Positions 1-64,000 of a stretch of 64,000 nucleotides of DNA are shown in pieces. Position 1 is the first letter of the stretch, and every line of letters starts with the position of its first letter. This stretch comes from an uncultured Psychroserpens sp. (lineage in GTDB: Bacteria > Bacteroidota > Bacteroidia > Flavobacteriales > Flavobacteriaceae). A model generated the notes under the pieces. The model saw only the letters and a program-made list of their open reading frames with translations. It ran no database searches and was not told where the DNA came from. Both the position numbers and the translations under genes were made by a program. The stretch lies in assembly GCF_947500255.1 (NCBI RefSeq), contig NZ_CANMRL010000003.1:434001-498000 (forward strand), read 5' to 3'.

Positions 1-137
1 ATTTTCATTGGGCTTGACTACAAATGCCGTGGTACGTGTCTATTTTTAAAATAACGTTTTGGATAAATAAATCAAATAACGCTTATTGCTCAAATAAGAG
101 ACCACGTAAAAAACTGTTTTATTAATAATTAATAGCA

Positions 138-180
138 TGAGCAATATCATTTCTTAGATATCACATTATAAATAGATTTG
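138..180 (+). promoter_or_regulatory. TGA-N6-TCA activator promoter for ldhA
   Basis: Operator TGAGCAATATCA lies at 138-149 and the -10-like element TAGATTTG at 173-180, a start-to-start spacing of 35 nt. The inferred transcription start (~185) leaves a 22-nt leader before the ATG at 207. No other gene is visible in positions 1-206. One of 16 promoters in this window with the same layout. Confidence 0.75.
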
Positions 181-206
181 CTCTATATAACATTTAGTAA
201 TAGAAC

Positions 207-1199
207 ATGAAAGTATTAATCTATAGTGCCAAAGATTTTGAGATTCCATATTTAATACAAGCCAATAATAAAAAGCATACATTGAGCTTTACAGAAGAGG
301 CCTTATCATCTGAAACAGCCATGAAAGCTGTAGGCTATGATGCTATTTCAATATTTTCGGCAGATGAAGCTTGTTTTATCACTATCGAAAAGCTTAAGGA
401 TTTCGGTATAAAATATATAACACTTAGATCGGTTGGTTACGATAATGTTAACTTAAGAACTGCTAAACGATTACATATAAAAGTTGCTAATGTACCTGCC
501 TATTCGCCGTATGCTATTGCCGAACACGCAGTCGCTCTGTTGCAAACACTAAACAGAAAGCTAATTGAATCCAATTTTAGAGTCAATCACTATAATTTTA
601 ACCTCAATGGTCTTGTTGGTTTTGATCTCAACCAAAAGACCGTCGGTATCATTGGCACAGGAAAAATTGGCTCTGTCATGAGTCGGATAATGTATGGTTT
701 TGGTTGTACCTTATTAGGCTATGACATTGAAGAAAATGTAGTATTGAAAGAACGATATAATATGCGCTACACTACGTTAAAGGAATTATGTAATCAAGCA
801 GATATTATCTCTTTACATCTTCCTTTAAATACCGAAACCCATCAACTTATTAATGACGATTTAATTTCTGAAATGAAAGATGGAGTTATTCTTATCAATA
901 CTGCAAGAGGTGCTATTATCAATACAGAAGATGTCATAGAAGGTCTTAAAAACAAAAAGATTGGTGCTCTAGGTATGGATGTTTATGAAAATGAAAAAAG
1001 CATATTCTTTAAAAACCGGTCTCAAGAATTACCTAATGACGATCTCCTTCTGAAATTAAATGCCATGCCAAATGTTCTAATAACGGGACATCATGCATTC
1101 TTAACCGAAGAAGCACTCACAAATATTGCAGAGACCACTATCTACAATTTAAATTGCTGGGATTCTGGTAAAGACACCGAAAATGAATTAACTAATTAA
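207..1199 (+). CDS. ldhA: D-lactate dehydrogenase (2-hydroxyacid dehydrogenase family)
   Basis: NAD-dependent fermentative D-lactate dehydrogenase that reduces pyruvate to D-lactate in the cytosol. The 330-residue length matches E. coli LdhA, and the sequence follows it closely from end to end. The Rossmann motif GTGKIG is at 150-155. The catalytic triad reads as Arg234, Glu263 and His295, with the same spacing as characterised D-LDHs, and the GHHAFLTEEAL segment is typical. It is a single-gene unit behind a TGA-N6-TCA promoter and converges on a decayed HMA gene whose stop overlaps its 3' end by 12 nt. Placement in this regulon suggests a role under oxygen or redox limitation (inference). 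Another D-2-hydroxyacid dehydrogenase specificity is possible. Confidence 0.88.
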   Translation: MKVLIYSAKDFEIPYLIQANNKKHTLSFTEEALSSETAMKAVGYDAISIFSADEACFITIEKLKDFGIKYITLRSVGYDNVNLRTAKRLHIKVANVPAYSPYAIAEHAVALLQTLNRKLIESNFRVNHYNFNLNGLVGFDLNQKTVGIIGTGKIGSVMSRIMYGFGCTLLGYDIEENVVLKERYNMRYTTLKELCNQADIISLHLPLNTETHQLINDDLISEMKDGVILINTARGAIINTEDVIEGLKNKKIGALGMDVYENEKSIFFKNRSQELPNDDLLLKLNAMPNVLITGHHAFLTEEALTNIAETTIYNLNCWDSGKDTENELTN

Positions 1200-1411
1200 T
1201 TTATTTTCAGTCCCAACAATTGGGTAACCGATTCTAGATAGCACACGTTTTGCATTGTCGAAATCGTAATGGGTTTGATAATTAAAAGAGGTTGTATTAG
1301 CTTCAATATTCACATCAACATCACCAATATGTTTTACCTGAGATAATGCATTAATTATGTTCTTTTACAACCACAACTCTTCAGGTTTTCTATATGAACT
1401 GTTGCTCTCAT
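1188..1411 (-). pseudogene. Frameshifted HMA-domain (heavy-metal-associated) small protein
   Basis: Reading from ATG 1411 gives MRATVHIENLKSCGCKR and then a stop. Moving to the next frame near 1358-1366 continues as NIINALSQVKHIGDVDVNIE... through to RIGYPIVGTENKLIS and a stop at 1188. The joined product of ~73 residues has the beta-alpha-beta pattern of HMA copper-chaperone domains. One base seems to be missing in an A/T-rich run. The usual CxxC metal site reads SCGC, so it is also degraded. It has its own regulon-type promoter (1430-1472). A sequencing error is the main alternative. Confidence 0.6.
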
Positions 1412-1429
1412 GATATAATTTTTCGATCC

Positions 1430-1472
1430 TTAAACTAGTTGAAATACTCTACTAATGAAATGATATTCATCA
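1430..1472 (-). promoter_or_regulatory. TGA-N6-TCA promoter for the HMA pseudogene
   Basis: Operator 1461-1472 reads TGATGAATATCA on the minus strand. The -10-like element TAGTTTAA covers 1437-1430, again at 35-nt spacing. The inferred start (~1425) lies 14 nt before ATG 1411. It is back to back with the mlaE promoter, 11 nt away. Confidence 0.55.
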
Positions 1473-1483
1473 GTATTAATAGC

Positions 1484-1526
1484 TGACACAAATCATTTGA
1501 CACACCAGAGCTTAACCATACATTTG
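1484..1526 (+). promoter_or_regulatory. TGA-N6-TCA promoter for the Mla operon
   Basis: Operator TGACACAAATCA is at 1484-1495 and a perfect TACATTTG at 1519-1526, with 35-nt spacing. The inferred start (~1531) gives a 17-nt leader to ATG 1548. Confidence 0.8.
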
Positions 1527-1547
1527 AATTGAATATTACCGATTTAT

Positions 1548-2330
1548 ATGTTGGGATTCAAATCTATAAACGCACAACTAAAAGCCTTTCTAATTGAAAT
1601 TGGAGAGCTTTCATACTTCACTTCAAGATTTTTAAAGGAAGCGTTTAAACGTCCTTTTGAATTCAAAGAATTACTAAAGCAATGCTATAATATGGGCAAC
1701 CGTTCTCTCCTATTGGTTGGAATTACTGGTTTTATTATTGGATTGGTATTGACCTTGCAAACAAGACCAACGTTGACTGAGTTTGGTGCTGTATCATGGA
1801 TGCCATCAATGGTTGGTATTTCGATAGTGAGAGAAATAGGACCTATTATAACGGCTTTAGTTTGTGCTGGTAGAATAGGGTCTGGAATTGGTGCCGAATT
1901 AGGTTCAATGCGTGTAACGGAACAAATCGACGCCATGGAAGTTTCTGGTACAAATCCATTTAAATACTTAGTCGTTACTAGAGTTTTGGCCGTTACACTA
2001 ATGCTACCTTTATTAGTGATTTTGGGCGATGCTATTGCTTTATTTGGTTCTTATTTAGTTGAACATGTAAAAGGCAATGTATCATTTACGCTCTTTTTTA
2101 ACCAGGTATTTGATTCGCTTGAATTTGGTGATATCGTACCTGCAACAGTAAAATCTTTCTTTTTTGGCTTAGCCATAGGAATCGTTGGCTGTTTTAAAGG
2201 ATATTACTGTAAAAAAGGAACCGCTGGTGTTGGAAAAGCAGCGAACTCTGCTGTGGTATTTACCTCGTTGCTACTATTTGTAATTGATTTCATTGCAGTT
2301 TTTGTAACCGATATATTTTACGATCTATGA
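1548..2330 (+). CDS. mlaE: MlaE-type ABC transporter permease
   Basis: Inner-membrane permease of an MCE-class phospholipid/lipid transporter. The 260-residue length is normal for MlaE/YrbE. The signature EFGAVSWMPSMVG...REIGPIITALVCAGRIGSGIGAELGSMRVTEQIDAM, which contacts the ATPase, is intact, and about five hydrophobic segments are visible. Its last 4 nt overlap the ATPase start (ATGA, 2327-2330), so the two are translationally coupled. With the downstream ATPase and MCE-domain protein it forms the core transporter. Substrate and direction cannot be told from sequence. The ATG at 1548 fits the promoter at 1519. Confidence 0.9.
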   Translation: MLGFKSINAQLKAFLIEIGELSYFTSRFLKEAFKRPFEFKELLKQCYNMGNRSLLLVGITGFIIGLVLTLQTRPTLTEFGAVSWMPSMVGISIVREIGPIITALVCAGRIGSGIGAELGSMRVTEQIDAMEVSGTNPFKYLVVTRVLAVTLMLPLLVILGDAIALFGSYLVEHVKGNVSFTLFFNQVFDSLEFGDIVPATVKSFFFGLAIGIVGCFKGYYCKKGTAGVGKAANSAVVFTSLLLFVIDFIAVFVTDIFYDL

Positions 2331-3088
2331 TTGAGAAAAAAAACATATCGACCCAAGATATAGTGCTTCACATCAAAGATTTACATAAAAGCTTTGGCGA
2401 TAATCATGTACTTAACGGATTTAACATGCAATTATACCAAGGTGAGAACTTAGTCATTATGGGAAAATCGGGATCGGGAAAATCGGTTATGATTAAATGC
2501 TTAGTAGGATTAATGGAAGCCGATAGTGGTTCTATTTCTGTTATGGGTAATGACATTACCAAATTAGATCAAGAAGCACTTGATATTTTAAGAGCAGATA
2601 TTGGCTTCCTTTTTCAAGGTAGTGCTTTGTACGATTCTATGACTGTAAGAGAAAATTTAGAGTTTCCTTTACGTCGGCACACAAAGAAATTTGGAGAAGC
2701 TATTGATACTCAAACTCTAGTTATAGAAGCCCTAGAGAATGTTGGATTAGTTGATGCCATAGACTTAATGCCATCGGAATTATCTGGAGGTATGAAACGA
2801 CGAATTGCATTAGCGAGAACACTAATCTTACAGCCAAAAATCATTTTATATGATGAACCCACTAGCGGATTAGATCCTATTACCGCTAAAGAGATCATCA
2901 TTTTAATGCAAGACATTCAGAAAAAATACAACACCTCTTCACTCATCATTACGCATGATGTAGATTGTGCTAGAGTGATTGCAGATAGAATGATACTACT
3001 TATAGATGGAACAAATTATGCCGTTGGCACTTTTAATGAATTATCAAACCAAGAAGATCCAAAAATAAAAGCCTTCTTTAAACACTGA
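2327..3088 (+). CDS. mlaF: MlaF-type ABC transporter ATP-binding protein
   Basis: Cytosolic ATPase of the MCE/Mla transporter, 253 residues. Walker A is GKSGSGKSV (near 46-54), followed by a Q-loop (FLFQGSALYDSMTVREN), the signature ELSGGMKRRIALARTL, Walker B LYDEPTSGLDP and the switch histidine in THD. The FQGSALYDSMTV segment is characteristic of the MlaF subfamily. It overlaps mlaE by 4 nt and is followed after 6 nt by the MCE-domain gene. Confidence 0.92.
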   Translation: MIEKKNISTQDIVLHIKDLHKSFGDNHVLNGFNMQLYQGENLVIMGKSGSGKSVMIKCLVGLMEADSGSISVMGNDITKLDQEALDILRADIGFLFQGSALYDSMTVRENLEFPLRRHTKKFGEAIDTQTLVIEALENVGLVDAIDLMPSELSGGMKRRIALARTLILQPKIILYDEPTSGLDPITAKEIIILMQDIQKKYNTSSLIITHDVDCARVIADRMILLIDGTNYAVGTFNELSNQEDPKIKAFFKH

Positions 3089-3094
3089 ACGATT

Positions 3095-4087
3095 ATGAAA
3101 CATTCAAACGCACAGAAACTACGATTAGGCACATTTGTTATTATTAGCACGATTATTTTCATTGTCGCTGTATACCTCATAGGACAACGCCAGAACATGT
3201 TTAATAAAACATTTACAATAAGTGCTTACTTTCAAAATGTAAATGGGCTACAAAAAGGAAATAATGTAAGATACTCTGGTATTGACATTGGGACGGTTAA
3301 AGACATTACCATGATTAATGATTCTACTATAAAAGTAGATATGAATATCCAAGAAAAAATTATCTCTCATATTAAAAAAAATGGTATTGCAACAATTGGA
3401 TCCGATGGTTTGGTTGGTAATATGATCGTAAACATTGTTCCTGGTAAAGGCCATTCAGAAATAATAAGTAATGGAGATATTATTGAATCCTACAGTAAAA
3501 TTGGAGCTGATGATATTTTAAGCACATTAAGCGTAAGTTCTGAAAATGCAGCCATACTCACAGCCGACCTCCTAAAGATTACCAATGCCATGACCGAAGG
3601 AAAAGGAACATTAGGTGTATTACTTAATGATACTATCATGGCCAAAGAACTACAGCAATCTGTTACTAATCTCAAAATAGCAAGCTATGGTGCAACAAAA
3701 TCAATCACAGATCTCAACAACATTATATCCTCACTAAAGACAAATGACAATACTGTTTTAGGCATGTTAATTAATGATTCTATTTCAGGAAAAAAACTAA
3801 AATCTATTGTAAATAACCTCGAATCTTCTAGTATAGAGATAGAAAAAGTTGTTGGTAATATTAATACAGTAGTTGATGATTTTAATTCAAGTGAAGGTGC
3901 TTTCAACTACATTATAAAGGACTCTTCATTGGTAAATAATTTGAAATCTACCTTAAAAAACATTAACGAAGGTACAGACAAATTCAACCAAAACATGGAA
4001 GCTTTAAAGCATAACTTCCTAACGCGAGGTTATTTTAGGAAACTAGAACGTCAGGAAAAGAAGGAAGCAAACAATACAAAAGATTAG
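3095..4087 (+). CDS. mlaD: MCE domain protein (MlaD-like lipid-binding subunit)
   Basis: Single-pass inner-membrane protein with one periplasmic MCE domain, expected to form a ring that guides lipids to or from the permease. A transmembrane helix spans about 12-30. The MCE core at about 36-120 includes GLQKGNNVRYSGIDIGTVKDI and ends near GHSEI. Residues 150-310 are a long amphipathic/coiled region with repeated GTLGVLLND and VLGMLINDS segments, common in Bacteroidota MCE proteins. Length (330) is usual. It is the last large gene of the operon. No outer-membrane partner (MlaA) or MlaC homolog is encoded nearby. Confidence 0.88.
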   Translation: MKHSNAQKLRLGTFVIISTIIFIVAVYLIGQRQNMFNKTFTISAYFQNVNGLQKGNNVRYSGIDIGTVKDITMINDSTIKVDMNIQEKIISHIKKNGIATIGSDGLVGNMIVNIVPGKGHSEIISNGDIIESYSKIGADDILSTLSVSSENAAILTADLLKITNAMTEGKGTLGVLLNDTIMAKELQQSVTNLKIASYGATKSITDLNNIISSLKTNDNTVLGMLINDSISGKKLKSIVNNLESSSIEIEKVVGNINTVVDDFNSSEGAFNYIIKDSSLVNNLKSTLKNINEGTDKFNQNMEALKHNFLTRGYFRKLERQEKKEANNTKD

Positions 4088-4090
4088 ATC

Positions 4091-4168
4091 ATGAAAATAG
4101 AACACCTCGAAGAACGCGTTACAGATTACAAAAACTATATTAATCTGTTTCAAGATCTAGATAAATAA
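4091..4168 (+). CDS. Possible 25-residue small protein
   Basis: A 25-codon ORF (MKIEHLEERVTDYKNYINLF...) starts 3 nt after the mlaD stop and ends 4 nt before a strong hairpin terminator. It is charged and could form a short helix. Position and spacing suggest it is translated with the operon, but its length is too short to exclude chance. No family is recognised. Confidence 0.35.
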   Translation: MKIEHLEERVTDYKNYINLFQDLDK

Positions 4169-4172
4169 AGAA

Positions 4173-4204
4173 AAGCCGAGCATCTCATAAGAAATGCTCG
4201 GCTT
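4173..4204. terminator. Bidirectional intrinsic terminator
   Basis: GCCGAGCAT (4175-4183) pairs perfectly with ATGCTCGGC (4194-4202) around a 10-nt loop. It is flanked by A-runs on the left and TT on the right, so it can serve the mla operon and the converging gerW-like gene. Confidence 0.8.
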
Positions 4205-4225
4205 GTTCATGTAACTGTCAAACCA

Positions 4226-4597
4226 CTACTTTTGTGGTTCTGCAGCTCTTTTATTTGCTGAAATTTTCTCAATCATATCTGGTACTTTTTCAAAAGCAGC
4301 GGCTAAACCATGTGCTTTACCTGCTTCTATAAATGAGATTTCGTCTTCTTTAGTCACTAAGAAACCAATAGGTTCAATACCTACTCCTGCACCTGCTCCC
4401 ATACCTTCACCTCGCTTGTTGCCTTTTCCTTCAACGCCTTCGCCTCCTCCTGAGCCAAATCCCATACCAACTTTAATGACTGGGACGCATTTAAACTGTC
4501 CTAATTCAAATTGGTTGCCAACTACTGTTTCAGTTTTGGCTTCAGACTTAATAAAGTCCGTAATTTTTCCTAATAATTCTTCAAAATGTAATTCCAT
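4226..4597 (-). CDS. GerW/YtfJ family protein
   Basis: 123 residues of the GerW (YtfJ) family, named from a Bacillus spore-germination protein but widespread in non-sporulating bacteria, where the role is unknown. The family pattern is clear: an amphipathic N-terminus (FEELLGKITDFIKSEAKTETVVG), VIPV-like VPVIKVGMGFGSGGGEG, a glycine-rich middle, then GAGAGVGIEPIGFLV. It lies 11 nt after the DUF2953-like gene, the same pairing as ytfI-ytfJ in Firmicutes. Confidence 0.82.
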   Translation of the reverse strand: MELHFEELLGKITDFIKSEAKTETVVGNQFELGQFKCVPVIKVGMGFGSGGGEGVEGKGNKRGEGMGAGAGVGIEPIGFLVTKEDEISFIEAGKAHGLAAAFEKVPDMIEKISANKRAAEPQK

Positions 4598-4608
4598 GAT
4601 ATTAAGTT

Positions 4609-5115
4609 TTAAATGTTAATAAATGATCTTATCATACGAATTGGTCTATTCTCAACAGATAGTAATATTTTATTTCTTCCTTCATAATTAACGCCTAAAT
4701 GATGTCCTCTATAAAAATTTAGAAATGCAAAAATTGGATATAATTTCGAATTCGAAATACAATCTCCAGTATCAATATCTAACTGAAACTGTTTGATCTT
4801 AAACGATTTTAATACTCTAAATACTTTTTTGAATGGGATACGCTTATCTCCTCTTTTTTTACTAGTGTTCGTTTTAACTGCTTTAGTCTTTGACCGCTTT
4901 TTTTTCTGGAGTGGGTAAACAAAAAAATTAAAGAAGAACACCTTGAAATGAATTTTAAAAATTTCAGCTTCATCGGGCTCAATACTTGCCTTTAACAAAC
5001 CTTTTATTTTTATAAAATATTGGTTGGTCGAAGTGTCAATATAGAAGACAATCGGAACCAATAATAAATAAATGATTGCTAGCAAAAATATGATCAAAAG
5101 TATGTAGAATACCAT
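4609..5115 (-). CDS. DUF2953-like membrane-anchored protein (YtfI-like)
   Basis: 168 residues with an N-terminal transmembrane segment (FYILLIIFLLAIIYLLLVPIVF) and a following beta-rich part (YFIKIKGLLKASIEPDE) as in DUF2953 proteins. A basic linker (QKKKRSKTKAV...KKRGDKR) lies near 95-118. The C-terminus (LNFYRGHHLGVNYEGRNKILLSVENRPIRMI) fits the same family. The assignment leans partly on its position directly before the GerW-like gene. It has its own promoter at 5130-5173. Function is unknown. Confidence 0.6.
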   Translation of the reverse strand: MVFYILLIIFLLAIIYLLLVPIVFYIDTSTNQYFIKIKGLLKASIEPDEAEIFKIHFKVFFFNFFVYPLQKKKRSKTKAVKTNTSKKRGDKRIPFKKVFRVLKSFKIKQFQLDIDTGDCISNSKLYPIFAFLNFYRGHHLGVNYEGRNKILLSVENRPIRMIRSFINI

Positions 5116-5129
5116 ATCTTGATTTTACT

Positions 5130-5173
5130 GTAAAGTACGATCAATTAAAGGTCTAACACAATGATATTAATCA
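5130..5173 (-). promoter_or_regulatory. TGA-N6-TCA promoter for DUF2953/gerW-like pair
   Basis: The operator at 5162-5173 reads TGATTAATATCA on the minus strand. The -10-like element TACTTTAC begins at 5137, a spacing of 36 nt, the only case that is not 35. The inferred start is about 10 nt before ATG 5115. Confidence 0.6.
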
Positions 5174-5192
5174 GTTTAGAACAACTGTCCAG

Positions 5193-5576
5193 CTATAAAT
5201 TTTTTCGTTGACTCCTAAGATACCAGCTTATGACAAAAAGCGATCCCAAGAGTGGTATTAATGACGTTAATCCCAAAATAATCCACCAAAAATTTGGACC
5301 TCTAAAATTAAAAAAATAGACCAGCCACAAACCAGAAATAATAATTAATATACCACCAAATAGTTCTCTTTTCCTAGCTACAAAAACCAATACAATAAGT
5401 AAAATCCAAGGCAATCCATTTGGACTATTTCTTAAGACGCCTTCAATACCTCCTCCATAATCTGTAGAACCAGACAATATAGAAAAAGCCAGCAGCAAAC
5501 TAGCAATTAGCAACAGGCCATAACGTGCTATATACCTTAACATTGTTGCTGTTTTATTTGTGTTATTACTACTCAC
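5193..5576 (-). CDS. Small four-helix membrane protein, unknown function
   Basis: 127 residues with about four hydrophobic helices: near 15-33 (YGLLLIASLLLAFSILSG), 55-66, 74-90 and 97-119. A short basic C-terminus (RSQRKNL) follows. No catalytic motif is visible and I do not recognise a named function. It lies 14 nt after the flavin-binding protein gene and so probably belongs to the operon that starts at 6577. Confidence 0.7.
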   Translation of the reverse strand: MSSNNTNKTATMLRYIARYGLLLIASLLLAFSILSGSTDYGGGIEGVLRNSPNGLPWILLIVLVFVARKRELFGGILIIISGLWLVYFFNFRGPNFWWIILGLTSLIPLLGSLFVISWYLRSQRKNL

Positions 5577-5590
5577 GCTGGGATTGAATT

Positions 5591-6052
5591 TTAATCTTTA
5601 TGCCTTCTCATTTTCCCTGTGATTTCATCAATTTTTATTAAAAAAATAATAGGAAAATCGTCTTTATATATCTGACTAGAAAACTGGCTTATAAAATCAA
5701 GTTTTCTATGCTCTTTTCTAACAATTAAATCTTTCACGCCTAGAGAGAAATCATGCAAATGTGCTTTAGCTTCACTTCCATACAGTTCTTGGTAATGCCC
5801 ATGAACCAGAATAGAATCCCAAGTATTCACAGAATCTATTTCAGAAACTTCCATAGAAACAGCTGTATGCTTTCGCATAGCTTTTACCTTATGACCTTCA
5901 GCGGAATATCCTATTATAGCATTGATGTTTTTATCATAGAAATAGGTTATTGGTGCGATAAAAGGTTTGCCATTATAGATATATGACAAATGACCTATAT
6001 AGTTATTAGCCAAAATGCGAATACACTCATTGTCGTTTAGATGTCTTATCAT
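5591..6052 (-). CDS. Pyridoxamine 5'-phosphate oxidase-like FMN-binding protein
   Basis: 153-residue split-barrel flavoprotein of the PPOX/NimA-like superfamily. Visible features are the N-terminal LNDNECIRILANNYIGHLSY, the GKPFIAPITYFYD strand pair and GYSAEGHKVKAMRKHTAVSMEV, the usual FMN phosphate-binding and dimer region. Proteins of this type reduce or bind flavin, and nitroimidazole reductases belong here; the substrate is not evident. It sits in an operon with a flavodoxin-like protein (13 nt upstream) and a small membrane protein. Confidence 0.8.
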   Translation of the reverse strand: MIRHLNDNECIRILANNYIGHLSYIYNGKPFIAPITYFYDKNINAIIGYSAEGHKVKAMRKHTAVSMEVSEIDSVNTWDSILVHGHYQELYGSEAKAHLHDFSLGVKDLIVRKEHRKLDFISQFSSQIYKDDFPIIFLIKIDEITGKMRRHKD

Positions 6053-6064
6053 GATTTAAAGTTT

Positions 6065-6577
6065 TTAATGACTCTTAAGTATTATTTCTAGTTTACTAAG
6101 CGCTTGTTTAACCATAACCAGACTATTTTCTGACTTTGATTCGCCAGTAATAGCATCCACATCATCCATTTTACGAGATCCTTCTCCAGATGTTGTAATA
6201 ACTACTATTCTTTCACTGTATGGTTTAGTTCTCTCTACAAAAGTTTCGATTGACTTAGGTGGTTTCCAGTTCTCCCATGTATGTATAAGTACTAAGGCAC
6301 TATAGCTTCTTGGCTCAATATCTTTCAACTCGGAAATATCTACTACTTTGATATATATAGAATCCTCTTTAAAGTGGTCAATTATAGTTGTAGTGAGTTT
6401 GCCTTTAAATTCACTTCCTTGGGTGGCAATAAGTAGTTTCTGACTGTATTCAGGAGAATTTACATCGAAACTCTCTGCTACATCCATAGAATATGTTTGC
6501 TGATACCAAATTGAAATAAAAAATAGTAATCCAATTATAGTTCCTACTAGAACAAGTATCTTTTTAGTTCGAGACAT
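6065..6577 (-). CDS. Membrane-anchored flavodoxin-like fold protein
   Basis: 170 residues with an N-terminal membrane anchor (about 7-26, ILVLVGTIIGLLFFISIWY). The rest resembles a flavodoxin fold: KLLIATQGSEFKGKLTTTIIDHF as the first strand/loop/helix, ALVLIHTWENWKPP as the central strand, and RIVVITTSGEG. The phosphate-binding loop is not canonical, so FMN binding is uncertain. It is first in a three-gene operon with a PPOX-like flavoprotein, which supports a redox role (inference). Confidence 0.6.
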   Translation of the reverse strand: MSRTKKILVLVGTIIGLLFFISIWYQQTYSMDVAESFDVNSPEYSQKLLIATQGSEFKGKLTTTIIDHFKEDSIYIKVVDISELKDIEPRSYSALVLIHTWENWKPPKSIETFVERTKPYSERIVVITTSGEGSRKMDDVDAITGESKSENSLVMVKQALSKLEIILKSH

Positions 6578-6598
6578 AGATATATGTATTTACTTAGG

Positions 6599-6641
6599 TT
6601 AAATTAACCCATACAGCATTGTTTTACTATGATAAAAATCA
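6599..6641 (-). promoter_or_regulatory. TGA-N6-TCA promoter for the 6577-5193 operon
   Basis: The operator at 6630-6641 reads TGATTTTTATCA on the minus strand, with TAATTTAA at 6606-6599 and 35-nt spacing. The inferred leader to ATG 6577 is ~17 nt. Confidence 0.65.
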
Positions 6642-6681
6642 GTTGATAAAAATTAGAAAACACCTCAAATACCAAATGGGT

Positions 6682-7305
6682 TTATAAATTGCTTTTCTTT
6701 AAGCGTCTCTTATCTCTGTAAGCCCAATAAATTCCTTTAACATCAGATGCCCAATGCGGATACATGAAAATAAGTGTAATCTCTTCAAAGGTTTCTAGTA
6801 ATCCGATACCTATCATGATATAAAAAAGGATATAATTTGGATCAAAGAACAGTGCATATAAAATAAATGCACTTTGCATAACCGCTGAAAGCTTTGCCAA
6901 ATAGGTGTGAAAAGCTGTGGCTTTACCATATTTAAAATACGCGATCAACATTTGTATGATATACGGAACAAAAGCAATAGCAATTAATAAAACATTCTTT
7001 ATAATGAATTCTTTTTCAAAATAAAACAAGGCAATCAACCCAACAACAAGTGTAATTTGATCGCCAAAAGAATCTAATTGAGATCCTCTAGGGCTCGTAA
7101 TCTTAAGCTTCCTGGCTAAGAATCCGTCAATAGCATCTGTTGCATAACTTACGGCTAATAAACTCGCACATATTAGCTGTTGATCAAACCAAATAAAGCC
7201 TAATATGAAAGGTGCTGCTGCGATTCTGTAGAATGAAAACCAATCGGCAATATTATAATTTTTAAATGTTAGCATAGTAACGTATTGAGGATAATCTAAC
7301 TTCAA
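6682..7305 (-). CDS. CDP-alcohol phosphatidyltransferase family protein
   Basis: Membrane enzyme that joins an alcohol to a CDP-activated lipid head. The family signature D-x2-DG-x2-AR-x8-G-x3-D-x3-D is complete in DAIDGFLARKLKITSPRGSQ followed by LDSFGD (residues about 56-81). The remainder is hydrophobic with about five further helices. Length 207 is typical. It is too divergent to assign PgsA, PssA or another specificity by eye. It is a single gene sharing a divergent operator with a 50-residue membrane protein. The lipid theme recalls the Mla genes in the same regulon. Confidence 0.82.
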   Translation of the reverse strand: MKLDYPQYVTMLTFKNYNIADWFSFYRIAAAPFILGFIWFDQQLICASLLAVSYATDAIDGFLARKLKITSPRGSQLDSFGDQITLVVGLIALFYFEKEFIIKNVLLIAIAFVPYIIQMLIAYFKYGKATAFHTYLAKLSAVMQSAFILYALFFDPNYILFYIMIGIGLLETFEEITLIFMYPHWASDVKGIYWAYRDKRRLKKSNL

Positions 7306-7339
7306 AAAGTCAGTATCATTTTAATGACACTTTAGAGTT

Positions 7340-7382
7340 GAAAAGTAATTGAAAATTAAAAATTTAGAAATGACATTGATCA
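7340..7382 (-). promoter_or_regulatory. TGA-N6-TCA promoter (leftward arm of shared operator)
   Basis: The operator at 7371-7382 (TGATCAATGTCA on the minus strand) is followed by TACTTTTC at 7347-7340, with 35-nt spacing. The inferred leader to ATG 7305 is ~30 nt. Confidence 0.7.
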
Positions 7383-7413
7383 TTTTACATACGACTCTTA
7401 TCATTTAATTTTA
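7371..7413 (+). promoter_or_regulatory. TGA-N6-TCA promoter (rightward arm of shared operator)
   Basis: The same 12-bp operator (TGACATTGATCA) is followed on the plus strand by TAATTTTA at 7406-7413, also at 35-nt spacing. The inferred leader to ATG 7437 is ~19 nt. One palindrome serves both directions. Confidence 0.7.
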
Positions 7414-7436
7414 AAGCAATCATAAAATCTACACCA

Positions 7437-7589
7437 ATGAAAAAACAAAACATTTGGGTTATTTTTCTCACCTTAGGATTAATTTGGATCATTGTTGGTC
7501 TTGGTATATATCCAAATACAGGAATTTGGCCACTAGGCGTCATTTTTTTAATTGTTGGCATGTTACTAAAAATTGGTACTGTAAAATAA
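7437..7589 (+). CDS. 50-residue two-helix membrane protein
   Basis: Short ORF: MKKQNIWVIFLTLGLIWIIVG, a turn (LGIYPNTGIWP), then a second helix (LGVIFLIVGMLLKIG) and a lysine end. The two well-formed transmembrane segments with a positively charged N-terminus, and a regulon-type promoter at the right distance, argue that it is real. No function is recognised. It ends 4 nt before the stop of the converging ABC ATPase gene. Confidence 0.65.
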   Translation: MKKQNIWVIFLTLGLIWIIVGLGIYPNTGIWPLGVIFLIVGMLLKIGTVK

Positions 7590-7593
7590 TACC

Positions 7594-8268
7594 TTAGCTA
7601 ATAATTTTCCCGTCACCCATTTGAATGATTCTATCTGTTTTATTGGCAAAATCTTCGTCATGGGTCACCACGAGAAGCGATAAACCTTGCTCCTCACTCA
7701 ACTGTTTAAAAATATTAAATACATTTTCAGAATTATAGCTGTCTAAATTTCCTGTAGGTTCATCTCCCATGATAATCGATGGGTTGTTTATAAGCGCTCT
7801 CGCAATAGCAACACGCTGTTTTTCTCCACCAGAAACTCGTGATGCTCGTTTTTTTGCCAAATGATCTATATTTAGAATCTTTAGTTTATTCATGGCATCA
7901 TGCTCTATTTCCTGTAGCGTTTTTTCTCCTAATTTTTTAGCAGGCAGCATCACATTTTCCAATACGGAAAATTCAGATAGTAAATAATGAAACTGAAATA
8001 CAAAACCTATATGCTTGTTGCGCAAATATGATAAATGTTCTCTTGTTTCATTGGTTACCAATTTCTGATTTAAAAACAGCTCGCCCTCATAATCAGTATC
8101 CATTGTAGAAAGAATATACAGCAATGTAGATTTTCCGCAACCAGACTTACCCATAATTGAAGTAAACTCACCTTGTCTAATTTGAAAGTTGATATCCTTT
8201 AGCACATGAAATAATACCGGTTTTTTGAAGTATTTGTTGATATGTTTTGCTTCTAGTACAACACTCAT
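7594..8268 (-). CDS. ABC transporter ATP-binding protein (LolD/MacB type)
   Basis: 224-residue ATPase. Walker A GKSGCGKST, Q-loop FVFQFHYLLSEFSVLENVMLP, signature RVSGGEKQRVAIARAL, Walker B IIMGDEPTGNLDS and THD are all present; the GNLDS and LLSEFSVLENV segments mark the LolD/MacB/FtsE group. I take ATG 8268 (MSVVLEAKH) as the start because it lies just after the permease stop at 8270; the longer reading frame to 8376 would run backwards into the permease and adds 36 residues without a family match. It pairs with the FtsX-like permease and adaptor upstream. Confidence 0.9.
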   Translation of the reverse strand: MSVVLEAKHINKYFKKPVLFHVLKDINFQIRQGEFTSIMGKSGCGKSTLLYILSTMDTDYEGELFLNQKLVTNETREHLSYLRNKHIGFVFQFHYLLSEFSVLENVMLPAKKLGEKTLQEIEHDAMNKLKILNIDHLAKKRASRVSGGEKQRVAIARALINNPSIIMGDEPTGNLDSYNSENVFNIFKQLSEEQGLSLLVVTHDEDFANKTDRIIQMGDGKIIS

Positions 8269-8269
8269 T

Positions 8270-9532
8270 TTATTGGCCTCTAATAATTCTAACTGGATCA
8301 ATCTTTTTTGCTTTTTTTGAAGGCAAATAACCTGCAAGAAATGTTGAAAGCATAGCAAATGAAAAACCGATAACAAAAAATAATGGATTCATATTTATAG
8401 GATAGGTCGCCACTGTTGGCAATGCTTCTGTTTGAAATGGAATTGTACCAATCAAACTCGCTAATCCAAAACCTATAAGTAAACCTAATACACCTCCAAC
8501 AAAACCAATAATCATTGCTTGGCTCATAAAAATAAGTTGAACATCTTTACCCGAAAACCCTGTGGCTTTTAATATTGCAATATCATTCATCTTTTCATAA
8601 ATAAGCATATTCAATATGTTATAAATGCCAAATCCTGCAACAATCAACAATGTCACAGATACTGCATATGTGATAAGGTTTCGTATGGTAGTTCCTGTTT
8701 CAAATTGTGCATTAGCTGTCTTAATATCTATGGCTTTGAGCTTAAACTGTTGCTCTATTTTTTTTGATAGCGGAAGAGCTTGATCAATATCATATAATTT
8801 GACATTGATATCTGTAATATAGTTTTTAGCTTCACCTAAAACACGTTGTACTGTTTTTATATTTGTAAAGCTTTGAATAGCATCGAGATCTGCAATACCA
8901 CTTTGGTAGAAGCCGACAATTTTTAAAGAAAAATTTCCTCCATTAATCGGACTAATTTGAATACGGTCTCCAACTTTTAATGACATCTTTTTGGCAATAC
9001 CTATGCCTAGTAAAATGCCATTATCTGAATTATGCAAAGCTTCAGCCGAACCTTCAACGATATAATCTCCCATATTAAAAAGCCTCGCTTCATCAATAGG
9101 GTTTATACCTGTGAGATTTCCACCAATTTCAATAGATCCTGCGATATAAAAAATTTGTGTTTTAATCTGTGGAAGAGCTCCTCGAACATTTGCATCCTTT
9201 TCCAAATAACTAATAATTGGCAAAGCATTATGTATTTTTTTCTGACTTAATTTCGGTTTGATAGAATGCACAACATTAAAACTATTCTTAACATCATCAT
9301 ATAGTGAAATAGGCTGCTTTTTAGAAGGCTCTATTTCATTATAAATGTGAACATGTGGCGTTTGATTTAAGATCAAGTCATCTAACATCATATTTAGTCC
9401 TGTCATAAAACAAACCAATGTGATATAAGATCCAATGCCAAAGGTCACACCTAGTGCTGCCGTTGATGTTTGCTTAATTTTGGTAAGCAAATGTGTTTTA
9501 GCAATGTTTAGTATAACCTTCCAATTAATCAT
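8270..9532 (-). CDS. FtsX-like ABC transporter permease (LolC/E or MacB-like)
   Basis: 420-residue permease with an N-terminal helix (about 22-45), a ~230-residue extracytoplasmic domain (MacB-PCD type) and three C-terminal helices (about 280-305, 333-360, 378-405). The ILKATGFSGKDVQLIFMSQAMIIGFVGGVLGLLIGF stretch is typical of the FtsX domain, and the C-terminus PSKKAKKIDPVRIIRG is the classic ending. The start codon overlaps the adaptor stop by 1 nt (TAATG). With the adaptor and ATPase it makes a tripartite-type exporter; the cargo is unknown. Confidence 0.9.
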   Translation of the reverse strand: MINWKVILNIAKTHLLTKIKQTSTAALGVTFGIGSYITLVCFMTGLNMMLDDLILNQTPHVHIYNEIEPSKKQPISLYDDVKNSFNVVHSIKPKLSQKKIHNALPIISYLEKDANVRGALPQIKTQIFYIAGSIEIGGNLTGINPIDEARLFNMGDYIVEGSAEALHNSDNGILLGIGIAKKMSLKVGDRIQISPINGGNFSLKIVGFYQSGIADLDAIQSFTNIKTVQRVLGEAKNYITDINVKLYDIDQALPLSKKIEQQFKLKAIDIKTANAQFETGTTIRNLITYAVSVTLLIVAGFGIYNILNMLIYEKMNDIAILKATGFSGKDVQLIFMSQAMIIGFVGGVLGLLIGFGLASLIGTIPFQTEALPTVATYPINMNPLFFVIGFSFAMLSTFLAGYLPSKKAKKIDPVRIIRGQ

Positions 9533-10611
9533 TAGTCTGGTTTATAAATGAATGTATCTTTACTCAGCCCAGAAAGCACTTCTACATACTCCATATTTTG
9601 TAAGCCTATTGTGATGGTCACCAAACCATTTTCTGTTTTTACTTTATTGTTATCAATTAAATAAGCCTTAGGTATAGTAAGTACCTTATCTTTTCGTTCT
9701 ATTATGATATTAGCTTCTCCAGACAATCCAGGATACAAAACTTTTGGAGCCTCAATAAATTGGGCTTCAACGATAAAGGTTTGATTGCGTTCATCTTTCT
9801 TAGGGTAAATCTTTGTGATTTCTCCATTAAATATGTTGTCATTATAAGCATCTAGACTAATTAAAACATCTTGGCCTTTGTGTATGGATACGATATCAAC
9901 TTCATCTACTAACAATTCAATTATGAATCTTTTGGCACTTCCTATGCTTGCTATTGGCTCCATGCTTGTAACAATTTCACCAGGTTCTTTATAAATAGCA
10001 TAGATTTTGCCATCTATTTTACTTTCAACAGTAAAATCCTTTGAAGCTATAGATGCTGTTTGGTAATTGTTTTCTGCTTGATTTACAGCTGTCTGTAATT
10101 CATTTTTAGTCCTGTTATATTTGCTTTGCAGAAGACGTAATTGGTTAGATGCTAATTCATAGTTAAGTTTTTTAGAATCGTACTGATTTTTAGATCCTAT
10201 ATTTTGATTCCACAGGTTTTTTTGTCTAAAATAATTAACAGAATCATTTACACGTTTGAGTTTGGCGGCCTCAATTTCATCCTGAATACCGCTTAAAATA
10301 GCTGCTCTTCCATTGTAATTCTCTCTAGCTAGATCTAAGGCCAACTTGGCATTTTGGGTATTTAGTTTAGGTGTACTATTTATAATTTGAAATAAAGGAT
10401 CATTTTTAAAAACTAAATCACCTTCATCCACTAGATTAGCATCTAATAGTCCCGATACAATTGCATAGGCTTGATAAAGACTATCTGGCTGAATGGTTAC
10501 TGAAGAATATACAGATTCCGTTAATGATTTTTCTTCTGGTAGAATTTTTTCTTGTGCATTAGAACAAGACAAAAAGATAAATAACATCATTGTGTAACTC
10601 AAGACTCTCAT
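9532..10611 (-). CDS. Periplasmic adaptor (HlyD/RND-type membrane fusion) lipoprotein
   Basis: 359 residues. The N-terminus MRVLSYTMMLFIFLSCSNAQ has a lipobox (FLSC), so it is probably a lipoprotein. It has a biotinyl-lipoyl-like half (YAIVSGLLDANLVDEGDLVFKNDPLF), a long coiled-coil hairpin (about 85-185) and a beta-barrel domain (FIIELLVDEVDIVSIHKGQDV; VLYPGLSGEANIIIE). It links the inner-membrane ABC exporter to an outer-membrane channel; no TolC-like gene lies beside it. It is 25 nt downstream of the WG-repeat gene in the same operon. Confidence 0.87.
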   Translation of the reverse strand: MRVLSYTMMLFIFLSCSNAQEKILPEEKSLTESVYSSVTIQPDSLYQAYAIVSGLLDANLVDEGDLVFKNDPLFQIINSTPKLNTQNAKLALDLARENYNGRAAILSGIQDEIEAAKLKRVNDSVNYFRQKNLWNQNIGSKNQYDSKKLNYELASNQLRLLQSKYNRTKNELQTAVNQAENNYQTASIASKDFTVESKIDGKIYAIYKEPGEIVTSMEPIASIGSAKRFIIELLVDEVDIVSIHKGQDVLISLDAYNDNIFNGEITKIYPKKDERNQTFIVEAQFIEAPKVLYPGLSGEANIIIERKDKVLTIPKAYLIDNNKVKTENGLVTITIGLQNMEYVEVLSGLSKDTFIYKPD

Positions 10612-10636
10612 AGCTAATTATGATTGTATTTATTGA

Positions 10637-11245
10637 TTAATTGCTAGTGATGATGGTCCATTTATTTTTTTTCTTTATAGCATAAAGTTCATCAGCTATT
10701 TGTTTGGTAGTAATTTGAGGAGGTTTTTTTAAGAATTTCTTGTCCAAAACAACATTTACTGGCTTTTTTGTAAGATATGTTTTAACTGCTCCATCGACAT
10801 CAATGGCGACTTCATAATATTTATAATACACCACGTTTTTACCTAACGCTTCATTTCTTCCAACAGTTTCGGTTATGAGTTCTAGTACAATTGCCAAACC
10901 ATTATGAAAATTAGTGGCATTTAAATATTGAGGTTCAACTATAGTTTTTCCCGAAGTATCTATATAACCAAAATAAGAAATACCGTCTTTTACGGTTTTA
11001 ATCAAACACCTTTTTTCTGTAAATATCGGATAACTTCCTTTTGTATTAGTAGTAGTAACCAAATCAGTTCTAAAATCGACAACAATAGTCCCTTTTTCAT
11101 TAATAAATGCCCACTTACCATCTTTCTCTATAGCTGCAAAGCCATCATGAAATGGTGAAATATAACTAAGGTTGTCTATTGTTTGTGTGAATCCGGAAAA
11201 TGGCATAGCTATTACGATTAAAAAGAAGAGTGTGATCGTTTTCAT
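10637..11245 (-). CDS. Secreted WG-repeat protein
   Basis: 202 residues with a signal peptide (MKTITLFFLIVIAMPFSGFTQ). WG/KWGxId-type beta-hairpin repeats are visible: DGKWAFINEKGTIVV, YFGYIDTSGKTIVEPQYLNATNFHNGLAIVLE, and a degenerate KKKNKWTIITSN at the C-terminus. Such repeats build small beta-sheet domains with no known enzymatic activity. It is the first gene of the exporter operon, so a role as a periplasmic partner of the exporter is possible (inference). Confidence 0.75.
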   Translation of the reverse strand: MKTITLFFLIVIAMPFSGFTQTIDNLSYISPFHDGFAAIEKDGKWAFINEKGTIVVDFRTDLVTTTNTKGSYPIFTEKRCLIKTVKDGISYFGYIDTSGKTIVEPQYLNATNFHNGLAIVLELITETVGRNEALGKNVVYYKYYEVAIDVDGAVKTYLTKKPVNVVLDKKFLKKPPQITTKQIADELYAIKKKNKWTIITSN

Positions 11246-11272
11246 GATGTCAACATTTTTAAATTAGTACTG

Positions 11273-11315
11273 CAAAATTAGTATGGAACACATTGCTATA
11301 AAATGATATTGGTCA
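11273..11315 (-). promoter_or_regulatory. TGA-N6-TCA promoter for the WG protein/ABC exporter operon
   Basis: The operator at 11304-11315 reads TGACCAATATCA on the minus strand. The perfect TAATTTTG at 11280-11273 has 35-nt spacing. The inferred leader to ATG 11245 is ~23 nt. Confidence 0.78.
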
Positions 11316-11344
11316 GACTCATACAATTATATAGCAGATGTCAA

Positions 11345-11734
11345 CTACTTTTTAAATTCAATACTAAGCTTAGCTAGCATCATAAGCTCTGACTTATTCT
11401 GACCAGAAAAACTTGACGCTATCTTACTAGCCGTTTGTAAAATAAGAGACTTCATTTTAGAACTAAATAAGGCTTCGTTGTTTCGTTTAAACAACATAAA
11501 GTTGTTGTAACAAACTTCAGCGTTATATTCATGATCTAAATGCAACCACTCAAATGTATCTATGATAGTTGCCTTTGAGCAAATGGTAGAATTATCTAAA
11601 AATGTCCATTCATTATCTAAAACTTCTTTGAGTTTATTGAATTCTTCAGGTCTTACATTTTTATCTACAGCTGCAATAGCGTAAAATAATTTACCCAAAT
11701 GCTGACAAAATTTAGCATCTACTTTTTCACTCAT
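11345..11734 (-). CDS. TerB-like helical protein
   Basis: 129 residues, all helical. The N-terminus KLFYAIAAVDKNVRPEEFNKLKEVLDNEW resembles the first helices of TerB-like (tellurite resistance B / DjlA N-terminal) domains, which have acidic residues in the DxxxxxEE position. The rest (MMLAKLSIEFKK) is consistent in length. Function is unknown. It is a single gene divergent from the LOV kinase, with a regulon promoter. Confidence 0.55.
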   Translation of the reverse strand: MSEKVDAKFCQHLGKLFYAIAAVDKNVRPEEFNKLKEVLDNEWTFLDNSTICSKATIIDTFEWLHLDHEYNAEVCYNNFMLFKRNNEALFSSKMKSLILQTASKIASSFSGQNKSELMMLAKLSIEFKK

Positions 11735-11757
11735 GATTTAATTAAATTGATGATTCT

Positions 11758-11800
11758 TAAATATAAATGCTTTAATGGGTACCTCACATGATATAAATCA
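11758..11800 (-). promoter_or_regulatory. TGA-N6-TCA promoter for the TerB-like gene; possible autoregulatory site
   Basis: The operator at 11789-11800 reads TGATTTATATCA on the minus strand, with TATATTTA at 11765-11758 and 35-nt spacing; the leader to ATG 11734 is ~19 nt. On the plus strand no -10-like element sits at 35 nt, but the operator is 67 nt before the kinase ATG and could influence it. Confidence 0.68.
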
Positions 11801-11867
11801 GTTATTAATCGATTAAAATACCTTTTTTTCGTATTTTTAAAATGGTAGCATTCTTTTCATAAAAACT

Positions 11868-13748
11868 ATGTTTCAGCAAGACCAAGAAATATTTAATACA
11901 CTATTCCAAGCAATTTCTGAAGGCGTTATCATTATTGATAACAATCAACACATCATGGAAATTAATTCAACTGCTGAATCCATATTTGGCTATGAAAAAG
12001 GGGAACTCATTCAACGAGAGTTGAACACTTTATTGCCTTCAAATTACCATCAGAGTCATGCTAAGCATATTGAAAAATTTGTCAAGAAAGGAAAGCGGAG
12101 ACGTATGGGAGAAGCCTCAGATATTTTCGGTGTAAAAAAAAGCGGAGATATTATTGCGCTTGAGATAGAGCTTAACCCCTTTACAATTTATAACAAAACC
12201 TATGTCATGGCATTGATCAAGGATGTTTCAGAAATAAAAGAAACTCAAAAAGATCTTATGTTAAAGAGCAAGGCTCTACAATCTGCAAGTAATGGTATTA
12301 TTATTACTGATGCCTTAAAACCTGACAACCCAATTATTTATTTTAATTCGGCATTTCAAAACCTAACTGGATATTCAAGCAAAGAAATATTACATCACAA
12401 TTGTAGGTTTTTACAAGGTAAGGACACAGACCAATTACCACTTAAAACATTGAGAGCTGCAATAAAAAAAGGCAAAAGTTGTCAAGTTACATTGCGCAAT
12501 TACAAAAAGGATGGGACATTATTTTGGAATGACCTGTACACTATGCCAATAACAAATGCGAAAGGAACAATAACACACTTTATCGGGATTCAGAATGATG
12601 TAACACAGCGAAGAAAAGCGGAAGCCGAACGTAATCATCTGTCAACCATTTTTGATGAATCTCTCAATGAAATATATGTTTTTGATGCCCACACCTTAAA
12701 ATTTGTAAATGTCAATTATGGCGCACAAAAAAATAGCGGCTATACTATTGAAGAACTAAAGCAAATGACACCTTTAGATCTAAAAACTCAAGAAGATGAA
12801 ATTACATTTAGAAAAAACACTGATGTTTTATTAAAAAAGAATGTTGAAAAAATAGAATTTGAAGCCATACACCAAAGAAAAGATGGCACAACCTATCCCG
12901 TTGAAGTACATTTGCAACTTTCAAGTTTAGGTGACAACGAAGTTTTTGTAGCTATCATTCTAGACATCACCGAGCGTAAAAATTACACTGAAAAACTTGA
13001 GAATACAGTAGAAGAACGAACAGAACAACTTAAAGCAGCTTTATCAAAAGAAAAAGAACTCAATGAACTAAAAACCAGATTCTTATCTTTAGTTTCACAT
13101 GAATTCAAAACACCTCTAAGCGGTATTTTAACGTCAACTGTTCTGTTGAGTAAATATCAATTAACCGAAGAACAAAATAGAAGAGATAAACATATTAAAA
13201 CGATCTCAGATAAAGTACATTACTTAAATAATATTTTAAATGATTTTCTATCGCTAGAAAAATTAGAAACAGGGAAACTGACATACAGTTTTAGCAATTT
13301 TAAATTAAGCAAAGTTGTAGATGAAGTGATTTATAATGCCAATATGCTTTTAAAAGAAGGTCAGTCTATTAAGTATCCAGATAATGTGAATGACTTATCC
13401 CTTTATCAAGATGAGAAAATTGTCGAACTTATATTATCAAATTTAGTCAATAATGCCATTAAATATTCTCCAGAGCATTCGGTTATAACCATAGCCATTA
13501 AGCAAGATCATGACGTAACTACCATCCAAGTCCAAGACAATGGAATAGGAATTCCGAAGGCAGATCAGAAAAGTATTTTTGAGCGTTATTTTAGAGCAGA
13601 AAATGTAATTAATACGCAAGGTACTGGTATAGGTCTAAACATTGCAAAACATCATTTAGAAAATTTAGGTGGCACTGTTTATTTTGAAAGTGAAGAACAA
13701 AAAGGTACCACATTTACAATAACATTACCTAATACTGTAAAACAATGA
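11868..13748 (+). CDS. PAS-LOV-PAS histidine kinase (predicted blue-light sensor)
   Basis: 626 residues, no membrane segment, so a soluble sensor kinase. Domains: PAS1 about 8-125; LOV about 133-250; PAS3 about 256-372; a coiled linker; HisKA with SHEFKTPL (phospho-acceptor His411); HATPase with N-box (NLVNNAIKYSP, 525-535), G1 DNGIG (557-561) and GTGIGL (585-590). The LOV domain has the photoactive motif NCRFLQ with Cys179 and the FMN-contacting Asn211, Asn221 and Gln242 in the expected contexts (RNYKKDG, FWNDLY, FIGIQND). PAS1 resembles FixL, with His64 where FixL carries its haem ligand. Its stop overlaps the response-regulator start by 4 nt (ATGA). Light sensing is predicted from residues, not shown. 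Confidence 0.9.
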   Translation: MFQQDQEIFNTLFQAISEGVIIIDNNQHIMEINSTAESIFGYEKGELIQRELNTLLPSNYHQSHAKHIEKFVKKGKRRRMGEASDIFGVKKSGDIIALEIELNPFTIYNKTYVMALIKDVSEIKETQKDLMLKSKALQSASNGIIITDALKPDNPIIYFNSAFQNLTGYSSKEILHHNCRFLQGKDTDQLPLKTLRAAIKKGKSCQVTLRNYKKDGTLFWNDLYTMPITNAKGTITHFIGIQNDVTQRRKAEAERNHLSTIFDESLNEIYVFDAHTLKFVNVNYGAQKNSGYTIEELKQMTPLDLKTQEDEITFRKNTDVLLKKNVEKIEFEAIHQRKDGTTYPVEVHLQLSSLGDNEVFVAIILDITERKNYTEKLENTVEERTEQLKAALSKEKELNELKTRFLSLVSHEFKTPLSGILTSTVLLSKYQLTEEQNRRDKHIKTISDKVHYLNNILNDFLSLEKLETGKLTYSFSNFKLSKVVDEVIYNANMLLKEGQSIKYPDNVNDLSLYQDEKIVELILSNLVNNAIKYSPEHSVITIAIKQDHDVTTIQVQDNGIGIPKADQKSIFERYFRAENVINTQGTGIGLNIAKHHLENLGGTVYFESEEQKGTTFTITLPNTVKQ

Positions 13749-14800
13749 AAACCATTTTACTTATTGAAGATGATGTCGTTCTAAGGGAAAATACCGCAGA
13801 ACTTTTAGAGCTTTCGCATTATAAAGTAATCACTACTTCAAATGGCAATACTGGTATTGATATGGCAAGAGAACACTCACCAGATATTATCATTTGTGAT
13901 ATTATGATGCCTGAGCTTGATGGATATGAAACTCTTAAAATCCTATCTCAAGATGATACGACGAAATATATTCCATTTATTTTTTTATCTGCCAAAACTG
14001 AACATAAAGATGTAAGAAAAGGCATGAATATGGGTGCAGATGACTACATCACAAAGCCTTTCACAGAGGACGAGCTTATTAGTGCTATTGAAAGTCGTTT
14101 AGCAAAAGCATCTATACTAAAAGATACAAGAGCTAACACTAACACTTCAATAAAAGACATCAATAGAAATGAATTAAAATCACTCAACGATCTAAAAAAC
14201 TATTTTGATGATCATGGTACTGCATTTATATTCGAAAAAGATGCCATTATTTACCGCGAAGGCGATCATTCTAATTATATCTTCCTTATCACCAAAGGAT
14301 CTGTAAAATGTCATCAAATAGATGATCAAGGCAAAGAACTTGTCACAACATTATATAAAGAAGATGATCTATTTGGTTATACCTCATTTACGAATAATTT
14401 GCCACACAGAGAAACAGCCATGGCTATTGGAAATGTTCAGCTCGTAGGTATTTCGATTATCGAGTTTAACCAAATCTTAAATAACAACCATAAATTGGCT
14501 TTGGAGTTAATGCAGTTATTATCTGATGACCTATTGCTAATGAAGAATCAATTATTAGAAATGGCTTATGGTTCGGTAAATAAAAAAACTGCAGCCACTA
14601 TTATAAAGTTTTCAGAAAAAATAAATCGCAAACCTGAAGATCCTATTAAGATATCACGAAGCGATTTAGCTAGTGTTGCTGGTGTTGCTACTGAAACTTT
14701 AATTAGAGCGCTAACAAACTTTAAAAAGCAAGGTATCATAAACATCGAAGGACGAAATATTAAAGTTGTTGATCTAGAAAAGCTAAAATCCATCAGTTAA
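13745..14800 (+). CDS. Response regulator fused to CRP/FNR-type DNA-binding module
   Basis: 351 residues. A receiver domain (1-120) has the acidic pocket EDD (8-10), phospho-acceptor Asp52 (CDIMMPELDG) and Lys104 (ITKPF). A cyclic-nucleotide-binding-like beta-roll (about 150-265) lacks the cAMP-contacting GE pair and, apart from Cys189, any cysteines that could carry an FNR Fe-S cluster. A C-terminal Crp-type winged helix (about 300-348) has recognition helix VATETLIRAL: Glu317 and Arg321 match CRP Glu181 and Arg185, while CRP Arg180 is Thr316. Activity is therefore probably set by phosphorylation from the coupled LOV kinase. I propose that it binds the TGA-N6-TCA sites found throughout the cluster. 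Confidence 0.88.
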   Translation: MKTILLIEDDVVLRENTAELLELSHYKVITTSNGNTGIDMAREHSPDIIICDIMMPELDGYETLKILSQDDTTKYIPFIFLSAKTEHKDVRKGMNMGADDYITKPFTEDELISAIESRLAKASILKDTRANTNTSIKDINRNELKSLNDLKNYFDDHGTAFIFEKDAIIYREGDHSNYIFLITKGSVKCHQIDDQGKELVTTLYKEDDLFGYTSFTNNLPHRETAMAIGNVQLVGISIIEFNQILNNNHKLALELMQLLSDDLLLMKNQLLEMAYGSVNKKTAATIIKFSEKINRKPEDPIKISRSDLASVAGVATETLIRALTNFKKQGIINIEGRNIKVVDLEKLKSIS

Positions 14801-14807
14801 CTAAACA

Positions 14808-14850
14808 TGACTAATATCATTTATGAAATGACATCTTACTAATACATTTG
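14808..14850 (+). promoter_or_regulatory. TGA-N6-TCA promoter for the first universal stress gene
   Basis: Operator TGACTAATATCA is at 14808-14819 and perfect TACATTTG at 14843-14850, spacing 35 nt. The inferred leader to ATG 14871 is ~16 nt. It starts 8 nt after the response-regulator stop, so the usp transcript is separate from the kinase/regulator operon. Confidence 0.8.
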
Positions 14851-14870
14851 TTTAGTAAAGATGTAGTCAG

Positions 14871-15731
14871 ATGAAAAATATATTACTACCCACTGATTTC
14901 TCGGAAAACTCATGGAATGCCATTAAATACGCTGTCCGTTTTTTTGAAAATTTAGACTGTAACTTTTACGTGTTGCACGTGAATAAACTTAGCAATCTTG
15001 CAGTTAATGATTCACCATTAATATTAAATCAAGATGCTATTGATACCATTTATGTAAAACCTACGAAGCAAAAATTACGCAACATATTAAAGCGTATTTC
15101 AACACTAACAACAAATCATAGAAAGCATAAGTTTTATACACTTTCTGAGTATAATTTTTTTATAGAATCTATTCGTAAAACTGTAGATGAAAAACACATA
15201 GATTGCATTGTAATGGGAACCAAAGGCGCATCAGGCTTGGATAAAATCATTCTAGGAACCAATACAGCAGATGTAATTACAAAAGTAAAATGCAATACAC
15301 TGGCTATTCCAGAGAATGCAGAATTCACAATACCTAGAGAAATTGCATTTCCAACAGATTTTTCGCTGTCCAGCAATTTACATGTTCTTCAACCAATTTC
15401 TGATATTTTAGAACGATTTAAGTCCGTTTTAAGAATACTACATATCAACAAAAACAAAGTTGTTTTAAATAACGATCAAGAAAAAAACAAAGAACTACTA
15501 GAAGATTATTTTAATCATCAAGATTTTAGCTTTCACTATTTAACAGACAAAAAAATTGAACGAGCAGTTCAATGTTTTGTAGAAAGCAGAGATATTAATA
15601 TGATCTGTATGGTTGCTAAAAACCTAAATTACTTTCAGCAAATTCTATTTCATTCAAAGGTTGAACAAATAAGCTATCATACAGATGTACCGTTTTTAGT
15701 ACTTCATGAAAAAAACAAACATTATGGATAA
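14871..15731 (+). CDS. Universal stress protein, tandem UspA domains
   Basis: 286 residues with two UspA domains (about 1-145 and 148-286). The first opens with ILLPTDFSENSWNAIKYA and carries the ATP-binding signature G-x2-G-x9-G-T (GTKGASGLDKIILGT). The second (EIAFPTDFSLSSNL) keeps the opening strand but lacks the nucleotide loop. Such proteins are cytosolic stress and starvation factors that bind ATP. It has its own regulon promoter and overlaps the start of a membrane-protein gene. Confidence 0.9.
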   Translation: MKNILLPTDFSENSWNAIKYAVRFFENLDCNFYVLHVNKLSNLAVNDSPLILNQDAIDTIYVKPTKQKLRNILKRISTLTTNHRKHKFYTLSEYNFFIESIRKTVDEKHIDCIVMGTKGASGLDKIILGTNTADVITKVKCNTLAIPENAEFTIPREIAFPTDFSLSSNLHVLQPISDILERFKSVLRILHINKNKVVLNNDQEKNKELLEDYFNHQDFSFHYLTDKKIERAVQCFVESRDINMICMVAKNLNYFQQILFHSKVEQISYHTDVPFLVLHEKNKHYG

Positions 15732-16110
15732 TTCAATTTTCTTAGCAAAATTTTGGGGATGGTATCTCCTGATATTCTTTTTTATCTTAAGTCTTAACCC
15801 AAAACGCATTAAGCAAATATTTAATGACCTAAATGATGAAAAATTTCTTATCATCTCATCATTTTTAGCAATTATAGTAGGCTTGGTAAACATTCAATTT
15901 CATAATATTTGGGACTTAAGTTATAAGCTAATCATTACAAGCATAGGTTGGATTTCGCTTATTATAGGCTTAGCGTTATTTATATTTCCTAAACCAACAG
16001 TTTCCTGGTTGGAACTAGCTAATATTAGATTTGTTCAGGTCATTTATATGCTTCTATTTTTTACAGGGCTCTTTTTACTTAATACGGCTTACGGTATCGT
16101 ACAGATATAG
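15724..16110 (+). CDS. Four-helix membrane protein, unknown function
   Basis: About 128 residues with four hydrophobic segments (FWGWYLLIFFFILSL, FLIISSFLAIIVGLV, LIITSIGWISLIIGLALFIF, VIYMLLFFTGLFLL). It overlaps the end of the preceding usp gene. Two starts are possible: ATG 15724 (8-nt overlap, chosen) and ATG 15706 (26-nt overlap). It is clearly cotranscribed with the usp gene. No family is recognised. Confidence 0.65.
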   Translation: MDNSIFLAKFWGWYLLIFFFILSLNPKRIKQIFNDLNDEKFLIISSFLAIIVGLVNIQFHNIWDLSYKLIITSIGWISLIIGLALFIFPKPTVSWLELANIRFVQVIYMLLFFTGLFLLNTAYGIVQI

Positions 16111-16118
16111 GTCAAAAC

Positions 16119-16161
16119 TGATAGATATCATTGCATGAAAACTAAGTTAAAATTATATTTA
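16119..16161 (+). promoter_or_regulatory. TGA-N6-TCA promoter for a candidate small RNA
   Basis: Operator TGATAGATATCA is at 16119-16130 and TATATTTA at 16154-16161, spacing 35 nt, exactly as in the protein-coding members. The only element downstream before the next promoter is a strong hairpin terminator. Confidence 0.72.
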
Positions 16162-16165
16162 TAGT

Positions 16166-16250
16166 GTCATTTTAGGGTGACTATCATATTGAGAGTGGGG
16201 ATTCTCAACTTTAAGAAAGCCAAACGCCTACGTTTGGCTTTCTTGGTTTA
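16166..16250 (+). ncRNA. Candidate regulated small RNA (~85 nt)
   Basis: Transcription from the promoter at 16119-16161 would start near 16166 and stop at the perfect 14-bp hairpin at 16213-16244. A second small stem (TGAGAG...TTCTCA, around 16190-16207) lies upstream. No convincing ORF fits; a GTG frame reads through the hairpin and has no ATG. Ends are estimates. The alternative is a leftover promoter from a lost gene. Confidence 0.55.
16213..16250 (+). terminator. Strong intrinsic terminator
   Basis: AAGAAAGCCAAACG (16213-16226), loop CCTA, then CGTTTGGCTTTCTT (16231-16244): 14 perfect base pairs. The 3' arm ends in pyrimidines rather than a long T-run, followed by GGTTTA. Confidence 0.8.
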
Positions 16251-16293
16251 CTTAATACAAGATAATTATGTATCTCACTAGTAAGTATTCATC

Positions 16294-16336
16294 TGATATA
16301 TATCATTGTTTTTACATCATCTACCGCTTAATTTTA
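16294..16336 (+). promoter_or_regulatory. TGA-N6-TCA promoter for usp pair
   Basis: Perfect 12-bp palindrome TGATATATATCA at 16294-16305, TAATTTTA at 16329-16336, spacing 35 nt. The inferred leader to ATG 16362 is ~21 nt. Confidence 0.78.
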
Positions 16337-16361
16337 CAATTAACACTTAAACTTTGTACAG

Positions 16362-17210
16362 ATGTTTTCAATACTTCTACCTACCGATTTCTCTGAAAAT
16401 TCAATGAATGCCATTACATATGCCTTGGAGTTTTTTAAATACCAAAAAGCACAATTCTATTTTATGCATGCGTATCAAAATGAATTTTATGATCATGAAG
16501 ACCTTACCTCTCGAGAGGTCTTTGAAGATGTTTTAAATACAATTAGAACCACATCACAAGCCAACTTAGAAAAATTATTAGAAGAGGTTAAAAGCATTGC
16601 TCCAAATCCGAGATTTACCTATCATACTATTTCATCGTATAGCACACTTGTTGAGGAAGCAAACTTAATAGCAGAAGCAAGAAACATCGATCTGATTGTA
16701 ATGGGAACAAAGGGCAAATCTGATGAACGTCATATTGTATTTGGAAGTCATACATTCCAAGTATTAAAATATGTGCAATGTCCTGTATTGGCCATACCAT
16801 CAAATTATACCAACACTCAGCCCAAACACATATTATTTCCAACTAACTATCTAATTCCGTATAAGCGTCGAGAATTGAAACTCTTGTCTGAGCTAGCAAA
16901 GTCATACAGGAGCGTCATAGATGTTTTATACATCTCTAAAAGTGATAAACTATCAATACGACAAGAAGATAATCAAGCATTCATAAAAAACACATTAAAG
17001 GATAATCAGGTTAATTTTTATCATGAGGACAGTAAAAAAATAGCCGAGACCATTAAAAACTATATAAAAGATAACAATATAGACATGTTAACTATGGTCA
17101 ACACACAACATTCATTTTTAGAAGACATGCTATTTCCTTCAACAATAGATAAGGTGAGTTTAGGATTGGAAATACCACTTTTAGCAATGCAGAATTCAGC
17201 ACGATCATAA
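16362..17210 (+). CDS. Universal stress protein, tandem UspA domains
   Basis: 282 residues. Domain 1 starts SILLPTDFSENSMNAITYALEFF and has a nucleotide loop GTKGKSDERHIVFGSHT that fits G-x2-G-x9-G-S. Domain 2 (HILFPTNYLIPYKRREL) is degenerate and ends with the family's NTQHSFLEDMLFPSTIDKV segment. First of a two-gene unit; the next usp gene starts 14 nt after its stop. Confidence 0.9.
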   Translation: MFSILLPTDFSENSMNAITYALEFFKYQKAQFYFMHAYQNEFYDHEDLTSREVFEDVLNTIRTTSQANLEKLLEEVKSIAPNPRFTYHTISSYSTLVEEANLIAEARNIDLIVMGTKGKSDERHIVFGSHTFQVLKYVQCPVLAIPSNYTNTQPKHILFPTNYLIPYKRRELKLLSELAKSYRSVIDVLYISKSDKLSIRQEDNQAFIKNTLKDNQVNFYHEDSKKIAETIKNYIKDNNIDMLTMVNTQHSFLEDMLFPSTIDKVSLGLEIPLLAMQNSARS

Positions 17211-17224
17211 TAAAACAAAGTATC

Positions 17225-18079
17225 ATGAAACATATTCTATTACCTACCGATTTCTCTGAAAACGCATGGAATGCCATTACATATGCCATTACATTATTTA
17301 AAAATGAGGATTCCACCTTTTACTTATTGAATGCGTATACTCCTGTTATTTATCATGTCGAATATGTATTGGGATATCCAGCTCAATTTGGCTTAGGAGA
17401 TGTGATAAGAACTAATGCTCAAGAGAACTTAAATGAGACAGTTTCGAAAATTAAAGAAGAATTTGGAACGAATCCAAAACATATATTTGAAACCGAAGCT
17501 AAGTTTGACACCCTAACATCTGGTATAAAAGCATTTATGGAGAAACACCCTATTGATCTGATTGTGATGGGAACCAAAGGTGCTACTGGCGCCAAAGAAA
17601 TATTGTTTGGATCTAATACTGTCCACGTATTTAAAGACATTAAATGTCCTATTCTAGCCATTCCATTTGGTTTCGAATATGAATCTCCTCATGAGGTTCT
17701 ATTTCCTACAGATTTAGAGGTAGATTATAATAAAACACACTTAGATATTCTTCATGATATAGCAAAGTCCCATCATTCTAGAGTTAACGCCATGCATATT
17801 TCTACAGGTTATGATATAACCGATTTACAAGAAAAGAATAAATCAAGTTTAGAGTTGATATTCAAGGACGCAGCATTTCTATTTCATGATATCAAAAGCA
17901 TGAATATTTTAGAAGGAATTAATGCATTTCAAGTGAAGTACAAAATTAATTTATTGGTCATGATTAATAATAAACATTCCTTTTTTGAAAACTTATTTTT
18001 CAAGAATACGATTAATCAAATTGGATTTCATTTAAATATTCCATTCTTAGTGATTCCTCCAAAAAAGATAAACCTATAG
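17225..18079 (+). CDS. Universal stress protein, tandem UspA domains
   Basis: 284 residues. The N-terminus HILLPTDFSENAWNAITYAITLF is nearly identical to that of its upstream neighbour, indicating recent duplication. The nucleotide loop GTKGATGAKEILFGSNTV is intact in domain 1; domain 2 (EVLFPTDLEVDYNKTHL) lacks it. No operator lies in the 14-nt gap, so it should be cotranscribed with the previous gene. Confidence 0.9.
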   Translation: MKHILLPTDFSENAWNAITYAITLFKNEDSTFYLLNAYTPVIYHVEYVLGYPAQFGLGDVIRTNAQENLNETVSKIKEEFGTNPKHIFETEAKFDTLTSGIKAFMEKHPIDLIVMGTKGATGAKEILFGSNTVHVFKDIKCPILAIPFGFEYESPHEVLFPTDLEVDYNKTHLDILHDIAKSHHSRVNAMHISTGYDITDLQEKNKSSLELIFKDAAFLFHDIKSMNILEGINAFQVKYKINLLVMINNKHSFFENLFFKNTINQIGFHLNIPFLVIPPKKINL

Positions 18080-18122
18080 TGATTTATATCATTTCATAGC
18101 CTAATTGCAAATCTTAATTTTC
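18080..18122 (+). promoter_or_regulatory. TGA-N6-TCA promoter for a usp gene
   Basis: Operator TGATTTATATCA at 18080-18091 begins right after the preceding stop; TAATTTTC at 18115-18122, spacing 35 nt. The inferred leader to ATG 18148 is ~21 nt. Confidence 0.75.
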
Positions 18123-18147
18123 AAATTATAATTTAAAACATATAGCC

Positions 18148-18978
18148 ATGAAAAAAAACATCTTATTCCCAACAGATTTTTCAGATAATGCTTGGAGTGC
18201 TATTGTTTACGCATTAAAACTATATGTCGAAGTTGAATGTAAATTCTATTTTTTACACTCTACGAAAATGAGCGTTTCAACAATGTCAAATTTTTCAAAT
18301 AAATTATTGAAGGTTATGTCTGAAAATGCCATGAAAGAACTTGTAGAATTGAAAACTATGGCAGAAGTTTCAAACGCCAATGCTAATCATGAGTTTGAAA
18401 TCATTTTAAGTCCTGATGACATTGAGACTGCTGTAAAATCATCAATAAAAAAACATCAAATCGACTTGATGGTTATGGGAACTAAAGGCGCAACAGGTGC
18501 CAAGGAATTTTTCTTCGGAAGCAATACCGTACGAATTATAAAAAAAGTGAAAGGCTGTCCTATCCTAGTGGTTCCAAACGAGTTTAACTTTGTACCGCCT
18601 AAGCAAATAGCATTTCCCACAGATTATACTAGATTTTATGATGATAAGGAATTAAGACCATTAAAGGATCTAGCAGACCTGTTTGATTCTAAGATCTTAC
18701 CTGTTTGTATTCTATCCAAAGACAAGTTGACAGATATCCAAGAGTATAATATGACCATGCTTAAAAACTATCTAGAACACTATAATACGAGTTTTCATTT
18801 CATGCCAAATTATGCTAAAAAAACAGATGAAATTAATGATTTCATCGCGTTATTAGAAATAGATATGTTAGCCATGATAAATTATAAACACAGTTTTATT
18901 GAGAGCATTATAAAAGAACCTATTATCAAAAAAATTGGGTTTCATCCCATAATTCCATTTTTAGTCATTTCAGAATAA
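18148..18978 (+). CDS. Universal stress protein, tandem UspA domains
   Basis: 276 residues. Domain 1 begins NILFPTDFSDNAWSAIVYALKLY and has nucleotide loop GTKGATGAKEFFFGSNTV. Domain 2 (QIAFPTDYTRFYDDKEL) is shorter and lacks the loop, ending with NYKHSFIESIIKEPIIKKI. It appears to be a single-gene transcript with its own operator. Confidence 0.9.
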   Translation: MKKNILFPTDFSDNAWSAIVYALKLYVEVECKFYFLHSTKMSVSTMSNFSNKLLKVMSENAMKELVELKTMAEVSNANANHEFEIILSPDDIETAVKSSIKKHQIDLMVMGTKGATGAKEFFFGSNTVRIIKKVKGCPILVVPNEFNFVPPKQIAFPTDYTRFYDDKELRPLKDLADLFDSKILPVCILSKDKLTDIQEYNMTMLKNYLEHYNTSFHFMPNYAKKTDEINDFIALLEIDMLAMINYKHSFIESIIKEPIIKKIGFHPIIPFLVISE

Positions 18979-18983
18979 CAATC

Positions 18984-19026
18984 TGATATATATCATTTTG
19001 CACCTTATATCTGTGAAGTACTTTTA
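18984..19026 (+). promoter_or_regulatory. TGA-N6-TCA promoter for usp and downstream gene
   Basis: Perfect palindrome TGATATATATCA at 18984-18995, TACTTTTA at 19019-19026, spacing 35 nt. The inferred start (~19031) rules out an upstream ATG at 18998 and supports ATG 19049 as the real start of the next gene. Confidence 0.78.
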
Positions 19027-19048
19027 CAGTATAAACATTAAAAATATC

Positions 19049-19903
19049 ATGAAGCATAAAGTTTTAATACCTACAGACTTTTCTAAAAACGCAATGCAAG
19101 CCTTACATTATGCTATAAAGCTATACGAAAATGACCATTGTGATTTTTATATACTCAATGTGTTTTCTGCGACCAGCAATATTATGGAAAGTTTATTAAA
19201 CATGGAACCTGGAAGCGAATTGTATGAAACTGCAAAACTACATTCTGAAAATGGGTTAGCTAAGGTATACGATATGATTGCAATGGGAGAATATGACAAT
19301 CCGAAGCATCAATTTAAAACGATTTCAGTCTTTAATAATCCTGTTACTGCTATTAAAGATGTAGTAGAGAAAAAAGATATAGAGATGATTGTTATGGGTA
19401 GCAAAGGAGAAACTTACTCAAGAGCCACTGCCTTTGGCAGTACAGCAATTAACGTTATGGAAAAAGTGCGTAATTGTCCGGTAATTGTTGTTCCGCAAAA
19501 TGCTAAGAAAATATTACCAAAAGAAATCGTATTTCCTACAGATTATAAAATCAATTTTAAACGGCGAGAACTTAAGTATTTGATCGACATCGCCAAAAAA
19601 TGTGATGCCACTATTATTGTTCTACATGTTTTAGAGCAAAACGAATTGGATAAAAATCAAAAAGAGAAGAAGCAATTACTTGAAGATATTTTAGAAGGCA
19701 CCAATTACAAACATCATACGTTACCACATTGCTCAATTGAAACCGCAATAACCATATTTGTTGAAAGTAGAGAGAGTGATATGGTTGCGTTTATAAATAA
19801 AAAACATGCCTTTTTTGGAAGTATGTTAACAAACCCATTGGTTAAAGATATCACCTTTCACTCAAGAGTACCCATTATGGTAATGCATGATTTAAAAAAC
19901 TAA
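19049..19903 (+). CDS. Universal stress protein, tandem UspA domains
   Basis: 284 residues from ATG 19049 (MKHKVLIPTDFSKNAMQALHY). An in-frame ATG at 18998 would add 17 residues that precede both the conserved domain start and the inferred transcription start, so I reject it. The loop in domain 1 is GSKGETYSRATAFGSTA; domain 2 (EIVFPTDYKINFKRREL) lacks a loop. Followed after 12 nt by the 135-residue gene. Confidence 0.88.
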   Translation: MKHKVLIPTDFSKNAMQALHYAIKLYENDHCDFYILNVFSATSNIMESLLNMEPGSELYETAKLHSENGLAKVYDMIAMGEYDNPKHQFKTISVFNNPVTAIKDVVEKKDIEMIVMGSKGETYSRATAFGSTAINVMEKVRNCPVIVVPQNAKKILPKEIVFPTDYKINFKRRELKYLIDIAKKCDATIIVLHVLEQNELDKNQKEKKQLLEDILEGTNYKHHTLPHCSIETAITIFVESRESDMVAFINKKHAFFGSMLTNPLVKDITFHSRVPIMVMHDLKN

Positions 19904-19915
19904 AAAATATTAAAA

Positions 19916-20323
19916 ATGAAACATACAGGCATCTGGTTAGATAAAGACAAAGCGCTCATTATTACCATTGAAAAGGAGCAAGAAACATTACAAACTATTC
20001 CATCTAATATAGAACATTACCGCATTCATGGTGGATCTGGAACACGGTTTAAAGGTGGTCCTCAGGATGTAGTGCAAGACAGTAAATATTTAGAACGGGA
20101 AAAGCATCAACTCAAACAATACTTTAAAACTATTGTTGAGGAAATCAAGGATACAGATGCATTAGTAATTTTTGGACCTGCTGGAACCAATGAAAAACTT
20201 AACGAAGAATTACAAAAAAATTATAAGTCTTTGAGTACAAAAATAAAAGGTGTGCAAAAGGCAGATAGCATGACAGACAATCAAGTCAAGGCATGGGTAA
20301 GACACTTTTTCAAGTCGAATTAG
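19916..20323 (+). CDS. Small eRF1/host-attachment-like protein, function unknown
   Basis: 135 residues. The N-terminus KHTGIWLDKDKALIITIEKEQETLQTI and the later DALVIFGPAGTNEKLNEELQ resemble short proteins related to the eRF1 domain-3 / host-attachment group common beside stress genes in Bacteroidota. The middle (HGGSGTRFKGGPQDVVQDSKYLEREKHQLKQYF) is charged. The assignment is by impression only. It is cotranscribed with the preceding usp gene and followed by a terminator. Confidence 0.5.
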   Translation: MKHTGIWLDKDKALIITIEKEQETLQTIPSNIEHYRIHGGSGTRFKGGPQDVVQDSKYLEREKHQLKQYFKTIVEEIKDTDALVIFGPAGTNEKLNEELQKNYKSLSTKIKGVQKADSMTDNQVKAWVRHFFKSN

Positions 20324-20351
20324 TTTTCGATATTTTATTAGTTAGTGAAGT

Positions 20352-20390
20352 AAAACTGCCATGATCTATTTGATTATGGCAGTTTTTTTA
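20352..20390 (+). terminator. Intrinsic terminator
   Basis: AAAACTGCCAT (20352-20362) pairs with ATGGCAGTTTT (20376-20386) around a 13-nt loop, followed by a T-run. It ends the usp/135-residue-protein transcript. Confidence 0.85.
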
Positions 20391-20398
20391 AGTCAATT

Positions 20399-20455
20399 AT
20401 GGAAATCAAAAATTTAGAGATTACCAAATTATCTGGTGAAAAGGTTATGATTTAA
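20399..20455 (+). pseudogene. Possible remnant of an ATP-cone domain gene
   Basis: An 18-codon ORF, MEIKNLEITKLSGEKVMI then stop. ITKLSGEKV resembles the opening strand of ATP-cone domains (ITKRSGEKVPF). Only this first segment remains before the Hsp20 promoter. Very short; could be chance. Confidence 0.25.
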
Positions 20456-20479
20456 AACAGTTAAAATAGAACCTCTAAC

Positions 20480-20522
20480 TGATAATTATCATTTCAAAAA
20501 ACACATTTCAATAGTACATTCC
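20480..20522 (+). promoter_or_regulatory. TGA-N6-TCA promoter for the hsp20 operon
   Basis: Perfect palindrome TGATAATTATCA at 20480-20491. The -10-like element TACATTCC at 20515-20522 is at 35 nt but less canonical. The inferred leader to ATG 20558 is ~31 nt. Confidence 0.7.
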
Positions 20523-20557
20523 AAACAGGAAATAAAGTATAACGAAAAATTAAAATT

Positions 20558-21010
20558 ATGTCACTTATCAAATTTAACAACAGAAATAGATTATTCCCTT
20601 CATGGAGTAATGATAAACTTAAAGATTTTTTAAGCTCAGATGATTTCTTTCATACAGACTTCTTTGAAGAAGATAGTCTTATGCCAGCAATGAATGTAAA
20701 AGAACACGATAACGATTACGAAATCGAATTTGCTGCGCCAGGCTTTTCAAAAACAGATTTCGAAGTTACAATCGATGAAAACATCCTTAATGTTTGCGGA
20801 GAGAAAAAGAAAGAGGAAGAGAAAAAAGAAGAAGATTATACACGACGTGAATTTAGCTATAATTCTTTCAAAAGATCACTTACATTACCAAAATCAGTTA
20901 ATATTGATCAAGATATAAAAGCCACTTATAAGGATGGTATTTTAAAACTAAATCTTAAAAAGAAAGACGAAGCAAAAGAAGCGTTTAAGAAAAAGATAGA
21001 AGTGCTTTAA
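20558..21010 (+). CDS. Hsp20/alpha-crystallin small heat-shock protein
   Basis: 150-residue ATP-independent holdase chaperone. The alpha-crystallin domain spans about 42-135: MPAMNVKEHDNDYEIEFAAPGFSKTDFEV, then FKRSLTLPKSVNIDQDIKATYKDGILKLNL with the family's A-x4-GIL motif. The C-terminal I-x-V motif (KIEVL) used for oligomer assembly is present. A lysine/glutamate-rich loop (GEKKKEEEKKEE) lies near 86-97. First gene of a three-gene unit. Confidence 0.93.
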   Translation: MSLIKFNNRNRLFPSWSNDKLKDFLSSDDFFHTDFFEEDSLMPAMNVKEHDNDYEIEFAAPGFSKTDFEVTIDENILNVCGEKKKEEEKKEEDYTRREFSYNSFKRSLTLPKSVNIDQDIKATYKDGILKLNLKKKDEAKEAFKKKIEVL

Positions 21011-21017
21011 TTAGCAA

Positions 21018-21056
21018 GAAAGCAGATCGCGGTTTGAGGGACTGAGTTCTGCTTTC
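21018..21056 (+). terminator. Weak hairpin between hsp20 and next gene
   Basis: GAAAGCAGA pairs with TCTGCTTTC across a ~21-nt loop, with no long T-run after it. It may attenuate or stabilise the hsp20 message rather than end it. Confidence 0.4.
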
Positions 21057-21074
21057 AAATATAAAGATGATACC

Positions 21075-21524
21075 ATGAAAACTATACAAACACACGCGCA
21101 TTATATTGAATGGCTAAGTGCAGATCAAATGCACGAGGCTTCCAAAGAGTGGCTTTCAGAATTAAACTTTATAAAAGATGAACACCGCTTCTTTGAAGAC
21201 CTAATTACAACATATACATCACAATTAATAGCTCCAAAACGGTTTTCAGATACGAAAGAGATTATTGATGAACTATATAAATCTCAAAAGCAAAACGACC
21301 TCCTCATTGAAGTTGTCAAAACCCATGAGAATGAACTACAAATCATGGTTGATGGTGTAGACCAAATCAAAGAAGAAAGTGCCTATACAAAAGCGCATAA
21401 AGGTCTGGTAGATATCATTAATGAGTTTTTAAAAGATTATAAAACCCTGAAAACTCAACTTTTTGATCTCATAAAAAATATGAAGAGAGAAGAAAAACAA
21501 GACCATCAAATTGATAAAAAATAA
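21075..21524 (+). CDS. Coiled-coil protein, unknown function
   Basis: 149 residues, helical and charged, with WLSELNFIKDEHRFFEDLITTYTSQL near the start and heptad-like stretches through residue 140. No membrane segment or signal. I do not recognise a family. It lies 64 nt after hsp20 and its stop is 10 nt before the next gene's ATG, so it is probably part of the hsp20 operon. Confidence 0.7.
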   Translation: MKTIQTHAHYIEWLSADQMHEASKEWLSELNFIKDEHRFFEDLITTYTSQLIAPKRFSDTKEIIDELYKSQKQNDLLIEVVKTHENELQIMVDGVDQIKEESAYTKAHKGLVDIINEFLKDYKTLKTQLFDLIKNMKREEKQDHQIDKK

Positions 21525-21534
21525 TGTTAGTATC

Positions 21535-22206
21535 ATGAAAAAACTACTTTACATATGTATTCTATTGCTATTAGCAAACTGTTCTTCAACACAGCTAGTA
21601 GATCATTGGAGAAATCCAGACATTGGTATTTATGAACCTTATAAGGTTCTTGTTGTTGGCTTAACTTCTGATTATGGAGCAAGAGATAAATTTGAAACGA
21701 AACTTAAGAATGAACTAGAACTTAGAGGCTCTGAAGCAGTTATGGGATTAAACGTATTAGATCAAACACCTAAAACGGATAAGATGACCGAAGATGAATT
21801 GATTGCCTTAGAAAGTCAGTTAATTGCAGACGGATTTGACACCATTCTATTTACAAAGATTATTGGTGTAGAAGACAAGATTAAGTATCGCAAAAATTAT
21901 AAAGGTCGAGATGAAACGTATCGAAAATTCAAAGATGAATATTTAATGTATCAGGATGTGTTTTTTAATCCGGATTATTACGAAGATTATAAGATCTATA
22001 AGGCCGAAACGTCCATGTATTGTATTTGCCCTACAAAAGATAGAGAACTCATATGGAAAGGTTATATCGATATCACAGATCCTGAATCGATAGAAAAGGC
22101 TGTAAATGATTATGTGAGATTAGTCATCGTTGTTTTAGAAGAAGAACAATTAATAAACCGCATAAATACTCAAAAAGAAGACATTAAGGACGCTGTTGTA
22201 AATTAG
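21535..22206 (+). CDS. Lipoprotein, unknown function
   Basis: 223 residues. The start at ATG 21535 gives a clean lipoprotein signal (MKKLLYICILLLLANCSSTQ, lipobox LANC); an in-frame ATG at 21511 lies inside the previous gene and would spoil the signal. The body has a Rossmann-like beginning (KVLVVGLTSDYGARDKFETKLKNELELRGSEAV) and IADGFDTILFTKIIGVED, similar in layout to DUF4136-like envelope lipoproteins. Last gene of the hsp20 unit. Confidence 0.75.
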   Translation: MKKLLYICILLLLANCSSTQLVDHWRNPDIGIYEPYKVLVVGLTSDYGARDKFETKLKNELELRGSEAVMGLNVLDQTPKTDKMTEDELIALESQLIADGFDTILFTKIIGVEDKIKYRKNYKGRDETYRKFKDEYLMYQDVFFNPDYYEDYKIYKAETSMYCICPTKDRELIWKGYIDITDPESIEKAVNDYVRLVIVVLEEEQLINRINTQKEDIKDAVVN

Positions 22207-22212
22207 CCAAAA

Positions 22213-23289
22213 CTAATTGACTTTTGCAAAATAATACAATCCAGAAGATGTCAAGTCTATCTCTTTTAAGTTGCGATATCGTTCAGCGAGTTCACTTCTT
22301 AATAACTTGTTTTTCATTGTCGTAATCTTCTTAAATTTAATTTCAAAGTTATATTTTTTCAGCAAATTTAAATGTGTAGAAATAGGCTCTCTGTTAATTA
22401 AATTAATGCCTCCAGTAACAATCTTCCATTCTTTGACACTGTAAGTCCAATGACCATTCCAAAGCTTAGATGTGTTTAATGATCTTAAATCTACAGTATG
22501 AGAAATGCAACCACCCTTCTTTAACCAACGATTCATTTTTTCATACATAAAATCTAGGTCGTTAATATGTTGCAAAACTGTATGAGAGCATATAAGGTCG
22601 ACCGTATGATCTTCAATGTGTTCTTTATCCGACCAAGGAATAATAGATCTCACAAATGTATTATTTGGATTATGAGGATGCTCTAGTTCATTTCTGATTT
22701 TTTCTATTCTGTCTTTCTCCAAACATTTCTCTAAATGCTCATTAGTCAATAGGTGATTTATAGAATTCTCTTCCCTGTTGTTAGAATTAATCTCCTTTTG
22801 AAAACGTTCTACCAATTCGTCAAAAATTCTCAAATTGGTGGAATCATTCCAAAATTGGGTTTTTTCCAAAGCATAAAATTTTGAGGCTCCTGACAACAAC
22901 GCTGAAAGACCTACACCCAAAGAATTACCAGAGCCAATTTCGATAACTACATCTGGAACACTGTCATTTAATTTACGCCAATTTCCGAAATGTTGCATCC
23001 AGATATTATAGCAATATTCGCTCTTACTAGCGGCATACTCTTTATTAATAAGAATACTTCTAGCTAAAGCAGAGTTATTTATAAAAAACTTAGCCGTAGC
23101 TCTTATCCTTCCTTTGAGATACCCTTTAGTGAGGCTTTTATATTTGTCTAACACAATGATATAGATTAATCGATTTACTTTTTTATTGGCAGAACCTTTA
23201 TCAGATAATGCCTCCATTAAGTAGTTTGATTTTATGAAGAATGTGGAGCTAATTTTATCTAAATTACTAAAAATAAAGCGGTTAGACAA
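22213..23289 (-). CDS. SAM-dependent methyltransferase
   Basis: 358 residues. A class I methyltransferase fold is visible in the middle: motif I VVIEIGSGNSLGVGLSALL (about 125-143), ALEKTQFW, then DLICSHTVLQHINDLDFMYEKMNRWLKKGGCISHTVDLR, typical of post-motif II/III. N-terminal ~110 residues are basic and helical. The substrate is unknown; similar proteins modify sugars or lipids. It lies 25 nt after the usp gene read in the same direction and is presumably cotranscribed. Confidence 0.75.
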   Translation of the reverse strand: MSNRFIFSNLDKISSTFFIKSNYLMEALSDKGSANKKVNRLIYIIVLDKYKSLTKGYLKGRIRATAKFFINNSALARSILINKEYAASKSEYCYNIWMQHFGNWRKLNDSVPDVVIEIGSGNSLGVGLSALLSGASKFYALEKTQFWNDSTNLRIFDELVERFQKEINSNNREENSINHLLTNEHLEKCLEKDRIEKIRNELEHPHNPNNTFVRSIIPWSDKEHIEDHTVDLICSHTVLQHINDLDFMYEKMNRWLKKGGCISHTVDLRSLNTSKLWNGHWTYSVKEWKIVTGGINLINREPISTHLNLLKKYNFEIKFKKITTMKNKLLRSELAERYRNLKEIDLTSSGLYYFAKVN

Positions 23290-23314
23290 ATCACCTGTCT
23301 ACACGAGTATAATA

Positions 23315-24172
23315 TCACTTTATATAAAATGATCCAGTATTCTCCATGACAAGTAATGGTACTTTTAAATTGAACGCAAAACTCTCAGCAGGATGCGTCA
23401 CAAATAATCGCTCTAAAAATGAATGTTTTCTACTCATCATAGTAAGCAAACCTATATCATTGTCATTAATATAATTGGTAATCACTTTGAACAGTTTATC
23501 CTCTTCAAGTTCTACAAACGAGTGATTAACTTTTGAAAAACAAGAGTCTAAATATGCTCTGTTATTTTCTTGATATTCGGTAAGATGCTCCGAATCCTTG
23601 ACATGAATAACATGCACATTATAGTTGTTGAGCTCAACCAAATTAATTAATGGTACGAGATCTTCAGAGTTATATGCTGTATAATAATTTGATGGAAATG
23701 CTACATCATTTATTTTTGAGTACGTATAGTTGTTAGGGATTGCTAACACTGGACAAGAACAGCGTTGAATAACTCTTACTGTATGTGATCCAAATAGTTT
23801 CTTGCTCATGGTTGAAGCGCCTCGTGTTCCCATAACAATCATATCAATTTGCTCAAGATCAATGAGCTGGTTAATCCCATCGATAAAATTGTCATAATCT
23901 ACTTTTGCTTCAAAATCATGCAACGTATTTTGATAGTCCTTTTTCAAAGTTCTTATAAGTGTCTTTACTTTTGTCTTCGCTGAGTCAATCAAAGAGTCAA
24001 ATATAGTCTCCGAAGGTTGCATAGCCATCAAATCATCTGACACAAATGATGACACTTTCTGAATATTTAGTACAAAGAATTTACAAGGTTCATTTTGATA
24101 AAAATCCATTGCATAACGAATTGCATTAAGGGAGTTATCTGAGAAATCTGTTGGTAACAATATCTTTTTCAT
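23315..24172 (-). CDS. Universal stress protein, tandem UspA domains
   Basis: 285 residues, the sixth double-domain Usp and the only one on the minus strand. Domain 1 starts KILLPTDFSDNSLNAIRYAMDFY with loop GTRGASTMSKKLFGSHTV. Domain 2 (DVAFPSNYYTAYNSEDL) lacks the loop and ends SRKHSFLERLFVTHPAESF. Transcribed from the promoter at 24195-24237. Confidence 0.9.
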   Translation of the reverse strand: MKKILLPTDFSDNSLNAIRYAMDFYQNEPCKFFVLNIQKVSSFVSDDLMAMQPSETIFDSLIDSAKTKVKTLIRTLKKDYQNTLHDFEAKVDYDNFIDGINQLIDLEQIDMIVMGTRGASTMSKKLFGSHTVRVIQRCSCPVLAIPNNYTYSKINDVAFPSNYYTAYNSEDLVPLINLVELNNYNVHVIHVKDSEHLTEYQENNRAYLDSCFSKVNHSFVELEEDKLFKVITNYINDNDIGLLTMMSRKHSFLERLFVTHPAESFAFNLKVPLLVMENTGSFYIK

Positions 24173-24194
24173 AATTAGTGATTTTGATGTTACT

Positions 24195-24237
24195 CTAAAT
24201 TACTAAGCTTTGTTCAAAAAAATTATGACATTTATCA
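24195..24237 (-). promoter_or_regulatory. TGA-N6-TCA promoter for the minus-strand usp gene
   Basis: The operator at 24226-24237 reads TGATAAATGTCA on the minus strand, with TAATTTAG at 24202-24195 and 35-nt spacing. The leader to ATG 24172 is ~18 nt. The plus strand has no -10-like element at 35 nt. This is the last such site I see in the window. Confidence 0.68.
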
Positions 24238-24358
24238 TCTCATACTTAATCTAGAGAAAAGAAAAACTTCAAAAAAATATTAGCAAGAAATGATAAAGCA
24301 TTGTATTTTCGGCACAATATATGTTAATACAAACGTTATTAACACTAAACATATCACA

Positions 24359-25138
24359 ATGAAATTATTGTTATCTACATTAGTTGTCTTGAGCTCATTT
24401 TTCTCATTAGCTCAGAATAAAACTATTGCTGCTGGTGAAAAACTCACCTATAGTGCTTCTTATAACATGAAAGGTCTCCTTAACGAGTTAGCCGAAGTGA
24501 CCATGCAAACCAGTGAAGTGAAAACATCAAAATCAACATTATTGAAATTGAAATGTACTGCAGTAACCTACAGTAAATGGGATAGTTTTTTCAAAATACG
24601 TGATTTGTACGAAAGCTATGTGAATCCAAAAACATTAACGCCTTATTTGTACAATAGAGATATCTATGAAGGTGGTTATAAAAAATTCATGAAATATAAA
24701 TTCAACCATAAAACCAAAACAGTTGCAAGTTTAAAGCGCAAAACTAGACGTGATGGTACAGAATGGGAAGAGAAAAAAACAGTAAAAATAGGAAGTTCAA
24801 CTCGCGATTTAGTGACCACACTATATCACATTAGAAACCTAGATATTCATAAAGCTAGTATTGGTGATAGTCAAAACTTTAAAGTCTTATTTGATAATAA
24901 AGAATCAATAGTGACTATAAAATATTTAAGCAAGGAAACCATAAACACTGCTATTGGTAAAAAAGAATGCTATAAACTATCTATCGCAATAAATAACAGC
25001 GATGTTCTAAAAGGGAGTAATAATAATGTATTGTGGCTAACAGCTGATGCCAATAAAGTTCCAGTATATGCCAAATTTAAAATTGCTGTTGGTAGTGGAG
25101 AATTAAAGATAAAATCGGCTGTCGGACTAAAACATTAA
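24359..25138 (+). CDS. DUF3108 domain periplasmic protein
   Basis: 259 residues from ATG 24359, which gives a good signal peptide (MKLLLSTLVVLSSFFSLAQ); an in-frame ATG at 24290 adds 23 residues with no signal character. The mature part is a DUF3108 beta-barrel-like domain (GEKLTYSASYNMKGLL, DLYESYVNPKTLTPYLYNRDIYEGGY, WLTADANKVPVYAKFKIAVGSGELKI). Function is unknown; these are envelope proteins. Followed after 4 nt by a small membrane-protein gene. Confidence 0.8.
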   Translation: MKLLLSTLVVLSSFFSLAQNKTIAAGEKLTYSASYNMKGLLNELAEVTMQTSEVKTSKSTLLKLKCTAVTYSKWDSFFKIRDLYESYVNPKTLTPYLYNRDIYEGGYKKFMKYKFNHKTKTVASLKRKTRRDGTEWEEKKTVKIGSSTRDLVTTLYHIRNLDIHKASIGDSQNFKVLFDNKESIVTIKYLSKETINTAIGKKECYKLSIAINNSDVLKGSNNNVLWLTADANKVPVYAKFKIAVGSGELKIKSAVGLKH

Positions 25139-25142
25139 TACT

Positions 25143-25484
25143 ATGAAAAAGTTGTTTTTAATTTTAGGATTTATAGCAGCAATCTTAGCTGTAATCTTAG
25201 CCGTAACGCCTTTATCAAAACTTGCCTATATCCCGTCTGTTGCTGCCTTAATTTTTGGAGTGCTAAGTTTAATAACCTCTAAAGATAACAAACAGTACAA
25301 ACGCTCTATTCAGCTCATTTTTTTAATGACAATTATTGCGCTAACACTTACAACTTATAAGGCATTATTTACAGAAGCTGAAGTCGGTAACACAGAACAA
25401 TTAGAAGAAAAAGAAGATCAACTCGAACAAGAATCTTTAGATGAACTTGACAATATAGAATTAGAGGAGCTCGACAGTGAATAA
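25143..25484 (+). CDS. Small membrane protein with acidic tail
   Basis: 113 residues: three hydrophobic segments (about 4-22, 27-42, 57-72) followed by a strongly acidic C-terminus (EKEDQLEQESLDELDNIELEELDSE). Cotranscribed with the DUF3108 gene 4 nt upstream. No family is recognised. Confidence 0.7.
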   Translation: MKKLFLILGFIAAILAVILAVTPLSKLAYIPSVAALIFGVLSLITSKDNKQYKRSIQLIFLMTIIALTLTTYKALFTEAEVGNTEQLEEKEDQLEQESLDELDNIELEELDSE

Positions 25485-25493
25485 ATTAAAATG

Positions 25494-25523
25494 AGGTAAT
25501 ACTTCGGTATTACCTTTTTTTTT
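25494..25523 (+). terminator. Intrinsic terminator with UUCG tetraloop
   Basis: AGGTAATAC (25494-25502), TTCG, GTATTACCT (25507-25515), then a run of nine T. A textbook terminator for the DUF3108 operon. Confidence 0.92.
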
Positions 25524-25564
25524 ATTTTATTTGAATCATAATCAGCCACTTATTTAATCCGAAA

Positions 25565-26602
25565 ATGAAAGTTAAACTTGTTGCTTTATCCCTCACCCTT
25601 GTTGGGTCTTGTGCAACACTTAGACATACCGAAAAAATAGAACAACTCAAAGAAAGCATCTATTTTGAAGATACCCAAACGGTTCAATCTTACCTCAATA
25701 CAATTACCGAAGACGAATTAAAGACGCACGTTTATGCGTTTTCTTCAGATGATTTTAAAGGCAGAAGAGCCGGAGAACCAGGACACCATAAAGCCTCAAA
25801 ATTTATTAAGGATTATTATATCAACGAAAACATAAAATCGCCTTTAGGCTCAAAATATTACCAACAAATTCCTCAATCTTATTTTTCTGAAGGCATCAAA
25901 GATTCTCAAAATGTCATCGCCTATATTGAAGGTAGCGAGTTTCCAGATGAAGTGATTATTATATCTGCGCATTCAGATCATGAAGGTTATAACGATACCG
26001 AAATCTTTAATGGCGCCGACGATAATGGCTCAGGAACAGCAGCTGTTATGGAAATGGCTCAAGCGTTCAAAAAAGCTGCTAATGAAGGTAATAGACCTAA
26101 ACGTAGCGTTGTATTTTTGCACCTTACTGGTGAAGAGGTAGGACTTACCGGATCAAGATATTACACGCAATATCCTGTGTTTTCAATGGCAAATACTGTG
26201 GCTAATCTCAACATAGATATGATAGGTCGTGTCGATGATTCTCACATAGACAATGAAAATTACTTATACCTTATCGGAGCAGATCGTTTAAGTACCGAAT
26301 TACACTATATTTCAGAAGAAGCTAATAACGAATTTACCAATCTCGAATTGGATTATAGACTCAATAGTGATAATGATCCTAATCGCTATTACTATAGATC
26401 AGATCATTATAATTTTGCACAAAAAGGCGTTCCTGTTATTTTTTATTTTAATGGTGAACATGAAGACTATCATGAACCTACAGATACGCCCGAGAAAATC
26501 AATTATGCGCTTCTTGCAAAACGCACAAAGTTAATCTTTGCAACAGCTTGGTACTTAGCAAATTCAGAAAATAGAATCATCGTAGACAAAGAGGTATATT
26601 AA
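25565..26602 (+). CDS. M28 family zinc metallopeptidase, lipoprotein
   Basis: 345 residues. The N-terminus MKVKLVALSLTLVGSCATL has a lipobox (VGSC), so it is membrane-anchored and extracytoplasmic. The M28 aminopeptidase zinc sites are visible: ISAHSDHEGY, NGADDNGSGTAAVMEMA, HLTGEEVGLTGSRYY, NIDMIGR and YYRSDHYNFAQKGVPVIFYFNGEHEDYHEPTDT. It lacks the PA insert of its downstream paralog. The tandem arrangement with the next gene suggests duplication. Confidence 0.9.
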   Translation: MKVKLVALSLTLVGSCATLRHTEKIEQLKESIYFEDTQTVQSYLNTITEDELKTHVYAFSSDDFKGRRAGEPGHHKASKFIKDYYINENIKSPLGSKYYQQIPQSYFSEGIKDSQNVIAYIEGSEFPDEVIIISAHSDHEGYNDTEIFNGADDNGSGTAAVMEMAQAFKKAANEGNRPKRSVVFLHLTGEEVGLTGSRYYTQYPVFSMANTVANLNIDMIGRVDDSHIDNENYLYLIGADRLSTELHYISEEANNEFTNLELDYRLNSDNDPNRYYYRSDHYNFAQKGVPVIFYFNGEHEDYHEPTDTPEKINYALLAKRTKLIFATAWYLANSENRIIVDKEVY

Positions 26603-26697
26603 GCTGTTAAATTTTGCTTAAAGACTAACTGCTCATATCAAAAGTCACCTAGAATTTTCGTAATATTAGCCTTGCAAAACTAAGTAACACTTAAATA

Positions 26698-28281
26698 ATG
26701 AAGACTACATTCAAAATTTTAGCTGCTACCTTACTCATGGTAAGTTGTGGTAGTTCAAATCAAAACACAAAAAAACAAGCCGAAAACAAACCTCCTGCAG
26801 ACCCAACAGAATATGGAAACACCATCACTTCAGATGAGTTAAAGGAAATGCTCTACACTTATGCTTCAGACGAATTTGAAGGCCGTGAAACTGGAGAGCC
26901 AGGACAAAAAAAAGCTGTAAATTATCTTAAAGAACAATATATGAAAATGGGTATCCCTTCTCCTCTACCTGGAGATGACTATTTTCAAGAAGTACCACTT
27001 CAAAAGCAAAAATCTCCTGAAGCTATGCTAAAGGTTAAAGGAACCAGTTTTGAGCAATTTACAGATTTTCTTGTTTTAGGATCTGTCGAAACAGAAACCA
27101 TGGATATGTCTAATATCGTGTATGTTGGTTATGGTATCGATACCGAGAATTACTCAAATTATTCAGGATTGGATGTAAAAGGTAAAATTGTATTAGCTAA
27201 ATCTGGTGAACCTAAAAATGAAGATGGAACTTACGTTACCACAGGAACCTCAGAAGAAACTAAATGGAGTTCTGGTAGAGGATCGCTGTCTTCAAAAAGA
27301 GATGCTGCCAAAGAAAATGGCGCCAAAGCTTTATTCTACTTAGAACCTGCGCTTTTCGAAAGATATGCTAATTATTATCGTGCAGTGGCCGAGTCTGGTC
27401 AAGCTGGTAGAATTTCATTAAAATCTAATGACCCTTCTACTCTATTTATGATGATTAACGAAGACCTTGCTAAAGCGTTATTTGCAAATATTAACGATGA
27501 TGATCAACCAAAAAACATAGCATCATCTGTGACCCTTGATATTAAAAGTCAATCTGAGCAAGTCGAATCTGAAAATGTTGTTGCCTTTATTAGAGGAACA
27601 GAAAAACCAGATGAGATCCTAGTAATTTCAGCACATTTAGATCATGAAGGTGTTAAAGACGGTAAAGTCTACAATGGAGCCGATGATGACGGTTCTGGAA
27701 CAGTAGCTATTTTAGAAATCGCCGAAGCCTTTAAAACTGCAGCAGATAATGGCGATGGCCCAAAACGTTCTATCCTTTTTCTACATGTTACTGGAGAGGA
27801 AAAAGGACTGTTAGGTTCTAGACATTATTCAGATAACGACCCAATTTTTCCTTTAAAAAATACAGTAGCCGATTTAAATATTGACATGATTGGTCGTACA
27901 GATCCTAAGCGTACTGGTGGAGATAGAAACTATATTTATCTTATTGGTAGTGACAAATTAAGTACCGAATTGCATGAGCTTTCAGAAGAGGTTAATACCA
28001 AGTATACAAATATTGAATTGGATTATAAGTACAACGATGAGAATGATCCAAACCGTTTTTACTACAGAAGTGACCACTATAACTTTGCAAAGAATAATAT
28101 TCCTGTGATTTTCTATTTCAATGGAACACATGATGATTATCACCAACCAACAGATACACCAGACAAAATCGAATACGATTTGCTAGAGAATAGAACACGT
28201 TTAGTGTTTTATACGGCTTGGGAAGTTGCTAATCGTGATGCAAGACTTATAGTTGATAAAGCAGAAACAGAAAGCGAGTAA
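26698..28281 (+). CDS. M28 family zinc metallopeptidase with PA domain, lipoprotein
   Basis: 527 residues. Lipoprotein signal (ILAATLLMVSCGSS). A PA-type insert at about 110-290 (IVYVGYGIDTENYSNYSGLDVKGKIVLAKSGEP) precedes the catalytic domain, which has ISAHLDHEGV, NGADDDGSGTVAILEIA, HVTGEEKGLLGSRHYS, NIDMIGR and YYRSDHYNFAKNNIPVIFYFNGTHDDYHQPTDT. All metal ligands are present. Extracellular or periplasmic exopeptidase; close relative of the upstream gene. Terminator at 28372-28413. Confidence 0.92.
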   Translation: MKTTFKILAATLLMVSCGSSNQNTKKQAENKPPADPTEYGNTITSDELKEMLYTYASDEFEGRETGEPGQKKAVNYLKEQYMKMGIPSPLPGDDYFQEVPLQKQKSPEAMLKVKGTSFEQFTDFLVLGSVETETMDMSNIVYVGYGIDTENYSNYSGLDVKGKIVLAKSGEPKNEDGTYVTTGTSEETKWSSGRGSLSSKRDAAKENGAKALFYLEPALFERYANYYRAVAESGQAGRISLKSNDPSTLFMMINEDLAKALFANINDDDQPKNIASSVTLDIKSQSEQVESENVVAFIRGTEKPDEILVISAHLDHEGVKDGKVYNGADDDGSGTVAILEIAEAFKTAADNGDGPKRSILFLHVTGEEKGLLGSRHYSDNDPIFPLKNTVADLNIDMIGRTDPKRTGGDRNYIYLIGSDKLSTELHELSEEVNTKYTNIELDYKYNDENDPNRFYYRSDHYNFAKNNIPVIFYFNGTHDDYHQPTDTPDKIEYDLLENRTRLVFYTAWEVANRDARLIVDKAETESE

Positions 28282-28289
28282 TATAATTT

Positions 28290-28366
28290 GGGCGTTACCC
28301 TAAAGGGTCGCGCTATCCGCTATATCTTTTTGTATACAAAAAGGATGTCGCTACTATCGCTAACGC
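28290..28366 (+). repeat. Flavobacterial intergenic repeat (GGGCGTT...CTAACGC type)
   Basis: Starts GGGCGTTACCC, includes AGGGTCGCGCTATCCGC, a central inverted repeat (ATCTTTTTGTATACAAAAAGGAT, with TATA at its core) and ends CGCTAACGC. From memory of Flavobacteriia genomes this arrangement recurs between genes; only this copy is in the window. Confidence 0.5.
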
Positions 28367-28371
28367 ATAAT

Positions 28372-28413
28372 AAAGGCTCAAGGGAAATTTTTAATTATCT
28401 TGAGCCTTTCTTT
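28372..28413 (+). terminator. Intrinsic terminator
   Basis: AAAGGCTCAAG (28372-28382) pairs with CTTGAGCCTTT (28399-28409) around a 16-nt A/T-rich loop, followed by CTTT. Ends the M28 transcript. Confidence 0.82.
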
Positions 28414-28429
28414 ATATAACCAATATAGC

Positions 28430-29566
28430 ATGAGTGAAACTAAACGATTAAAGATTGGCGAAGGAAAAATTAGTGGTTACCTCTCTATTTTTCTAGCTAT
28501 TGTATCTCTAGGATTTGTCATCTGCGCCTATTTTCCAGATGTATTCACAACTAAAGATTTTAGAGATATCTATAATCCGCAAATCGTAAAATGGTCCATT
28601 CTTGCAGTATTAATCTTGTCTTTTATTTTCGCATTTACAAGTCTTATTTTGAGTAAAAAAAAGCGTTATGGTTTTATATCTACTATCATCATTGCAGCTA
28701 CCATTCTATTAGGCTCAGCTTTGCCTGAAGGTACTGGTATTCAAGATAAAGCGTTTACTATTGGCTTAGATTGGTTACTTATAGATGTTTTGGTATCTGC
28801 TATCGTGTTTATTCCAATAGAACTCTTTTTACCTAAACGTTCTAATCAATCTAAATTTCATAGCGAATGGCGCACAGATTTGGTCTACTTTATTGTGAGT
28901 CATTTATTTATACAAATGATAGGCGTAATCGTACAATTTCCTGCTATGACTATGTTTAAGAATATTGGTTTAGAAGGGTTTCAAAATACAATCCAATCCA
29001 TCCCATTTTTACCGCAATTATTTGTAGCACTATTAGTATCAGATCTATTTCAATATACAGCGCACTATGTGTTTCATAAAGTTCCATATCTATGGCGTTT
29101 TCATGCCGTACATCACTCTACAAAAAACCTCGACTGGCTCGCTGGTTCACGAACACACTTTTTCGATTTGGTAGTCGTTAGAGCAATGTCATTCATACCA
29201 ATATATGTTTGTGGTTTTGATAGCTCTGTTTTTTTTACCTATATCGTAATTGTATCCTTTCAAGCTGTTCTAGCACATGCCAACACACGAATTAATTTTG
29301 GGTTCTTAAAATATGTATTTGTCACACCACAATACCATCATTGGCATCATTCCGATGACCCAAAAGCATATGATAAAAACTTTGCGATTCATTTCCCGTT
29401 TATAGACATGATTTTTGGCACTTATTATCCTATGGGCAACGATTGGCCAGAAGGCACAGGGTTAGGAGATGTAAAATATCCTAAAGGTTTTGCAAGGCAA
29501 TTTGTCTATCCTTTTGTAAAAAATCCGCAAGAGCATCACAACTTAAAAGATCCAAGTGAACGCTAA
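28430..29566 (+). CDS. Sterol desaturase/fatty-acid hydroxylase family protein
   Basis: 378 residues from ATG 28430 (MSETKRLKIG); an in-frame ATG 30 nt upstream lies inside the preceding terminator and is rejected. N-terminal helices at about 13-30, 50-68 and 74-90, then the FA-hydroxylase domain with the diiron histidine boxes HYVFHKVPYLWRFHAVHHS (HxxxH and HxxHH types), an internal His in AHANTR, and QYHHWHHSDD. Integral membrane oxygenase; lipid or sterol-like substrate unknown. Confidence 0.88.
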   Translation: MSETKRLKIGEGKISGYLSIFLAIVSLGFVICAYFPDVFTTKDFRDIYNPQIVKWSILAVLILSFIFAFTSLILSKKKRYGFISTIIIAATILLGSALPEGTGIQDKAFTIGLDWLLIDVLVSAIVFIPIELFLPKRSNQSKFHSEWRTDLVYFIVSHLFIQMIGVIVQFPAMTMFKNIGLEGFQNTIQSIPFLPQLFVALLVSDLFQYTAHYVFHKVPYLWRFHAVHHSTKNLDWLAGSRTHFFDLVVVRAMSFIPIYVCGFDSSVFFTYIVIVSFQAVLAHANTRINFGFLKYVFVTPQYHHWHHSDDPKAYDKNFAIHFPFIDMIFGTYYPMGNDWPEGTGLGDVKYPKGFARQFVYPFVKNPQEHHNLKDPSER

Positions 29567-29622
29567 TACACATTCAACTCATCTAAAACTACAATAGATT
29601 GATAATTATTTTAAAAAAAATC

Positions 29623-29653
29623 TTTGTAGTAAAACTGAAATAAAGTACATTTG
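29623..29653 (+). promoter_or_regulatory. Promoter of tRNA-His
   Basis: A TTTG -33 element (29623-29626) and a perfect TACATTTG -7 element (29646-29653) are separated by 19 nt, the standard Bacteroidota layout, about 29 nt before the tRNA. Confidence 0.7.
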
Positions 29654-29681
29654 CAAACGCATTACAAAATGCACAACACAT

Positions 29682-29756
29682 GGTGGTTGTAGCTCAGTTG
29701 GTTAGAGCATTGGTTTGTGGTACCAAGGGTCGTGGGTTCGAATCCCATCTTCCACC
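29682..29756 (+). tRNA. tRNA-His (anticodon GTG)
   Basis: Cloverleaf: acceptor GTGGTTG (29683-29689) with encoded G-1 at 29682 and C73 at 29756; D-arm GCTC/GAGC; anticodon arm TTGGT-TTGTGGT-ACCAA with anticodon GTG; T-arm GTGGG-TTCGAAT-CCCAT. The 3' acceptor strand CTTCCAC leaves two adjacent T-T mismatches (5:68 and 6:67). CCA is not encoded. Confidence 0.93.
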
Positions 29757-29763
29757 CAAAAAT

Positions 29764-29797
29764 AAAAGTCTTTAGAATATTCTAAAGACTTTTTTTG
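29764..29797. terminator. Bidirectional intrinsic terminator
   Basis: A 30-bp perfect palindrome (29764-29793) centred on AGAATATTCT, with A's on the left and a T-run on the right. Serves tRNA-His and the converging bshB1. Confidence 0.88.
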
Positions 29798-29814
29798 TAC
29801 ACATATTTTAAGTT

Positions 29815-30531
29815 TTATTTTAGATCAAACAAGCTATCTACAGCCACATAACGCTCAACATTAAAACCTTCGGCGTATTCTGTTCCTATGAGTCGTCCTA
29901 AATCTCTAGCTCTATATTTAATACTATCGGTAAAGTTTTTACTCGAAATTGGTGTTTGTGGTTCGTCACTATTAGGATCGTAAAATTGTGTCTTATAAGC
30001 TAAAACAGATTCCATTTTTGTATCGATATGACTTGAAATATCTACGGCAAAATCTGGTTCTAAATTCTTCCATTGTATATAATGGTATACTTGTTTTGGT
30101 CGCCACTTTTCCTGAGGTACTCCATCTAAAGCTGTTTCAATCTTAATTAAGCCACTTAAAAAACAAGCATCGCTAACAAGTTTGCTGCCTTTACCATGAT
30201 CGATATGCCTATCATCAAAAGCATTACATAAAACAATATCTGGTTGGTATTTGCGCACCATTTTAATGATTTCTAATTGGTGTTTTTTATCATTAATAAA
30301 AAAGCCATCAGCAAAACTTAAATTCTCTCTAACGGTAACGCCTAATATTTTTGCAGCATCGCGCGCTTCTACATCTCTAGTTTCTGCTGTGCCACGTGTG
30401 CCAAGCTCTCCACGTGTTAAATCAATAATACCAACTTTTTTACCATTAGCTACTTCTTTTGCGACAGTTCCGCCACAACCTAATTCTACATCATCTGGAT
30501 GTGCACCAAATGCCAATATATCTAATTTCAT
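29815..30531 (-). CDS. bshB1: Bacillithiol biosynthesis deacetylase BshB1
   Basis: 238-residue zinc-dependent PIG-L/LmbE-type deacetylase that removes the acetyl group from GlcNAc-malate in bacillithiol synthesis. The zinc motif FGAHPDDVELGCGGT (8-22) and the downstream DDRHIDHGKGSKL (about 109-121) are intact. Length and the LTRGELGTRGTAETRDVEARDAAKILGV stretch match BshB1. It shows that the organism uses bacillithiol as its main thiol. Confidence 0.93.
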   Translation of the reverse strand: MKLDILAFGAHPDDVELGCGGTVAKEVANGKKVGIIDLTRGELGTRGTAETRDVEARDAAKILGVTVRENLSFADGFFINDKKHQLEIIKMVRKYQPDIVLCNAFDDRHIDHGKGSKLVSDACFLSGLIKIETALDGVPQEKWRPKQVYHYIQWKNLEPDFAVDISSHIDTKMESVLAYKTQFYDPNSDEPQTPISSKNFTDSIKYRARDLGRLIGTEYAEGFNVERYVAVDSLFDLK

Positions 30532-30574
30532 ATATTAAATTTAATTATCTGCAAATTACAAATTCCAACAGAAT

Positions 30575-31465
30575 TTATGAGTTCCAAGCCTGCTGTTCTT
30601 TATCTGATAAAAAAGTCCAAGCTACTACTCTACTTATTTTATTACCCAAAGACAAGTCCAATACCTCAATTTTTGTAGCACCTAATTTATGTAACGATGC
30701 TTTCATAGATTTGATATGTTCCTTTTTTGAGACTAAACTTGTGTACCAAAAACAATTGGTTTTTAGAAGAGAACTTTGATACAAGTAATTGTGCAAAAAT
30801 GCTTTCTCTCCACCTGGATACCATAACTCTTGAGCTGTACCACTAAAATTTCTAATGCTTTTATCTTCATGTTTTCCAAGCCCTTTTAGTTTACGTTGTG
30901 TGCTTTCTGTGGCTTCTGCTTCGTTCTTATAAAATGGAGGATTGCATAAGGTCGCTGTTATCTTTTCCGAAGTATCAATAACACCTTCCAATATGGATTG
31001 TTTATGCTCCTGAAATCGTAAGGTAATAGAATTATTCAGCTTATTTTTATCAATAATCCTTTGAGCGTTCTTTAATGCAGACTTATCAATTTCCGAAGCT
31101 ATAAAGCGCCATCCATATTCTGTATGTCCCAACAACGGATAAATACAAGTCGCTCCAGTTCCTATGTCTAATACAGTGATATTCTTTTCTAAGCCAGAAT
31201 CCAATAGTAGATCGTTCAGCAAATGAATATATTCTACACGTCCTGGGATTGGCGGACATAAATGTTCATCGGGAAATTCCCAATAGTCAACACCATAGTA
31301 TAACTTCAACAAAGCCATATTCAGTGCTTTAACAGCTTTGGGGTTAGCAAAATCAACCGTTTCATTTCCAAAGTTATTTTTAAAAACAAATGCCTCTAAC
31401 TCAGGTGAATTTGCCTTTAAAACCTCAAAATTGTAACCTTTAGAATGTTTGTTATGTTTATGCAA
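30575..31465 (-). CDS. rlmF: 23S rRNA (adenine-1618-N6)-methyltransferase RlmF
   Basis: 296 residues. Modifies A1618 of 23S rRNA. Family marks are the N-terminal HSKGYNFEVLKANSPEL, VDFANPKAVKALNMALLKLYYGV, SAM motif I VLDIGTGATCIYPLLG and the N6-methylase motif NPPFY. The start overlaps the end of the upstream PLP-enzyme gene by 8 nt, indicating cotranscription. Confidence 0.93.
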   Translation of the reverse strand: MHKHNKHSKGYNFEVLKANSPELEAFVFKNNFGNETVDFANPKAVKALNMALLKLYYGVDYWEFPDEHLCPPIPGRVEYIHLLNDLLLDSGLEKNITVLDIGTGATCIYPLLGHTEYGWRFIASEIDKSALKNAQRIIDKNKLNNSITLRFQEHKQSILEGVIDTSEKITATLCNPPFYKNEAEATESTQRKLKGLGKHEDKSIRNFSGTAQELWYPGGEKAFLHNYLYQSSLLKTNCFWYTSLVSKKEHIKSMKASLHKLGATKIEVLDLSLGNKISRVVAWTFLSDKEQQAWNS

Positions 31466-32624
31466 ACGATGCGATTTTAGTTTTAGCTATAGCTTGCTTG
31501 ATATCATTCTTTAGATCTTTAAAATTTTCAATCCCTACCGAGAAACGTATCAATTGGTTGCTAATACCAACAGCATCACGCTGTTCTTGTGTGAGCAAGG
31601 CATGTGAAGTTTCAGCAGGTAAAAGCATTGTACTCTCAACTCCTGCCAAACTCATTGAAGATTTAATCAAATGTAGTTGTTTCTGAAATGCCATAGCGTC
31701 TATTCCTTCAACCAATTCAAAGGATAGCATCGCTCCAAAATCATGCATTTGCGTTTTGGCCAATTGGTATTGTGGATGACTTTTTAAACCTGGATAATAC
31801 ACCGAAGCTATATCTTTATGTTTATCTAAAAAACGAGCTAACTTCTTGGCATTTTTCGTTTGTGCATTTACACGAAGTGCTAAAGTTTTCATACTGCGTT
31901 CTAACATCCAAACCGTCATATCACTTAAACTTCCTCCTAAATTTTTAGAGACATTCCAAATGCGATCTATATGTTCTTGGGTACTGGCAACTGCACCTGC
32001 AAGAATGTCACTATGACCTCCTAAATATTTTGTTGCAGAATGCATCACCACATCAATACCAAAGTCTAATGGGTTTTGATTCACCGGACTAGCAAATGTG
32101 TTATCAATTGTAGAAATAATACCTTTAGATCTCGCCAAATCAGCAACAGTTTTAATATCGGTAATCGTTAATAACGGATTAGACGGTGTTTCGATATGAA
32201 TCACTTTGGTATTTGACTGAATCGCAGCTTCAAAATCTGAAACCGCGTAACCATCTGTAAAGGTGTATTCGATTCCGTATTTATGAAATTCTTCGCGAAT
32301 AAAATTACTTGTTCCACCATACAAGGTGTTTTGTACCACAATATGATCTCCTTTTTGTAAAAAGGCTAAAAACATATGACTAATAGCTGCCATTCCACTT
32401 CCAAAAATCATGGCAGCTTCAGCATGCTCTAAAGCCGCTATTTTTTTCGATAAGTATTCTTGATTTGGTGTATTGAAATATCGTGGATACCGCTTTACAT
32501 CTACATTATCAAACTCATAAGACGTCGATAAGTACATTGGTGATATGGCACCTTTAAATTGCTCATCTTTAATTTCACCAACGTGTGTACAAATGGTATG
32601 TATACCTAGTTTCTTCTTTGACAT
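31458..32624 (-). CDS. Cys/Met metabolism PLP-dependent enzyme (trans-sulfuration family)
   Basis: 388 residues. The PLP-lysine motif SATKYLGGHSDILAG and the GSGMAAISH cofactor-phosphate loop place it with cystathionine gamma-synthase, cystathionine lyases and methionine gamma-lyase. The exact reaction cannot be read reliably; the C-terminus (GIENFKDLKNDIKQAI) is the usual family end. Cytosolic sulfur amino-acid metabolism. Confidence 0.88.
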   Translation of the reverse strand: MSKKKLGIHTICTHVGEIKDEQFKGAISPMYLSTSYEFDNVDVKRYPRYFNTPNQEYLSKKIAALEHAEAAMIFGSGMAAISHMFLAFLQKGDHIVVQNTLYGGTSNFIREEFHKYGIEYTFTDGYAVSDFEAAIQSNTKVIHIETPSNPLLTITDIKTVADLARSKGIISTIDNTFASPVNQNPLDFGIDVVMHSATKYLGGHSDILAGAVASTQEHIDRIWNVSKNLGGSLSDMTVWMLERSMKTLALRVNAQTKNAKKLARFLDKHKDIASVYYPGLKSHPQYQLAKTQMHDFGAMLSFELVEGIDAMAFQKQLHLIKSSMSLAGVESTMLLPAETSHALLTQEQRDAVGISNQLIRFSVGIENFKDLKNDIKQAIAKTKIASFA

Positions 32625-32695
32625 AAGCTTCTAATTTGTAAACTCTAAATTTACGAAAAGAACGTCAAAAAATTATTGATATACTATAGTTTTAA

Positions 32696-33511
32696 TCAAT
32701 TGGATATAATAAGTCGCTTATTGGATATTCCTGCTTTTGTTGTAACTCTAACAATATAAGTTCCTTTGGAAATATTGGATACTGGTACTTTAAGTATTCC
32801 TGACGAATTCGGCTTTAAGTTTTTCCAGTGCTTCACTTTTTTACCTAATATACTATACAAACGAATATCTTGCACGTCTAAAGAGTTCGCTGTTTTGATC
32901 TTTAATTCCTTGGTCGATGAGATATAGTTGATCTCTGTTTTATCCTTATCAAAATCGTTAACAGACAACTGCCCATTTGCAAAAGCCATTGCATTAACAT
33001 CATTAGTAAATGTAATGTAGAAACGGTTTAAATGCTCACCATAGGACATGGCTTCTACTAAACTGTTATTTGAAATTGAAGTCACGCTGCCGTCCTGTGC
33101 GTCATAAATATAAACATCTATCGAATGCTCAAAGTTTTCTAATCCTAATAATGAAAACTCTACATCTCCAGCGTTTGACAAAAATAAACCTAAAGGATAG
33201 GTTTTGCTTTCATGAAATGCACCAACACCTTGAATAACATAACGATTGTGGTCAATAATCCAATTACAGTCATTACTATAATTATCAATGTTTTGCGCAT
33301 CGTAGCCATAATCAAACCCATCGGTAGCAGCGTTATCTGGTGTAAAACCTAGCAGTAAATGCCGTGTATATCCTAAAGGCGTGGTAATATCAATTCGAAC
33401 ACGTTGCACTTGAGAATTCACTGTTGGTGAATTATTAGTAGACATAGCATGCATGGACTCTGGTAATAAGCAAAGTAGCATAGCCAAACAGAAGTAGGTA
33501 AACGTTTTCAT
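32696..33511 (-). CDS. T9SS sorting-domain protein, paralog of the giant protein's C-terminus
   Basis: 271 residues with a signal peptide (MKTFTYFCLAMLLCLLPESMHA). Residues about 33-190 (QVQRVRIDITTPLGYTRHLLLGFTPDNAATDGFDYGYDA...) match the C-terminal ~250 residues of the neighbouring giant protein. The last ~75 residues (ELKIKTANSLDVQDIRLYSILGKKVKHW...GTYIVRVTTKAGISNKRLIISN) are a type A type IX secretion sorting domain, so it should be exported to the surface. Likely a partial duplication of the giant gene's 3' end. Function unknown. Confidence 0.82.
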   Translation of the reverse strand: MKTFTYFCLAMLLCLLPESMHAMSTNNSPTVNSQVQRVRIDITTPLGYTRHLLLGFTPDNAATDGFDYGYDAQNIDNYSNDCNWIIDHNRYVIQGVGAFHESKTYPLGLFLSNAGDVEFSLLGLENFEHSIDVYIYDAQDGSVTSISNNSLVEAMSYGEHLNRFYITFTNDVNAMAFANGQLSVNDFDKDKTEINYISSTKELKIKTANSLDVQDIRLYSILGKKVKHWKNLKPNSSGILKVPVSNISKGTYIVRVTTKAGISNKRLIISN

Positions 33512-33645
33512 TACATTAGGGCTTTAATGAAAATATTAGATTTAGTTAAGCGCCAATGTAATAATTAAACATCAAAAAATCCATTAAATGCACAAATAAT
33601 CGATGAAATACACTTAATGGATTAAAAATTGTAAGATTTTATTTA

Positions 33646-36600
33646 CTATTGTTTTACAATAACTTTGTTATTATAGGTGTCGTTAGTCGTGTAAACTTTG
33701 ATAATATAAGTTCCTTCAGATATCGTTTTTGCTGGAATTCTTATAGCGTCATCTAGTACAAAATTTGAAACATTATCCCAGCTCTGTACCTCTTGACCGA
33801 GTAGGTTAATGAGTTTAACTTCTTTAACATCAGAAAGAGACGTCGTTTTTACGAAAATTTCTTGGGTCGAATTAAAGTAAGTAATCATTTGCTGATTCAA
33901 CTCTTCTTCAGGAATCGATAAAGCATCAGCAGAAAAAGCCACAAAGAAACGATCGACATAAGTTCCTGTATCTAAAGCAATTTGGAACGTATTATTATTA
34001 ATTTCAGCATACGTGTCTAATAAAGCATCATAAATATAAACACTAATCGTCTCTTCAAAGTTCTCTAAGTCGTTAAGAGATACCTCATACGATCCTGGCA
34101 TATTAACATATACCACTAAAGGATATTGCTTAGAGTCATCAAAATCACCAACGCCTTGTGTTGTGTAATCGCCTCCTTCAATTCTCCAGAACATATCATT
34201 TGGAAATACTGTATCCGAATTTTCAGCATCATAAGCATAATCAACACCATCTGTAGCACCACCATTAGGAATAAACCCTAATAATAAATGTCTCACAGCA
34301 CCTTCCACAGTTGTAAAATCTAGTCTCACTCGTTGAACATCAGGATTAGGATCTTGGTCTTGAGTTCTATACAGGTTCGGGTTACTTGTTCTTAAGAACT
34401 CAGAATCTACTGTAGTCTCCTTTTCAAATACACGCTGACTATTCTTAAACTGAATATTACCTCCAACATTACTAGCAGTCACAAAGAATCCTTGTGATAT
34501 AGGTACATAGCGTCCAGGTAGTTTTGTTGGTGTTCCATTACCACTCACTAATGGAGGTGATACTGCTGGATTTCCTCCAGTTAGATTATAAGTAGCATAA
34601 CCACCTTCATAATCTTCTAGAATATGAGTGAAATTCGATGTGTAATGCTCCCAAAAATATAAAGTCCCGTCTGTACTTTGAGATGTTCCAGGATTTCCAC
34701 CAGGAATATTATCCAATATAAATGCGTTTGCATCTATAGCAGATGGATAAGGGTTACCAATTAAAGCCTGATTTCCAATGGTTATAGGTGTCGTAATCGT
34801 TCCGTTATTTGGTTTTCCAATAAACACATAGTTCTGTACATCAGACACCGGATTTCCTGCACCACTTCCTTTCATAGTAAAACTCAATCCTGTATCGATA
34901 TTGTCTGTCTGACTTAAACTTCGCCATGATGCATAACTATCAAAAGGGTAATTTTCATAGGCAAATAACCAATAGCTACTCATCGTGATTGGCGATGTGG
35001 CCCCATTGGCATCGTGCGTTCCAATCCATTGTAATGCTTGAGGATTATTAGAGTTCGTCCCATCTCGTAAAACAGCATTAACGTTAAACGGAGTATTATT
35101 AGAGCTTGTATTCACAACACTTACTGGAGATCCCCAATAATTGTAGTTATACAGGTTTGCCGTTCCTTGTTGGTCACGTTCTAATCGACCAGCACTGGTA
35201 ACATCTAAAACACTGCCTTCGTCTTGTAACAACTGTGACTCTCCAAATAGATCAATATCACCATCTAATTTTAAGTAATGGGTTATTCGTAATGATTGTC
35301 CGTCATTAGTCTCATCTTGTGCTGAACCAGGATCTTTAATGTCTAAAACCTTATTAGGCGTATCAGAGATAAGTCCGAGTACAATAATATCTTTATTACC
35401 AGAGTTGATATCATGAGATGTCTGTACAATATTCCAATCGATAGGAGTTGCTCCATCAACTCCAATACTATTTGGTGCGTCCCAAACATTAAAGTTTGTC
35501 CATGTATTATCAGTTGCCCAATCTTGACCATCTACACGAGACGTGTATGGTAAAGGTGCAGTATCTTGTTGAGCAGAAGTCATATTTCTCAACAAACCTC
35601 TAATTCCTTTATTAGCGACCAATGTACCACAGTTTACATCCATACGATAGTAACCATCAAGATCAGCCCAAGATAATCCGGCAATATCTAATGGCACTGC
35701 AACACCTCTAACGGCTGTGTTATCCTGAATTTCTTGATTCATCATTTGACGAATTTGAGCAGTTGTTAATGCCGTATTCCAAATACGTAATTCATCCATC
35801 CAACCATTAAAATAATTAACTGGTCTGTTGGGTGCATTATTTGCTTGATCCATGGCTCCAGCAAAACTATTCATGTTATTACTTGAAGGTGCCGATCCTG
35901 CAACAGGTGTACTCACTTCAATACCATCAATATACAATCTATAACTACCATTATTATTAGTCACTGCAATATGATACCATCTATTTGTTGATATGGGATG
36001 TGCCGACTGAATTGTTCCTGCGGCATTCCAATTAAACTGAACCGTAGTACCTACAAGCCTTAAATCATAACCAGTTGCTAAATTATTAGCGTCTCGTTTT
36101 GAAAATAGTGTTTGAGTACCAACTACTGATTCTGGTTTCACCCATGTTTCAATACTGAATTGATTAGACAGATTATAATTATCCTTAAACGTAACATAAT
36201 CGTCAGCTCCATCAAAATCTATAGTCGGACAACTTTGAATAACAACTTCCACAGTATCTGAACAACCAATTGTAGGTACTGTCCATGTTAACTGATATGT
36301 TCCTGGATCTGCAGAAAAGGTAGACGTCGGACTACCAACATCTGAGAATGAATAATTTCCTCCACAAGCAGATATCTGCGTGGCAGACCATACACCCGCT
36401 TCGCCAGTTCCCGGATAAGTACCTGTTGTAAATACTGCAGCATTAGATACACCATTAACAATGTTTTGAGCTGCAGTTAAATTATTATCATAGGCATTCA
36501 AAATAACATCTTCACCACATTCTCCTATTAATTGTGTAAGATCTTCTCCTGCATAAGCAAGCGTTGCATTAACATCTATAAATTCTGTTCCTTCATTACC

Positions 36601-39600
36601 TACAGCTCTACAGCCATTAATTAAAGAAGTCACACCATAGGTCTGGATACCAGGCGTCACAGGTGTAATGGTTGTCATTGCACCTACCGTTACTACAGTT
36701 CCAGTGCCATCTTCCCATTCGATCACTTCGTCAACAGGTGCTTGTGGAATGGTTATGCCGTCAATTGCCCATGAACTACCTACAGTAGATGTAAATGTGA
36801 ACCTTACTCTTAAGTTGGTTAATCCAATATAATTAGTTAAATCGAGAGACACAGAATTCCCAGCATCTTGAAGATTTATGGTCGGTACATTATTAGCTCC
36901 ACCTCCTAAATTTACAAAGCCTCCAGAGTCACCTGGTCCACTAAAACTCATTAAGGTAACTGGGTAAGTTGCTCCACCATCAACAGATAATTCAACAATT
37001 CCCATAGCTCCTGCTTGTAAATAATAAGCCGATTGAAAGTCAATACTAGCGGATGACAAACCTAATGTATTAAATACAGCCGTTTCAAGTGTAGTGATGT
37101 TTGGTGCTCCAAAATCGCCATAAGTTATAGCAAACTTACCACCTCCTTGGTTTTTATAACGAACACCTTCTGTAATATTGCTTGAATTATTAGCATTACC
37201 ATTACTAATTCCTCGCCATGGTGTTGGTGATGTATTACTCCCTGAAGCGCTCCACCCAGAAACACCATCATTTCCATCAACCAACCAACCTGGTAAATTA
37301 GCTTGATTAAATTCTCCACCATCATTTAGCTCTGGGTTGGTTGCAAACGAACTTTGAGCTTCTACAGTAATACTTGCTCCTAAGCAGGTATCAAATGTGT
37401 CTGGGCCAATAATAGTTGGCGGAATATCTGGTGGAATCACCACCACTCTAACGATAGAAGATGTGGCTTGACAAGACCCTATTTGAACTACAGCTCTTAT
37501 CAAAGTCGTTTCTAAAATATCAGCAAAATAATAGGATGTTGTTGTATTTGCGATATTTGTCCAAATCAAACCGCCATTTGTAGAAGCTTGCCAATAGACA
37601 ACATTTCCTGTATGTCCCGATAAATTAAATGTTGCATTTTGTGGTTCATCTGGACAAGCAGTTACCTCTACCAAATTATCTTCATCTGCAACTGTTTCTG
37701 TATTATTTAAATACCCTAATACAGTTCCTCCGCTTATTGTTGGACTCACAACAGTCACCGTGGATGTACAGGTCGCAGAATTTCCGTTTCCATCGTCGAC
37801 TGTAAGAACAATAACATTTGTTCCTATATCTGTACAGTCAAATGAACTTTGTGATAAGGTAAAATTAACTGTACCACAATTATCTGTTGATCCATTATCT
37901 ATTTGAGCACCAGTAATTGAAGCCGTTCCATTCGTATTATCTAATTGAATTGTCAAATCCTGACAAACTGGTATAGGATCTGTAGTATCATTAATCACAA
38001 CATTTTGAACCACATTAATAGCGTTTCCATTTCCGTCATCGAAATTCCAAGTGATAGCAAAAGAACCTTGTGTATTATATGTCAACGGATCGGACGTCGT
38101 TCCAGTAATCGTTCCTGAACAACCATCAGTAGTTGTTGGTGCGGAAACTGTAGCACTACATTGTTCAGTAATTGTAGGTAAATTAGGAACAGCAGGTCCA
38201 GAAACATCATCCACGATCACATTCTGTGGTACAACAATCACATTGCCATTACCATCATCAAAGGTCCAGTTAATTACAAATGTGCCTTGTGTGTTATAGG
38301 TCAGTGCATCACTGGTTGTTCCTGTTAGTGTTCCTGAACAGTTATCTGTCGTTGTTGGTGCTGTTGCTGTTGCTGAACATTCTCCTGTCACATCTGCTAG
38401 TGTTGGTGTTGTTGGATCTGTTATATCATCGACAATCACATTCTGTGGTACAACAATCACATTGCCATTACCATCATCAAAGGTCCAGTTAATTACAAAT
38501 GTGCCTTGTGTGTTATAAGTCAGTGCATCACTAGTTGTTCCTGTTAGTGTTCCTGAACAGTTATCTGTCGTTGTTGGTGCTGTTGCTGTTGCTGAACATT
38601 CACCTGTCACATCTGCTAGTGTTGGTGTTGTTGGATCGGTAACATCATCCACGATCACATTCTGTGGTACAACAATCACATTGCCATTACCATCATCAAA
38701 GGTCCAGTTAATTACAAATGTGCCTTGTGTGTTATAGGTCAGTGCATCACTGGTTGTTCCTGTTAGTGTTCCTGAACAGTTATCTGTCGTTGTTGGCGCT
38801 GTTGCTGTTGCTGAACATTCACCTGTAACATCTGCTAGTGTTGGTATTGTTGGATCGGTAACATCATCCACGATCACATTCTGTGGTACAACAATCACAT
38901 TGCCATTTCCATCATCAAAAGTCCAGTTAATCACAAATGTGCCTTGCGTGTTATAAGTCAGTGCATCACTGGTTGTGCCTGTTAGTGTTCCTGAGCAGTT
39001 ATCTGTCGTTGTTGGTGCTGTTGCTGTTGCTGAACATTCACCTGTAACATCTGCTAGTGTTGGTGTTGTTGGATCTGTAACATCATCCACGATCACATTC
39101 TGTGGTACAACAATCACATTGCCATTACCATCATCAAAGGTCCAGTTAATTACAAATGTGCCTTGTGTGTTATAAGTCAGTGCATCACTGGTTGTTCCAG
39201 TTAGTGTTCCCGAACAGTTATCTGTCGTTGTTGGCGCGGTTGCTGTTGCTGAACATTCGCCTGTCACATCTGCTAGTGTTGGCATTGTTGGATCGGTAAC
39301 ATCATCCACGATCACATTCTGTGGTACAACAATCACATTGCCATTACCATCATCAAAAGTCCAGTTAATTACAAAGGTGCCTTGGGTGTTATACGTCAGT
39401 GCATCACTGGTTGTTCCTGTTAGTGTTCCTGAACAGTTATCTGTCGTTGTTGGCGCTGTTGCTGTTGCTGAGCATTCTCCTGTCACATCTGCTAGTGTTG
39501 GTATTGTTGGATCTGTAACGTCATCAACGATCACGTTTTGTGGTACAACAATCACATTGCCATTTCCATCATCAAAGGTCCAGTTAATTACAAATGTGCC

Positions 39601-42600
39601 TTGTGTGTTATAAGTCAGTGCATCACTGGTTGTGCCTGTTAGTGTTCCTGAACAGTTATCTGTCGTTGTTGGTGCTGTTGCTGTTGCTGAACATTCACCT
39701 GTAACATCTGCTAGTGTTGGTGTTGTTGGATCAGTAACATCATCAACGATCACATTCTGTGGTACAACAATCACATTGCCATTACCATCATCAAAGGTCC
39801 AGTTAATTACAAATGTGCCTTGTGTGTTATAGGTCAGTGCATCACTGGTTGTTCCTGTTAGTGTTCCTGAACAGTTATCTGTCGTTGTTGGCGCTGTTGC
39901 TGTTGCTGAACATTCACCTGTCACATCTGCTAGTGTTGGTGTTGTTGGATCTGTTATATCATCGACAATCACATTCTGTGGTACAACAATTACATTACCA
40001 TTACCATCATCAAAGGTCCAGTTAATTACAAATGTGCCTTGTGTGTTATAGGTCAGTGCATCACTGGTTGTTCCAGTTAGTGTTCCTGAACAGTTATCAC
40101 TGGTTGTTGGCGCGGTTGCTGTTGCTGAACATTCACCTGTAACATCTGCTAGTGTTGGTGTTGTTGGATCGGTAACGTCATCAACGATTACATTCTGTGG
40201 TACAACAATCACATTGCCATTACCATCATCAAAGGTCCAGTTGATCACAAATGTGCCTTGTGTGTTATAAGTCAGTGCATCACTAGTTGTGCCTGTTAGT
40301 GTTCCTGAGCAGTTATCTGTCGTTGTTGGCGCTGTTGCCGTTGCTGAACATTCGCCTGTCACATCTGCTAGTGTTGGTATTGTTGGATCGGTAACGTCAT
40401 CCACGATCACATTCTGTGGTACAACAATCACATTGCCATTACCATCATCAAAGGTCCAGCTAATTACAAATGTGCCTTGTGTGTTATAAGTCAGTGCATC
40501 ACTGGTTGTTCCTGTTAGTGTTCCTGAGCAGTTATCTGTCGTTGTTGGCGCTGTTGCCGTTGCTGAACATTCGCCTGTCACATCTGCTAGTGTTGGTATT
40601 GCTGGATCAGTAACATCATCCACAATCACATTTTGTGGTACAACAATCACATTGCCATTACCATCATCAAAGGTCCAGTTGATCACAAAGGTGCCTTGTG
40701 TGTTATAAGTCAGTGCATCACTAGTTGTTCCTGTTAGTGTTCCTGAGCAGTTATCTGTTGTTGTTGGCGCGGTTGCTGTTGCTGAACATTCTCCTGTCAC
40801 ATCTGCTAGTGTTGGTGTTGTTGGATCGGTAACATCATCCACGATCACATTCTGTGGTACAACAATCACATTGCCATTACCATCATCAAAAGTCCAGTTA
40901 ATTACAAATGTGCCTTGTGTGTTATACGTCAGTGCATCACTAGTTGTTCCTGTTAGTGTTCCTGAGCAATTATCTGTCGTTGTTGGCGCTGTTGCCGTTG
41001 CTGAACATTCGCCTGTCACATCTGCTAGTGTTGGTATTGCTGGATCAGTAACATCATCCACAATCACATTTTGTGGTACAACAATCACATTGCCATTACC
41101 ATCATCAAAGGTCCAGTTGATCACAAAGGTGCCTTGTGTGTTATAAGTCAGTGCATCACTAGTTGTTCCTGTTAGTGTTCCTGAGCAGTTATCTGTTGTT
41201 GTTGGCGCGGTTGCTGTTGCTGAACATTCTCCTGTCACATCTGCTAGTGTTGGTATTGTTGGATCGGTAACGTCATCAACGATTACATTCTGTGGTACAA
41301 CAATTACATTGCCATTACCATCATCAAAGGTCCAGTTGATCACAAATGTGCCTTGTGTGTTATACGTCAGTGCATCACTAGTTGTGCCTGTTAGTGTTCC
41401 TGAGCAGTTATCTGTCGTTGTTGGCGCGGTTGCTGTTGCTGAACATTCGCCTGTCACATCTGCTAGTGTTGGTGTTGTTGGATCCGTAACGTCATCAACG
41501 ATTACATTCTGTGGTACAACAATTACATTGCCATTACCATCATCAAAGGTCCAGTTGATCACAAATGTGCCTTGTGTGTTATAAGTCAGTGCATCACTAG
41601 TTGTGCCTGTTAGTGTTCCTGAGCAATTATCTGTCGTTGTTGGCGCTGTTGCTGTTGCTGAACATTCTCCTGTCACATCTGCTAGTGTTGGTGTTGTTGG
41701 ATCTGTAACATCATCAACAATCACATTCTGTGGTACAACAATCACATTGCCATTACCATCATCAAAAGTCCAGTTAATTACAAAGGTGCCTTGTGTGTTA
41801 TACGTCAGTGCATCACTAGTTGTGCCTGTTAGTGTTCCTGAGCAGTTATCTGTCGTTGTTGGCGCTGTTGCCGTTGCTGAACATTCGCCTGTCACATCTG
41901 CCAGTGTTGGTGTTGTTGGATCGGTAACATCATCAACGATCACGTTTTGCGTTTGTGTGCTGGTATTACCATTTCCGTCGTCATATGTCCAAGTTACCAC
42001 AGTCGTACCTTGAGTAGAAATTGGTAAGGTTGCATTATTAGTCACTGTTACTACTCCTCCACAATTATCAGATGCTGTTGGTGCTGTCAAGGTTGTTACT
42101 TGACATTCCGCATTAATATCTGAAAGGTTAGCTATATCTGGTGTTGGTGCAGTTATATCATTTATGATTACATTTTGATTTTGAGTACTTGTGTTACCAT
42201 TCCCATCATCGTAGGTCCAAGTAACTACAGTTGTTCCCTGATTAGATATTGGTAAAGTCGCATTATGAGTAACACTCACAGTTCCTCCACAATCATCGGT
42301 TGCAGTAGGAGCAGTTAAGCTGGTAACTTGACACTCTGCAGTAACATCTGCAAGGTTAGCTAAATCAGGAGTTGGAGCCGTTGTATCGTCAATTACAAAG
42401 GTTGTAACATAGTTATTTGGAGGCATTGGTCCTCCTCCATCAGGATCATTATTTGAAAAATGAGTTCCGCTACCTGCAGAATAGGTATAATCGGCATGCG
42501 TATATACTTCAAAAACATAAGTTGTATTTACACTTAATCCTGCCAAGATATCAATATTAGCACCAGTGGTTTGCCAAGTTTGATCATTGCTGGTTCCACC

Positions 42601-42972
42601 ACAATACAAAGTCGTTAAGTCATCACTTGTGTAAAATATTTGAGTTGAAGTAAATGCAGGAGGAGTTGTTCCTTGCTCATATACTCTATAATTTAACCAC
42701 CCATTGACAATATTATCCGTCCCGCACTTAAAGGTTTTATTTTCAGCACCATTCAAAATTAGTGTGCTATTACAATCGAAAGCACCTAAAGTATTTGGTC
42801 CATTAAAATTGGGGTTAAGAGTTGTGGCTTGTAAATCGTAAAATACATTTCCGGCACCATCTTTATTTAAAACAAGATAACTTTCAAATATTCCAGATTG
42901 GGCATTTGAGGCTATATTTCCGAAGATAAAAAACGCAACAGCGTATACTAATAAACGTATTCCTTTCATCAT
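33646..42972 (-). CDS. Giant cell-surface protein with HYR-like repeats, LamG domain and T9SS sorting domain
   Basis: 3108 residues. Signal peptide (to about 24), an unknown N-terminal domain to about 190, two 82-residue HYR-type units, then 17 nearly identical 73-residue HYR-like units (about 344-1584; TLADVTGECSATATAPTT...), a divergent unit, one more HYR-like unit, Ig-like/fold regions, a LamG/concanavalin-like domain at about 2247-2440 (IDFDGADDYVTFKDNYNLSNQFSIETWVKP), and a C-terminal type IX sorting domain (EVKLINLLGQEVQSW...GTYIIKVYTT). Secreted through type IX secretion and attached to the surface; adhesion or gliding is the likely role (inference). Confidence 0.92.
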   Translation of the reverse strand: MMKGIRLLVYAVAFFIFGNIASNAQSGIFESYLVLNKDGAGNVFYDLQATTLNPNFNGPNTLGAFDCNSTLILNGAENKTFKCGTDNIVNGWLNYRVYEQGTTPPAFTSTQIFYTSDDLTTLYCGGTSNDQTWQTTGANIDILAGLSVNTTYVFEVYTHADYTYSAGSGTHFSNNDPDGGGPMPPNNYVTTFVIDDTTAPTPDLANLADVTAECQVTSLTAPTATDDCGGTVSVTHNATLPISNQGTTVVTWTYDDGNGNTSTQNQNVIINDITAPTPDIANLSDINAECQVTTLTAPTASDNCGGVVTVTNNATLPISTQGTTVVTWTYDDGNGNTSTQTQNVIVDDVTDPTTPTLADVTGECSATATAPTTTDNCSGTLTGTTSDALTYNTQGTFVINWTFDDGNGNVIVVPQNVIVDDVTDPTTPTLADVTGECSATATAPTTTDNCSGTLTGTTSDALTYNTQGTFVINWTFDDGNGNVIVVPQNVIVDDVTDPTTPTLADVTGECSATATAPTTTDNCSGTLTGTTSDALTYNTQGTFVINWTFDDGNGNVIVVPQNVIVDDVTDPTIPTLADVTGECSATATAPTTTDNCSGTLTGTTSDALTYNTQGTFVINWTFDDGNGNVIVVPQNVIVDDVTDPAIPTLADVTGECSATATAPTTTDNCSGTLTGTTSDALTYNTQGTFVINWTFDDGNGNVIVVPQNVIVDDVTDPTTPTLADVTGECSATATAPTTTDNCSGTLTGTTSDALTYNTQGTFVINWTFDDGNGNVIVVPQNVIVDDVTDPAIPTLADVTGECSATATAPTTTDNCSGTLTGTTSDALTYNTQGTFVISWTFDDGNGNVIVVPQNVIVDDVTDPTIPTLADVTGECSATATAPTTTDNCSGTLTGTTSDALTYNTQGTFVINWTFDDGNGNVIVVPQNVIVDDVTDPTTPTLADVTGECSATATAPTTSDNCSGTLTGTTSDALTYNTQGTFVINWTFDDGNGNVIVVPQNVIVDDITDPTTPTLADVTGECSATATAPTTTDNCSGTLTGTTSDALTYNTQGTFVINWTFDDGNGNVIVVPQNVIVDDVTDPTTPTLADVTGECSATATAPTTTDNCSGTLTGTTSDALTYNTQGTFVINWTFDDGNGNVIVVPQNVIVDDVTDPTIPTLADVTGECSATATAPTTTDNCSGTLTGTTSDALTYNTQGTFVINWTFDDGNGNVIVVPQNVIVDDVTDPTMPTLADVTGECSATATAPTTTDNCSGTLTGTTSDALTYNTQGTFVINWTFDDGNGNVIVVPQNVIVDDVTDPTTPTLADVTGECSATATAPTTTDNCSGTLTGTTSDALTYNTQGTFVINWTFDDGNGNVIVVPQNVIVDDVTDPTIPTLADVTGECSATATAPTTTDNCSGTLTGTTSDALTYNTQGTFVINWTFDDGNGNVIVVPQNVIVDDVTDPTTPTLADVTGECSATATAPTTTDNCSGTLTGTTSDALTYNTQGTFVINWTFDDGNGNVIVVPQNVIVDDITDPTTPTLADVTGECSATATAPTTTDNCSGTLTGTTSDALTYNTQGTFVINWTFDDGNGNVIVVPQNVIVDDVSGPAVPNLPTITEQCSATVSAPTTTDGCSGTITGTTSDPLTYNTQGSFAITWNFDDGNGNAINVVQNVVINDTTDPIPVCQDLTIQLDNTNGTASITGAQIDNGSTDNCGTVNFTLSQSSFDCTDIGTNVIVLTVDDGNGNSATCTSTVTVVSPTISGGTVLGYLNNTETVADEDNLVEVTACPDEPQNATFNLSGHTGNVVYWQASTNGGLIWTNIANTTTSYYFADILETTLIRAVVQIGSCQATSSIVRVVVIPPDIPPTIIGPDTFDTCLGASITVEAQSSFATNPELNDGGEFNQANLPGWLVDGNDGVSGWSASGSNTSPTPWRGISNGNANNSSNITEGVRYKNQGGGKFAITYGDFGAPNITTLETAVFNTLGLSSASIDFQSAYYLQAGAMGIVELSVDGGATYPVTLMSFSGPGDSGGFVNLGGGANNVPTINLQDAGNSVSLDLTNYIGLTNLRVRFTFTSTVGSSWAIDGITIPQAPVDEVIEWEDGTGTVVTVGAMTTITPVTPGIQTYGVTSLINGCRAVGNEGTEFIDVNATLAYAGEDLTQLIGECGEDVILNAYDNNLTAAQNIVNGVSNAAVFTTGTYPGTGEAGVWSATQISACGGNYSFSDVGSPTSTFSADPGTYQLTWTVPTIGCSDTVEVVIQSCPTIDFDGADDYVTFKDNYNLSNQFSIETWVKPESVVGTQTLFSKRDANNLATGYDLRLVGTTVQFNWNAAGTIQSAHPISTNRWYHIAVTNNNGSYRLYIDGIEVSTPVAGSAPSSNNMNSFAGAMDQANNAPNRPVNYFNGWMDELRIWNTALTTAQIRQMMNQEIQDNTAVRGVAVPLDIAGLSWADLDGYYRMDVNCGTLVANKGIRGLLRNMTSAQQDTAPLPYTSRVDGQDWATDNTWTNFNVWDAPNSIGVDGATPIDWNIVQTSHDINSGNKDIIVLGLISDTPNKVLDIKDPGSAQDETNDGQSLRITHYLKLDGDIDLFGESQLLQDEGSVLDVTSAGRLERDQQGTANLYNYNYWGSPVSVVNTSSNNTPFNVNAVLRDGTNSNNPQALQWIGTHDANGATSPITMSSYWLFAYENYPFDSYASWRSLSQTDNIDTGLSFTMKGSGAGNPVSDVQNYVFIGKPNNGTITTPITIGNQALIGNPYPSAIDANAFILDNIPGGNPGTSQSTDGTLYFWEHYTSNFTHILEDYEGGYATYNLTGGNPAVSPPLVSGNGTPTKLPGRYVPISQGFFVTASNVGGNIQFKNSQRVFEKETTVDSEFLRTSNPNLYRTQDQDPNPDVQRVRLDFTTVEGAVRHLLLGFIPNGGATDGVDYAYDAENSDTVFPNDMFWRIEGGDYTTQGVGDFDDSKQYPLVVYVNMPGSYEVSLNDLENFEETISVYIYDALLDTYAEINNNTFQIALDTGTYVDRFFVAFSADALSIPEEELNQQMITYFNSTQEIFVKTTSLSDVKEVKLINLLGQEVQSWDNVSNFVLDDAIRIPAKTISEGTYIIKVYTTNDTYNNKVIVKQ
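38218..41940 (-). repeat. 17 tandem 219-bp repeats inside the giant gene
   Basis: The landmark CACATTCTGTGGTACAACAA recurs every 219 bp from about 38220 to 41720, and the array closes at 41940, giving 17 units of 73 codons. Copies differ mainly by synonymous or single changes (TDPTTPT, TDPTIPT, TDPAIPT, TDPTMPT; one TTSDNCSG; one VISWTF). No unit breaks the frame. Confidence 0.95.
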
Positions 42973-43204
42973 TAATAACTTTAATAAGTAAATTAAAATA
43001 CAGACACATCTATTTCACCTTAAGTGGAAAGAATCACTAAGACTGTAAATTTGTTCACTAAATTTGGGCTATTAATCAATGTAGGGATTATTAAAAGTAC
43101 GTTGAAACTGTAGTATGTAGCAAATTATTCGCCAAACTACCAAATTTCGCTTTTAACGTTGATTTTCAGGTATATAATTTACAAAATAACCGTTAAAATA
43201 CCAA

Positions 43205-44611
43205 CTAAACTTGTTTCAATTTCCAGCGTCCTTTTCTAAACCAGACAATAGCAATGATAGAGATCAATACCTCGGCTAATACGATAGCTAAAAACACACC
43301 CATTGGACCAAAATCAAAAGTGATGGCCATGAGATAAGCGAAAGGTAACTGAAATAACCAGAAACAAATAAAATTGATAATGGTTGGTGTCATTGTATCT
43401 CCTGCGCCATTAAATGAATTGATGACTACCATTCCGTAGGCATAGAAAATATAACCAGCTGCAATCACTCGCAAACAGAGGCTTCCATTTTCAACCACAT
43501 TAGGTTCTTGTGTAAACCACGAAATAATTTGAGGTGCAAAAACGAGATAAGCAACAGAGACAATTCCCATAAAATAGGCACAGTATTTACCTGTTTTCCA
43601 AACCGATTGTTCGGCACGATCAGGCTGCTTTGCACCTAGGTTTTGTCCTACTAAAGTGGCTGCGGCATTACTCATTCCCCAAGCAGGCATAAAGGTGAAC
43701 ATCATCACACGAATAGCAATGGTATAACCTGCGAGAACCTCACTTCCGAATTCACTCATAATACGCATTAAGAAGACCCAAGATGATGTTCCGATAAGGA
43801 ACTGTCCGATACCTCCTAAAGAGACTTTGATCAAGTTGAGCATCACACCTACTCTAAGGACAATATCTTTAAATCTGACTTTAATTTTACTCCAGCCATA
43901 GAACAGTACTAACAGTTGGAATATGACTGCAGATCCACGACCTATTGTCGTTGCAATGGCGGCACCTTCAACACCAAAAGCTGGTATTGGACCGAATCCA
44001 AAAATAAACATTGGATCAAGGATAATGTTGAGTCCGTTAGATAAAATCAACGTCCACATCGCAATCGATGCATCGCCAGCACCTCTAAATATCGCATTGA
44101 TCAAAAACAGTAACATAATCGTCACATTTCCACCCAAAAGTACTTGTGTATAACCGTAACCTTCAGCAATAAGATCGGGTTCACCTCCCATAAGTCCTAA
44201 AATTTCCTTCGGAAATAGGATGCCGATCACACTAATAACAGCAGCGACAGCTATACCCAAAATAATCACTTGAACAGCAGCTCGTGAAGCACCTTCCTCA
44301 TCTTTTTCACCAATACGACGTGCAACAATAGCTGTTGCTGCCATACTAAGACCAATAGCAACGGCATAAACGAGTGTCACAACAGATTCGGTTAAACCGA
44401 TGGTTGCGACAGCGTTGACACTCACCTTTGATACGTAGAAGATATCGACAACAGCGAAAATGGATTCCATGAGCATTTCCAGAATCATTGGAATGGATAG
44501 CATAAAGACTGCTTTTCGAATACTACCTGATGTAAATTCTTGCTCTTTACCAGAAACGGCTTGTTTAAGGTATTTAAAAAATTGTGGGATTGATATGTTT
44601 GATTTTGACAT
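43205..44611 (-). CDS. MATE family efflux transporter
   Basis: 468 residues from ATG 44611 (MSKSNISIPQ); an in-frame ATG 36 nt upstream adds 12 hydrophobic residues outside the family pattern. Twelve membrane helices in two bundles, with family segments SIPMILEMLMESIFAVVDIFYVSKVS and MSNAAATLVGQNLGAKQPDRAEQSVWKT. Na+ or H+ driven exporter of cationic compounds. Single gene. Confidence 0.92.
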   Translation of the reverse strand: MSKSNISIPQFFKYLKQAVSGKEQEFTSGSIRKAVFMLSIPMILEMLMESIFAVVDIFYVSKVSVNAVATIGLTESVVTLVYAVAIGLSMAATAIVARRIGEKDEEGASRAAVQVIILGIAVAAVISVIGILFPKEILGLMGGEPDLIAEGYGYTQVLLGGNVTIMLLFLINAIFRGAGDASIAMWTLILSNGLNIILDPMFIFGFGPIPAFGVEGAAIATTIGRGSAVIFQLLVLFYGWSKIKVRFKDIVLRVGVMLNLIKVSLGGIGQFLIGTSSWVFLMRIMSEFGSEVLAGYTIAIRVMMFTFMPAWGMSNAAATLVGQNLGAKQPDRAEQSVWKTGKYCAYFMGIVSVAYLVFAPQIISWFTQEPNVVENGSLCLRVIAAGYIFYAYGMVVINSFNGAGDTMTPTIINFICFWLFQLPFAYLMAITFDFGPMGVFLAIVLAEVLISIIAIVWFRKGRWKLKQV

Positions 44612-45313
44612 GATTGTTAGTTGAAATATGAAAACTACCAAAAGCAAAAATGCTAATGGCTACTATAAAATCACTGTAGTAAGTGATGTATGGCGAAGTG
44701 TGAGCTTAAACAATCATAAGTCAAAGATGCAATTTTCTTTTTAAATATCAAAAAATTGAATTTTATTCTTTTTTCTTGTACTCTAAAATCGACCCTAAGA
44801 TTTTGCAGACGAGCGGCAACACAAAGTAGATGCCGTTAAAAAATGAAATGCTGTTTGAGTGCAGCGAGTTCATTTTATTTAACCAGCGTGTTGAAACTTG
44901 AATGCCGAAAACCCAGGTTTTAAAGTTTTCTGATACTTTTTTAAGCAATGAAAAATTGATTAATTAATTCTTTCATTCATTTTGTCTTGATACAAAACGA
45001 ACCAAAAAATCAAAACCGTTTGTTAGGAAATTACTGCGTATCGTTCGCTCTTCATATAAATGAAATATGCTTGTTGATTATAATATCTGACTGTGTCCTA
45101 ATGCCATCTTTTAAATTTAAAAATAGTTGCTCACTATTTCTTAAAACGGCTATATTTGGGCAAACAAGAGAATTATTATCCGAAATTTAAAGCTTGTGAC
45201 ACTTCGTCGAACTTAAACGCACCTCAACGCCTTGTCCATACATTTGTCTACAGAATGTATTGATTATCAATATGTATTTACATATATTCGTTGTGCTAAT
45301 TAATTCAACCAAT
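44612..45313. other. Gene-poor region (702 nt) with composite intergenic repeat
   Basis: No convincing gene. A 61-codon minus-strand ORF at 44763-44948 starts inside a repeat and has no supporting features. The right half contains a minus-type repeat arm around 44920-44970 and the plus-type repeat at 44976-45040. The rest shows nothing I can name. Confidence 0.6.
44976..45040 (+). repeat. Dispersed intergenic repeat, copy 1
   Basis: 65 nt beginning TTCATTTTGTCTTGATACAA and ending TTACTGCGTA. It matches 59850-59914 at 64 of 65 positions (one G/A difference). A related A-rich motif (GAACCAAAAAA) marks further, looser copies near 48340 and 60180. Confidence 0.9.
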
Positions 45314-45979
45314 ATGTTCAAAGCTGCCTTATTTGATATGGACGGTGTTGTTGTAGACTCCGAGCCATTGCACAATAAAGCCTACTATCAAATGTTTGAC
45401 GATGTCAACATCCAAGTCTCAGACGAACTCTATGCCTCATTTACGGGTCAGTCTACTTTAGAGATTTGTAAACAACTCATATCGCATTTCGATTTACCTT
45501 TAGGCCCGCAAACCTTAGTCGATATCAAACGTCATCATTTTAAACACCTTTTTGACACTGATACCTCATTACATTTATTAGATGGTGTATTAGACCTCAT
45601 CAAAGATTATTATAGTCATGGTATGGCTTTAGTTCTGGCCTCTTCGGCATCGATGCTCAATATCAATCGTGTTTTTGAGCGTTTTGACTTGGACCAATAT
45701 TTTGTGGCGAAGATTTCTGGTGCCGATCTTAAACAATCTAAACCGCACCCTGAAATTTTTGAAAAAGCTGCTGAATTGTCTGGTCACGATCCAAAAGACT
45801 GTTTTGTGATAGAAGATTCTACTAATGGAATTGCTGCTGCGAAAGCCGCTAATATCTATTGCATTGGCTACGATAGCCTGCATAGTGAAGACCAGGATTA
45901 CTCCAAAGCCGATTTGGTGGTTTCAGATTTTGCTGATATTAGTTTTGATCGCTTAGAAGCAAAACTTGCAACGGCGTAA
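45314..45979 (+). CDS. HAD family hydrolase (beta-phosphoglucomutase-like)
   Basis: 221 residues from ATG 45314 (MFKAALFDMDGVVVDSEPLH). Motif I DMDGVVVDSEP, motif II LASSAS, Lys in SGADLKQSKPHPEIF and motif IV VIEDSTNGIAAAKAA are all present. This set fits the beta-phosphoglucomutase/2-deoxyglucose-6-phosphatase group. An in-frame ATG at 45260 adds 18 non-family residues and is rejected. Substrate is a sugar phosphate by family; not further resolved. Confidence 0.9.
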   Translation: MFKAALFDMDGVVVDSEPLHNKAYYQMFDDVNIQVSDELYASFTGQSTLEICKQLISHFDLPLGPQTLVDIKRHHFKHLFDTDTSLHLLDGVLDLIKDYYSHGMALVLASSASMLNINRVFERFDLDQYFVAKISGADLKQSKPHPEIFEKAAELSGHDPKDCFVIEDSTNGIAAAKAANIYCIGYDSLHSEDQDYSKADLVVSDFADISFDRLEAKLATA

Positions 45980-46175
45980 GTACGAAAATTTTCATATCTT
46001 TATATAACTTCCCTACAAGCAGGTACTAGCTCTATAGTTTGTATTAACTAGACTATAGACATTACTGAAAGACGAATAGCTATTTGTTATAGTATCTCAT
46101 GTTTTACCCTACATTGGGTATGTTTTCTAATGTGCTATGCTATTATCTTTATACCGTTAATATTAAACCAGCTTG

Positions 46176-47120
46176 ATGAAAACTAGATTTATACTTTCGA
46201 TACTATTAATGCCTGTTCTATTGGTTGCTCAAAATGACTTTTCTTTTTCCAGCTCAGATTTTTCTTATGGTATTGGAACCAAGTTAACTATAGAGTTATT
46301 GCACAAAAACAGACCAGATTTTAAATTGAGTATTACGGGTGGTGTAGGTTATAATGCTTCAATTAATGATAATTATGGTATTACGCCGTCAATTCACGGA
46401 GGCATATTACTTTTTAATAAAGGTATGGTTGGTGCTAATCAAAGTAAAAAATGGTACAAAATTCAAGCGCACACCTTCCTTAATACCACAGCGACATTTC
46501 AATTAGATAAATTAGATTTCAACCCACTAGTGAGACCAGTACCACTTTATCATTTTGCCGAATTTACCGCAAACCCGTTACAAAATCCGTTTAAATCATC
46601 TATAAGTTATGGTATGAATCTAATTTTGGTACAAGACAATATCCTCCAGCGAACAGGTTTTTTTAATTTAAACATCGCAGGCAGATTTCAAATTAGTTAT
46701 TATAATGATGGTGGTCCTGTTTTAGGTTGGGCAGGTGACAACAGAGATCGATATTATACTGGAGGATTAGTATTAAGCTATCATGGTTATATAAATGACG
46801 TTTTAAATCTTATCGAATTAAGCTATCATAAGTATACAGGATATCAAGAATATGCTTTTGATGTTGGTGAACATTTACAAATAGATTTTATCAATTACTA
46901 CGATACAACTCAATTTACATATAACCAACAGCGCTGGCGCTTAAATTTTTCAAATTTAGATAATGGTTTTGGCGGAAGCATTTCCTGGTATAATAAAAAC
47001 CGAATCGATCTTCAAGATTTTCTACATTTTACTACTAATGTGCCCTATCATCCTGATTATTTTACAAAATCACGTTGGATGTTTGGAATCAGACATGAAT
47101 ATAATAACTCAAAACTATAA
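46176..47120 (+). CDS. Secreted protein of unknown function (probable outer-membrane beta-barrel)
   Basis: 314 residues with signal peptide MKTRFILSILLMPVLLVAQ. The mature part is rich in alternating aromatic strands (SYGIGTKLTIELLHK, FNLNIAGRFQISYYND, YTGGLVLSYHGY, WRLNFSNLDNGFGGSISWY), which suggests a beta-barrel. The start is ATG 46176. The downstream lipoprotein gene follows after 2 nt. No family is recognised. Confidence 0.7.
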   Translation: MKTRFILSILLMPVLLVAQNDFSFSSSDFSYGIGTKLTIELLHKNRPDFKLSITGGVGYNASINDNYGITPSIHGGILLFNKGMVGANQSKKWYKIQAHTFLNTTATFQLDKLDFNPLVRPVPLYHFAEFTANPLQNPFKSSISYGMNLILVQDNILQRTGFFNLNIAGRFQISYYNDGGPVLGWAGDNRDRYYTGGLVLSYHGYINDVLNLIELSYHKYTGYQEYAFDVGEHLQIDFINYYDTTQFTYNQQRWRLNFSNLDNGFGGSISWYNKNRIDLQDFLHFTTNVPYHPDYFTKSRWMFGIRHEYNNSKL

Positions 47121-47122
47121 CG

Positions 47123-47953
47123 ATGAAAAAAATAGCATACATGATACTGATATTGGCTCTTTTATCTTGCCGAACGGGGTTAAAACTGGTTAGTGATAGT
47201 TATTATTTACAGGAGGATAGAAAAACGAAAGTCAAAACAAAAATACCTTTAAAATCGTTTGCTCTTAATGGTTTTGATATCTACGTTTTTAATATTTGCG
47301 AAAAGCTTCAAGTAGATGATCCTAAGGATCGATTTTGTGAATGCCCATCTGACTTTTACAATAGTGATTTATCGTCAGACATGAAGAAGGTTGAGGAACT
47401 ATATCTTCTAAAGCATAAGAAAACAGATCTTATTATTTATCTAACGACCTTTTCTCATAAATACATAAGTCAAGATAGTGGTTTTCTTAATGATCTGAAA
47501 TTCTATGAAAACAATATTGTTCTAGATCAAATAGAATTCGCCTATATTGGTAAAATAGACGATATGGAAAATGTGATCCACTTTCCTAGTCATAATGATT
47601 CCGAAGATATTATTCTGCATTACGACCCTCAAGTATTTAGCAAAGAACTGCTATTTACTAAGGCCAATGTAGCTACAGCAGAAAACAATTATACCATTTT
47701 CAAACCCATATCATTAGACAAAGTATTCAAACAACCATTTTCATATCATAAGAGGGATTATAGCATATCCTACTATCATGGGTCTAATAAAATGGAAAGC
47801 GTCAATCCCAAAATTGTGGATACCCTAAAGTTGTTCGTCAAAAAAGACAAGGTTGAGCTTTCTTTTTCATTTAATAATTTCAATAAAGATTATAAAATGT
47901 CAAAAAAAAGAATAAAATATCTACCCAATTTTTATCTAATACAGGAAAATTAA
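47123..47953 (+). CDS. Lipoprotein of unknown function
   Basis: 276 residues; signal MKKIAYMILILALLSCRTG with lipobox LLSC. No known domain is recognised; the body is mixed alpha/beta with many lysines and aromatic residues. Directly coupled (2-nt gap) to the beta-barrel-like gene, so the pair probably acts together in the envelope (inference). Confidence 0.7.
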   Translation: MKKIAYMILILALLSCRTGLKLVSDSYYLQEDRKTKVKTKIPLKSFALNGFDIYVFNICEKLQVDDPKDRFCECPSDFYNSDLSSDMKKVEELYLLKHKKTDLIIYLTTFSHKYISQDSGFLNDLKFYENNIVLDQIEFAYIGKIDDMENVIHFPSHNDSEDIILHYDPQVFSKELLFTKANVATAENNYTIFKPISLDKVFKQPFSYHKRDYSISYYHGSNKMESVNPKIVDTLKLFVKKDKVELSFSFNNFNKDYKMSKKRIKYLPNFYLIQEN

Positions 47954-48024
47954 ATATTTATTATTTGGTCCTTGTTTACTCATGAGCTTTTATTATTTTA
48001 ACAGCTCAAGACTAAAGCACAATC

Positions 48025-48312
48025 ATGCTAAAACGAAATTCTATTGCAGACGATATCCAAAAACTTATTCAGGCTATTCTCAAAGCCCTTGGTTATGACA
48101 CCAAAAGAAAACGTACCTGGCATCAACATGTGGTGCCATATGAAGACGGTTGGGCTGTACGACGTGAAGGTAATAAGCGTATCACTTCCAAACACCGCAA
48201 GCAAAGTACAGCCATTAATAAAGCTAAAGTTCTCGCCAAACGTTATAAGGCTGATGTGATTATTCATCGTGAAAGTGGTGGTATTAGGGATCGGATTAGT
48301 TATGGGGATTAA
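48025..48312 (+). CDS. DUF2188 domain protein
   Basis: 95 residues. The C-terminal two thirds is a DUF2188 domain: HQHVVPYEDGWAVRREGNKRITSKHRKQSTAINKAKVLAKRYKADVIIHRESGGIRDRISYGD, with the typical W-x-V and H...G-x-I pattern. These are small proteins of unknown role. Its last ~24 codons are duplicated at 48535-48611 beside the defence island. Confidence 0.82.
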   Translation: MLKRNSIADDIQKLIQAILKALGYDTKRKRTWHQHVVPYEDGWAVRREGNKRITSKHRKQSTAINKAKVLAKRYKADVIIHRESGGIRDRISYGD

Positions 48313-48719
48313 TGTATGAAACACTTTACTAGGAGTTTAATTTCTTTCATTTTTTCATTGATAAAAAAGAAAACCAAAAAATCTAGGCTGCACTTTTAGT
48401 TCTTGAAAACCTGTCTACACGGTTTATCATGCGCATAGCTAACGCTACGCTAGACTATGCTACTCAGCCCAACACTTACCTTGTCTTGGTTTTATTACGA
48501 ACTAAAAATGAGACCATTGGCAAAAATATTTCAACCAAACGTTATAAAGCTGATGTGATCATTCATCGTGAAAGTGGTGGGATTCGGGATTGGGTGAGTT
48601 ATGGGGATTGATTTCCCATATATATTTTACGGTTTTTTACTTCGCGCTACCACCTAAAGTTTTTATCTTTAGACTCTCCCTATATAATTAATATCAATAA
48701 CAATTGATATAAACTTTTT
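48313..48719. other. Junction region left of the defence island
   Basis: 407 nt without an intact gene. It holds a loose copy of the dispersed intergenic repeat (about 48338-48420, with TTTTTCATTGATAAAAAAGA), a DUF2188 3' fragment (48535-48611), and then an A/T-rich stretch with the hsdR promoter region. Confidence 0.6.
48535..48611 (+). pseudogene. Duplicated 3' fragment of the DUF2188 gene
   Basis: Encodes KRYKADVIIHRESGGIRDWVSYGD then stop, nearly the same as the last 24 residues of the intact gene 223 nt upstream (RDRISYGD there). The 5' part is missing and replaced by repeat sequence. Marks the left edge of the inserted island. Confidence 0.8.
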
Positions 48720-51518
48720 GTGAACGAAATACGAACAAGAAAAGAATTAATTGATATTCAGCTAAAAGAAGCTGGATGGAATGTGAACGACCACACACAA
48801 GTGGTGGAAGAATACGTTGTTGACCTATCTGCTGGAAATCAAGTTAAAGAACCAACTGAAAAATATAAACAGAATCAGTTTTCAGATTATGTTTTATTAG
48901 GAAAGAATGGAAAACCTTTAGCAGTAGTAGAAGCTAAAAAAAGTACTAAAGATGCAAATACAGGTCGTGAACAAGCAAAACAATACTGTTATAATGTTCA
49001 GAAGGAAACTAAAGACATTTTACCTTTCTGTTTTTATACCAACGGTCACGACATATTCTTTTGGGATTTAGAAAATGCTCCACCTAGAAAAGTTGTTGGT
49101 TATCCAACGAGAGAGGATTTAGAAAGATATCTATACATAAGAGAGGCGAAAAAGCCTCTGTCTAGTGAGTTTATAAATACTAAAGTAGCTGGAAGAGATT
49201 ATCAGATAAGAGCTATCCGTTCGGTAATGGATGGTCTCGAACAAAAAAGAAGACAATTTTTAATTGTAATGGCTACTGGAACAGGTAAAACGAGAACAAC
49301 CATTGCATTAGTTGAAGCCTTGATGCGAGCATGTTGGGCAGAAAAAACTTTGTTTTTAGTAGATAGAATTGCTTTAAGAGACCAAGCTTTAGATGCTTTT
49401 AAAGAACACTTGCCAAACGAACCTAGATGGCCAAAACAAGGCGAAAAAAGTATCGCTAAAGATAGAAGAGTTTATATTTCTACGTATCCTACAATGCTTA
49501 ATATTGTGAGAGAAGAAAAAGAAACTTTATCTCCTCATTTTTTTGACTTAATTGTAGTAGATGAAAGTCATAGAAGTATTTACAATACATACAAAGAAGT
49601 ATTGGATTACTTCAACACAATTACAATTGGATTAACCGCTACTCCAACTGATGTAATTGACCACAATACATTTAAGATATTTAATTGTGAAGATGGCTTA
49701 CCATCATTCGCTTATACCTACGAAGAAGCTGTAAATAACATACCTCCTTATTTGTGCAATTTTCAAGTAATGAAAATTAAAACCAAATTTCAAACGGAAG
49801 GAATTAGCAAAAGAACAGTTTCTCTTGAAGATCAAAAGAAATTAATTCTTGAAGGAAAAGAAATTGCAGAAATCAATTTTGAAGGTGTTGAATTAGAAAA
49901 AAAGGTAATAAACAAAGGAACAAATACACTTATTGTAAAGGAATTTATGGAAGAATCCATAAAGGATGTCAATGGAGTATTGCCAGGAAAAACCATATTC
50001 TTCTGTGCCAATATTGCACACGCAAGGCGTATTGAAGAAATTTTTAATCAACTATATCCACAATATAATGGTGAATTAGCCAAAGTAATGGTTTCAGAAG
50101 ATTCTCGTGTTCACGGAAAAGGCGGTTTACTAGACCAGTTTAAAAACAAAGACTTTCCTAGAATTGCCATTAGTGTAGATATGCTCGATACAGGAATAGA
50201 TGTTAGAGAGTTGGTAAATCTAGTATTTGCAAAACCTGTGTATTCGTACACCAAATTTTGGCAAATGATTGGTAGAGGAACTCGTTTACTAGAACCAACA
50301 CAAATGAAATCTTGGTGTACCGAAAAAGATGTATTCCTCATCTTAGATTGTTGGGATAATTTTGAGTATTTCAAACTAAAACCAGAAGGAAAAGAACTTA
50401 AACAAGCCATTCCTATTCCTGTAAAACTATTCGGATTGCGATTAGATAAATTAGAATTGGCTTATGAAGCTAGTTTAGAACCTACAATCTTAGAAGAATC
50501 AAAAAGGCTCCAACAACAAATAGCCTTATTACCTGCTAATTCAGTAGTCATAAAAGACAATAGCAAAGCAGTAGCAAAAGTAAATACTCCTAAATTTTGG
50601 GAAAATGTAGATGAGGATAAAATTGACTTTCTAAAATCAGAAATATTACCATTGATGCGAACGGTGTCGGGAGGTGATTTTAAAGCAATGCGTTTTGAAA
50701 AAGATGTATTGGAAGTTTCTTTAGCTAAAATGCAATCAGAAGACGAAAAATATGATATGCTCAAAGACGCATTAATTGAGCGTATTTCAGATTTACCATT
50801 GTCTTTAAACATTGTAACCAAACAGCAAGAACTTATAAAAGATGCACAACGAATTCATTTTTGGAACAATATCAAAGAAAATAATTTCAATAGTTTAATA
50901 GATAAATTGTCTCCTTTAGCTAGATATATTGATACTAGAGAAAATACTTCTGGGCCTTCTAAATTCAATTTTGAAGATGAACTTGTAGCTAAAGAAATGG
51001 TAGAGTTTGGACCGCAAAATGAAGCTGTAAGTATTACACGCTACAAGGAAATGGTAGAAGAAAAGATTAAAGAATTGATGGAATCAAATCCTATTCTTCA
51101 AAAAATACTAAAAGGCAACACCATTTCACAAGAAGAAATAGAGGAACTAGCCAATGAACTACACGAGGAAAATCCACATATAACCATTGGTTTATTACGA
51201 AGGGTTTATCAAAATAAAAAAGCGAAATTCATACAGTTTATCAAGCACATTTTGGGTCTTGAAGTATTAGAAACATTTAATGAAAGTGTTGCCAATGCCT
51301 TTGATGCTTTTATTGCAGAACATAGCGATTTATCAAGCAGACAACTTCAATTTTTAGATATTCTGAAAAAATACATTTTGGAAAAAGGGAACCTAGAAAA
51401 GAAAAACTTGATAGAATCTCCATTTACAATGATTCACCCAGAAGGAATAAGAGGTGTGTTTTCACCAAAAGAAATAAACGAAATTTTACAATTAACGAAT
51501 AAAATATTAGCAGCCTAA
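48720..51518 (+). CDS. hsdR: Type I restriction enzyme subunit R
   Basis: 932 residues, starting at GTG 48720. Motor and nuclease subunit of a type I restriction-modification complex. N-terminal PD-(D/E)xK nuclease residues Asp56, Glu71 and Lys73 (DYVLL...VVEAKK); helicase Walker A MATGTGKT (184-191), DESH (281-284), GLTATP, and later SVDMLDTGID and MIGRGTRL motifs V-VI. The GTG start keeps the conserved ETR-like opening (RTRKELIDIQLKEAGW). Its stop overlaps hsdM by 1 nt (TAATG). Confidence 0.95.
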   Translation: MNEIRTRKELIDIQLKEAGWNVNDHTQVVEEYVVDLSAGNQVKEPTEKYKQNQFSDYVLLGKNGKPLAVVEAKKSTKDANTGREQAKQYCYNVQKETKDILPFCFYTNGHDIFFWDLENAPPRKVVGYPTREDLERYLYIREAKKPLSSEFINTKVAGRDYQIRAIRSVMDGLEQKRRQFLIVMATGTGKTRTTIALVEALMRACWAEKTLFLVDRIALRDQALDAFKEHLPNEPRWPKQGEKSIAKDRRVYISTYPTMLNIVREEKETLSPHFFDLIVVDESHRSIYNTYKEVLDYFNTITIGLTATPTDVIDHNTFKIFNCEDGLPSFAYTYEEAVNNIPPYLCNFQVMKIKTKFQTEGISKRTVSLEDQKKLILEGKEIAEINFEGVELEKKVINKGTNTLIVKEFMEESIKDVNGVLPGKTIFFCANIAHARRIEEIFNQLYPQYNGELAKVMVSEDSRVHGKGGLLDQFKNKDFPRIAISVDMLDTGIDVRELVNLVFAKPVYSYTKFWQMIGRGTRLLEPTQMKSWCTEKDVFLILDCWDNFEYFKLKPEGKELKQAIPIPVKLFGLRLDKLELAYEASLEPTILEESKRLQQQIALLPANSVVIKDNSKAVAKVNTPKFWENVDEDKIDFLKSEILPLMRTVSGGDFKAMRFEKDVLEVSLAKMQSEDEKYDMLKDALIERISDLPLSLNIVTKQQELIKDAQRIHFWNNIKENNFNSLIDKLSPLARYIDTRENTSGPSKFNFEDELVAKEMVEFGPQNEAVSITRYKEMVEEKIKELMESNPILQKILKGNTISQEEIEELANELHEENPHITIGLLRRVYQNKKAKFIQFIKHILGLEVLETFNESVANAFDAFIAEHSDLSSRQLQFLDILKKYILEKGNLEKKNLIESPFTMIHPEGIRGVFSPKEINEILQLTNKILAA

Positions 51519-53176
51519 TGTTACAAAACAATCCAAAATTAAAAGCCTTAATAGTTAGTCTTTGGAATACCTTCTGGAGTGGTGGTATTGCGAATCCAAT
51601 TACAGCTATTGAGCAAATTACGTATTTACTTTTTATAAAAAGACTAGACGAGCTAGAAAGCAAAAGAGAACGTGATGCTGAATGGAATGGCGAAGAATAC
51701 GAATCTAAATTTGATGGTGAATACACACCTTGGATAGATGAAAGTTTGTACAGACCAAGGCCTGATGCTACCGAAGAAGAAAAAGCAGAATTATTCAAAA
51801 AGCGAGAAGAAGCTTTAAAGCCAAGACCTAAAAAAGAATTTAAATGGAGTTTCTTTAAATCTATGCCAGCTGATGATATGCTTATTCACTTTAGAAATAA
51901 TGTATTCCCTCATATTAAAGATTTGAATGACGAAACCTCTTCATTTACCAAGTATATGAAGAATGCTGTTTTTATTATTCAAAAATCTTCTTTACTAGTA
52001 GAAGCTGTTAAGAAAGTAGATGAAATCTTTATTGAAATTGAAGAAGATGCCAAAGATGGAAAGCAATCTTTCCAAGATATACAAGGTGATGTGTATGAAA
52101 TGTTGTTAAAAGAAATTGCTACTGCTGGTAAAAACGGGCAATTCCGTACACCTAGGCATTTAATTAAATTATTAGCGGAATTAACAGAACCGAAATTAGG
52201 ACACAAAATAGCAGACCCAGCTTGTGGAACAGGTGGTTTTTTATTAGGAGCTTATCAATATATTTTGAGTGATTTAGTTCGTAAAAAAGAACCCGAATTA
52301 TTACAAGCAGATGAAGATGGTTTTGAACGCGCCTCTATTTCTTCTGTACTAGATGATAAAAACAAACAAATACTAAACGATAGCTTTTATGGGTTTGATA
52401 TAGACACCACTATGGTACGATTGGGGTTAATGAACCTAATGATGCACGGTATCGATAACCCACATATTGAGTACAAAGATTCGTTAAGTAAAAACTATAA
52501 TGAAACTGGAGATTACGACATTGTGCTAGCCAACCCTCCTTTTACTGGTAAGTTAGACAAAGGAGATGTAAATCCAGATTTAGGAATTGACACAGGCTCT
52601 ACTGAGTTATTGTTTTTAGCTCGTATTTCCAAAATGTTACGTTCTGGTGGTAAAGCAGCGGTCATTATACCTGAAGGTGTTTTGTTCGGTGTTAATAAAG
52701 CTCAAAAAGCTACACGAGAAATATTGTTAAAAGACAACCAATTAGAAGCTGTCATTTCCTTGCCAGCAGGAGCGTTTAAACCTTATACAGGTGTAAAAAC
52801 AGCAATTTTAGTATTTACTAAAGTAGAAGAAGATAGCAAAACTTGGCACACAGAAAAGGTTTGGTTTTATGCTTTAGAAAATGATGGCTATAGTTTAGAT
52901 GACAACCGCAAAAAACTAGAAGAAAACCCATTACCAATAGTGAAAACTGAATACACAGCAAGAAAAACAGCTGAATACCCAGACCGTAAAAACCACTTTT
53001 TTGTACCACTTGCTGAAATTCAAAAAGAAGATTTAGACCTAAGTTATAAACGATATAAAGAATACGAATACACTGAGCAAAGCTATGACCCACCAAAAGA
53101 AATCCTAGCCAAACTCCTAGAAATGGAAGAAGGTATTTTATCAGATATGCAAGAATTAAATGACTTGATAGGATGA
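51518..53176 (+). CDS. hsdM: Type I restriction-modification N6-adenine methylase subunit M
   Basis: 552 residues. Helical N-terminal domain (to about 190) and methylase core with motif I DPACGTGG (233-240) and motif IV NPPF (339-342), the N6-adenine signature. The FRTPRHLIKLL segment is the usual link. Overlaps hsdS by 4 nt (ATGA), as usual for these operons. Confidence 0.96.
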   Translation: MLQNNPKLKALIVSLWNTFWSGGIANPITAIEQITYLLFIKRLDELESKRERDAEWNGEEYESKFDGEYTPWIDESLYRPRPDATEEEKAELFKKREEALKPRPKKEFKWSFFKSMPADDMLIHFRNNVFPHIKDLNDETSSFTKYMKNAVFIIQKSSLLVEAVKKVDEIFIEIEEDAKDGKQSFQDIQGDVYEMLLKEIATAGKNGQFRTPRHLIKLLAELTEPKLGHKIADPACGTGGFLLGAYQYILSDLVRKKEPELLQADEDGFERASISSVLDDKNKQILNDSFYGFDIDTTMVRLGLMNLMMHGIDNPHIEYKDSLSKNYNETGDYDIVLANPPFTGKLDKGDVNPDLGIDTGSTELLFLARISKMLRSGGKAAVIIPEGVLFGVNKAQKATREILLKDNQLEAVISLPAGAFKPYTGVKTAILVFTKVEEDSKTWHTEKVWFYALENDGYSLDDNRKKLEENPLPIVKTEYTARKTAEYPDRKNHFFVPLAEIQKEDLDLSYKRYKEYEYTEQSYDPPKEILAKLLEMEEGILSDMQELNDLIG

Positions 53177-54723
53177 TAACAGAAAAATTTGATGACCTGT
53201 TTGATTTTGCTAAAAAGTCAAAGATAAAAGCTGGTGATGGTTTAAAGGAAGGCTCATATCCATTATATACTTCCAGTGCAACTTTGTCCAAACGTATAGA
53301 TGTTTTTCAGGAAGATAGAATTTCGCTAATTTTTGGTACTGGTGGACAAGCAAGCATTCATTTTGTAAATGAGAAATTTTCAACTTCAACAGATTGTATA
53401 GTTGCTTATAAAAAAGACGATAAAGATTTCAATGAAAAGTTTGTTTTCTACTACTTGTTTGGAAATATTCACATTCTTGAAAGAGGATTTAAAGGTGCTG
53501 GATTAAAGCATATTTCTAAGAAATATATTCAGAATCTTGACATCCCAATTCTTCCAATAGAAACCCAAAATAAAATAGTTATATTATTAGATAAAGCTGA
53601 TTCTTTGCTAAAAGAAAGAGAAGAGAGTATTGCTTTGTTGGATGAGTTATTAAGAGCTCAGTTTTTGAGAATGTTCGGAAAAGCAAATCGACAATTTGAT
53701 GTTTGGAAAGATGTTCAGATAAAATCTTTAGCATTAGACAGGAAAAACTCAATGAGAACTGGGCCATTTGGCAGTAATCTAAAACATTCTGAATTTGTAG
53801 AAAACGGACCAGTTGCAGTTTTAGGTATTGACAATGCTGTTAAAAATACTTTCGAATGGAAAGAAAGAAGATATATAACAAATGAAAAATATGAAGATTT
53901 AAAAAGATATACAGTCTTTCCAAGAGATGTTATTATCACTATAATGGGAACAGTAGGGCGTTCGGCTGTTATACCTGACGATATTTCTGTTGCAATCAAC
54001 ACAAAACATTTAGCTTGTATATCCTTGGACCCAGAAAAATGTAATCCATATTATCTAGCTTACTCAATACACTCAAATCCTTATATCAGCTATCAAATGA
54101 AAGCTAGAGAAAAAGGAGCAATAATGGCAGGTTTGAATCTTACAATCATTAAAGAATTGAAGTTGAAAAATGCTCCAATTAAACTTCAAAACCAATTCGA
54201 AAGCATTTACCACAACATACAGTCTCAAAAAGAGACCTTAAACCAATCTAAAATTAAGTTAGAACACTTGTTCAATAGTTTGTTGCAAGAAGCTTTTAAA
54301 GGAAAAATAAAAGCTTCAAAAGAAGACGTAAAAAAAAAAGACTCGATTATGTCTGAAATAAAGAAGAAAGAAGGTGAAAAAGTAGATATAACGAACCTTG
54401 ATTTGGCAACTTATCTAGGCATTCCAGATGAAATAACATCTACACGAGAAAAATGGATGTTTGATTTAATTACCCTTGATGAATTTTATCAATTTTTACT
54501 GAAAGACAATTTTACTAAAGAGGAGTTATTTACACTTCAAGATATTGAACAGAAACTACACGATTTTTTCTATCGTATTGGCGATATGGATTTCCCAAAT
54601 GCAAGCTGGCAGAAAATTATTTTCAAGTTTCTAGAATCTAAACCTCCTTTGTTGGAACAAATATTTGATGAAGAAACTGCAACCATAAAACTTAAACTGA
54701 CAGATGAAACTTTTAAGGCTTAA
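53173..54723 (+). CDS. hsdS: Type I restriction-modification specificity subunit S with C-terminal extension
   Basis: 516 residues. Target-recognition domain 1 (about 1-125) is followed by a conserved coiled spacer (LPIETQNKIVILLDKADSLLKEREESIALLDELLRAQFLRMFG), then target-recognition domain 2 (about 190-335) and a second spacer (LQNQFESIYHNIQSQKETLNQSKIKLEHLFNSLLQEAFKGKI). Beyond residue ~385 comes an extra ~130-residue acidic tail (EGEKVDITNLDLATYLGIPDEITSTREK...) not needed for DNA recognition. TRD1 looks short and may be trimmed. Its end overlaps the AAA ATPase gene by 20 nt. Confidence 0.92.
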   Translation: MITEKFDDLFDFAKKSKIKAGDGLKEGSYPLYTSSATLSKRIDVFQEDRISLIFGTGGQASIHFVNEKFSTSTDCIVAYKKDDKDFNEKFVFYYLFGNIHILERGFKGAGLKHISKKYIQNLDIPILPIETQNKIVILLDKADSLLKEREESIALLDELLRAQFLRMFGKANRQFDVWKDVQIKSLALDRKNSMRTGPFGSNLKHSEFVENGPVAVLGIDNAVKNTFEWKERRYITNEKYEDLKRYTVFPRDVIITIMGTVGRSAVIPDDISVAINTKHLACISLDPEKCNPYYLAYSIHSNPYISYQMKAREKGAIMAGLNLTIIKELKLKNAPIKLQNQFESIYHNIQSQKETLNQSKIKLEHLFNSLLQEAFKGKIKASKEDVKKKDSIMSEIKKKEGEKVDITNLDLATYLGIPDEITSTREKWMFDLITLDEFYQFLLKDNFTKEELFTLQDIEQKLHDFFYRIGDMDFPNASWQKIIFKFLESKPPLLEQIFDEETATIKLKLTDETFKA

Positions 54724-56440
54724 AATAAATCAAGAAGAAGGTTTCAATTCTTTGTTTAACGGTTTTGAAATGAACTTTCTTCAATCAGAAAACGAAGATG
54801 AAGCAACTGTTTTTAATCCTTATGTTTTAGCAGGAAAAAATGGTAGTGGTAAATCTAATGTATTGGAAGCCTTATCAGAAATATTTTATCATTTGGACTG
54901 TATTTATCTTGAAGATAAGCCTAGTTATTTTGACGAAGAGGATAAAAACAGCTCTAATTCATTTGATTCCAAAATCTCAAGAGTTGATGCGTATGAACTA
55001 GAATACTTAACATTTATTACAGAAGGATTTCCTCAGTTATCAAATAAAAAAGAAGAGATACAAAAAGCCCATATTTACATTTCTAAACAAATTGGAGAAC
55101 GACCAAAATTAGAATGGAAAAACAAAGACGCATTTGGAGTTAATGAATTACTAAGTCATCAAATAAAGTTTCTTTTACCAGAATATGTTGTGGGTTATGC
55201 ATCTGGTGAAAATGAAACCTTAAGTTTTCCATTTTTTAAAAGCCGTTTTATTCAGTATGATGCCTATTACAGTAATTTGATTACAGAATCAATAATAGAC
55301 CCAAGTCCTGAGAGCTCTTTAATTTATGTAGATAAATCATATAGTCAGTTTATTCTATTGGCTAATTTACTAATGCAACCCAATGATTATTTAGAAAAAG
55401 ACATTCTATCTCCTTTTAAAGAATATGTTGGTGTTGAAGCAATAGACTCTTTTCGTTTAATTATTAAAACAGACATCCTAAAAGAATATGAAGGAAAGAA
55501 GTATCCATTATTGAAAAACTTAGATTTTGATGCAAAGCGAAAAGGTAAAAACACCGATTCTTATATTGAGAAGTTAAAAAAGTGCTCTACTACTTGGTAC
55601 GAAGAAGATAACTATGATTTTTATGAAAATGAATTTAATAATAGTAGTTTTCTTATTCTAGATTACAAAGTAAACCAGGCAACGATTAAAGCATTTCAAT
55701 TTCATTTTGAAAACAATCCGTTAAAGCTTTTTGAGCTATTTCAGCTTCTTTTAATATTAGAAATACATTCTGTAAACCAAGAAAGTAAAAACAACACGTA
55801 TGCTACTGAGAATATATTTTTAAGTGAATCTATAAACTTTAGACCTATTGAATCTAAAAGAGTATTGAATATCAAGAATTTTGAAATCAAGAAAAAAGGT
55901 TTAGAAAAGAATATTTATACCAAAGCATTATCGGATGGTGAACATCAATTTTTACATTCATTAGGTTTATGTCTATTGTTTAAAGATACGCGCTGTTTAT
56001 TTTTATTGGATGAACCAGAGACTCACTTTAACCCAAGTTGGAAAGCTAAATTCTTGTCCAGTCTACGTTATTGCTTTGAACAGGAAAGAGAAGAAAGTAA
56101 CCAAACTATGCGAGAAATGTTGATTACAACACATTCTCCTTATTTGCTTTCTGATAGTGATTCTCAATATGTTCAAGTCTTCAAAAAGGGAGAAGCTCCT
56201 TTTCATCCAGACTTTCAAACTTTTGGAACTTCAGTAAATACTATAGGAATCAAAATATTTAATATGCCAAATACGATTGGCAAGGTTGCACAAAAACGGA
56301 TTACTGATTACAAAGAAGAATTGGAACAAATTGAATCTCCAGAAAATTTAGAATTATTTATTACAAAAGTAAAATCAGAAATGGGAGAATCGGTAGAACG
56401 TTTGTTACTATTAAATGATGCTTATAAAAAATTGAAATAA
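54704..56440 (+). CDS. Restriction system-associated AAA/ABC-type ATPase
   Basis: 578 residues. Walker A GKNGSGKS (44-51), a long insert, then an ABC-like signature LSDGEHQ (409-415), Walker B LLDEPETHFNP (434-444) and a switch histidine in TTHSPYLLSD (about 475). This is the SMC/OLD-like architecture used in defence ATPases such as PtuA (Septu). It overlaps hsdS by 20 nt and is followed after 7 nt by an HNH nuclease gene, the arrangement of ptuA-ptuB. Confidence 0.87.
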   Translation: MKLLRLKINQEEGFNSLFNGFEMNFLQSENEDEATVFNPYVLAGKNGSGKSNVLEALSEIFYHLDCIYLEDKPSYFDEEDKNSSNSFDSKISRVDAYELEYLTFITEGFPQLSNKKEEIQKAHIYISKQIGERPKLEWKNKDAFGVNELLSHQIKFLLPEYVVGYASGENETLSFPFFKSRFIQYDAYYSNLITESIIDPSPESSLIYVDKSYSQFILLANLLMQPNDYLEKDILSPFKEYVGVEAIDSFRLIIKTDILKEYEGKKYPLLKNLDFDAKRKGKNTDSYIEKLKKCSTTWYEEDNYDFYENEFNNSSFLILDYKVNQATIKAFQFHFENNPLKLFELFQLLLILEIHSVNQESKNNTYATENIFLSESINFRPIESKRVLNIKNFEIKKKGLEKNIYTKALSDGEHQFLHSLGLCLLFKDTRCLFLLDEPETHFNPSWKAKFLSSLRYCFEQEREESNQTMREMLITTHSPYLLSDSDSQYVQVFKKGEAPFHPDFQTFGTSVNTIGIKIFNMPNTIGKVAQKRITDYKEELEQIESPENLELFITKVKSEMGESVERLLLLNDAYKKLK

Positions 56441-56447
56441 TTGAAAT

Positions 56448-57563
56448 ATGTTATTTAATTACATCTACATAACACACGATATTGAGAAACTACAAGGGTA
56501 TTTAGATTTTCTATTTACTGATGTTTGGCTTTTTGCTGAAGGTGATTTTAATGCTGAAAAATTAAAAAAGAATAAAGAATTATATGATATCTATTTAGAA
56601 TTAGACAAGGTAGATTTTGACCCTGAAAACGCCAAAAAAAATGAGAAAGGTAAATCTGCATATTTTTTTAATAGCTCTATTGAAAAGATATATAAAGCTT
56701 TTGCCGATATAAATGATGATGCTTTTAAGTTAGAACTGATAGACTACTATTCCAACAATAATAATATTGAAGAAATATGTAAAAATCCAAAACTTCCTGT
56801 TTTAACCTATGATGACTTAAAATCTAAACAAGCTACATTACATAAAGAACTTAAGACTTTTTATGGTAATTTATATGGAAGTGAATCACCATTTAATTTA
56901 GCTGATTTTGGTTCTTTAAAGACAAAACTTCTTCCAACACATTACAAAGAGTTTTTCTCCTTTAATAAAAAGGGTAAATGTCCATTCTGTGGCATTAGAG
57001 ATTTAAAAGGAATACATCATACTAAAAAGGAAGCATATGACCATTACATACCTAAAGGCAATTATCCTTTCAATAGTATAAACTTTAAAAATCTTGCCCC
57101 TATGTGCAACGATTGTAATTCAAGTTATAAAGGAACTAAATCTATTATAGGAACAACAACAAATAGAAACAAGGCATTTTACCCATACTCAAATTCTCAT
57201 CCTGCCATTACTGATTTTAAAATTACAATAGATTTGAATTCCAACGATATACTAAATCTAAAACCAAAAGACTTAGATTTGAAAATAGAATCAGTTGGTT
57301 TTGATGAGGAAATAGAAGCTTGGAAAAGAGTTTTTGGAATAGACGAGAGATACAAGGCTCTATTGTGTAACGAAAGTGAAGGAATTACTTGGTTCACTTC
57401 TATTATTGACGGTTACAATACAGCCAAAGCTTTGGGTTCAACTCTAACAAAGGAACAATATTTAGAATCGCAAATAATAGATGCAAAGCACATTCCTTTA
57501 TCCAGTTATGGTTTTATAAAAAGTGTATTTTTAGAGAAATGTGATTTGCTGAATTTATTTTAA
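56448..57563 (+). CDS. HNH endonuclease (PtuB-like partner)
   Basis: 371 residues. A ~175-residue helical N-terminal part precedes an HNH domain: zinc pair CPFC (about 178-181), DHYIPKGNYPFNSINFKNLAPMC with the catalytic His, and a second zinc pair CNDC (about 219-222). The C-terminal ~140 residues are helical. It pairs with the AAA ATPase and probably acts as the nuclease effector (inference from position and Septu). Start ATG 56448, 7 nt after the ATPase stop. Confidence 0.82.
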   Translation: MLFNYIYITHDIEKLQGYLDFLFTDVWLFAEGDFNAEKLKKNKELYDIYLELDKVDFDPENAKKNEKGKSAYFFNSSIEKIYKAFADINDDAFKLELIDYYSNNNNIEEICKNPKLPVLTYDDLKSKQATLHKELKTFYGNLYGSESPFNLADFGSLKTKLLPTHYKEFFSFNKKGKCPFCGIRDLKGIHHTKKEAYDHYIPKGNYPFNSINFKNLAPMCNDCNSSYKGTKSIIGTTTNRNKAFYPYSNSHPAITDFKITIDLNSNDILNLKPKDLDLKIESVGFDEEIEAWKRVFGIDERYKALLCNESEGITWFTSIIDGYNTAKALGSTLTKEQYLESQIIDAKHIPLSSYGFIKSVFLEKCDLLNLF

Positions 57564-57568
57564 AAAAT

Positions 57569-58411
57569 ATGAACACTAAACCACAAACCATACAAATTTT
57601 CCTTCCTGACGGTTCTCCTACGAGTATACGTGAAGCAGAACTAACGAATCGTTTGGTAAAAGCTATTTTGTTTCCAAGAAATAAGATGCAAGAAGTTTCA
57701 AAACGGGAAATTGTCAATTATACTGGCGTTTACTTTTTGTTTGGTAAATCAGAAGATGACGCTAAACCAACAGTATATATTGGAGAAGGTGAAGATTGTT
57801 TTAAACGCATACAATCACACAATAGAAATAAAGATTTTTGGACGCATTGTATTATAATGACAACTAAAACAGATGAGTACACAAAAACTGATGGTAAGTT
57901 TTTAGAATATTATGCTTTAGAAATTGCGTCTAAAATTGGACGTTATAATTTAGATAATGATACTGGTTCTAAAAAGCCATCGTTATCAGAAAGTAGAGAA
58001 TATGATTTATTAGATAATTTTGACACAGCAAAAATCCTCTTGGCTACTCTTGGGTATCCCATTTTTGAAGAAAAGCGAAGAGCAAAAAGCTCAAAGGAAT
58101 TGTTTTATTGCAATGGTAAAAATGCTCTGGCTACTGGTGAGTTAACTGATGACGGTTTCTTAGTATATAAAGAAAGTACATCAAGCTTGGAAGAAACAAA
58201 GAGTATGACCAAATGGATAGGCATTTTGCGTAGTCGATTAGTAGAAGAAGGAATTTTAAAAGAGAAAAATGGTATTTATGTATTTCAGCAAGATTATATA
58301 TTTAATTCGCCAAGTGCAGCGGCTGCAACCATTTTAGGACGAAATACTAATGGATGGACTAAATGGAAAGATAAAAACGGAAAAACTTTAGATGAGCTAA
58401 AAAGAAAGTAA
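57569..58411 (+). CDS. GIY-YIG/DUF4357 protein
   Basis: 280 residues. A GIY-YIG nuclease-like domain at about 50-140 (GVYFLFGKSEDDAKPTVYIGEGEDCFKRIQSH, then a Glu in the LEYYALEIA helix). The C-terminus (SPSAAAATILGRNTNGWTKWKDKNGKTLDELKR) is a DUF4357 domain. Starts 5 nt after the HNH gene and ends the six-gene island operon. Such proteins are frequent companions of restriction systems; target unknown. Confidence 0.87.
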   Translation: MNTKPQTIQIFLPDGSPTSIREAELTNRLVKAILFPRNKMQEVSKREIVNYTGVYFLFGKSEDDAKPTVYIGEGEDCFKRIQSHNRNKDFWTHCIIMTTKTDEYTKTDGKFLEYYALEIASKIGRYNLDNDTGSKKPSLSESREYDLLDNFDTAKILLATLGYPIFEEKRRAKSSKELFYCNGKNALATGELTDDGFLVYKESTSSLEETKSMTKWIGILRSRLVEEGILKEKNGIYVFQQDYIFNSPSAAAATILGRNTNGWTKWKDKNGKTLDELKRK

Positions 58412-58419
58412 ATCTTCCC

Positions 58420-58473
58420 TCACCTATCACAAGCCCGAATTAACCAAATGGTCCAGAGTATGACGGAAACCAC
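58420..58473 (-). pseudogene. Decayed fragment of a small membrane-protein gene
   Basis: Minus-strand reading gives VVSVILWTIWLIRACDR then stop, matching VSVCVVIWAIWLIRAYDK in the intact gene at 59050-59163. Truncated at both ends. Lies right next to the defence operon end, mirroring the DUF2188 fragment on the left side. Confidence 0.6.
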
Positions 58474-58480
58474 TTAGCCT

Positions 58481-58987
58481 TCAAGAAGGTATATCTTTAG
58501 TACTACCGTCATCAGAGCTTACCATGACACGTAATTTATACACTGCTGAAGGCTGGTACCCTGCGCCTAATCCTTGCCAAAGTAATGCTTGTCCATCTAA
58601 AGTTTGTGTATAGCTTTCAATAGTTATGCGTTCTATAGGCTCTGGTAAGTCTGGATGAACTTGTCGGTTTAAGAGTTGATTTCGATCTAACCAATTGGTA
58701 GCGGCTTCCAATAATTTAAGCGCCTCTTCATAGGATACCTCAGGATTGGTAGAAATCAAGATATATAGTTGTTTTTGTGTTGGCGCACTCGTTGCCGAAC
58801 GCGTTCTACCAATGGCCACATGATGTGCATGCTCAGGATCAATATTAACCAAGGTTAACCGCAATGGTGTTTGCTCAGATGATGCGTTTACACCTCCCAA
58901 ACTCATAATTGAAGATGGCACACCCAGATCATTTTGGAGTACCCTATTTAAAATGGTAGTGATAAAACGTAAGCTGTCTAGTATCAT
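58481..58987 (-). CDS. Orphan Pvc16/DUF4255-like protein
   Basis: 168 residues from ATG 58987 (MILDSLRFITTILNRVLQNDLG); an in-frame start at 59053 would add 22 residues without family match. The N-terminal helix, VTLVNIDPEHA-like LRLTLVNIDPEHA, the KQLYILISTNPEVSYEEALKLLEAATNWL core and the C-terminal LGAGYQPSAVYKLRVMV are typical of DUF4255/Pvc16, a tail-terminator component of extracellular contractile injection systems. No other injection-system gene is in the window. Confidence 0.75.
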   Translation of the reverse strand: MILDSLRFITTILNRVLQNDLGVPSSIMSLGGVNASSEQTPLRLTLVNIDPEHAHHVAIGRTRSATSAPTQKQLYILISTNPEVSYEEALKLLEAATNWLDRNQLLNRQVHPDLPEPIERITIESYTQTLDGQALLWQGLGAGYQPSAVYKLRVMVSSDDGSTKDIPS

Positions 58988-59049
58988 GTGTATTGACTTT
59001 ATAATGCGAAAAGGTGTATTTGATTGTACTTGTCGTTGTTTAGAGAAGT

Positions 59050-59163
59050 TCACCTATTATCCCGATCCACCTTATCATAAGCGCGAATCAACCAAATGGC
59101 CCAAATGACAACGCAAACAGACACAAACCCTGAAAAGTATAATACGATATCGTTAGCGTCCAT
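59050..59163 (-). CDS. 37-residue single-helix membrane protein
   Basis: MDANDIVLYFSGFVSVCVVI continuing to WAIWLIRAYDKVDRDNR. One transmembrane helix and a charged tail. Its start overlaps the end of the next upstream gene by 11 nt, and a truncated copy exists at 58420-58473, both of which support it as a real gene. Function unknown. Confidence 0.65.
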   Translation of the reverse strand: MDANDIVLYFSGFVSVCVVIWAIWLIRAYDKVDRDNR

Positions 59164-59338
59164 TTTTGATCTGTTTTATAAAGATGACTATTCCTAAAAG
59201 TGTTGGTGCCCAAAGTCCTATAAATATGGCGTGCAATTGATCGCCTTTTAAAAATAAGTACTCGGCTACAATAATAATAAGTGCACAAAGCACCAGCATA
59301 AAGATGTTAGCAGGTCCTAACTTTTTTATTAAATTCAT
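59153..59338 (-). CDS. 61-residue two-helix membrane protein
   Basis: MNLIKKLGPANIFMLVLCAL (start ATG 59338, two codons inside a slightly longer frame) with helices at about 12-27 and 40-54 and a basic end. Overlaps the 37-residue gene by 11 nt, so the two are translationally coupled. No family is recognised. Confidence 0.7.
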   Translation of the reverse strand: MNLIKKLGPANIFMLVLCALIIIVAEYLFLKGDQLHAIFIGLWAPTLLGIVIFIKQIKNGR

Positions 59339-59432
59339 TATCAATTGATTGGTTGATTGCTCTAAGTTAGTGAAAATTTTAACGTCTTGTTAACGTTTAT
59401 GAACTTTATCTTTGCAAAATAATTTTGCTTCT

Positions 59433-59840
59433 ATGGCTACAGACAAAAAACCAGACCAGATCGTATTTAATGAAGATACTCAGCGCTACGATGCGTCTCT
59501 AAAACCCTATGCCACCAATGTTGGTGCTCCTGCGATTCAAGTCACTGGAAATTCTACTTGGAAAAATCGCAACATCAATAAGGCCAATAAGCAGATTCAG
59601 GCCAAGTACCTAGAACTTAAAGCCGAGTATGATAAAATGATGCAAGAGCTAGAATACAATAATCTTGTCTATAATGCGCGCTATAATTTTGAGCCAATCG
59701 TTGGCGAGACCTATCATCTCTATCGTGATACACAGGAGAAACCTTTCTTATCTATTATTGCACCTAGTGATTGTAATTTTGATTTTATGGGGAGTTTTCT
59801 TTTAAATAGTGAACTGATTTGGAAAAAAGTTGATGATTAA
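59433..59840 (+). CDS. DUF2452 domain protein
   Basis: 135 residues from ATG 59433 (MATDKKPDQIVFNEDTQRYD); a TTG-initiated extension starting at 59412 overlaps a TATCTTTG promoter element (59407-59414) and is rejected. The helical core KANKQIQAKYLELKAEYDKMMQELEYNNLVYNARYNFEPIVGETYHLYRD is characteristic of DUF2452. Cytosolic, function unknown. Single gene. Confidence 0.85.
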   Translation: MATDKKPDQIVFNEDTQRYDASLKPYATNVGAPAIQVTGNSTWKNRNINKANKQIQAKYLELKAEYDKMMQELEYNNLVYNARYNFEPIVGETYHLYRDTQEKPFLSIIAPSDCNFDFMGSFLLNSELIWKKVDD

Positions 59841-59849
59841 GTTTTTATG

Positions 59850-59914
59850 TTCATTTTGTCTTGATACAAAACGAACCAAAAAATCAAAACCGTTTATTAG
59901 GAAATTACTGCGTA
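59850..59914 (+). repeat. Dispersed intergenic repeat, copy 2
   Basis: Matches 44976-45040 at 64 of 65 positions. It is the left arm of an inverted pair with the minus-type copy at 60165-60222. Confidence 0.9.
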
Positions 59915-60164
59915 CCACTCACCTTTTCTTAAGTCTATTATAGCTTTTAAAATACTAAATAGCAAAGTTCCCTAGACTAGGCGTATTCATTGCGTTTAAT
60001 TGTTCGTTATTTCTGAAAACGGTTAGAATCAAAGCGCCCTAAGTTTAAACATTGGGTACCTATCCGACGATGTAAAGCGTTTAAAACAAAAAGCTGTTTA
60101 AGGTTTTGCGTATAGCAAAATTGAGTTCTTTTTGTTTAGCTTTCAAGGAATAGATAGGTAATGT

Positions 60165-60222
60165 TTAAAGTTCAGGCTAGACTTTTTTGGTTCTTTTTTT
60201 GGCAATGAAAAAAAGAAAAATA
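60165..60222 (-). repeat. Dispersed intergenic repeat, minus-type copy
   Basis: On the minus strand it reads TTTTTTTCATTGCCAAAAAA, then GAACCAAAAAAGTCTAGCC. A looser plus-strand relative is at 48338-48420 (CATTGATAAAAAAGAAAACC, then AAAAAATCTAGGCTGC). Confidence 0.6.
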
Positions 60223-60223
60223 A

Positions 60224-60664
60224 TTAATTCTTTTTCAACAACGCATTTTGCTCCTCCATTAAATCGGTAAGCTTTGAAAGCAACTCAATATCCTTGGGTG
60301 TAGCGACGACCTCATTTTTTGGGTCTTGGGCTTTACTTCTCAAACGATTCATCGCTTTAACCACTAGAAATACTGTAAGTCCAACAATAACGAAATCCAG
60401 AAATGTTTCAAACAGCACGCCATATTCAATAGCAACCTCCTCCACTGTTATTTGACCTTCTGCATTAGTAACCGCCTCTCTCATCACATATTTTTGATCT
60501 TGAAAGTTTAGTCCGTCAGTCATGAGTGTTAATGGTGGCATAAATATCTTTTTTACCAACACATCTATCACTTTATTGAATGCGGCTCCTATAATAATAC
60601 CAATAGCCATATCCATCATATTTCCTTTAACTGCAAACTCTTTGAATTCCTTTAAAAACTTCAT
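60224..60664 (-). CDS. mscL: Large-conductance mechanosensitive channel MscL
   Basis: 146 residues. Pentameric inner-membrane pore that opens on hypo-osmotic shock. The first helix FKEFAVKGNMMDMAIGIIIGAAFNKVIDVLV is the classic MscL pore-lining segment, followed by PPLTLM, a periplasmic loop and the second helix FLDFVIVGLTVFLVVKAMNRLRSK. The cytoplasmic end ELLSKLTDLMEEQNALLKK fits. Single gene. Confidence 0.96.
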   Translation of the reverse strand: MKFLKEFKEFAVKGNMMDMAIGIIIGAAFNKVIDVLVKKIFMPPLTLMTDGLNFQDQKYVMREAVTNAEGQITVEEVAIEYGVLFETFLDFVIVGLTVFLVVKAMNRLRSKAQDPKNEVVATPKDIELLSKLTDLMEEQNALLKKN

Positions 60665-60825
60665 CGTATCGTATTTTAATTACACGATGCCAAAGGTATT
60701 TCAATCTGTTATGAGATACAATAGTTGCATTGGTTTTCTAAGTTGCCGCTGTTAATCCACTAGGATATGCTCCACATTTAAGCAGATAATTGTATTTTTA
60801 ATTTACTTTTCAGAAAATGTAATTG

Positions 60826-62211
60826 ATGAAGACACGACGAGGCATTTTAAAACATATGAAACAATTCCTACTATGGTATGCCATAGGTGTTGTTGCCTTA
60901 GTTGTCTTCGTTTTGGTTATTGTACTTATTAGTGATTTAGCGAATAGCAATCGGACCTCCATTTTTTTTCAAGTACTGGGACGCTTCTTCAAATTTATAC
61001 CAACGTATTTTGTATTGCTCCTGCCCTACTTTTTGTTCTTACTTATTCGCTCAATTGTAAGAGATTATAAAAAACGAAAAACCTCAGGTCTACTAAAAGG
61101 AATCGGTTTAAAAATCCTGTTGCCTGCGCTTATTATTTGGGTTGCTAAAGAAAGTATCAGCCACTATCGATTAACCGAAAACTTCGATTACGTTTGGGAT
61201 TATAGTATTGAAAACAAAGGGTCTAGTATTAGAAACCTATATGCAAAAGACAAAAAGCAACGTGGCTTTCACGTTTTTGGACGTGCAAATGATTCGCTTT
61301 CATTTGAAATTTTAAAAACCAATAATGTCGAATGGCTTACATATGTGCCTTTTATTTCTCAGGAGTATTATGACAAACCTTCCTTAAGAAAACGATCTGT
61401 TCTTGACGATTCTAATGGAAGACTTCAATATTGGAAACGTATAAAACAGCGTGCTGAAGCTTACGGATTTAAAATAATGCTAAAACCACATATCTGGCTC
61501 CAAAACCGAGAGAATGGCGCCTGGCGATCAGATATTAATATGTCTACGGAAAAAGAATGGGATCAATGGTTTGAAGATTATAGCCAATATATGTTGGACT
61601 ATGCGACACTTGCAGAAACGTTAAATATCGAATTGTTTTGCATTGGTACCGAATTACATAAAACCGTTTTAGAACAACCTGAGCGATGGCACACGCTTAT
61701 TTCAAAAATTAGAACGATCTATTCTGGAAAATTAACCTATGGTGCTAACTGGAATCAAGAGGTCGACGATATTCCGTTTTGGGCTGCTCTAGACTTTATT
61801 GGTGTTCAAGCTTATTATCCTATTGCAAAAAACGAAAACCCTGAATTATCTGAACTTGAAAACGGTTGGGAGCAGCATACAGCCGACTTAGAAATTCTGC
61901 ATAAAAAATACAAAAAGCCTATTCTTTTTACCGAATTAGGTTATAAATCTACTACAGATGCAGGTATTAAGCCATGGGAATGGAATAACCTGAGTAATTC
62001 ATTTCATAAAAAGATCTCTAAGCGCACACAAGCTTTGTGTTACCAAGCTTTTTTTAATACCATATGGCAAAAACCATGGTTAGAAGGTGTGCATTTATGG
62101 GAATGGCAATCGTCTAGCAATGATAGCGATGGTAATAATAATGCCTTTGTGGTTCAAGGAAAACCAGCGCTTAATGTGATTGCCAAGGAGTTTAAAAAAG
62201 TAATCGACTAG
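60826..62211 (+). CDS. Membrane-anchored GH113-like glycoside hydrolase
   Basis: 461 residues. The N-terminal ~110 residues hold three membrane helices (about 12-36, 50-78, 88-103); the rest is a TIM-barrel related to GH113 (beta-mannanase-like): RGFHVFGRANDSLSFEILKTNNVEWLTYVPF, IMLKPHIWLQNRENGAWRSDI, CIGTELHKTV (candidate acid Glu) and KKPILFTELGYKSTTDAG (candidate nucleophile Glu). Start ATG 60826; a TTG one codon earlier is possible. The substrate, a beta-mannoside or similar, is inferred from the family only. Confidence 0.82.
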   Translation: MKTRRGILKHMKQFLLWYAIGVVALVVFVLVIVLISDLANSNRTSIFFQVLGRFFKFIPTYFVLLLPYFLFLLIRSIVRDYKKRKTSGLLKGIGLKILLPALIIWVAKESISHYRLTENFDYVWDYSIENKGSSIRNLYAKDKKQRGFHVFGRANDSLSFEILKTNNVEWLTYVPFISQEYYDKPSLRKRSVLDDSNGRLQYWKRIKQRAEAYGFKIMLKPHIWLQNRENGAWRSDINMSTEKEWDQWFEDYSQYMLDYATLAETLNIELFCIGTELHKTVLEQPERWHTLISKIRTIYSGKLTYGANWNQEVDDIPFWAALDFIGVQAYYPIAKNENPELSELENGWEQHTADLEILHKKYKKPILFTELGYKSTTDAGIKPWEWNNLSNSFHKKISKRTQALCYQAFFNTIWQKPWLEGVHLWEWQSSSNDSDGNNNAFVVQGKPALNVIAKEFKKVID

Positions 62212-62222
62212 TAAAACCCTAT

Positions 62223-64000
62223 TTATTTTCTGTAATACTTTGCGTATTTGCGGTACGCTAAGAATCCAAGAAGTGCAACTACACCTACTGCAATGGCAAT
62301 ATATTGATAACTTAAGATTTGTTGTCCGCTTTGGTACGAATGCAGTCCAGAGAGGTAGAAATTCACACCAAAATAGGTAAACAATATAAATGAAAATGAA
62401 ATGATTGATGCGAGATTAAATCCGTAACGACCACGAAGTCCAGGGATTAATCGCATATGAATCACAAACGCATAAGCCATAATACTAATTAATGCCCAAG
62501 TTTCTTTTGGGTCCCAGCCCCAATAGCGTCCCCAACTTTCATTGGCCCACATACCTCCAAGGAAGTTTCCAATGGTTAACATCACCAAACCAACTGTTAA
62601 GGCCATTTCATTTATAATGGTAAGTTCTTTAATATTGAGTAACATTTTGTCCTTATTAGAACTTGTAGTAAAAGCCATAAGTAGTAATACTGTTATTCCT
62701 AGAATCATTCCTAAAGCAAATGGTCCATAACTCGCTACAATTACAGCAACGTGAATCATTAACCAGTAGCTATCTAAAACAGGTTGTAGGTTCGCAATAG
62801 CAGGATCCATCCAGTTCCAATGAGCAACCATTAAGATCATAGAAGTCACGAATGCTCCAGCTGCGGTCGTTAAATACGACGTATTTTTTCCCAAAAAAAT
62901 GCCTTTAAGAATGGAAATAAAATTAGAGCTTACAGAATTGGACAATAGTAAGCCAAACAACATTGTAGCCCATGCCACGTAAATCATCGATTCATAAGCA
63001 TCACTCCAAGGTGCATGCCCTGAGATATACCAACGTACAATTAAACCTGCAGTATGTAATAAGAACAATCCTAAAATAGTATAACCTAATACTTTAACAC
63101 TAACATCAACAAACTTGCTCTTGCTACTAAATATTTGAACAATTATTAAAATGAACAATACAGTACCAGCATACATGTACCAGCTAAATAACTTCTTAAA
63201 GATGTCATACTTATTGTATAATATCTCTGTTTTTATCTTGTCATCGGTTAACATGACTTCACTACCTAATTTGGACTGACTACTTTTAAATCCGATCAAT
63301 AATTTATCCGCCAACTCAAAGTTTCCAGATTGTTTGGCCTTATAGAGTTCCCCTAAATAGAAACCAAAACTGTTTTGGATATATTTTCCGTAGATAGAAT
63401 CTTTAATTTGAGATTTGTACTGTTCATTATATTCTACTGGCGAGATCCATGTATTCTTCTCATCACCAGGAATAGGAAATATTTTAATCGAACGACCATC
63501 AAGTGTGTTAAATAACAAACTCATACGATCATAGGCTTCCTTGAATTCTTTCTGAAAACCGTTAGGCACTTCAGCCGCGTAGGCTTCTTCGAGGTAAGGC
63601 CCGAGCTTATTGCGACCATCGTCTGTTAGAAAATCGGTAATCGATACATACTTTTTATCTTTTGAAACACCAATGATATTTCTAATCGAATCTCCTTTTC
63701 GTTTTGGTAAATAGATAATTGGAACGTTATACCAAAATAACGGACTTTCCTGCATGGATAGTAACACCTGATTCGCATCAAACTCTTCGTAGTGATCGCT
63801 CTTACTTAGCTTACGAAGTACTTCAGAAGCAAAGGTATTCATTGGCATCATTCTCCCGCTATAATCCTGTATCACTAATTCTCCAAATTGATCAGAATGT
63901 GCTTTAGGTGCAATATTAGCTCTAATTACAGAATCAATAGTAGCTTTTGTTGGACGTTGTATTTTCGTTTGTGTATTTGTTGTACTTGGACCATGATCAT
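62223..64000 (-). CDS. Cytochrome c biogenesis protein CcsA/CcsB fusion (partial, 5' end outside the window)
   Basis: The reading frame stays open from 63875 to the right edge (…PTKATIDSVIRANIAPKAHSDQFGE LVIQD…), so the protein continues beyond 64000; the GTG at 63875 is internal. The visible C-terminal part is a CcsA/ResC-type haem-handling domain with the WWD-like motif MWANESWGRYWGWDPKETW, the His-rich helices (AGLIVRWYISGHAPWSDAYES, HVAVIVASYGPFALG) and a C-terminal helix. Delivers or attaches haem to c-type cytochromes in the system II pathway. Flavobacteria usually fuse it to a ResB-like N-terminus, which would be off-window. Confidence 0.9.
   Translation of the reverse strand, partial: DHGPSTTNTQTKIQRPTKATIDSVIRANIAPKAHSDQFGELVIQDYSGRMMPMNTFASEVLRKLSKSDHYEEFDANQVLLSMQESPLFWYNVPIIYLPKRKGDSIRNIIGVSKDKKYVSITDFLTDDGRNKLGPYLEEAYAAEVPNGFQKEFKEAYDRMSLLFNTLDGRSIKIFPIPGDEKNTWISPVEYNEQYKSQIKDSIYGKYIQNSFGFYLGELYKAKQSGNFELADKLLIGFKSSQSKLGSEVMLTDDKIKTEILYNKYDIFKKLFSWYMYAGTVLFILIIVQIFSSKSKFVDVSVKVLGYTILGLFLLHTAGLIVRWYISGHAPWSDAYESMIYVAWATMLFGLLLSNSVSSNFISILKGIFLGKNTSYLTTAAGAFVTSMILMVAHWNWMDPAIANLQPVLDSYWLMIHVAVIVASYGPFALGMILGITVLLLMAFTTSSNKDKMLLNIKELTIINEMALTVGLVMLTIGNFLGGMWANESWGRYWGWDPKETWALISIMAYAFVIHMRLIPGLRGRYGFNLASIISFSFILFTYFGVNFYLSGLHSYQSGQQILSYQYIAIAVGVVALLGFLAYRKYAKYYRK

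Follow-up and report, generated by a model that had tools for sequence, protein, structure and literature searches.

The recurrent site pattern that lies beside a sensor kinase gene and the gene for a receiver-CRP fusion regulator (REC-CRP) in Psychroserpens sp. very probably marks a real low-oxygen survival regulon. In the favoured reading, to which a probability of roughly 75% is assigned from the sequence evidence, a FixL-like kinase drives REC-CRP to activate a DosR- or lxa-like low-oxygen regulon of 16 class II promoters. The window analyzed here is the whole 64-kb stretch of DNA.

The first-pass annotation had claimed 15 operators, and a sequence check of the window located TGA-N6-TCA, the 12-bp palindrome of CRP/FNR class II promoters, at every one of these positions (Table 1). 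The 16 promoters ascribed to them, operator 7371 being bidirectional, were also confirmed: measured from operator start to TAnnTT start, the spacing is 35 nt in 15 promoters and 36 nt in one (5162). The window contains 15 pairs at spacing 35, whereas the other spacings average 0.7 and do not exceed 3 (range 13-74, with 33-37 excluded from the mean), and the anticipated peak is therefore present (Poisson P ~2e-15, or 7e-7 when the maximum of 3 is used as the mean). Beyond 24.5 kb there are zero spacing-35 pairs in the window. The kinase gene itself is not preceded by an operator in the window, a point against the favoured reading. The base at -1 of the window operators is C in nine, A in five, G in one and T in none, position +12 is T in 15/15 and +13 is T in 12/15. 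Thus, the motif is wider than first stated. The strict composite TGAYNNNNRTCAT-N22-TAnnTT occurs 29 times genome-wide, with 14 occurrences in this stretch.

Table 1. Predicted promoters, their downstream genes and other features of the window. Leader lengths are in nt.
Feature	Position (strand)	TAnnTT	Downstream genes or description	Leader
Operator	138..149 (+)	173-178	D-2-hydroxyacid dehydrogenase gene (ldhA-like) 207-1199	22
Operator	1461..1472 (-)	1432-1437	broken minus-strand frame ~1200-1411	
Operator	1484..1495 (+)	1519-1524	lipid ABC importer-like genes from 1548 (MlaE/F/D-like, by eye)	17
Operator	5162..5173 (-)	5132-5137 (spacing 36)	gene 4609-5115, then YtfJ-family gene 4226-4597	10
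Operator	6630..6641 (-)	6601-6606	gene 6065-6577, PNPOx-like 5591-6052, DUF7670 gene 5193-5576	17
Operator, plus side	7371..7382	7406-7411 (+)	50-aa ORF at 7437	19
Operator, minus side	7371..7382	7342-7347 (-)	CDP-alcohol phosphatidyltransferase gene 6682-7305	30 to TTG
Operator	11304..11315 (-)	11275-11280	WG-repeat gene 10637-11245, HlyD-type gene 9532-10611	23
ABC exporter-like genes (by eye)	8270-9532, 7594-8376 (-)		behind operator 11304..11315 and HlyD-type gene	
Operator	11789..11800 (-)	11760-11765	gene 11345-11734	
Sensor histidine kinase	11868..13748 (+)			
REC-CRP response regulator	13745..14800 (+)		receiver, cNMP-type domain, Crp-type HTH; proposed activator	
Operator	14808..14819 (+)	14843-14848	Usp gene 14871-15731, small gene 15706-16110	16
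Operator	16119..16130 (+)	16154-16159	candidate small RNA	
Candidate small RNA	16166..16252 (+)		three predicted hairpins, last terminator-like; fold z -5.3	
Operator	16294..16305 (+)	16329-16334	Usp genes 16362-17210, 17225-18079	21
Operator	18080..18091 (+)	18115-18120	Usp gene 18148-18978	21
Operator	18984..18995 (+)	19019-19024	Usp gene (ATG 19049, end 19903), gene 19916-20323	18
Operator	20480..20491 (+)	20515-20520	hsp20 gene 20558-21010, genes 21075-21524, 21511-22206	31
Operator	24226..24237 (-)	24197-24202	Usp gene 23315-24172	18

The flavobacterial sigma-A box has been mapped at -12 to -5, according to the available part of the source (PMC9723704), from which the operator centre is predicted to lie at -41.5. 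With start sites placed in this way, the operators would occupy the class II position. Leaders of 10-31 nt, which assume that transcription begins 12 nt beyond the first T of TAnnTT, had been proposed for all 15 protein or pseudogene cases. The proposal stands for 13 promoters that have an ATG in this range, one of which opens merely a 50-aa frame, but holds for the 6682 gene only through its TTG start as the first ATG of the long frame is 60 nt away. The minus-strand promoter at 1461 has a 14-nt leader followed by a broken frame. Downstream of the 16119 promoter there is no ordinary-size gene but a short candidate RNA, in which a strong hairpin resembles a terminator.

The predicted targets include six Usp proteins, Hsp20 and the candidate small RNA, in agreement with the first-pass annotation. 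Gene 6065-6577 is flavodoxin-like by eye and has no Pfam match; gene 11345-11734 has neither Pfam nor NCBIfam matches. DNA similar to the candidate small RNA lies 3′ of the REC-CRP gene in G392 (96% identity) and G394 (84%), both of the same genus, and among 29 genomes searched such DNA was confined to genus members plus one 24-nt match outside. A longer conserved RNA is present in relatives, but nhmmer found no homologue of the window RNA in 80 loci and the idea that the two are homologous was rejected. Rfam yielded zero families above threshold for either the window RNA or the longer RNA (6/80 loci scanned).

The surroundings of 80 homologues of the local REC-CRP gene were fetched and the spacing-35 peak recurs in these loci, with 484 pairs compared to a mean of 23.2 elsewhere (sd 6.3, maximum 42; spacings 13-74 without 33-37). 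Across spacings 30-41, half-sites separated by N3-N5 or N7-N11 never gave a comparable peak; their largest value was 32 (N11 at 35). Each of the 80 loci has at least one site; 15 have only one or two, some of these being short contigs. Of the 425 sites followed by an ORF, 274 have an ATG 25-34 nt from the -10 T, versus 20 of 133 pseudo-sites. A Usp gene follows 179 of the 425 sites, relatives of gene 11345-11734 follow 47, and genes of the S30AE hibernation family (19), Hsp20 (14), CcoS/FixS (9) and thioredoxin (9) also recur. Twenty stretches around REC-CRP homologues in other families contained 9 pairs at spacing 35 against a mean of 1.5 and a maximum of 10 elsewhere. The notion that all REC-CRPs use the motif was dropped because arrays are essentially absent around distant homologues, and the link thus is flavobacterial rather than general to REC-CRPs.

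Composite sites track the presence of REC-CRP between genera and within the genus, with exceptions. An orthologue is present in 62 of 149 family genomes, which have a median of 22.5 composite sites compared to 6 in 83 genomes without it, kinship being ignored. Nevertheless, 16 of these 83 genomes still carry at least 15 sites, and four genomes with merely a 40-45% REC-CRP homologue have a median of 31.5. Within the genus the medians are 29 sites in 13 REC-CRP genomes and 8 in 10 genomes without the regulator (P = 2e-4, again ignoring kinship), the exception being G391 which has REC-CRP yet only 8 sites. The preference at +13 covaries in the same direction: four REC-CRP genomes have T at 41 of 95 listed sites (of 111), nine REC-CRP-free genomes at 29 of 169 (P = 1e-5). 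This preference is partial and is weaker inside the genus, where the seven fully listed genomes gave 69/152 (five with REC-CRP) versus 3/19 (two without; P = 0.014). Receiver residues D52 and K104 of REC-CRP are invariant in nine sequences. Overall the spacing peak, the predicted -41.5 position and the covariation of sites with the regulator, notwithstanding the exceptions, favour the earlier suggestion that the promoters form a class II regulon of the CRP/FNR type associated with the REC-CRP encoded among them. A search of titles and abstract openings, mainly outside subscription journals, found no literature on this REC-CRP or operator.

The operators by themselves are silent on the signal; the domains of the partner kinase include a PAS domain like those of DosP and FixL and, here, a LOV domain. 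A homologue of this kinase adjoins REC-CRP in 79/80 loci. The N-terminal PAS domain (residues ~12-126) aligns with its solved relatives at a candidate axial histidine, H64, as in FixL-type kinases, and 13 of 16 of these relatives are DosP/YddU, haem-PAS or FixL entries; the histidine motif is present in 70 of the 79 adjacent kinases. The second domain is LOV (137-259), with the NCRFLQ cysteine (C179) of LOV histidine kinases, and is followed by a third PAS domain, HisKA and HATPase. A LOV domain occurs in just 12 of the 79 adjacent kinases of relatives. The PAS residues opposite the distal pocket of DosP are not conserved in the alignment to solved relatives. Thus, the ligand of the kinase is uncertain.

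The FNR/cbb3 promoters of the same genome, including those that flank the FNR-like gene, have the same core and spacing as the array sites, and the TGA-N6-TCA core at a predicted -41.5 is that of FNR/ANR class II promoters in general. Hence the core alone names no regulator, the flanks help, and some of the sites could belong to FNR, alone or jointly with REC-CRP. Sites at REC-CRP loci and at FNR loci differ at positions -2, -1 and +13: averaged over FNR/cbb3-locus and REC-CRP-locus sites, respectively, -1 is A in 87% versus 36% and +13 is T in 9% versus 54%. REC-CRP also differs from FNR/ANR in having a receiver and in lacking, by eye, a cysteine cluster at the N-terminus. One alternative, somewhat unlikely but compatible with the favoured reading, is that FNR and REC-CRP act at overlapping sets of sites with flanks and phosphorylation setting the oxygen level to which each promoter responds, as the shared core and the mixed letters at +13 of REC-CRP-locus sites (A 37%) might suggest; nevertheless, the two site groups differ on average.

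That the cluster is part of the FNR regulon, bound by the FNR-like protein encoded beside cbb3-like genes while REC-CRP acts elsewhere or modulates, is improbable. The identical core and spacing fit this proposal, as do the related recognition helices of the two proteins, both with an E..IR pattern in the HTH. Moreover, in FNR-gene stretches Usp, 11345-like, 19916-like and PNPOx families follow such sites, certain of these genomes lack REC-CRP (in G045, of the same genus, the follower is a Usp gene), and sites are numerous in some REC-CRP-free genomes. The families in common point to low oxygen as a shared theme. However, the array flanks, although on average only, are unlike those at FNR/cbb3 loci, the genus median falls from 29 sites to 8 without REC-CRP, and all 80 REC-CRP loci have sites (maximum 12) compared to 0 to 5 in each of 22 FNR-type stretches.

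The outer letters of a CRP box are GTGA/TCAC and the classical FNR box is TTGAT-N4-ATCAA. Control by a cAMP-responsive CRP would accord with the CRP-type core but is very improbable, as the sites lack the GTGA/TCAC letters (C or A predominates at -1 and +12 is T) and are linked to the gene for REC-CRP, which has a two-component partner. Nor do the window operators carry the outer T/A of the FNR box, and both canonical boxes are rejected on these outer letters. Finally, both half-patterns are frequent in an AT-rich window (34% G+C), but a chance or compositional origin is ruled out by the spacing controls, by Markov-shuffled loci that gave 11 pairs at spacing 35 versus 484, and by a backward pattern that gave 171 sites versus 2466 composite sites over 149 genomes.

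The FixL-FixJ-FixK cascade of rhizobia and Burkholderia, details of which are general background, resembles the system proposed here in its haem-type PAS kinase, CRP/FNR-family output and low-oxygen targets. FixLJ stands above FixK in that cascade (PMC6127331, available part), whereas the regulator here unites receiver and CRP-type parts in a single protein (Response_reg, cNMP_binding and HTH_Crp_2 domains), which leaves neither a FixJ bearing a LuxR-type HTH nor a FixK of its own. A LOV domain in some of the kinases is a further difference.

DosR is of the NarL/FixJ type, not the CRP type, and is under haem-sensing two-component control. The likeness of the proposed regulon to that of DosR lies in a Usp-rich hypoxia response under two-component control; homology of the regulators is not claimed and the domains of REC-CRP include none of the NarL/LuxR type. 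The hypoxia-related DosR regulon of mycobacteria has 10 Usp among 48 genes, and the lxa locus of Burkholderia cenocepacia groups six Usp genes locally with a heat shock gene, as the window array does; its authors link it to an ANR/FixK-like regulator (PMC6127331, available part). The lxa locus belongs to another phylum with another kinase and regulator architecture, and no fixed-spacing operator array is described in the available part of that source (PMC6127331). NmpRSTU of Myxococcus xanthus is a multi-component system that controls cbb3 and hemN genes in a haem-dependent manner and is mentioned with Usp in the available text (PMC11841059), but involves an NtrC-like regulator and a protoglobin sensor. 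MalR-like homologues predicted in a Flavobacteriales MAG are CRP/FNR-family regulators from the same order whose predicted signals are carbon sources; no receiver domain or oxygen link is described for them in the available part (PMC8510549).

In the favoured reading, the N-terminal DosP/FixL-like PAS domain of the kinase would sense low oxygen, or else a redox state or haem ligand related to it, through a putative haem. The kinase would phosphorylate the receiver of REC-CRP, a dimer of which would bind [AC]TGAY-N4-RTCAT(T) centred at -41.5 and recruit sigma-A RNA polymerase at a TAnnTTT box without a conserved -33 TTG. The output, which we infer to be induced at low oxygen, would be a survival set of Usp, Hsp20, fermentation and redox, membrane and export genes and the small RNA, to which relatives would add a ribosome-hibernation factor, thioredoxin and CcoS. 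Functionally this would reduce the FixL-FixJ-FixK cascade to a single step whose output resembles that of DosR or lxa.

Flavobacteriaceae are plentiful in soil, sea and fresh water. The family has been described as understudied (PMC9723704, available part), and the analysis supplies a candidate regulator for the oxygen response, a sharply defined operator and predicted targets in many genera, as well as a contrast between REC-CRP presence and absence inside one genus that is usable by ordinary RNA-seq. If true, Usp-rich regulons for survival at low oxygen would gain a further example, one that relies on a regulator of another kind. Tentatively, and at odds a little short of even, Flavobacteriaceae may have condensed the FixL-FixJ-FixK cascade into one kinase and a FixJ/FixK-like chimera, which would control a dormancy regulon of the DosR kind that has a small RNA of its own, with a LOV domain inserted in the kinase adding a blue-light response in some members, that of the window included.

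The first-pass annotation had described 15 TGA-N6-TCA operators forming 16 promoters, in each of which a TAnnTT element begins 35 nt (once 36 nt) downstream of the operator start, and had confined them to the first ~24.3 kb. All of these elements were present in the window at the claimed spacing. Pairing of operator and TAnnTT starts yielded 15 pairs at spacing 35, whereas the remaining spacings (13–74, without 33–37) averaged 0.7 pairs and never exceeded 3; there were zero spacing-35 pairs beyond 24.5 kb, in agreement with the proposed confinement. The 15 promoters at spacing 35 conform to the motif [C/A]TGA(T/C)nn(A)(T)(A)TCATTT: relative to the operator, position +12 is T in all 15 and +13 is T in 12, and position -1 is C in nine, A in five, G in one and T in none. 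Across the genome (4.0 Mb, 13 contigs) the loose pair TGA-N6-TCA-N23-TAnnTT occurred 59 times versus 20 for the pattern read backward, and a stricter pair 29 times versus 0; 14 of these 29 fall in the initial 24.3 kb of the 64-kb window, a stretch that makes up 0.6% of the genome. The promoter at 1461 leads into a broken small frame (1200–1411, minus strand) whose start resembles by eye a heavy-metal-associated domain protein.

The composite site was examined further in 80 loci around homologues of REC-CRP (13745–14800), the proposed activator, which were the best 80 of at least 568 confirmed homologues (53–73% identical; 1.56 Mb in total) and are not independent because some stem from strains of one species. 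Genera represented include Mariniflexile, Algibacter, Winogradskyella, Aquimarina and Maribacter, which belong to the Flavobacteriaceae. The spacing that had been considered hard to explain by chance was strongly overrepresented, with 484 pairs at 35 compared to a mean of 23.2 (sd 6.3, maximum 42) at other spacings (13–74, without 33–37) and to 11 at spacing 35 in Markov-shuffled loci. Half-site spacers other than 6 produced no comparable peak in these loci at spacings 30–41. After exclusion of 34 of 459 sites for which 220 nt contained no ORF of 60 aa or more, the next ATG followed the initial T of TAnnTT at a distance of 25–34 nt for 274 of 425 sites versus 20 of 133 pseudo-sites. A published start-site map for Flavobacterium psychrophilum places the sigma-A box TAnnTTTG at -12 to -5 (PMC9723704), and therefore the operator would occupy -47 to -36 with its center at -41.5, which is the class II position. 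The -33 TTG region is T-rich, but TTG itself is not conserved. The site and its spacing are genuine, and both are found again in relatives.

The operator core and spacing are not exclusive to the proposed REC-CRP regulon. Another contig of the same genome encodes an FNR-like protein, for which the best NCBIfam match is Fnr, below its cut-off, and the gene, which lies in stretches L141 and L142 (G000:C2:375001-412000), adjoins genes that by eye are cbb3-, nos- and hemN-like. At this locus the same core and spacing precede FixS-like, CBS-domain-like and cytochrome-like genes and hemN. The flanks of 458 sites of REC-CRP loci were compared with those of 31 sites from 22 FNR-type stretches, most of which are centered on CRP/FNR-size matches; one adjoins such a stretch, L172 was picked for its sites, some of the genomes also possess REC-CRP, and stretch L173 contains one. 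Core and spacing were common to both groups, whereas the flanks differed: A at -2 was found in 57% of REC-CRP-locus versus 19% of FNR-type sites, -1 was C (53%) or A (36%) versus A (87%), and +13 was T in 54% versus 9% (P = 3e-15). The sites in the window possess the REC-CRP-locus type of flank, not the FNR type.

The association of sites with the regulator gene was surveyed in 149 family genomes (148 genera), with an orthologue defined as a nearly full-length match of 49% identity or more. The 62 genomes with an orthologue had a median of 22.5 strict sites and the 83 without a median of 6 (Mann-Whitney P = 2e-15, uncorrected for kinship), and the four genomes with only a 40–45% homologue had a median of 31.5. 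Counter to this link, 16 of the 83 orthologue-free genomes had at least 15 sites. A profile re-search of 11 of these 16, alongside the window's genome, recovered full-length REC-CRP in none of the 11 and an FNR-size match in nine, several of the genomes being incomplete. Among 23 genomes of the window's genus, 13 with REC-CRP had a median of 29 sites and 10 without had a median of 8 (P = 2e-4, uncorrected for kinship); the exception is G391 which has REC-CRP yet only 8 strict sites. T at +13 also followed the gene, at 41 of 95 listed sites (111 in all) in four REC-CRP genomes versus 29 of 169, a full listing, in nine REC-CRP-free genomes (P = 1e-5), and, in seven fully listed genomes of the genus, at 69 of 152 sites versus 3 of 19 (P = 0.014), both again without correction for kinship. 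Overall, REC-CRP is most likely the activator.

Receiver residues D52 and K104 of REC-CRP are invariant in nine sequences. Its recognition helix reads IATES/TLIR compared to TATESAIR in FNR; both retain the E and R with which CRP recognizes TGA. As judged by best-scoring stretch, the REC and CRP parts were not covered together by any of the 60 top PDB matches (of 342), and the 25 strongest of 108 NCBIfam matches all stayed below their cut-offs. A second subgroup within the family (39–45% identical; L212–L223, e.g., L222, L217 and L214) possesses its own operator arrays, with 70 pairs at spacing 35 versus a mean of 4.7 in 12 stretches; these operators often are TGACCTAGGTCATTT with the inner sequence CCTAGG. 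Full-length homologues (E up to 1e-60) were detected in 38 of 247 genomes of the phylum, 22 of the 38 outside the family, and 20 stretches around such homologues contained nine sites at spacing 35, compared to other spacings that averaged 1.5 and reached at most 10. The operator array is, as far as sampled, a flavobacterial feature. The literature searched yielded no description of the REC-CRP regulator or its operator; one article reports MalR-like CRP/FNR homologues predicted in a Flavobacteriales MAG (PMC8510549).

Targets were assigned by BLAST of the 425 downstream ORFs to the proteins of the window, and comprised 179 Usp, 14 Hsp20, 13 WG-repeat, six PNPOx and six MlaE-like proteins, as well as 47 relatives of the gene at 11345–11734 and 18 of that at 21075–21524. 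The 123 ORFs without such a match include 19 S30AE (ribosome hibernation), nine FixS/CcoS-like and nine thioredoxin-like proteins, labels that derive from one scanned representative per family. Some of the target families also follow sites in FNR-type stretches, and a Usp gene follows such a site in G045, a genus member without REC-CRP. The target content resembles the DosR regulon and the lxa locus of Burkholderia, which comprises six Usps together with one heat shock protein (PMC6127331).

Instead of an ordinary gene, the promoter at 16119 precedes a candidate RNA of 86 nt for which three hairpins are predicted (z -5.3). Similar DNA is located downstream of REC-CRP in G392 (96%) and G394 (84% over 126 nt); another member of the genus has a match of about 62 nt with 81% identity. 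GTTC(A/T)TT occurs behind an operator site, within 40 nt of the predicted start, in 15 of the 80 loci. Alignment of 12 of these 15 revealed a predicted RNA that begins at the predicted start of the operator promoter, has GTTC(A/T)TT near its 5′ end and finishes in a terminator hairpin of the type GAAACAGG-N-CCTGTTTC, in which 4 of 12 pairs show compensatory changes. Rfam searches with six loci gave no matches. A second stretch similar by eye follows the first in L066 and L075.

Coordinates of the predicted RNA in relatives and of further features in the window
Feature	Position	Strand	Basis
~200-nt conserved non-coding RNA	L061:12433-12633, L064:12442-12656, L105:12580-12814 and nine more loci		predicted
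Flavo-1 RNA	28302-28372	-	Rfam, 55.8 bits
3108-aa ORF, many nearly identical repeats, HYR-like	33646-42972	-	by eye
Three adjacent ORFs resembling type I restriction-modification set (R, M, S)	48720-54723	+	by eye

The sensor kinase gene (11868–13748) overlaps that of REC-CRP, and a kinase homologue adjoins REC-CRP in 79 of the 80 loci, the exception (L074) having just 1.7 kb of upstream DNA. Thirteen of 16 solved-structure matches to the first PAS domain are named DosP/YddU, haem PAS or FixL; the others are a multi-sensor kinase and, as the two weakest, blue-light or sensory-box proteins. H64 of the window's kinase aligns with the axial His of DosP. A pattern search found the DosP-type His motif in 70 of the 79 adjacent kinases; among the nine without a hit are truncated frames as well as three kinases of full size (L061, L075 and L134). 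In the kinase of the window, the second PAS domain, located between two other PAS domains, is a LOV domain which may provide a blue-light input. As the LOV motif NCRFLQ is present in only 12 of the 79, the shared component is the haem-type PAS, with LOV as an extra. In an alignment of the first PAS domain, residues opposite the distal pocket of DosP were not conserved, and therefore the domain may respond to O2, CO, NO or redox state; the signal is most likely low oxygen. Mechanistically, the regulon would be a variation on established class II CRP/FNR regulation, coupled here to a two-component system that resembles FixL.
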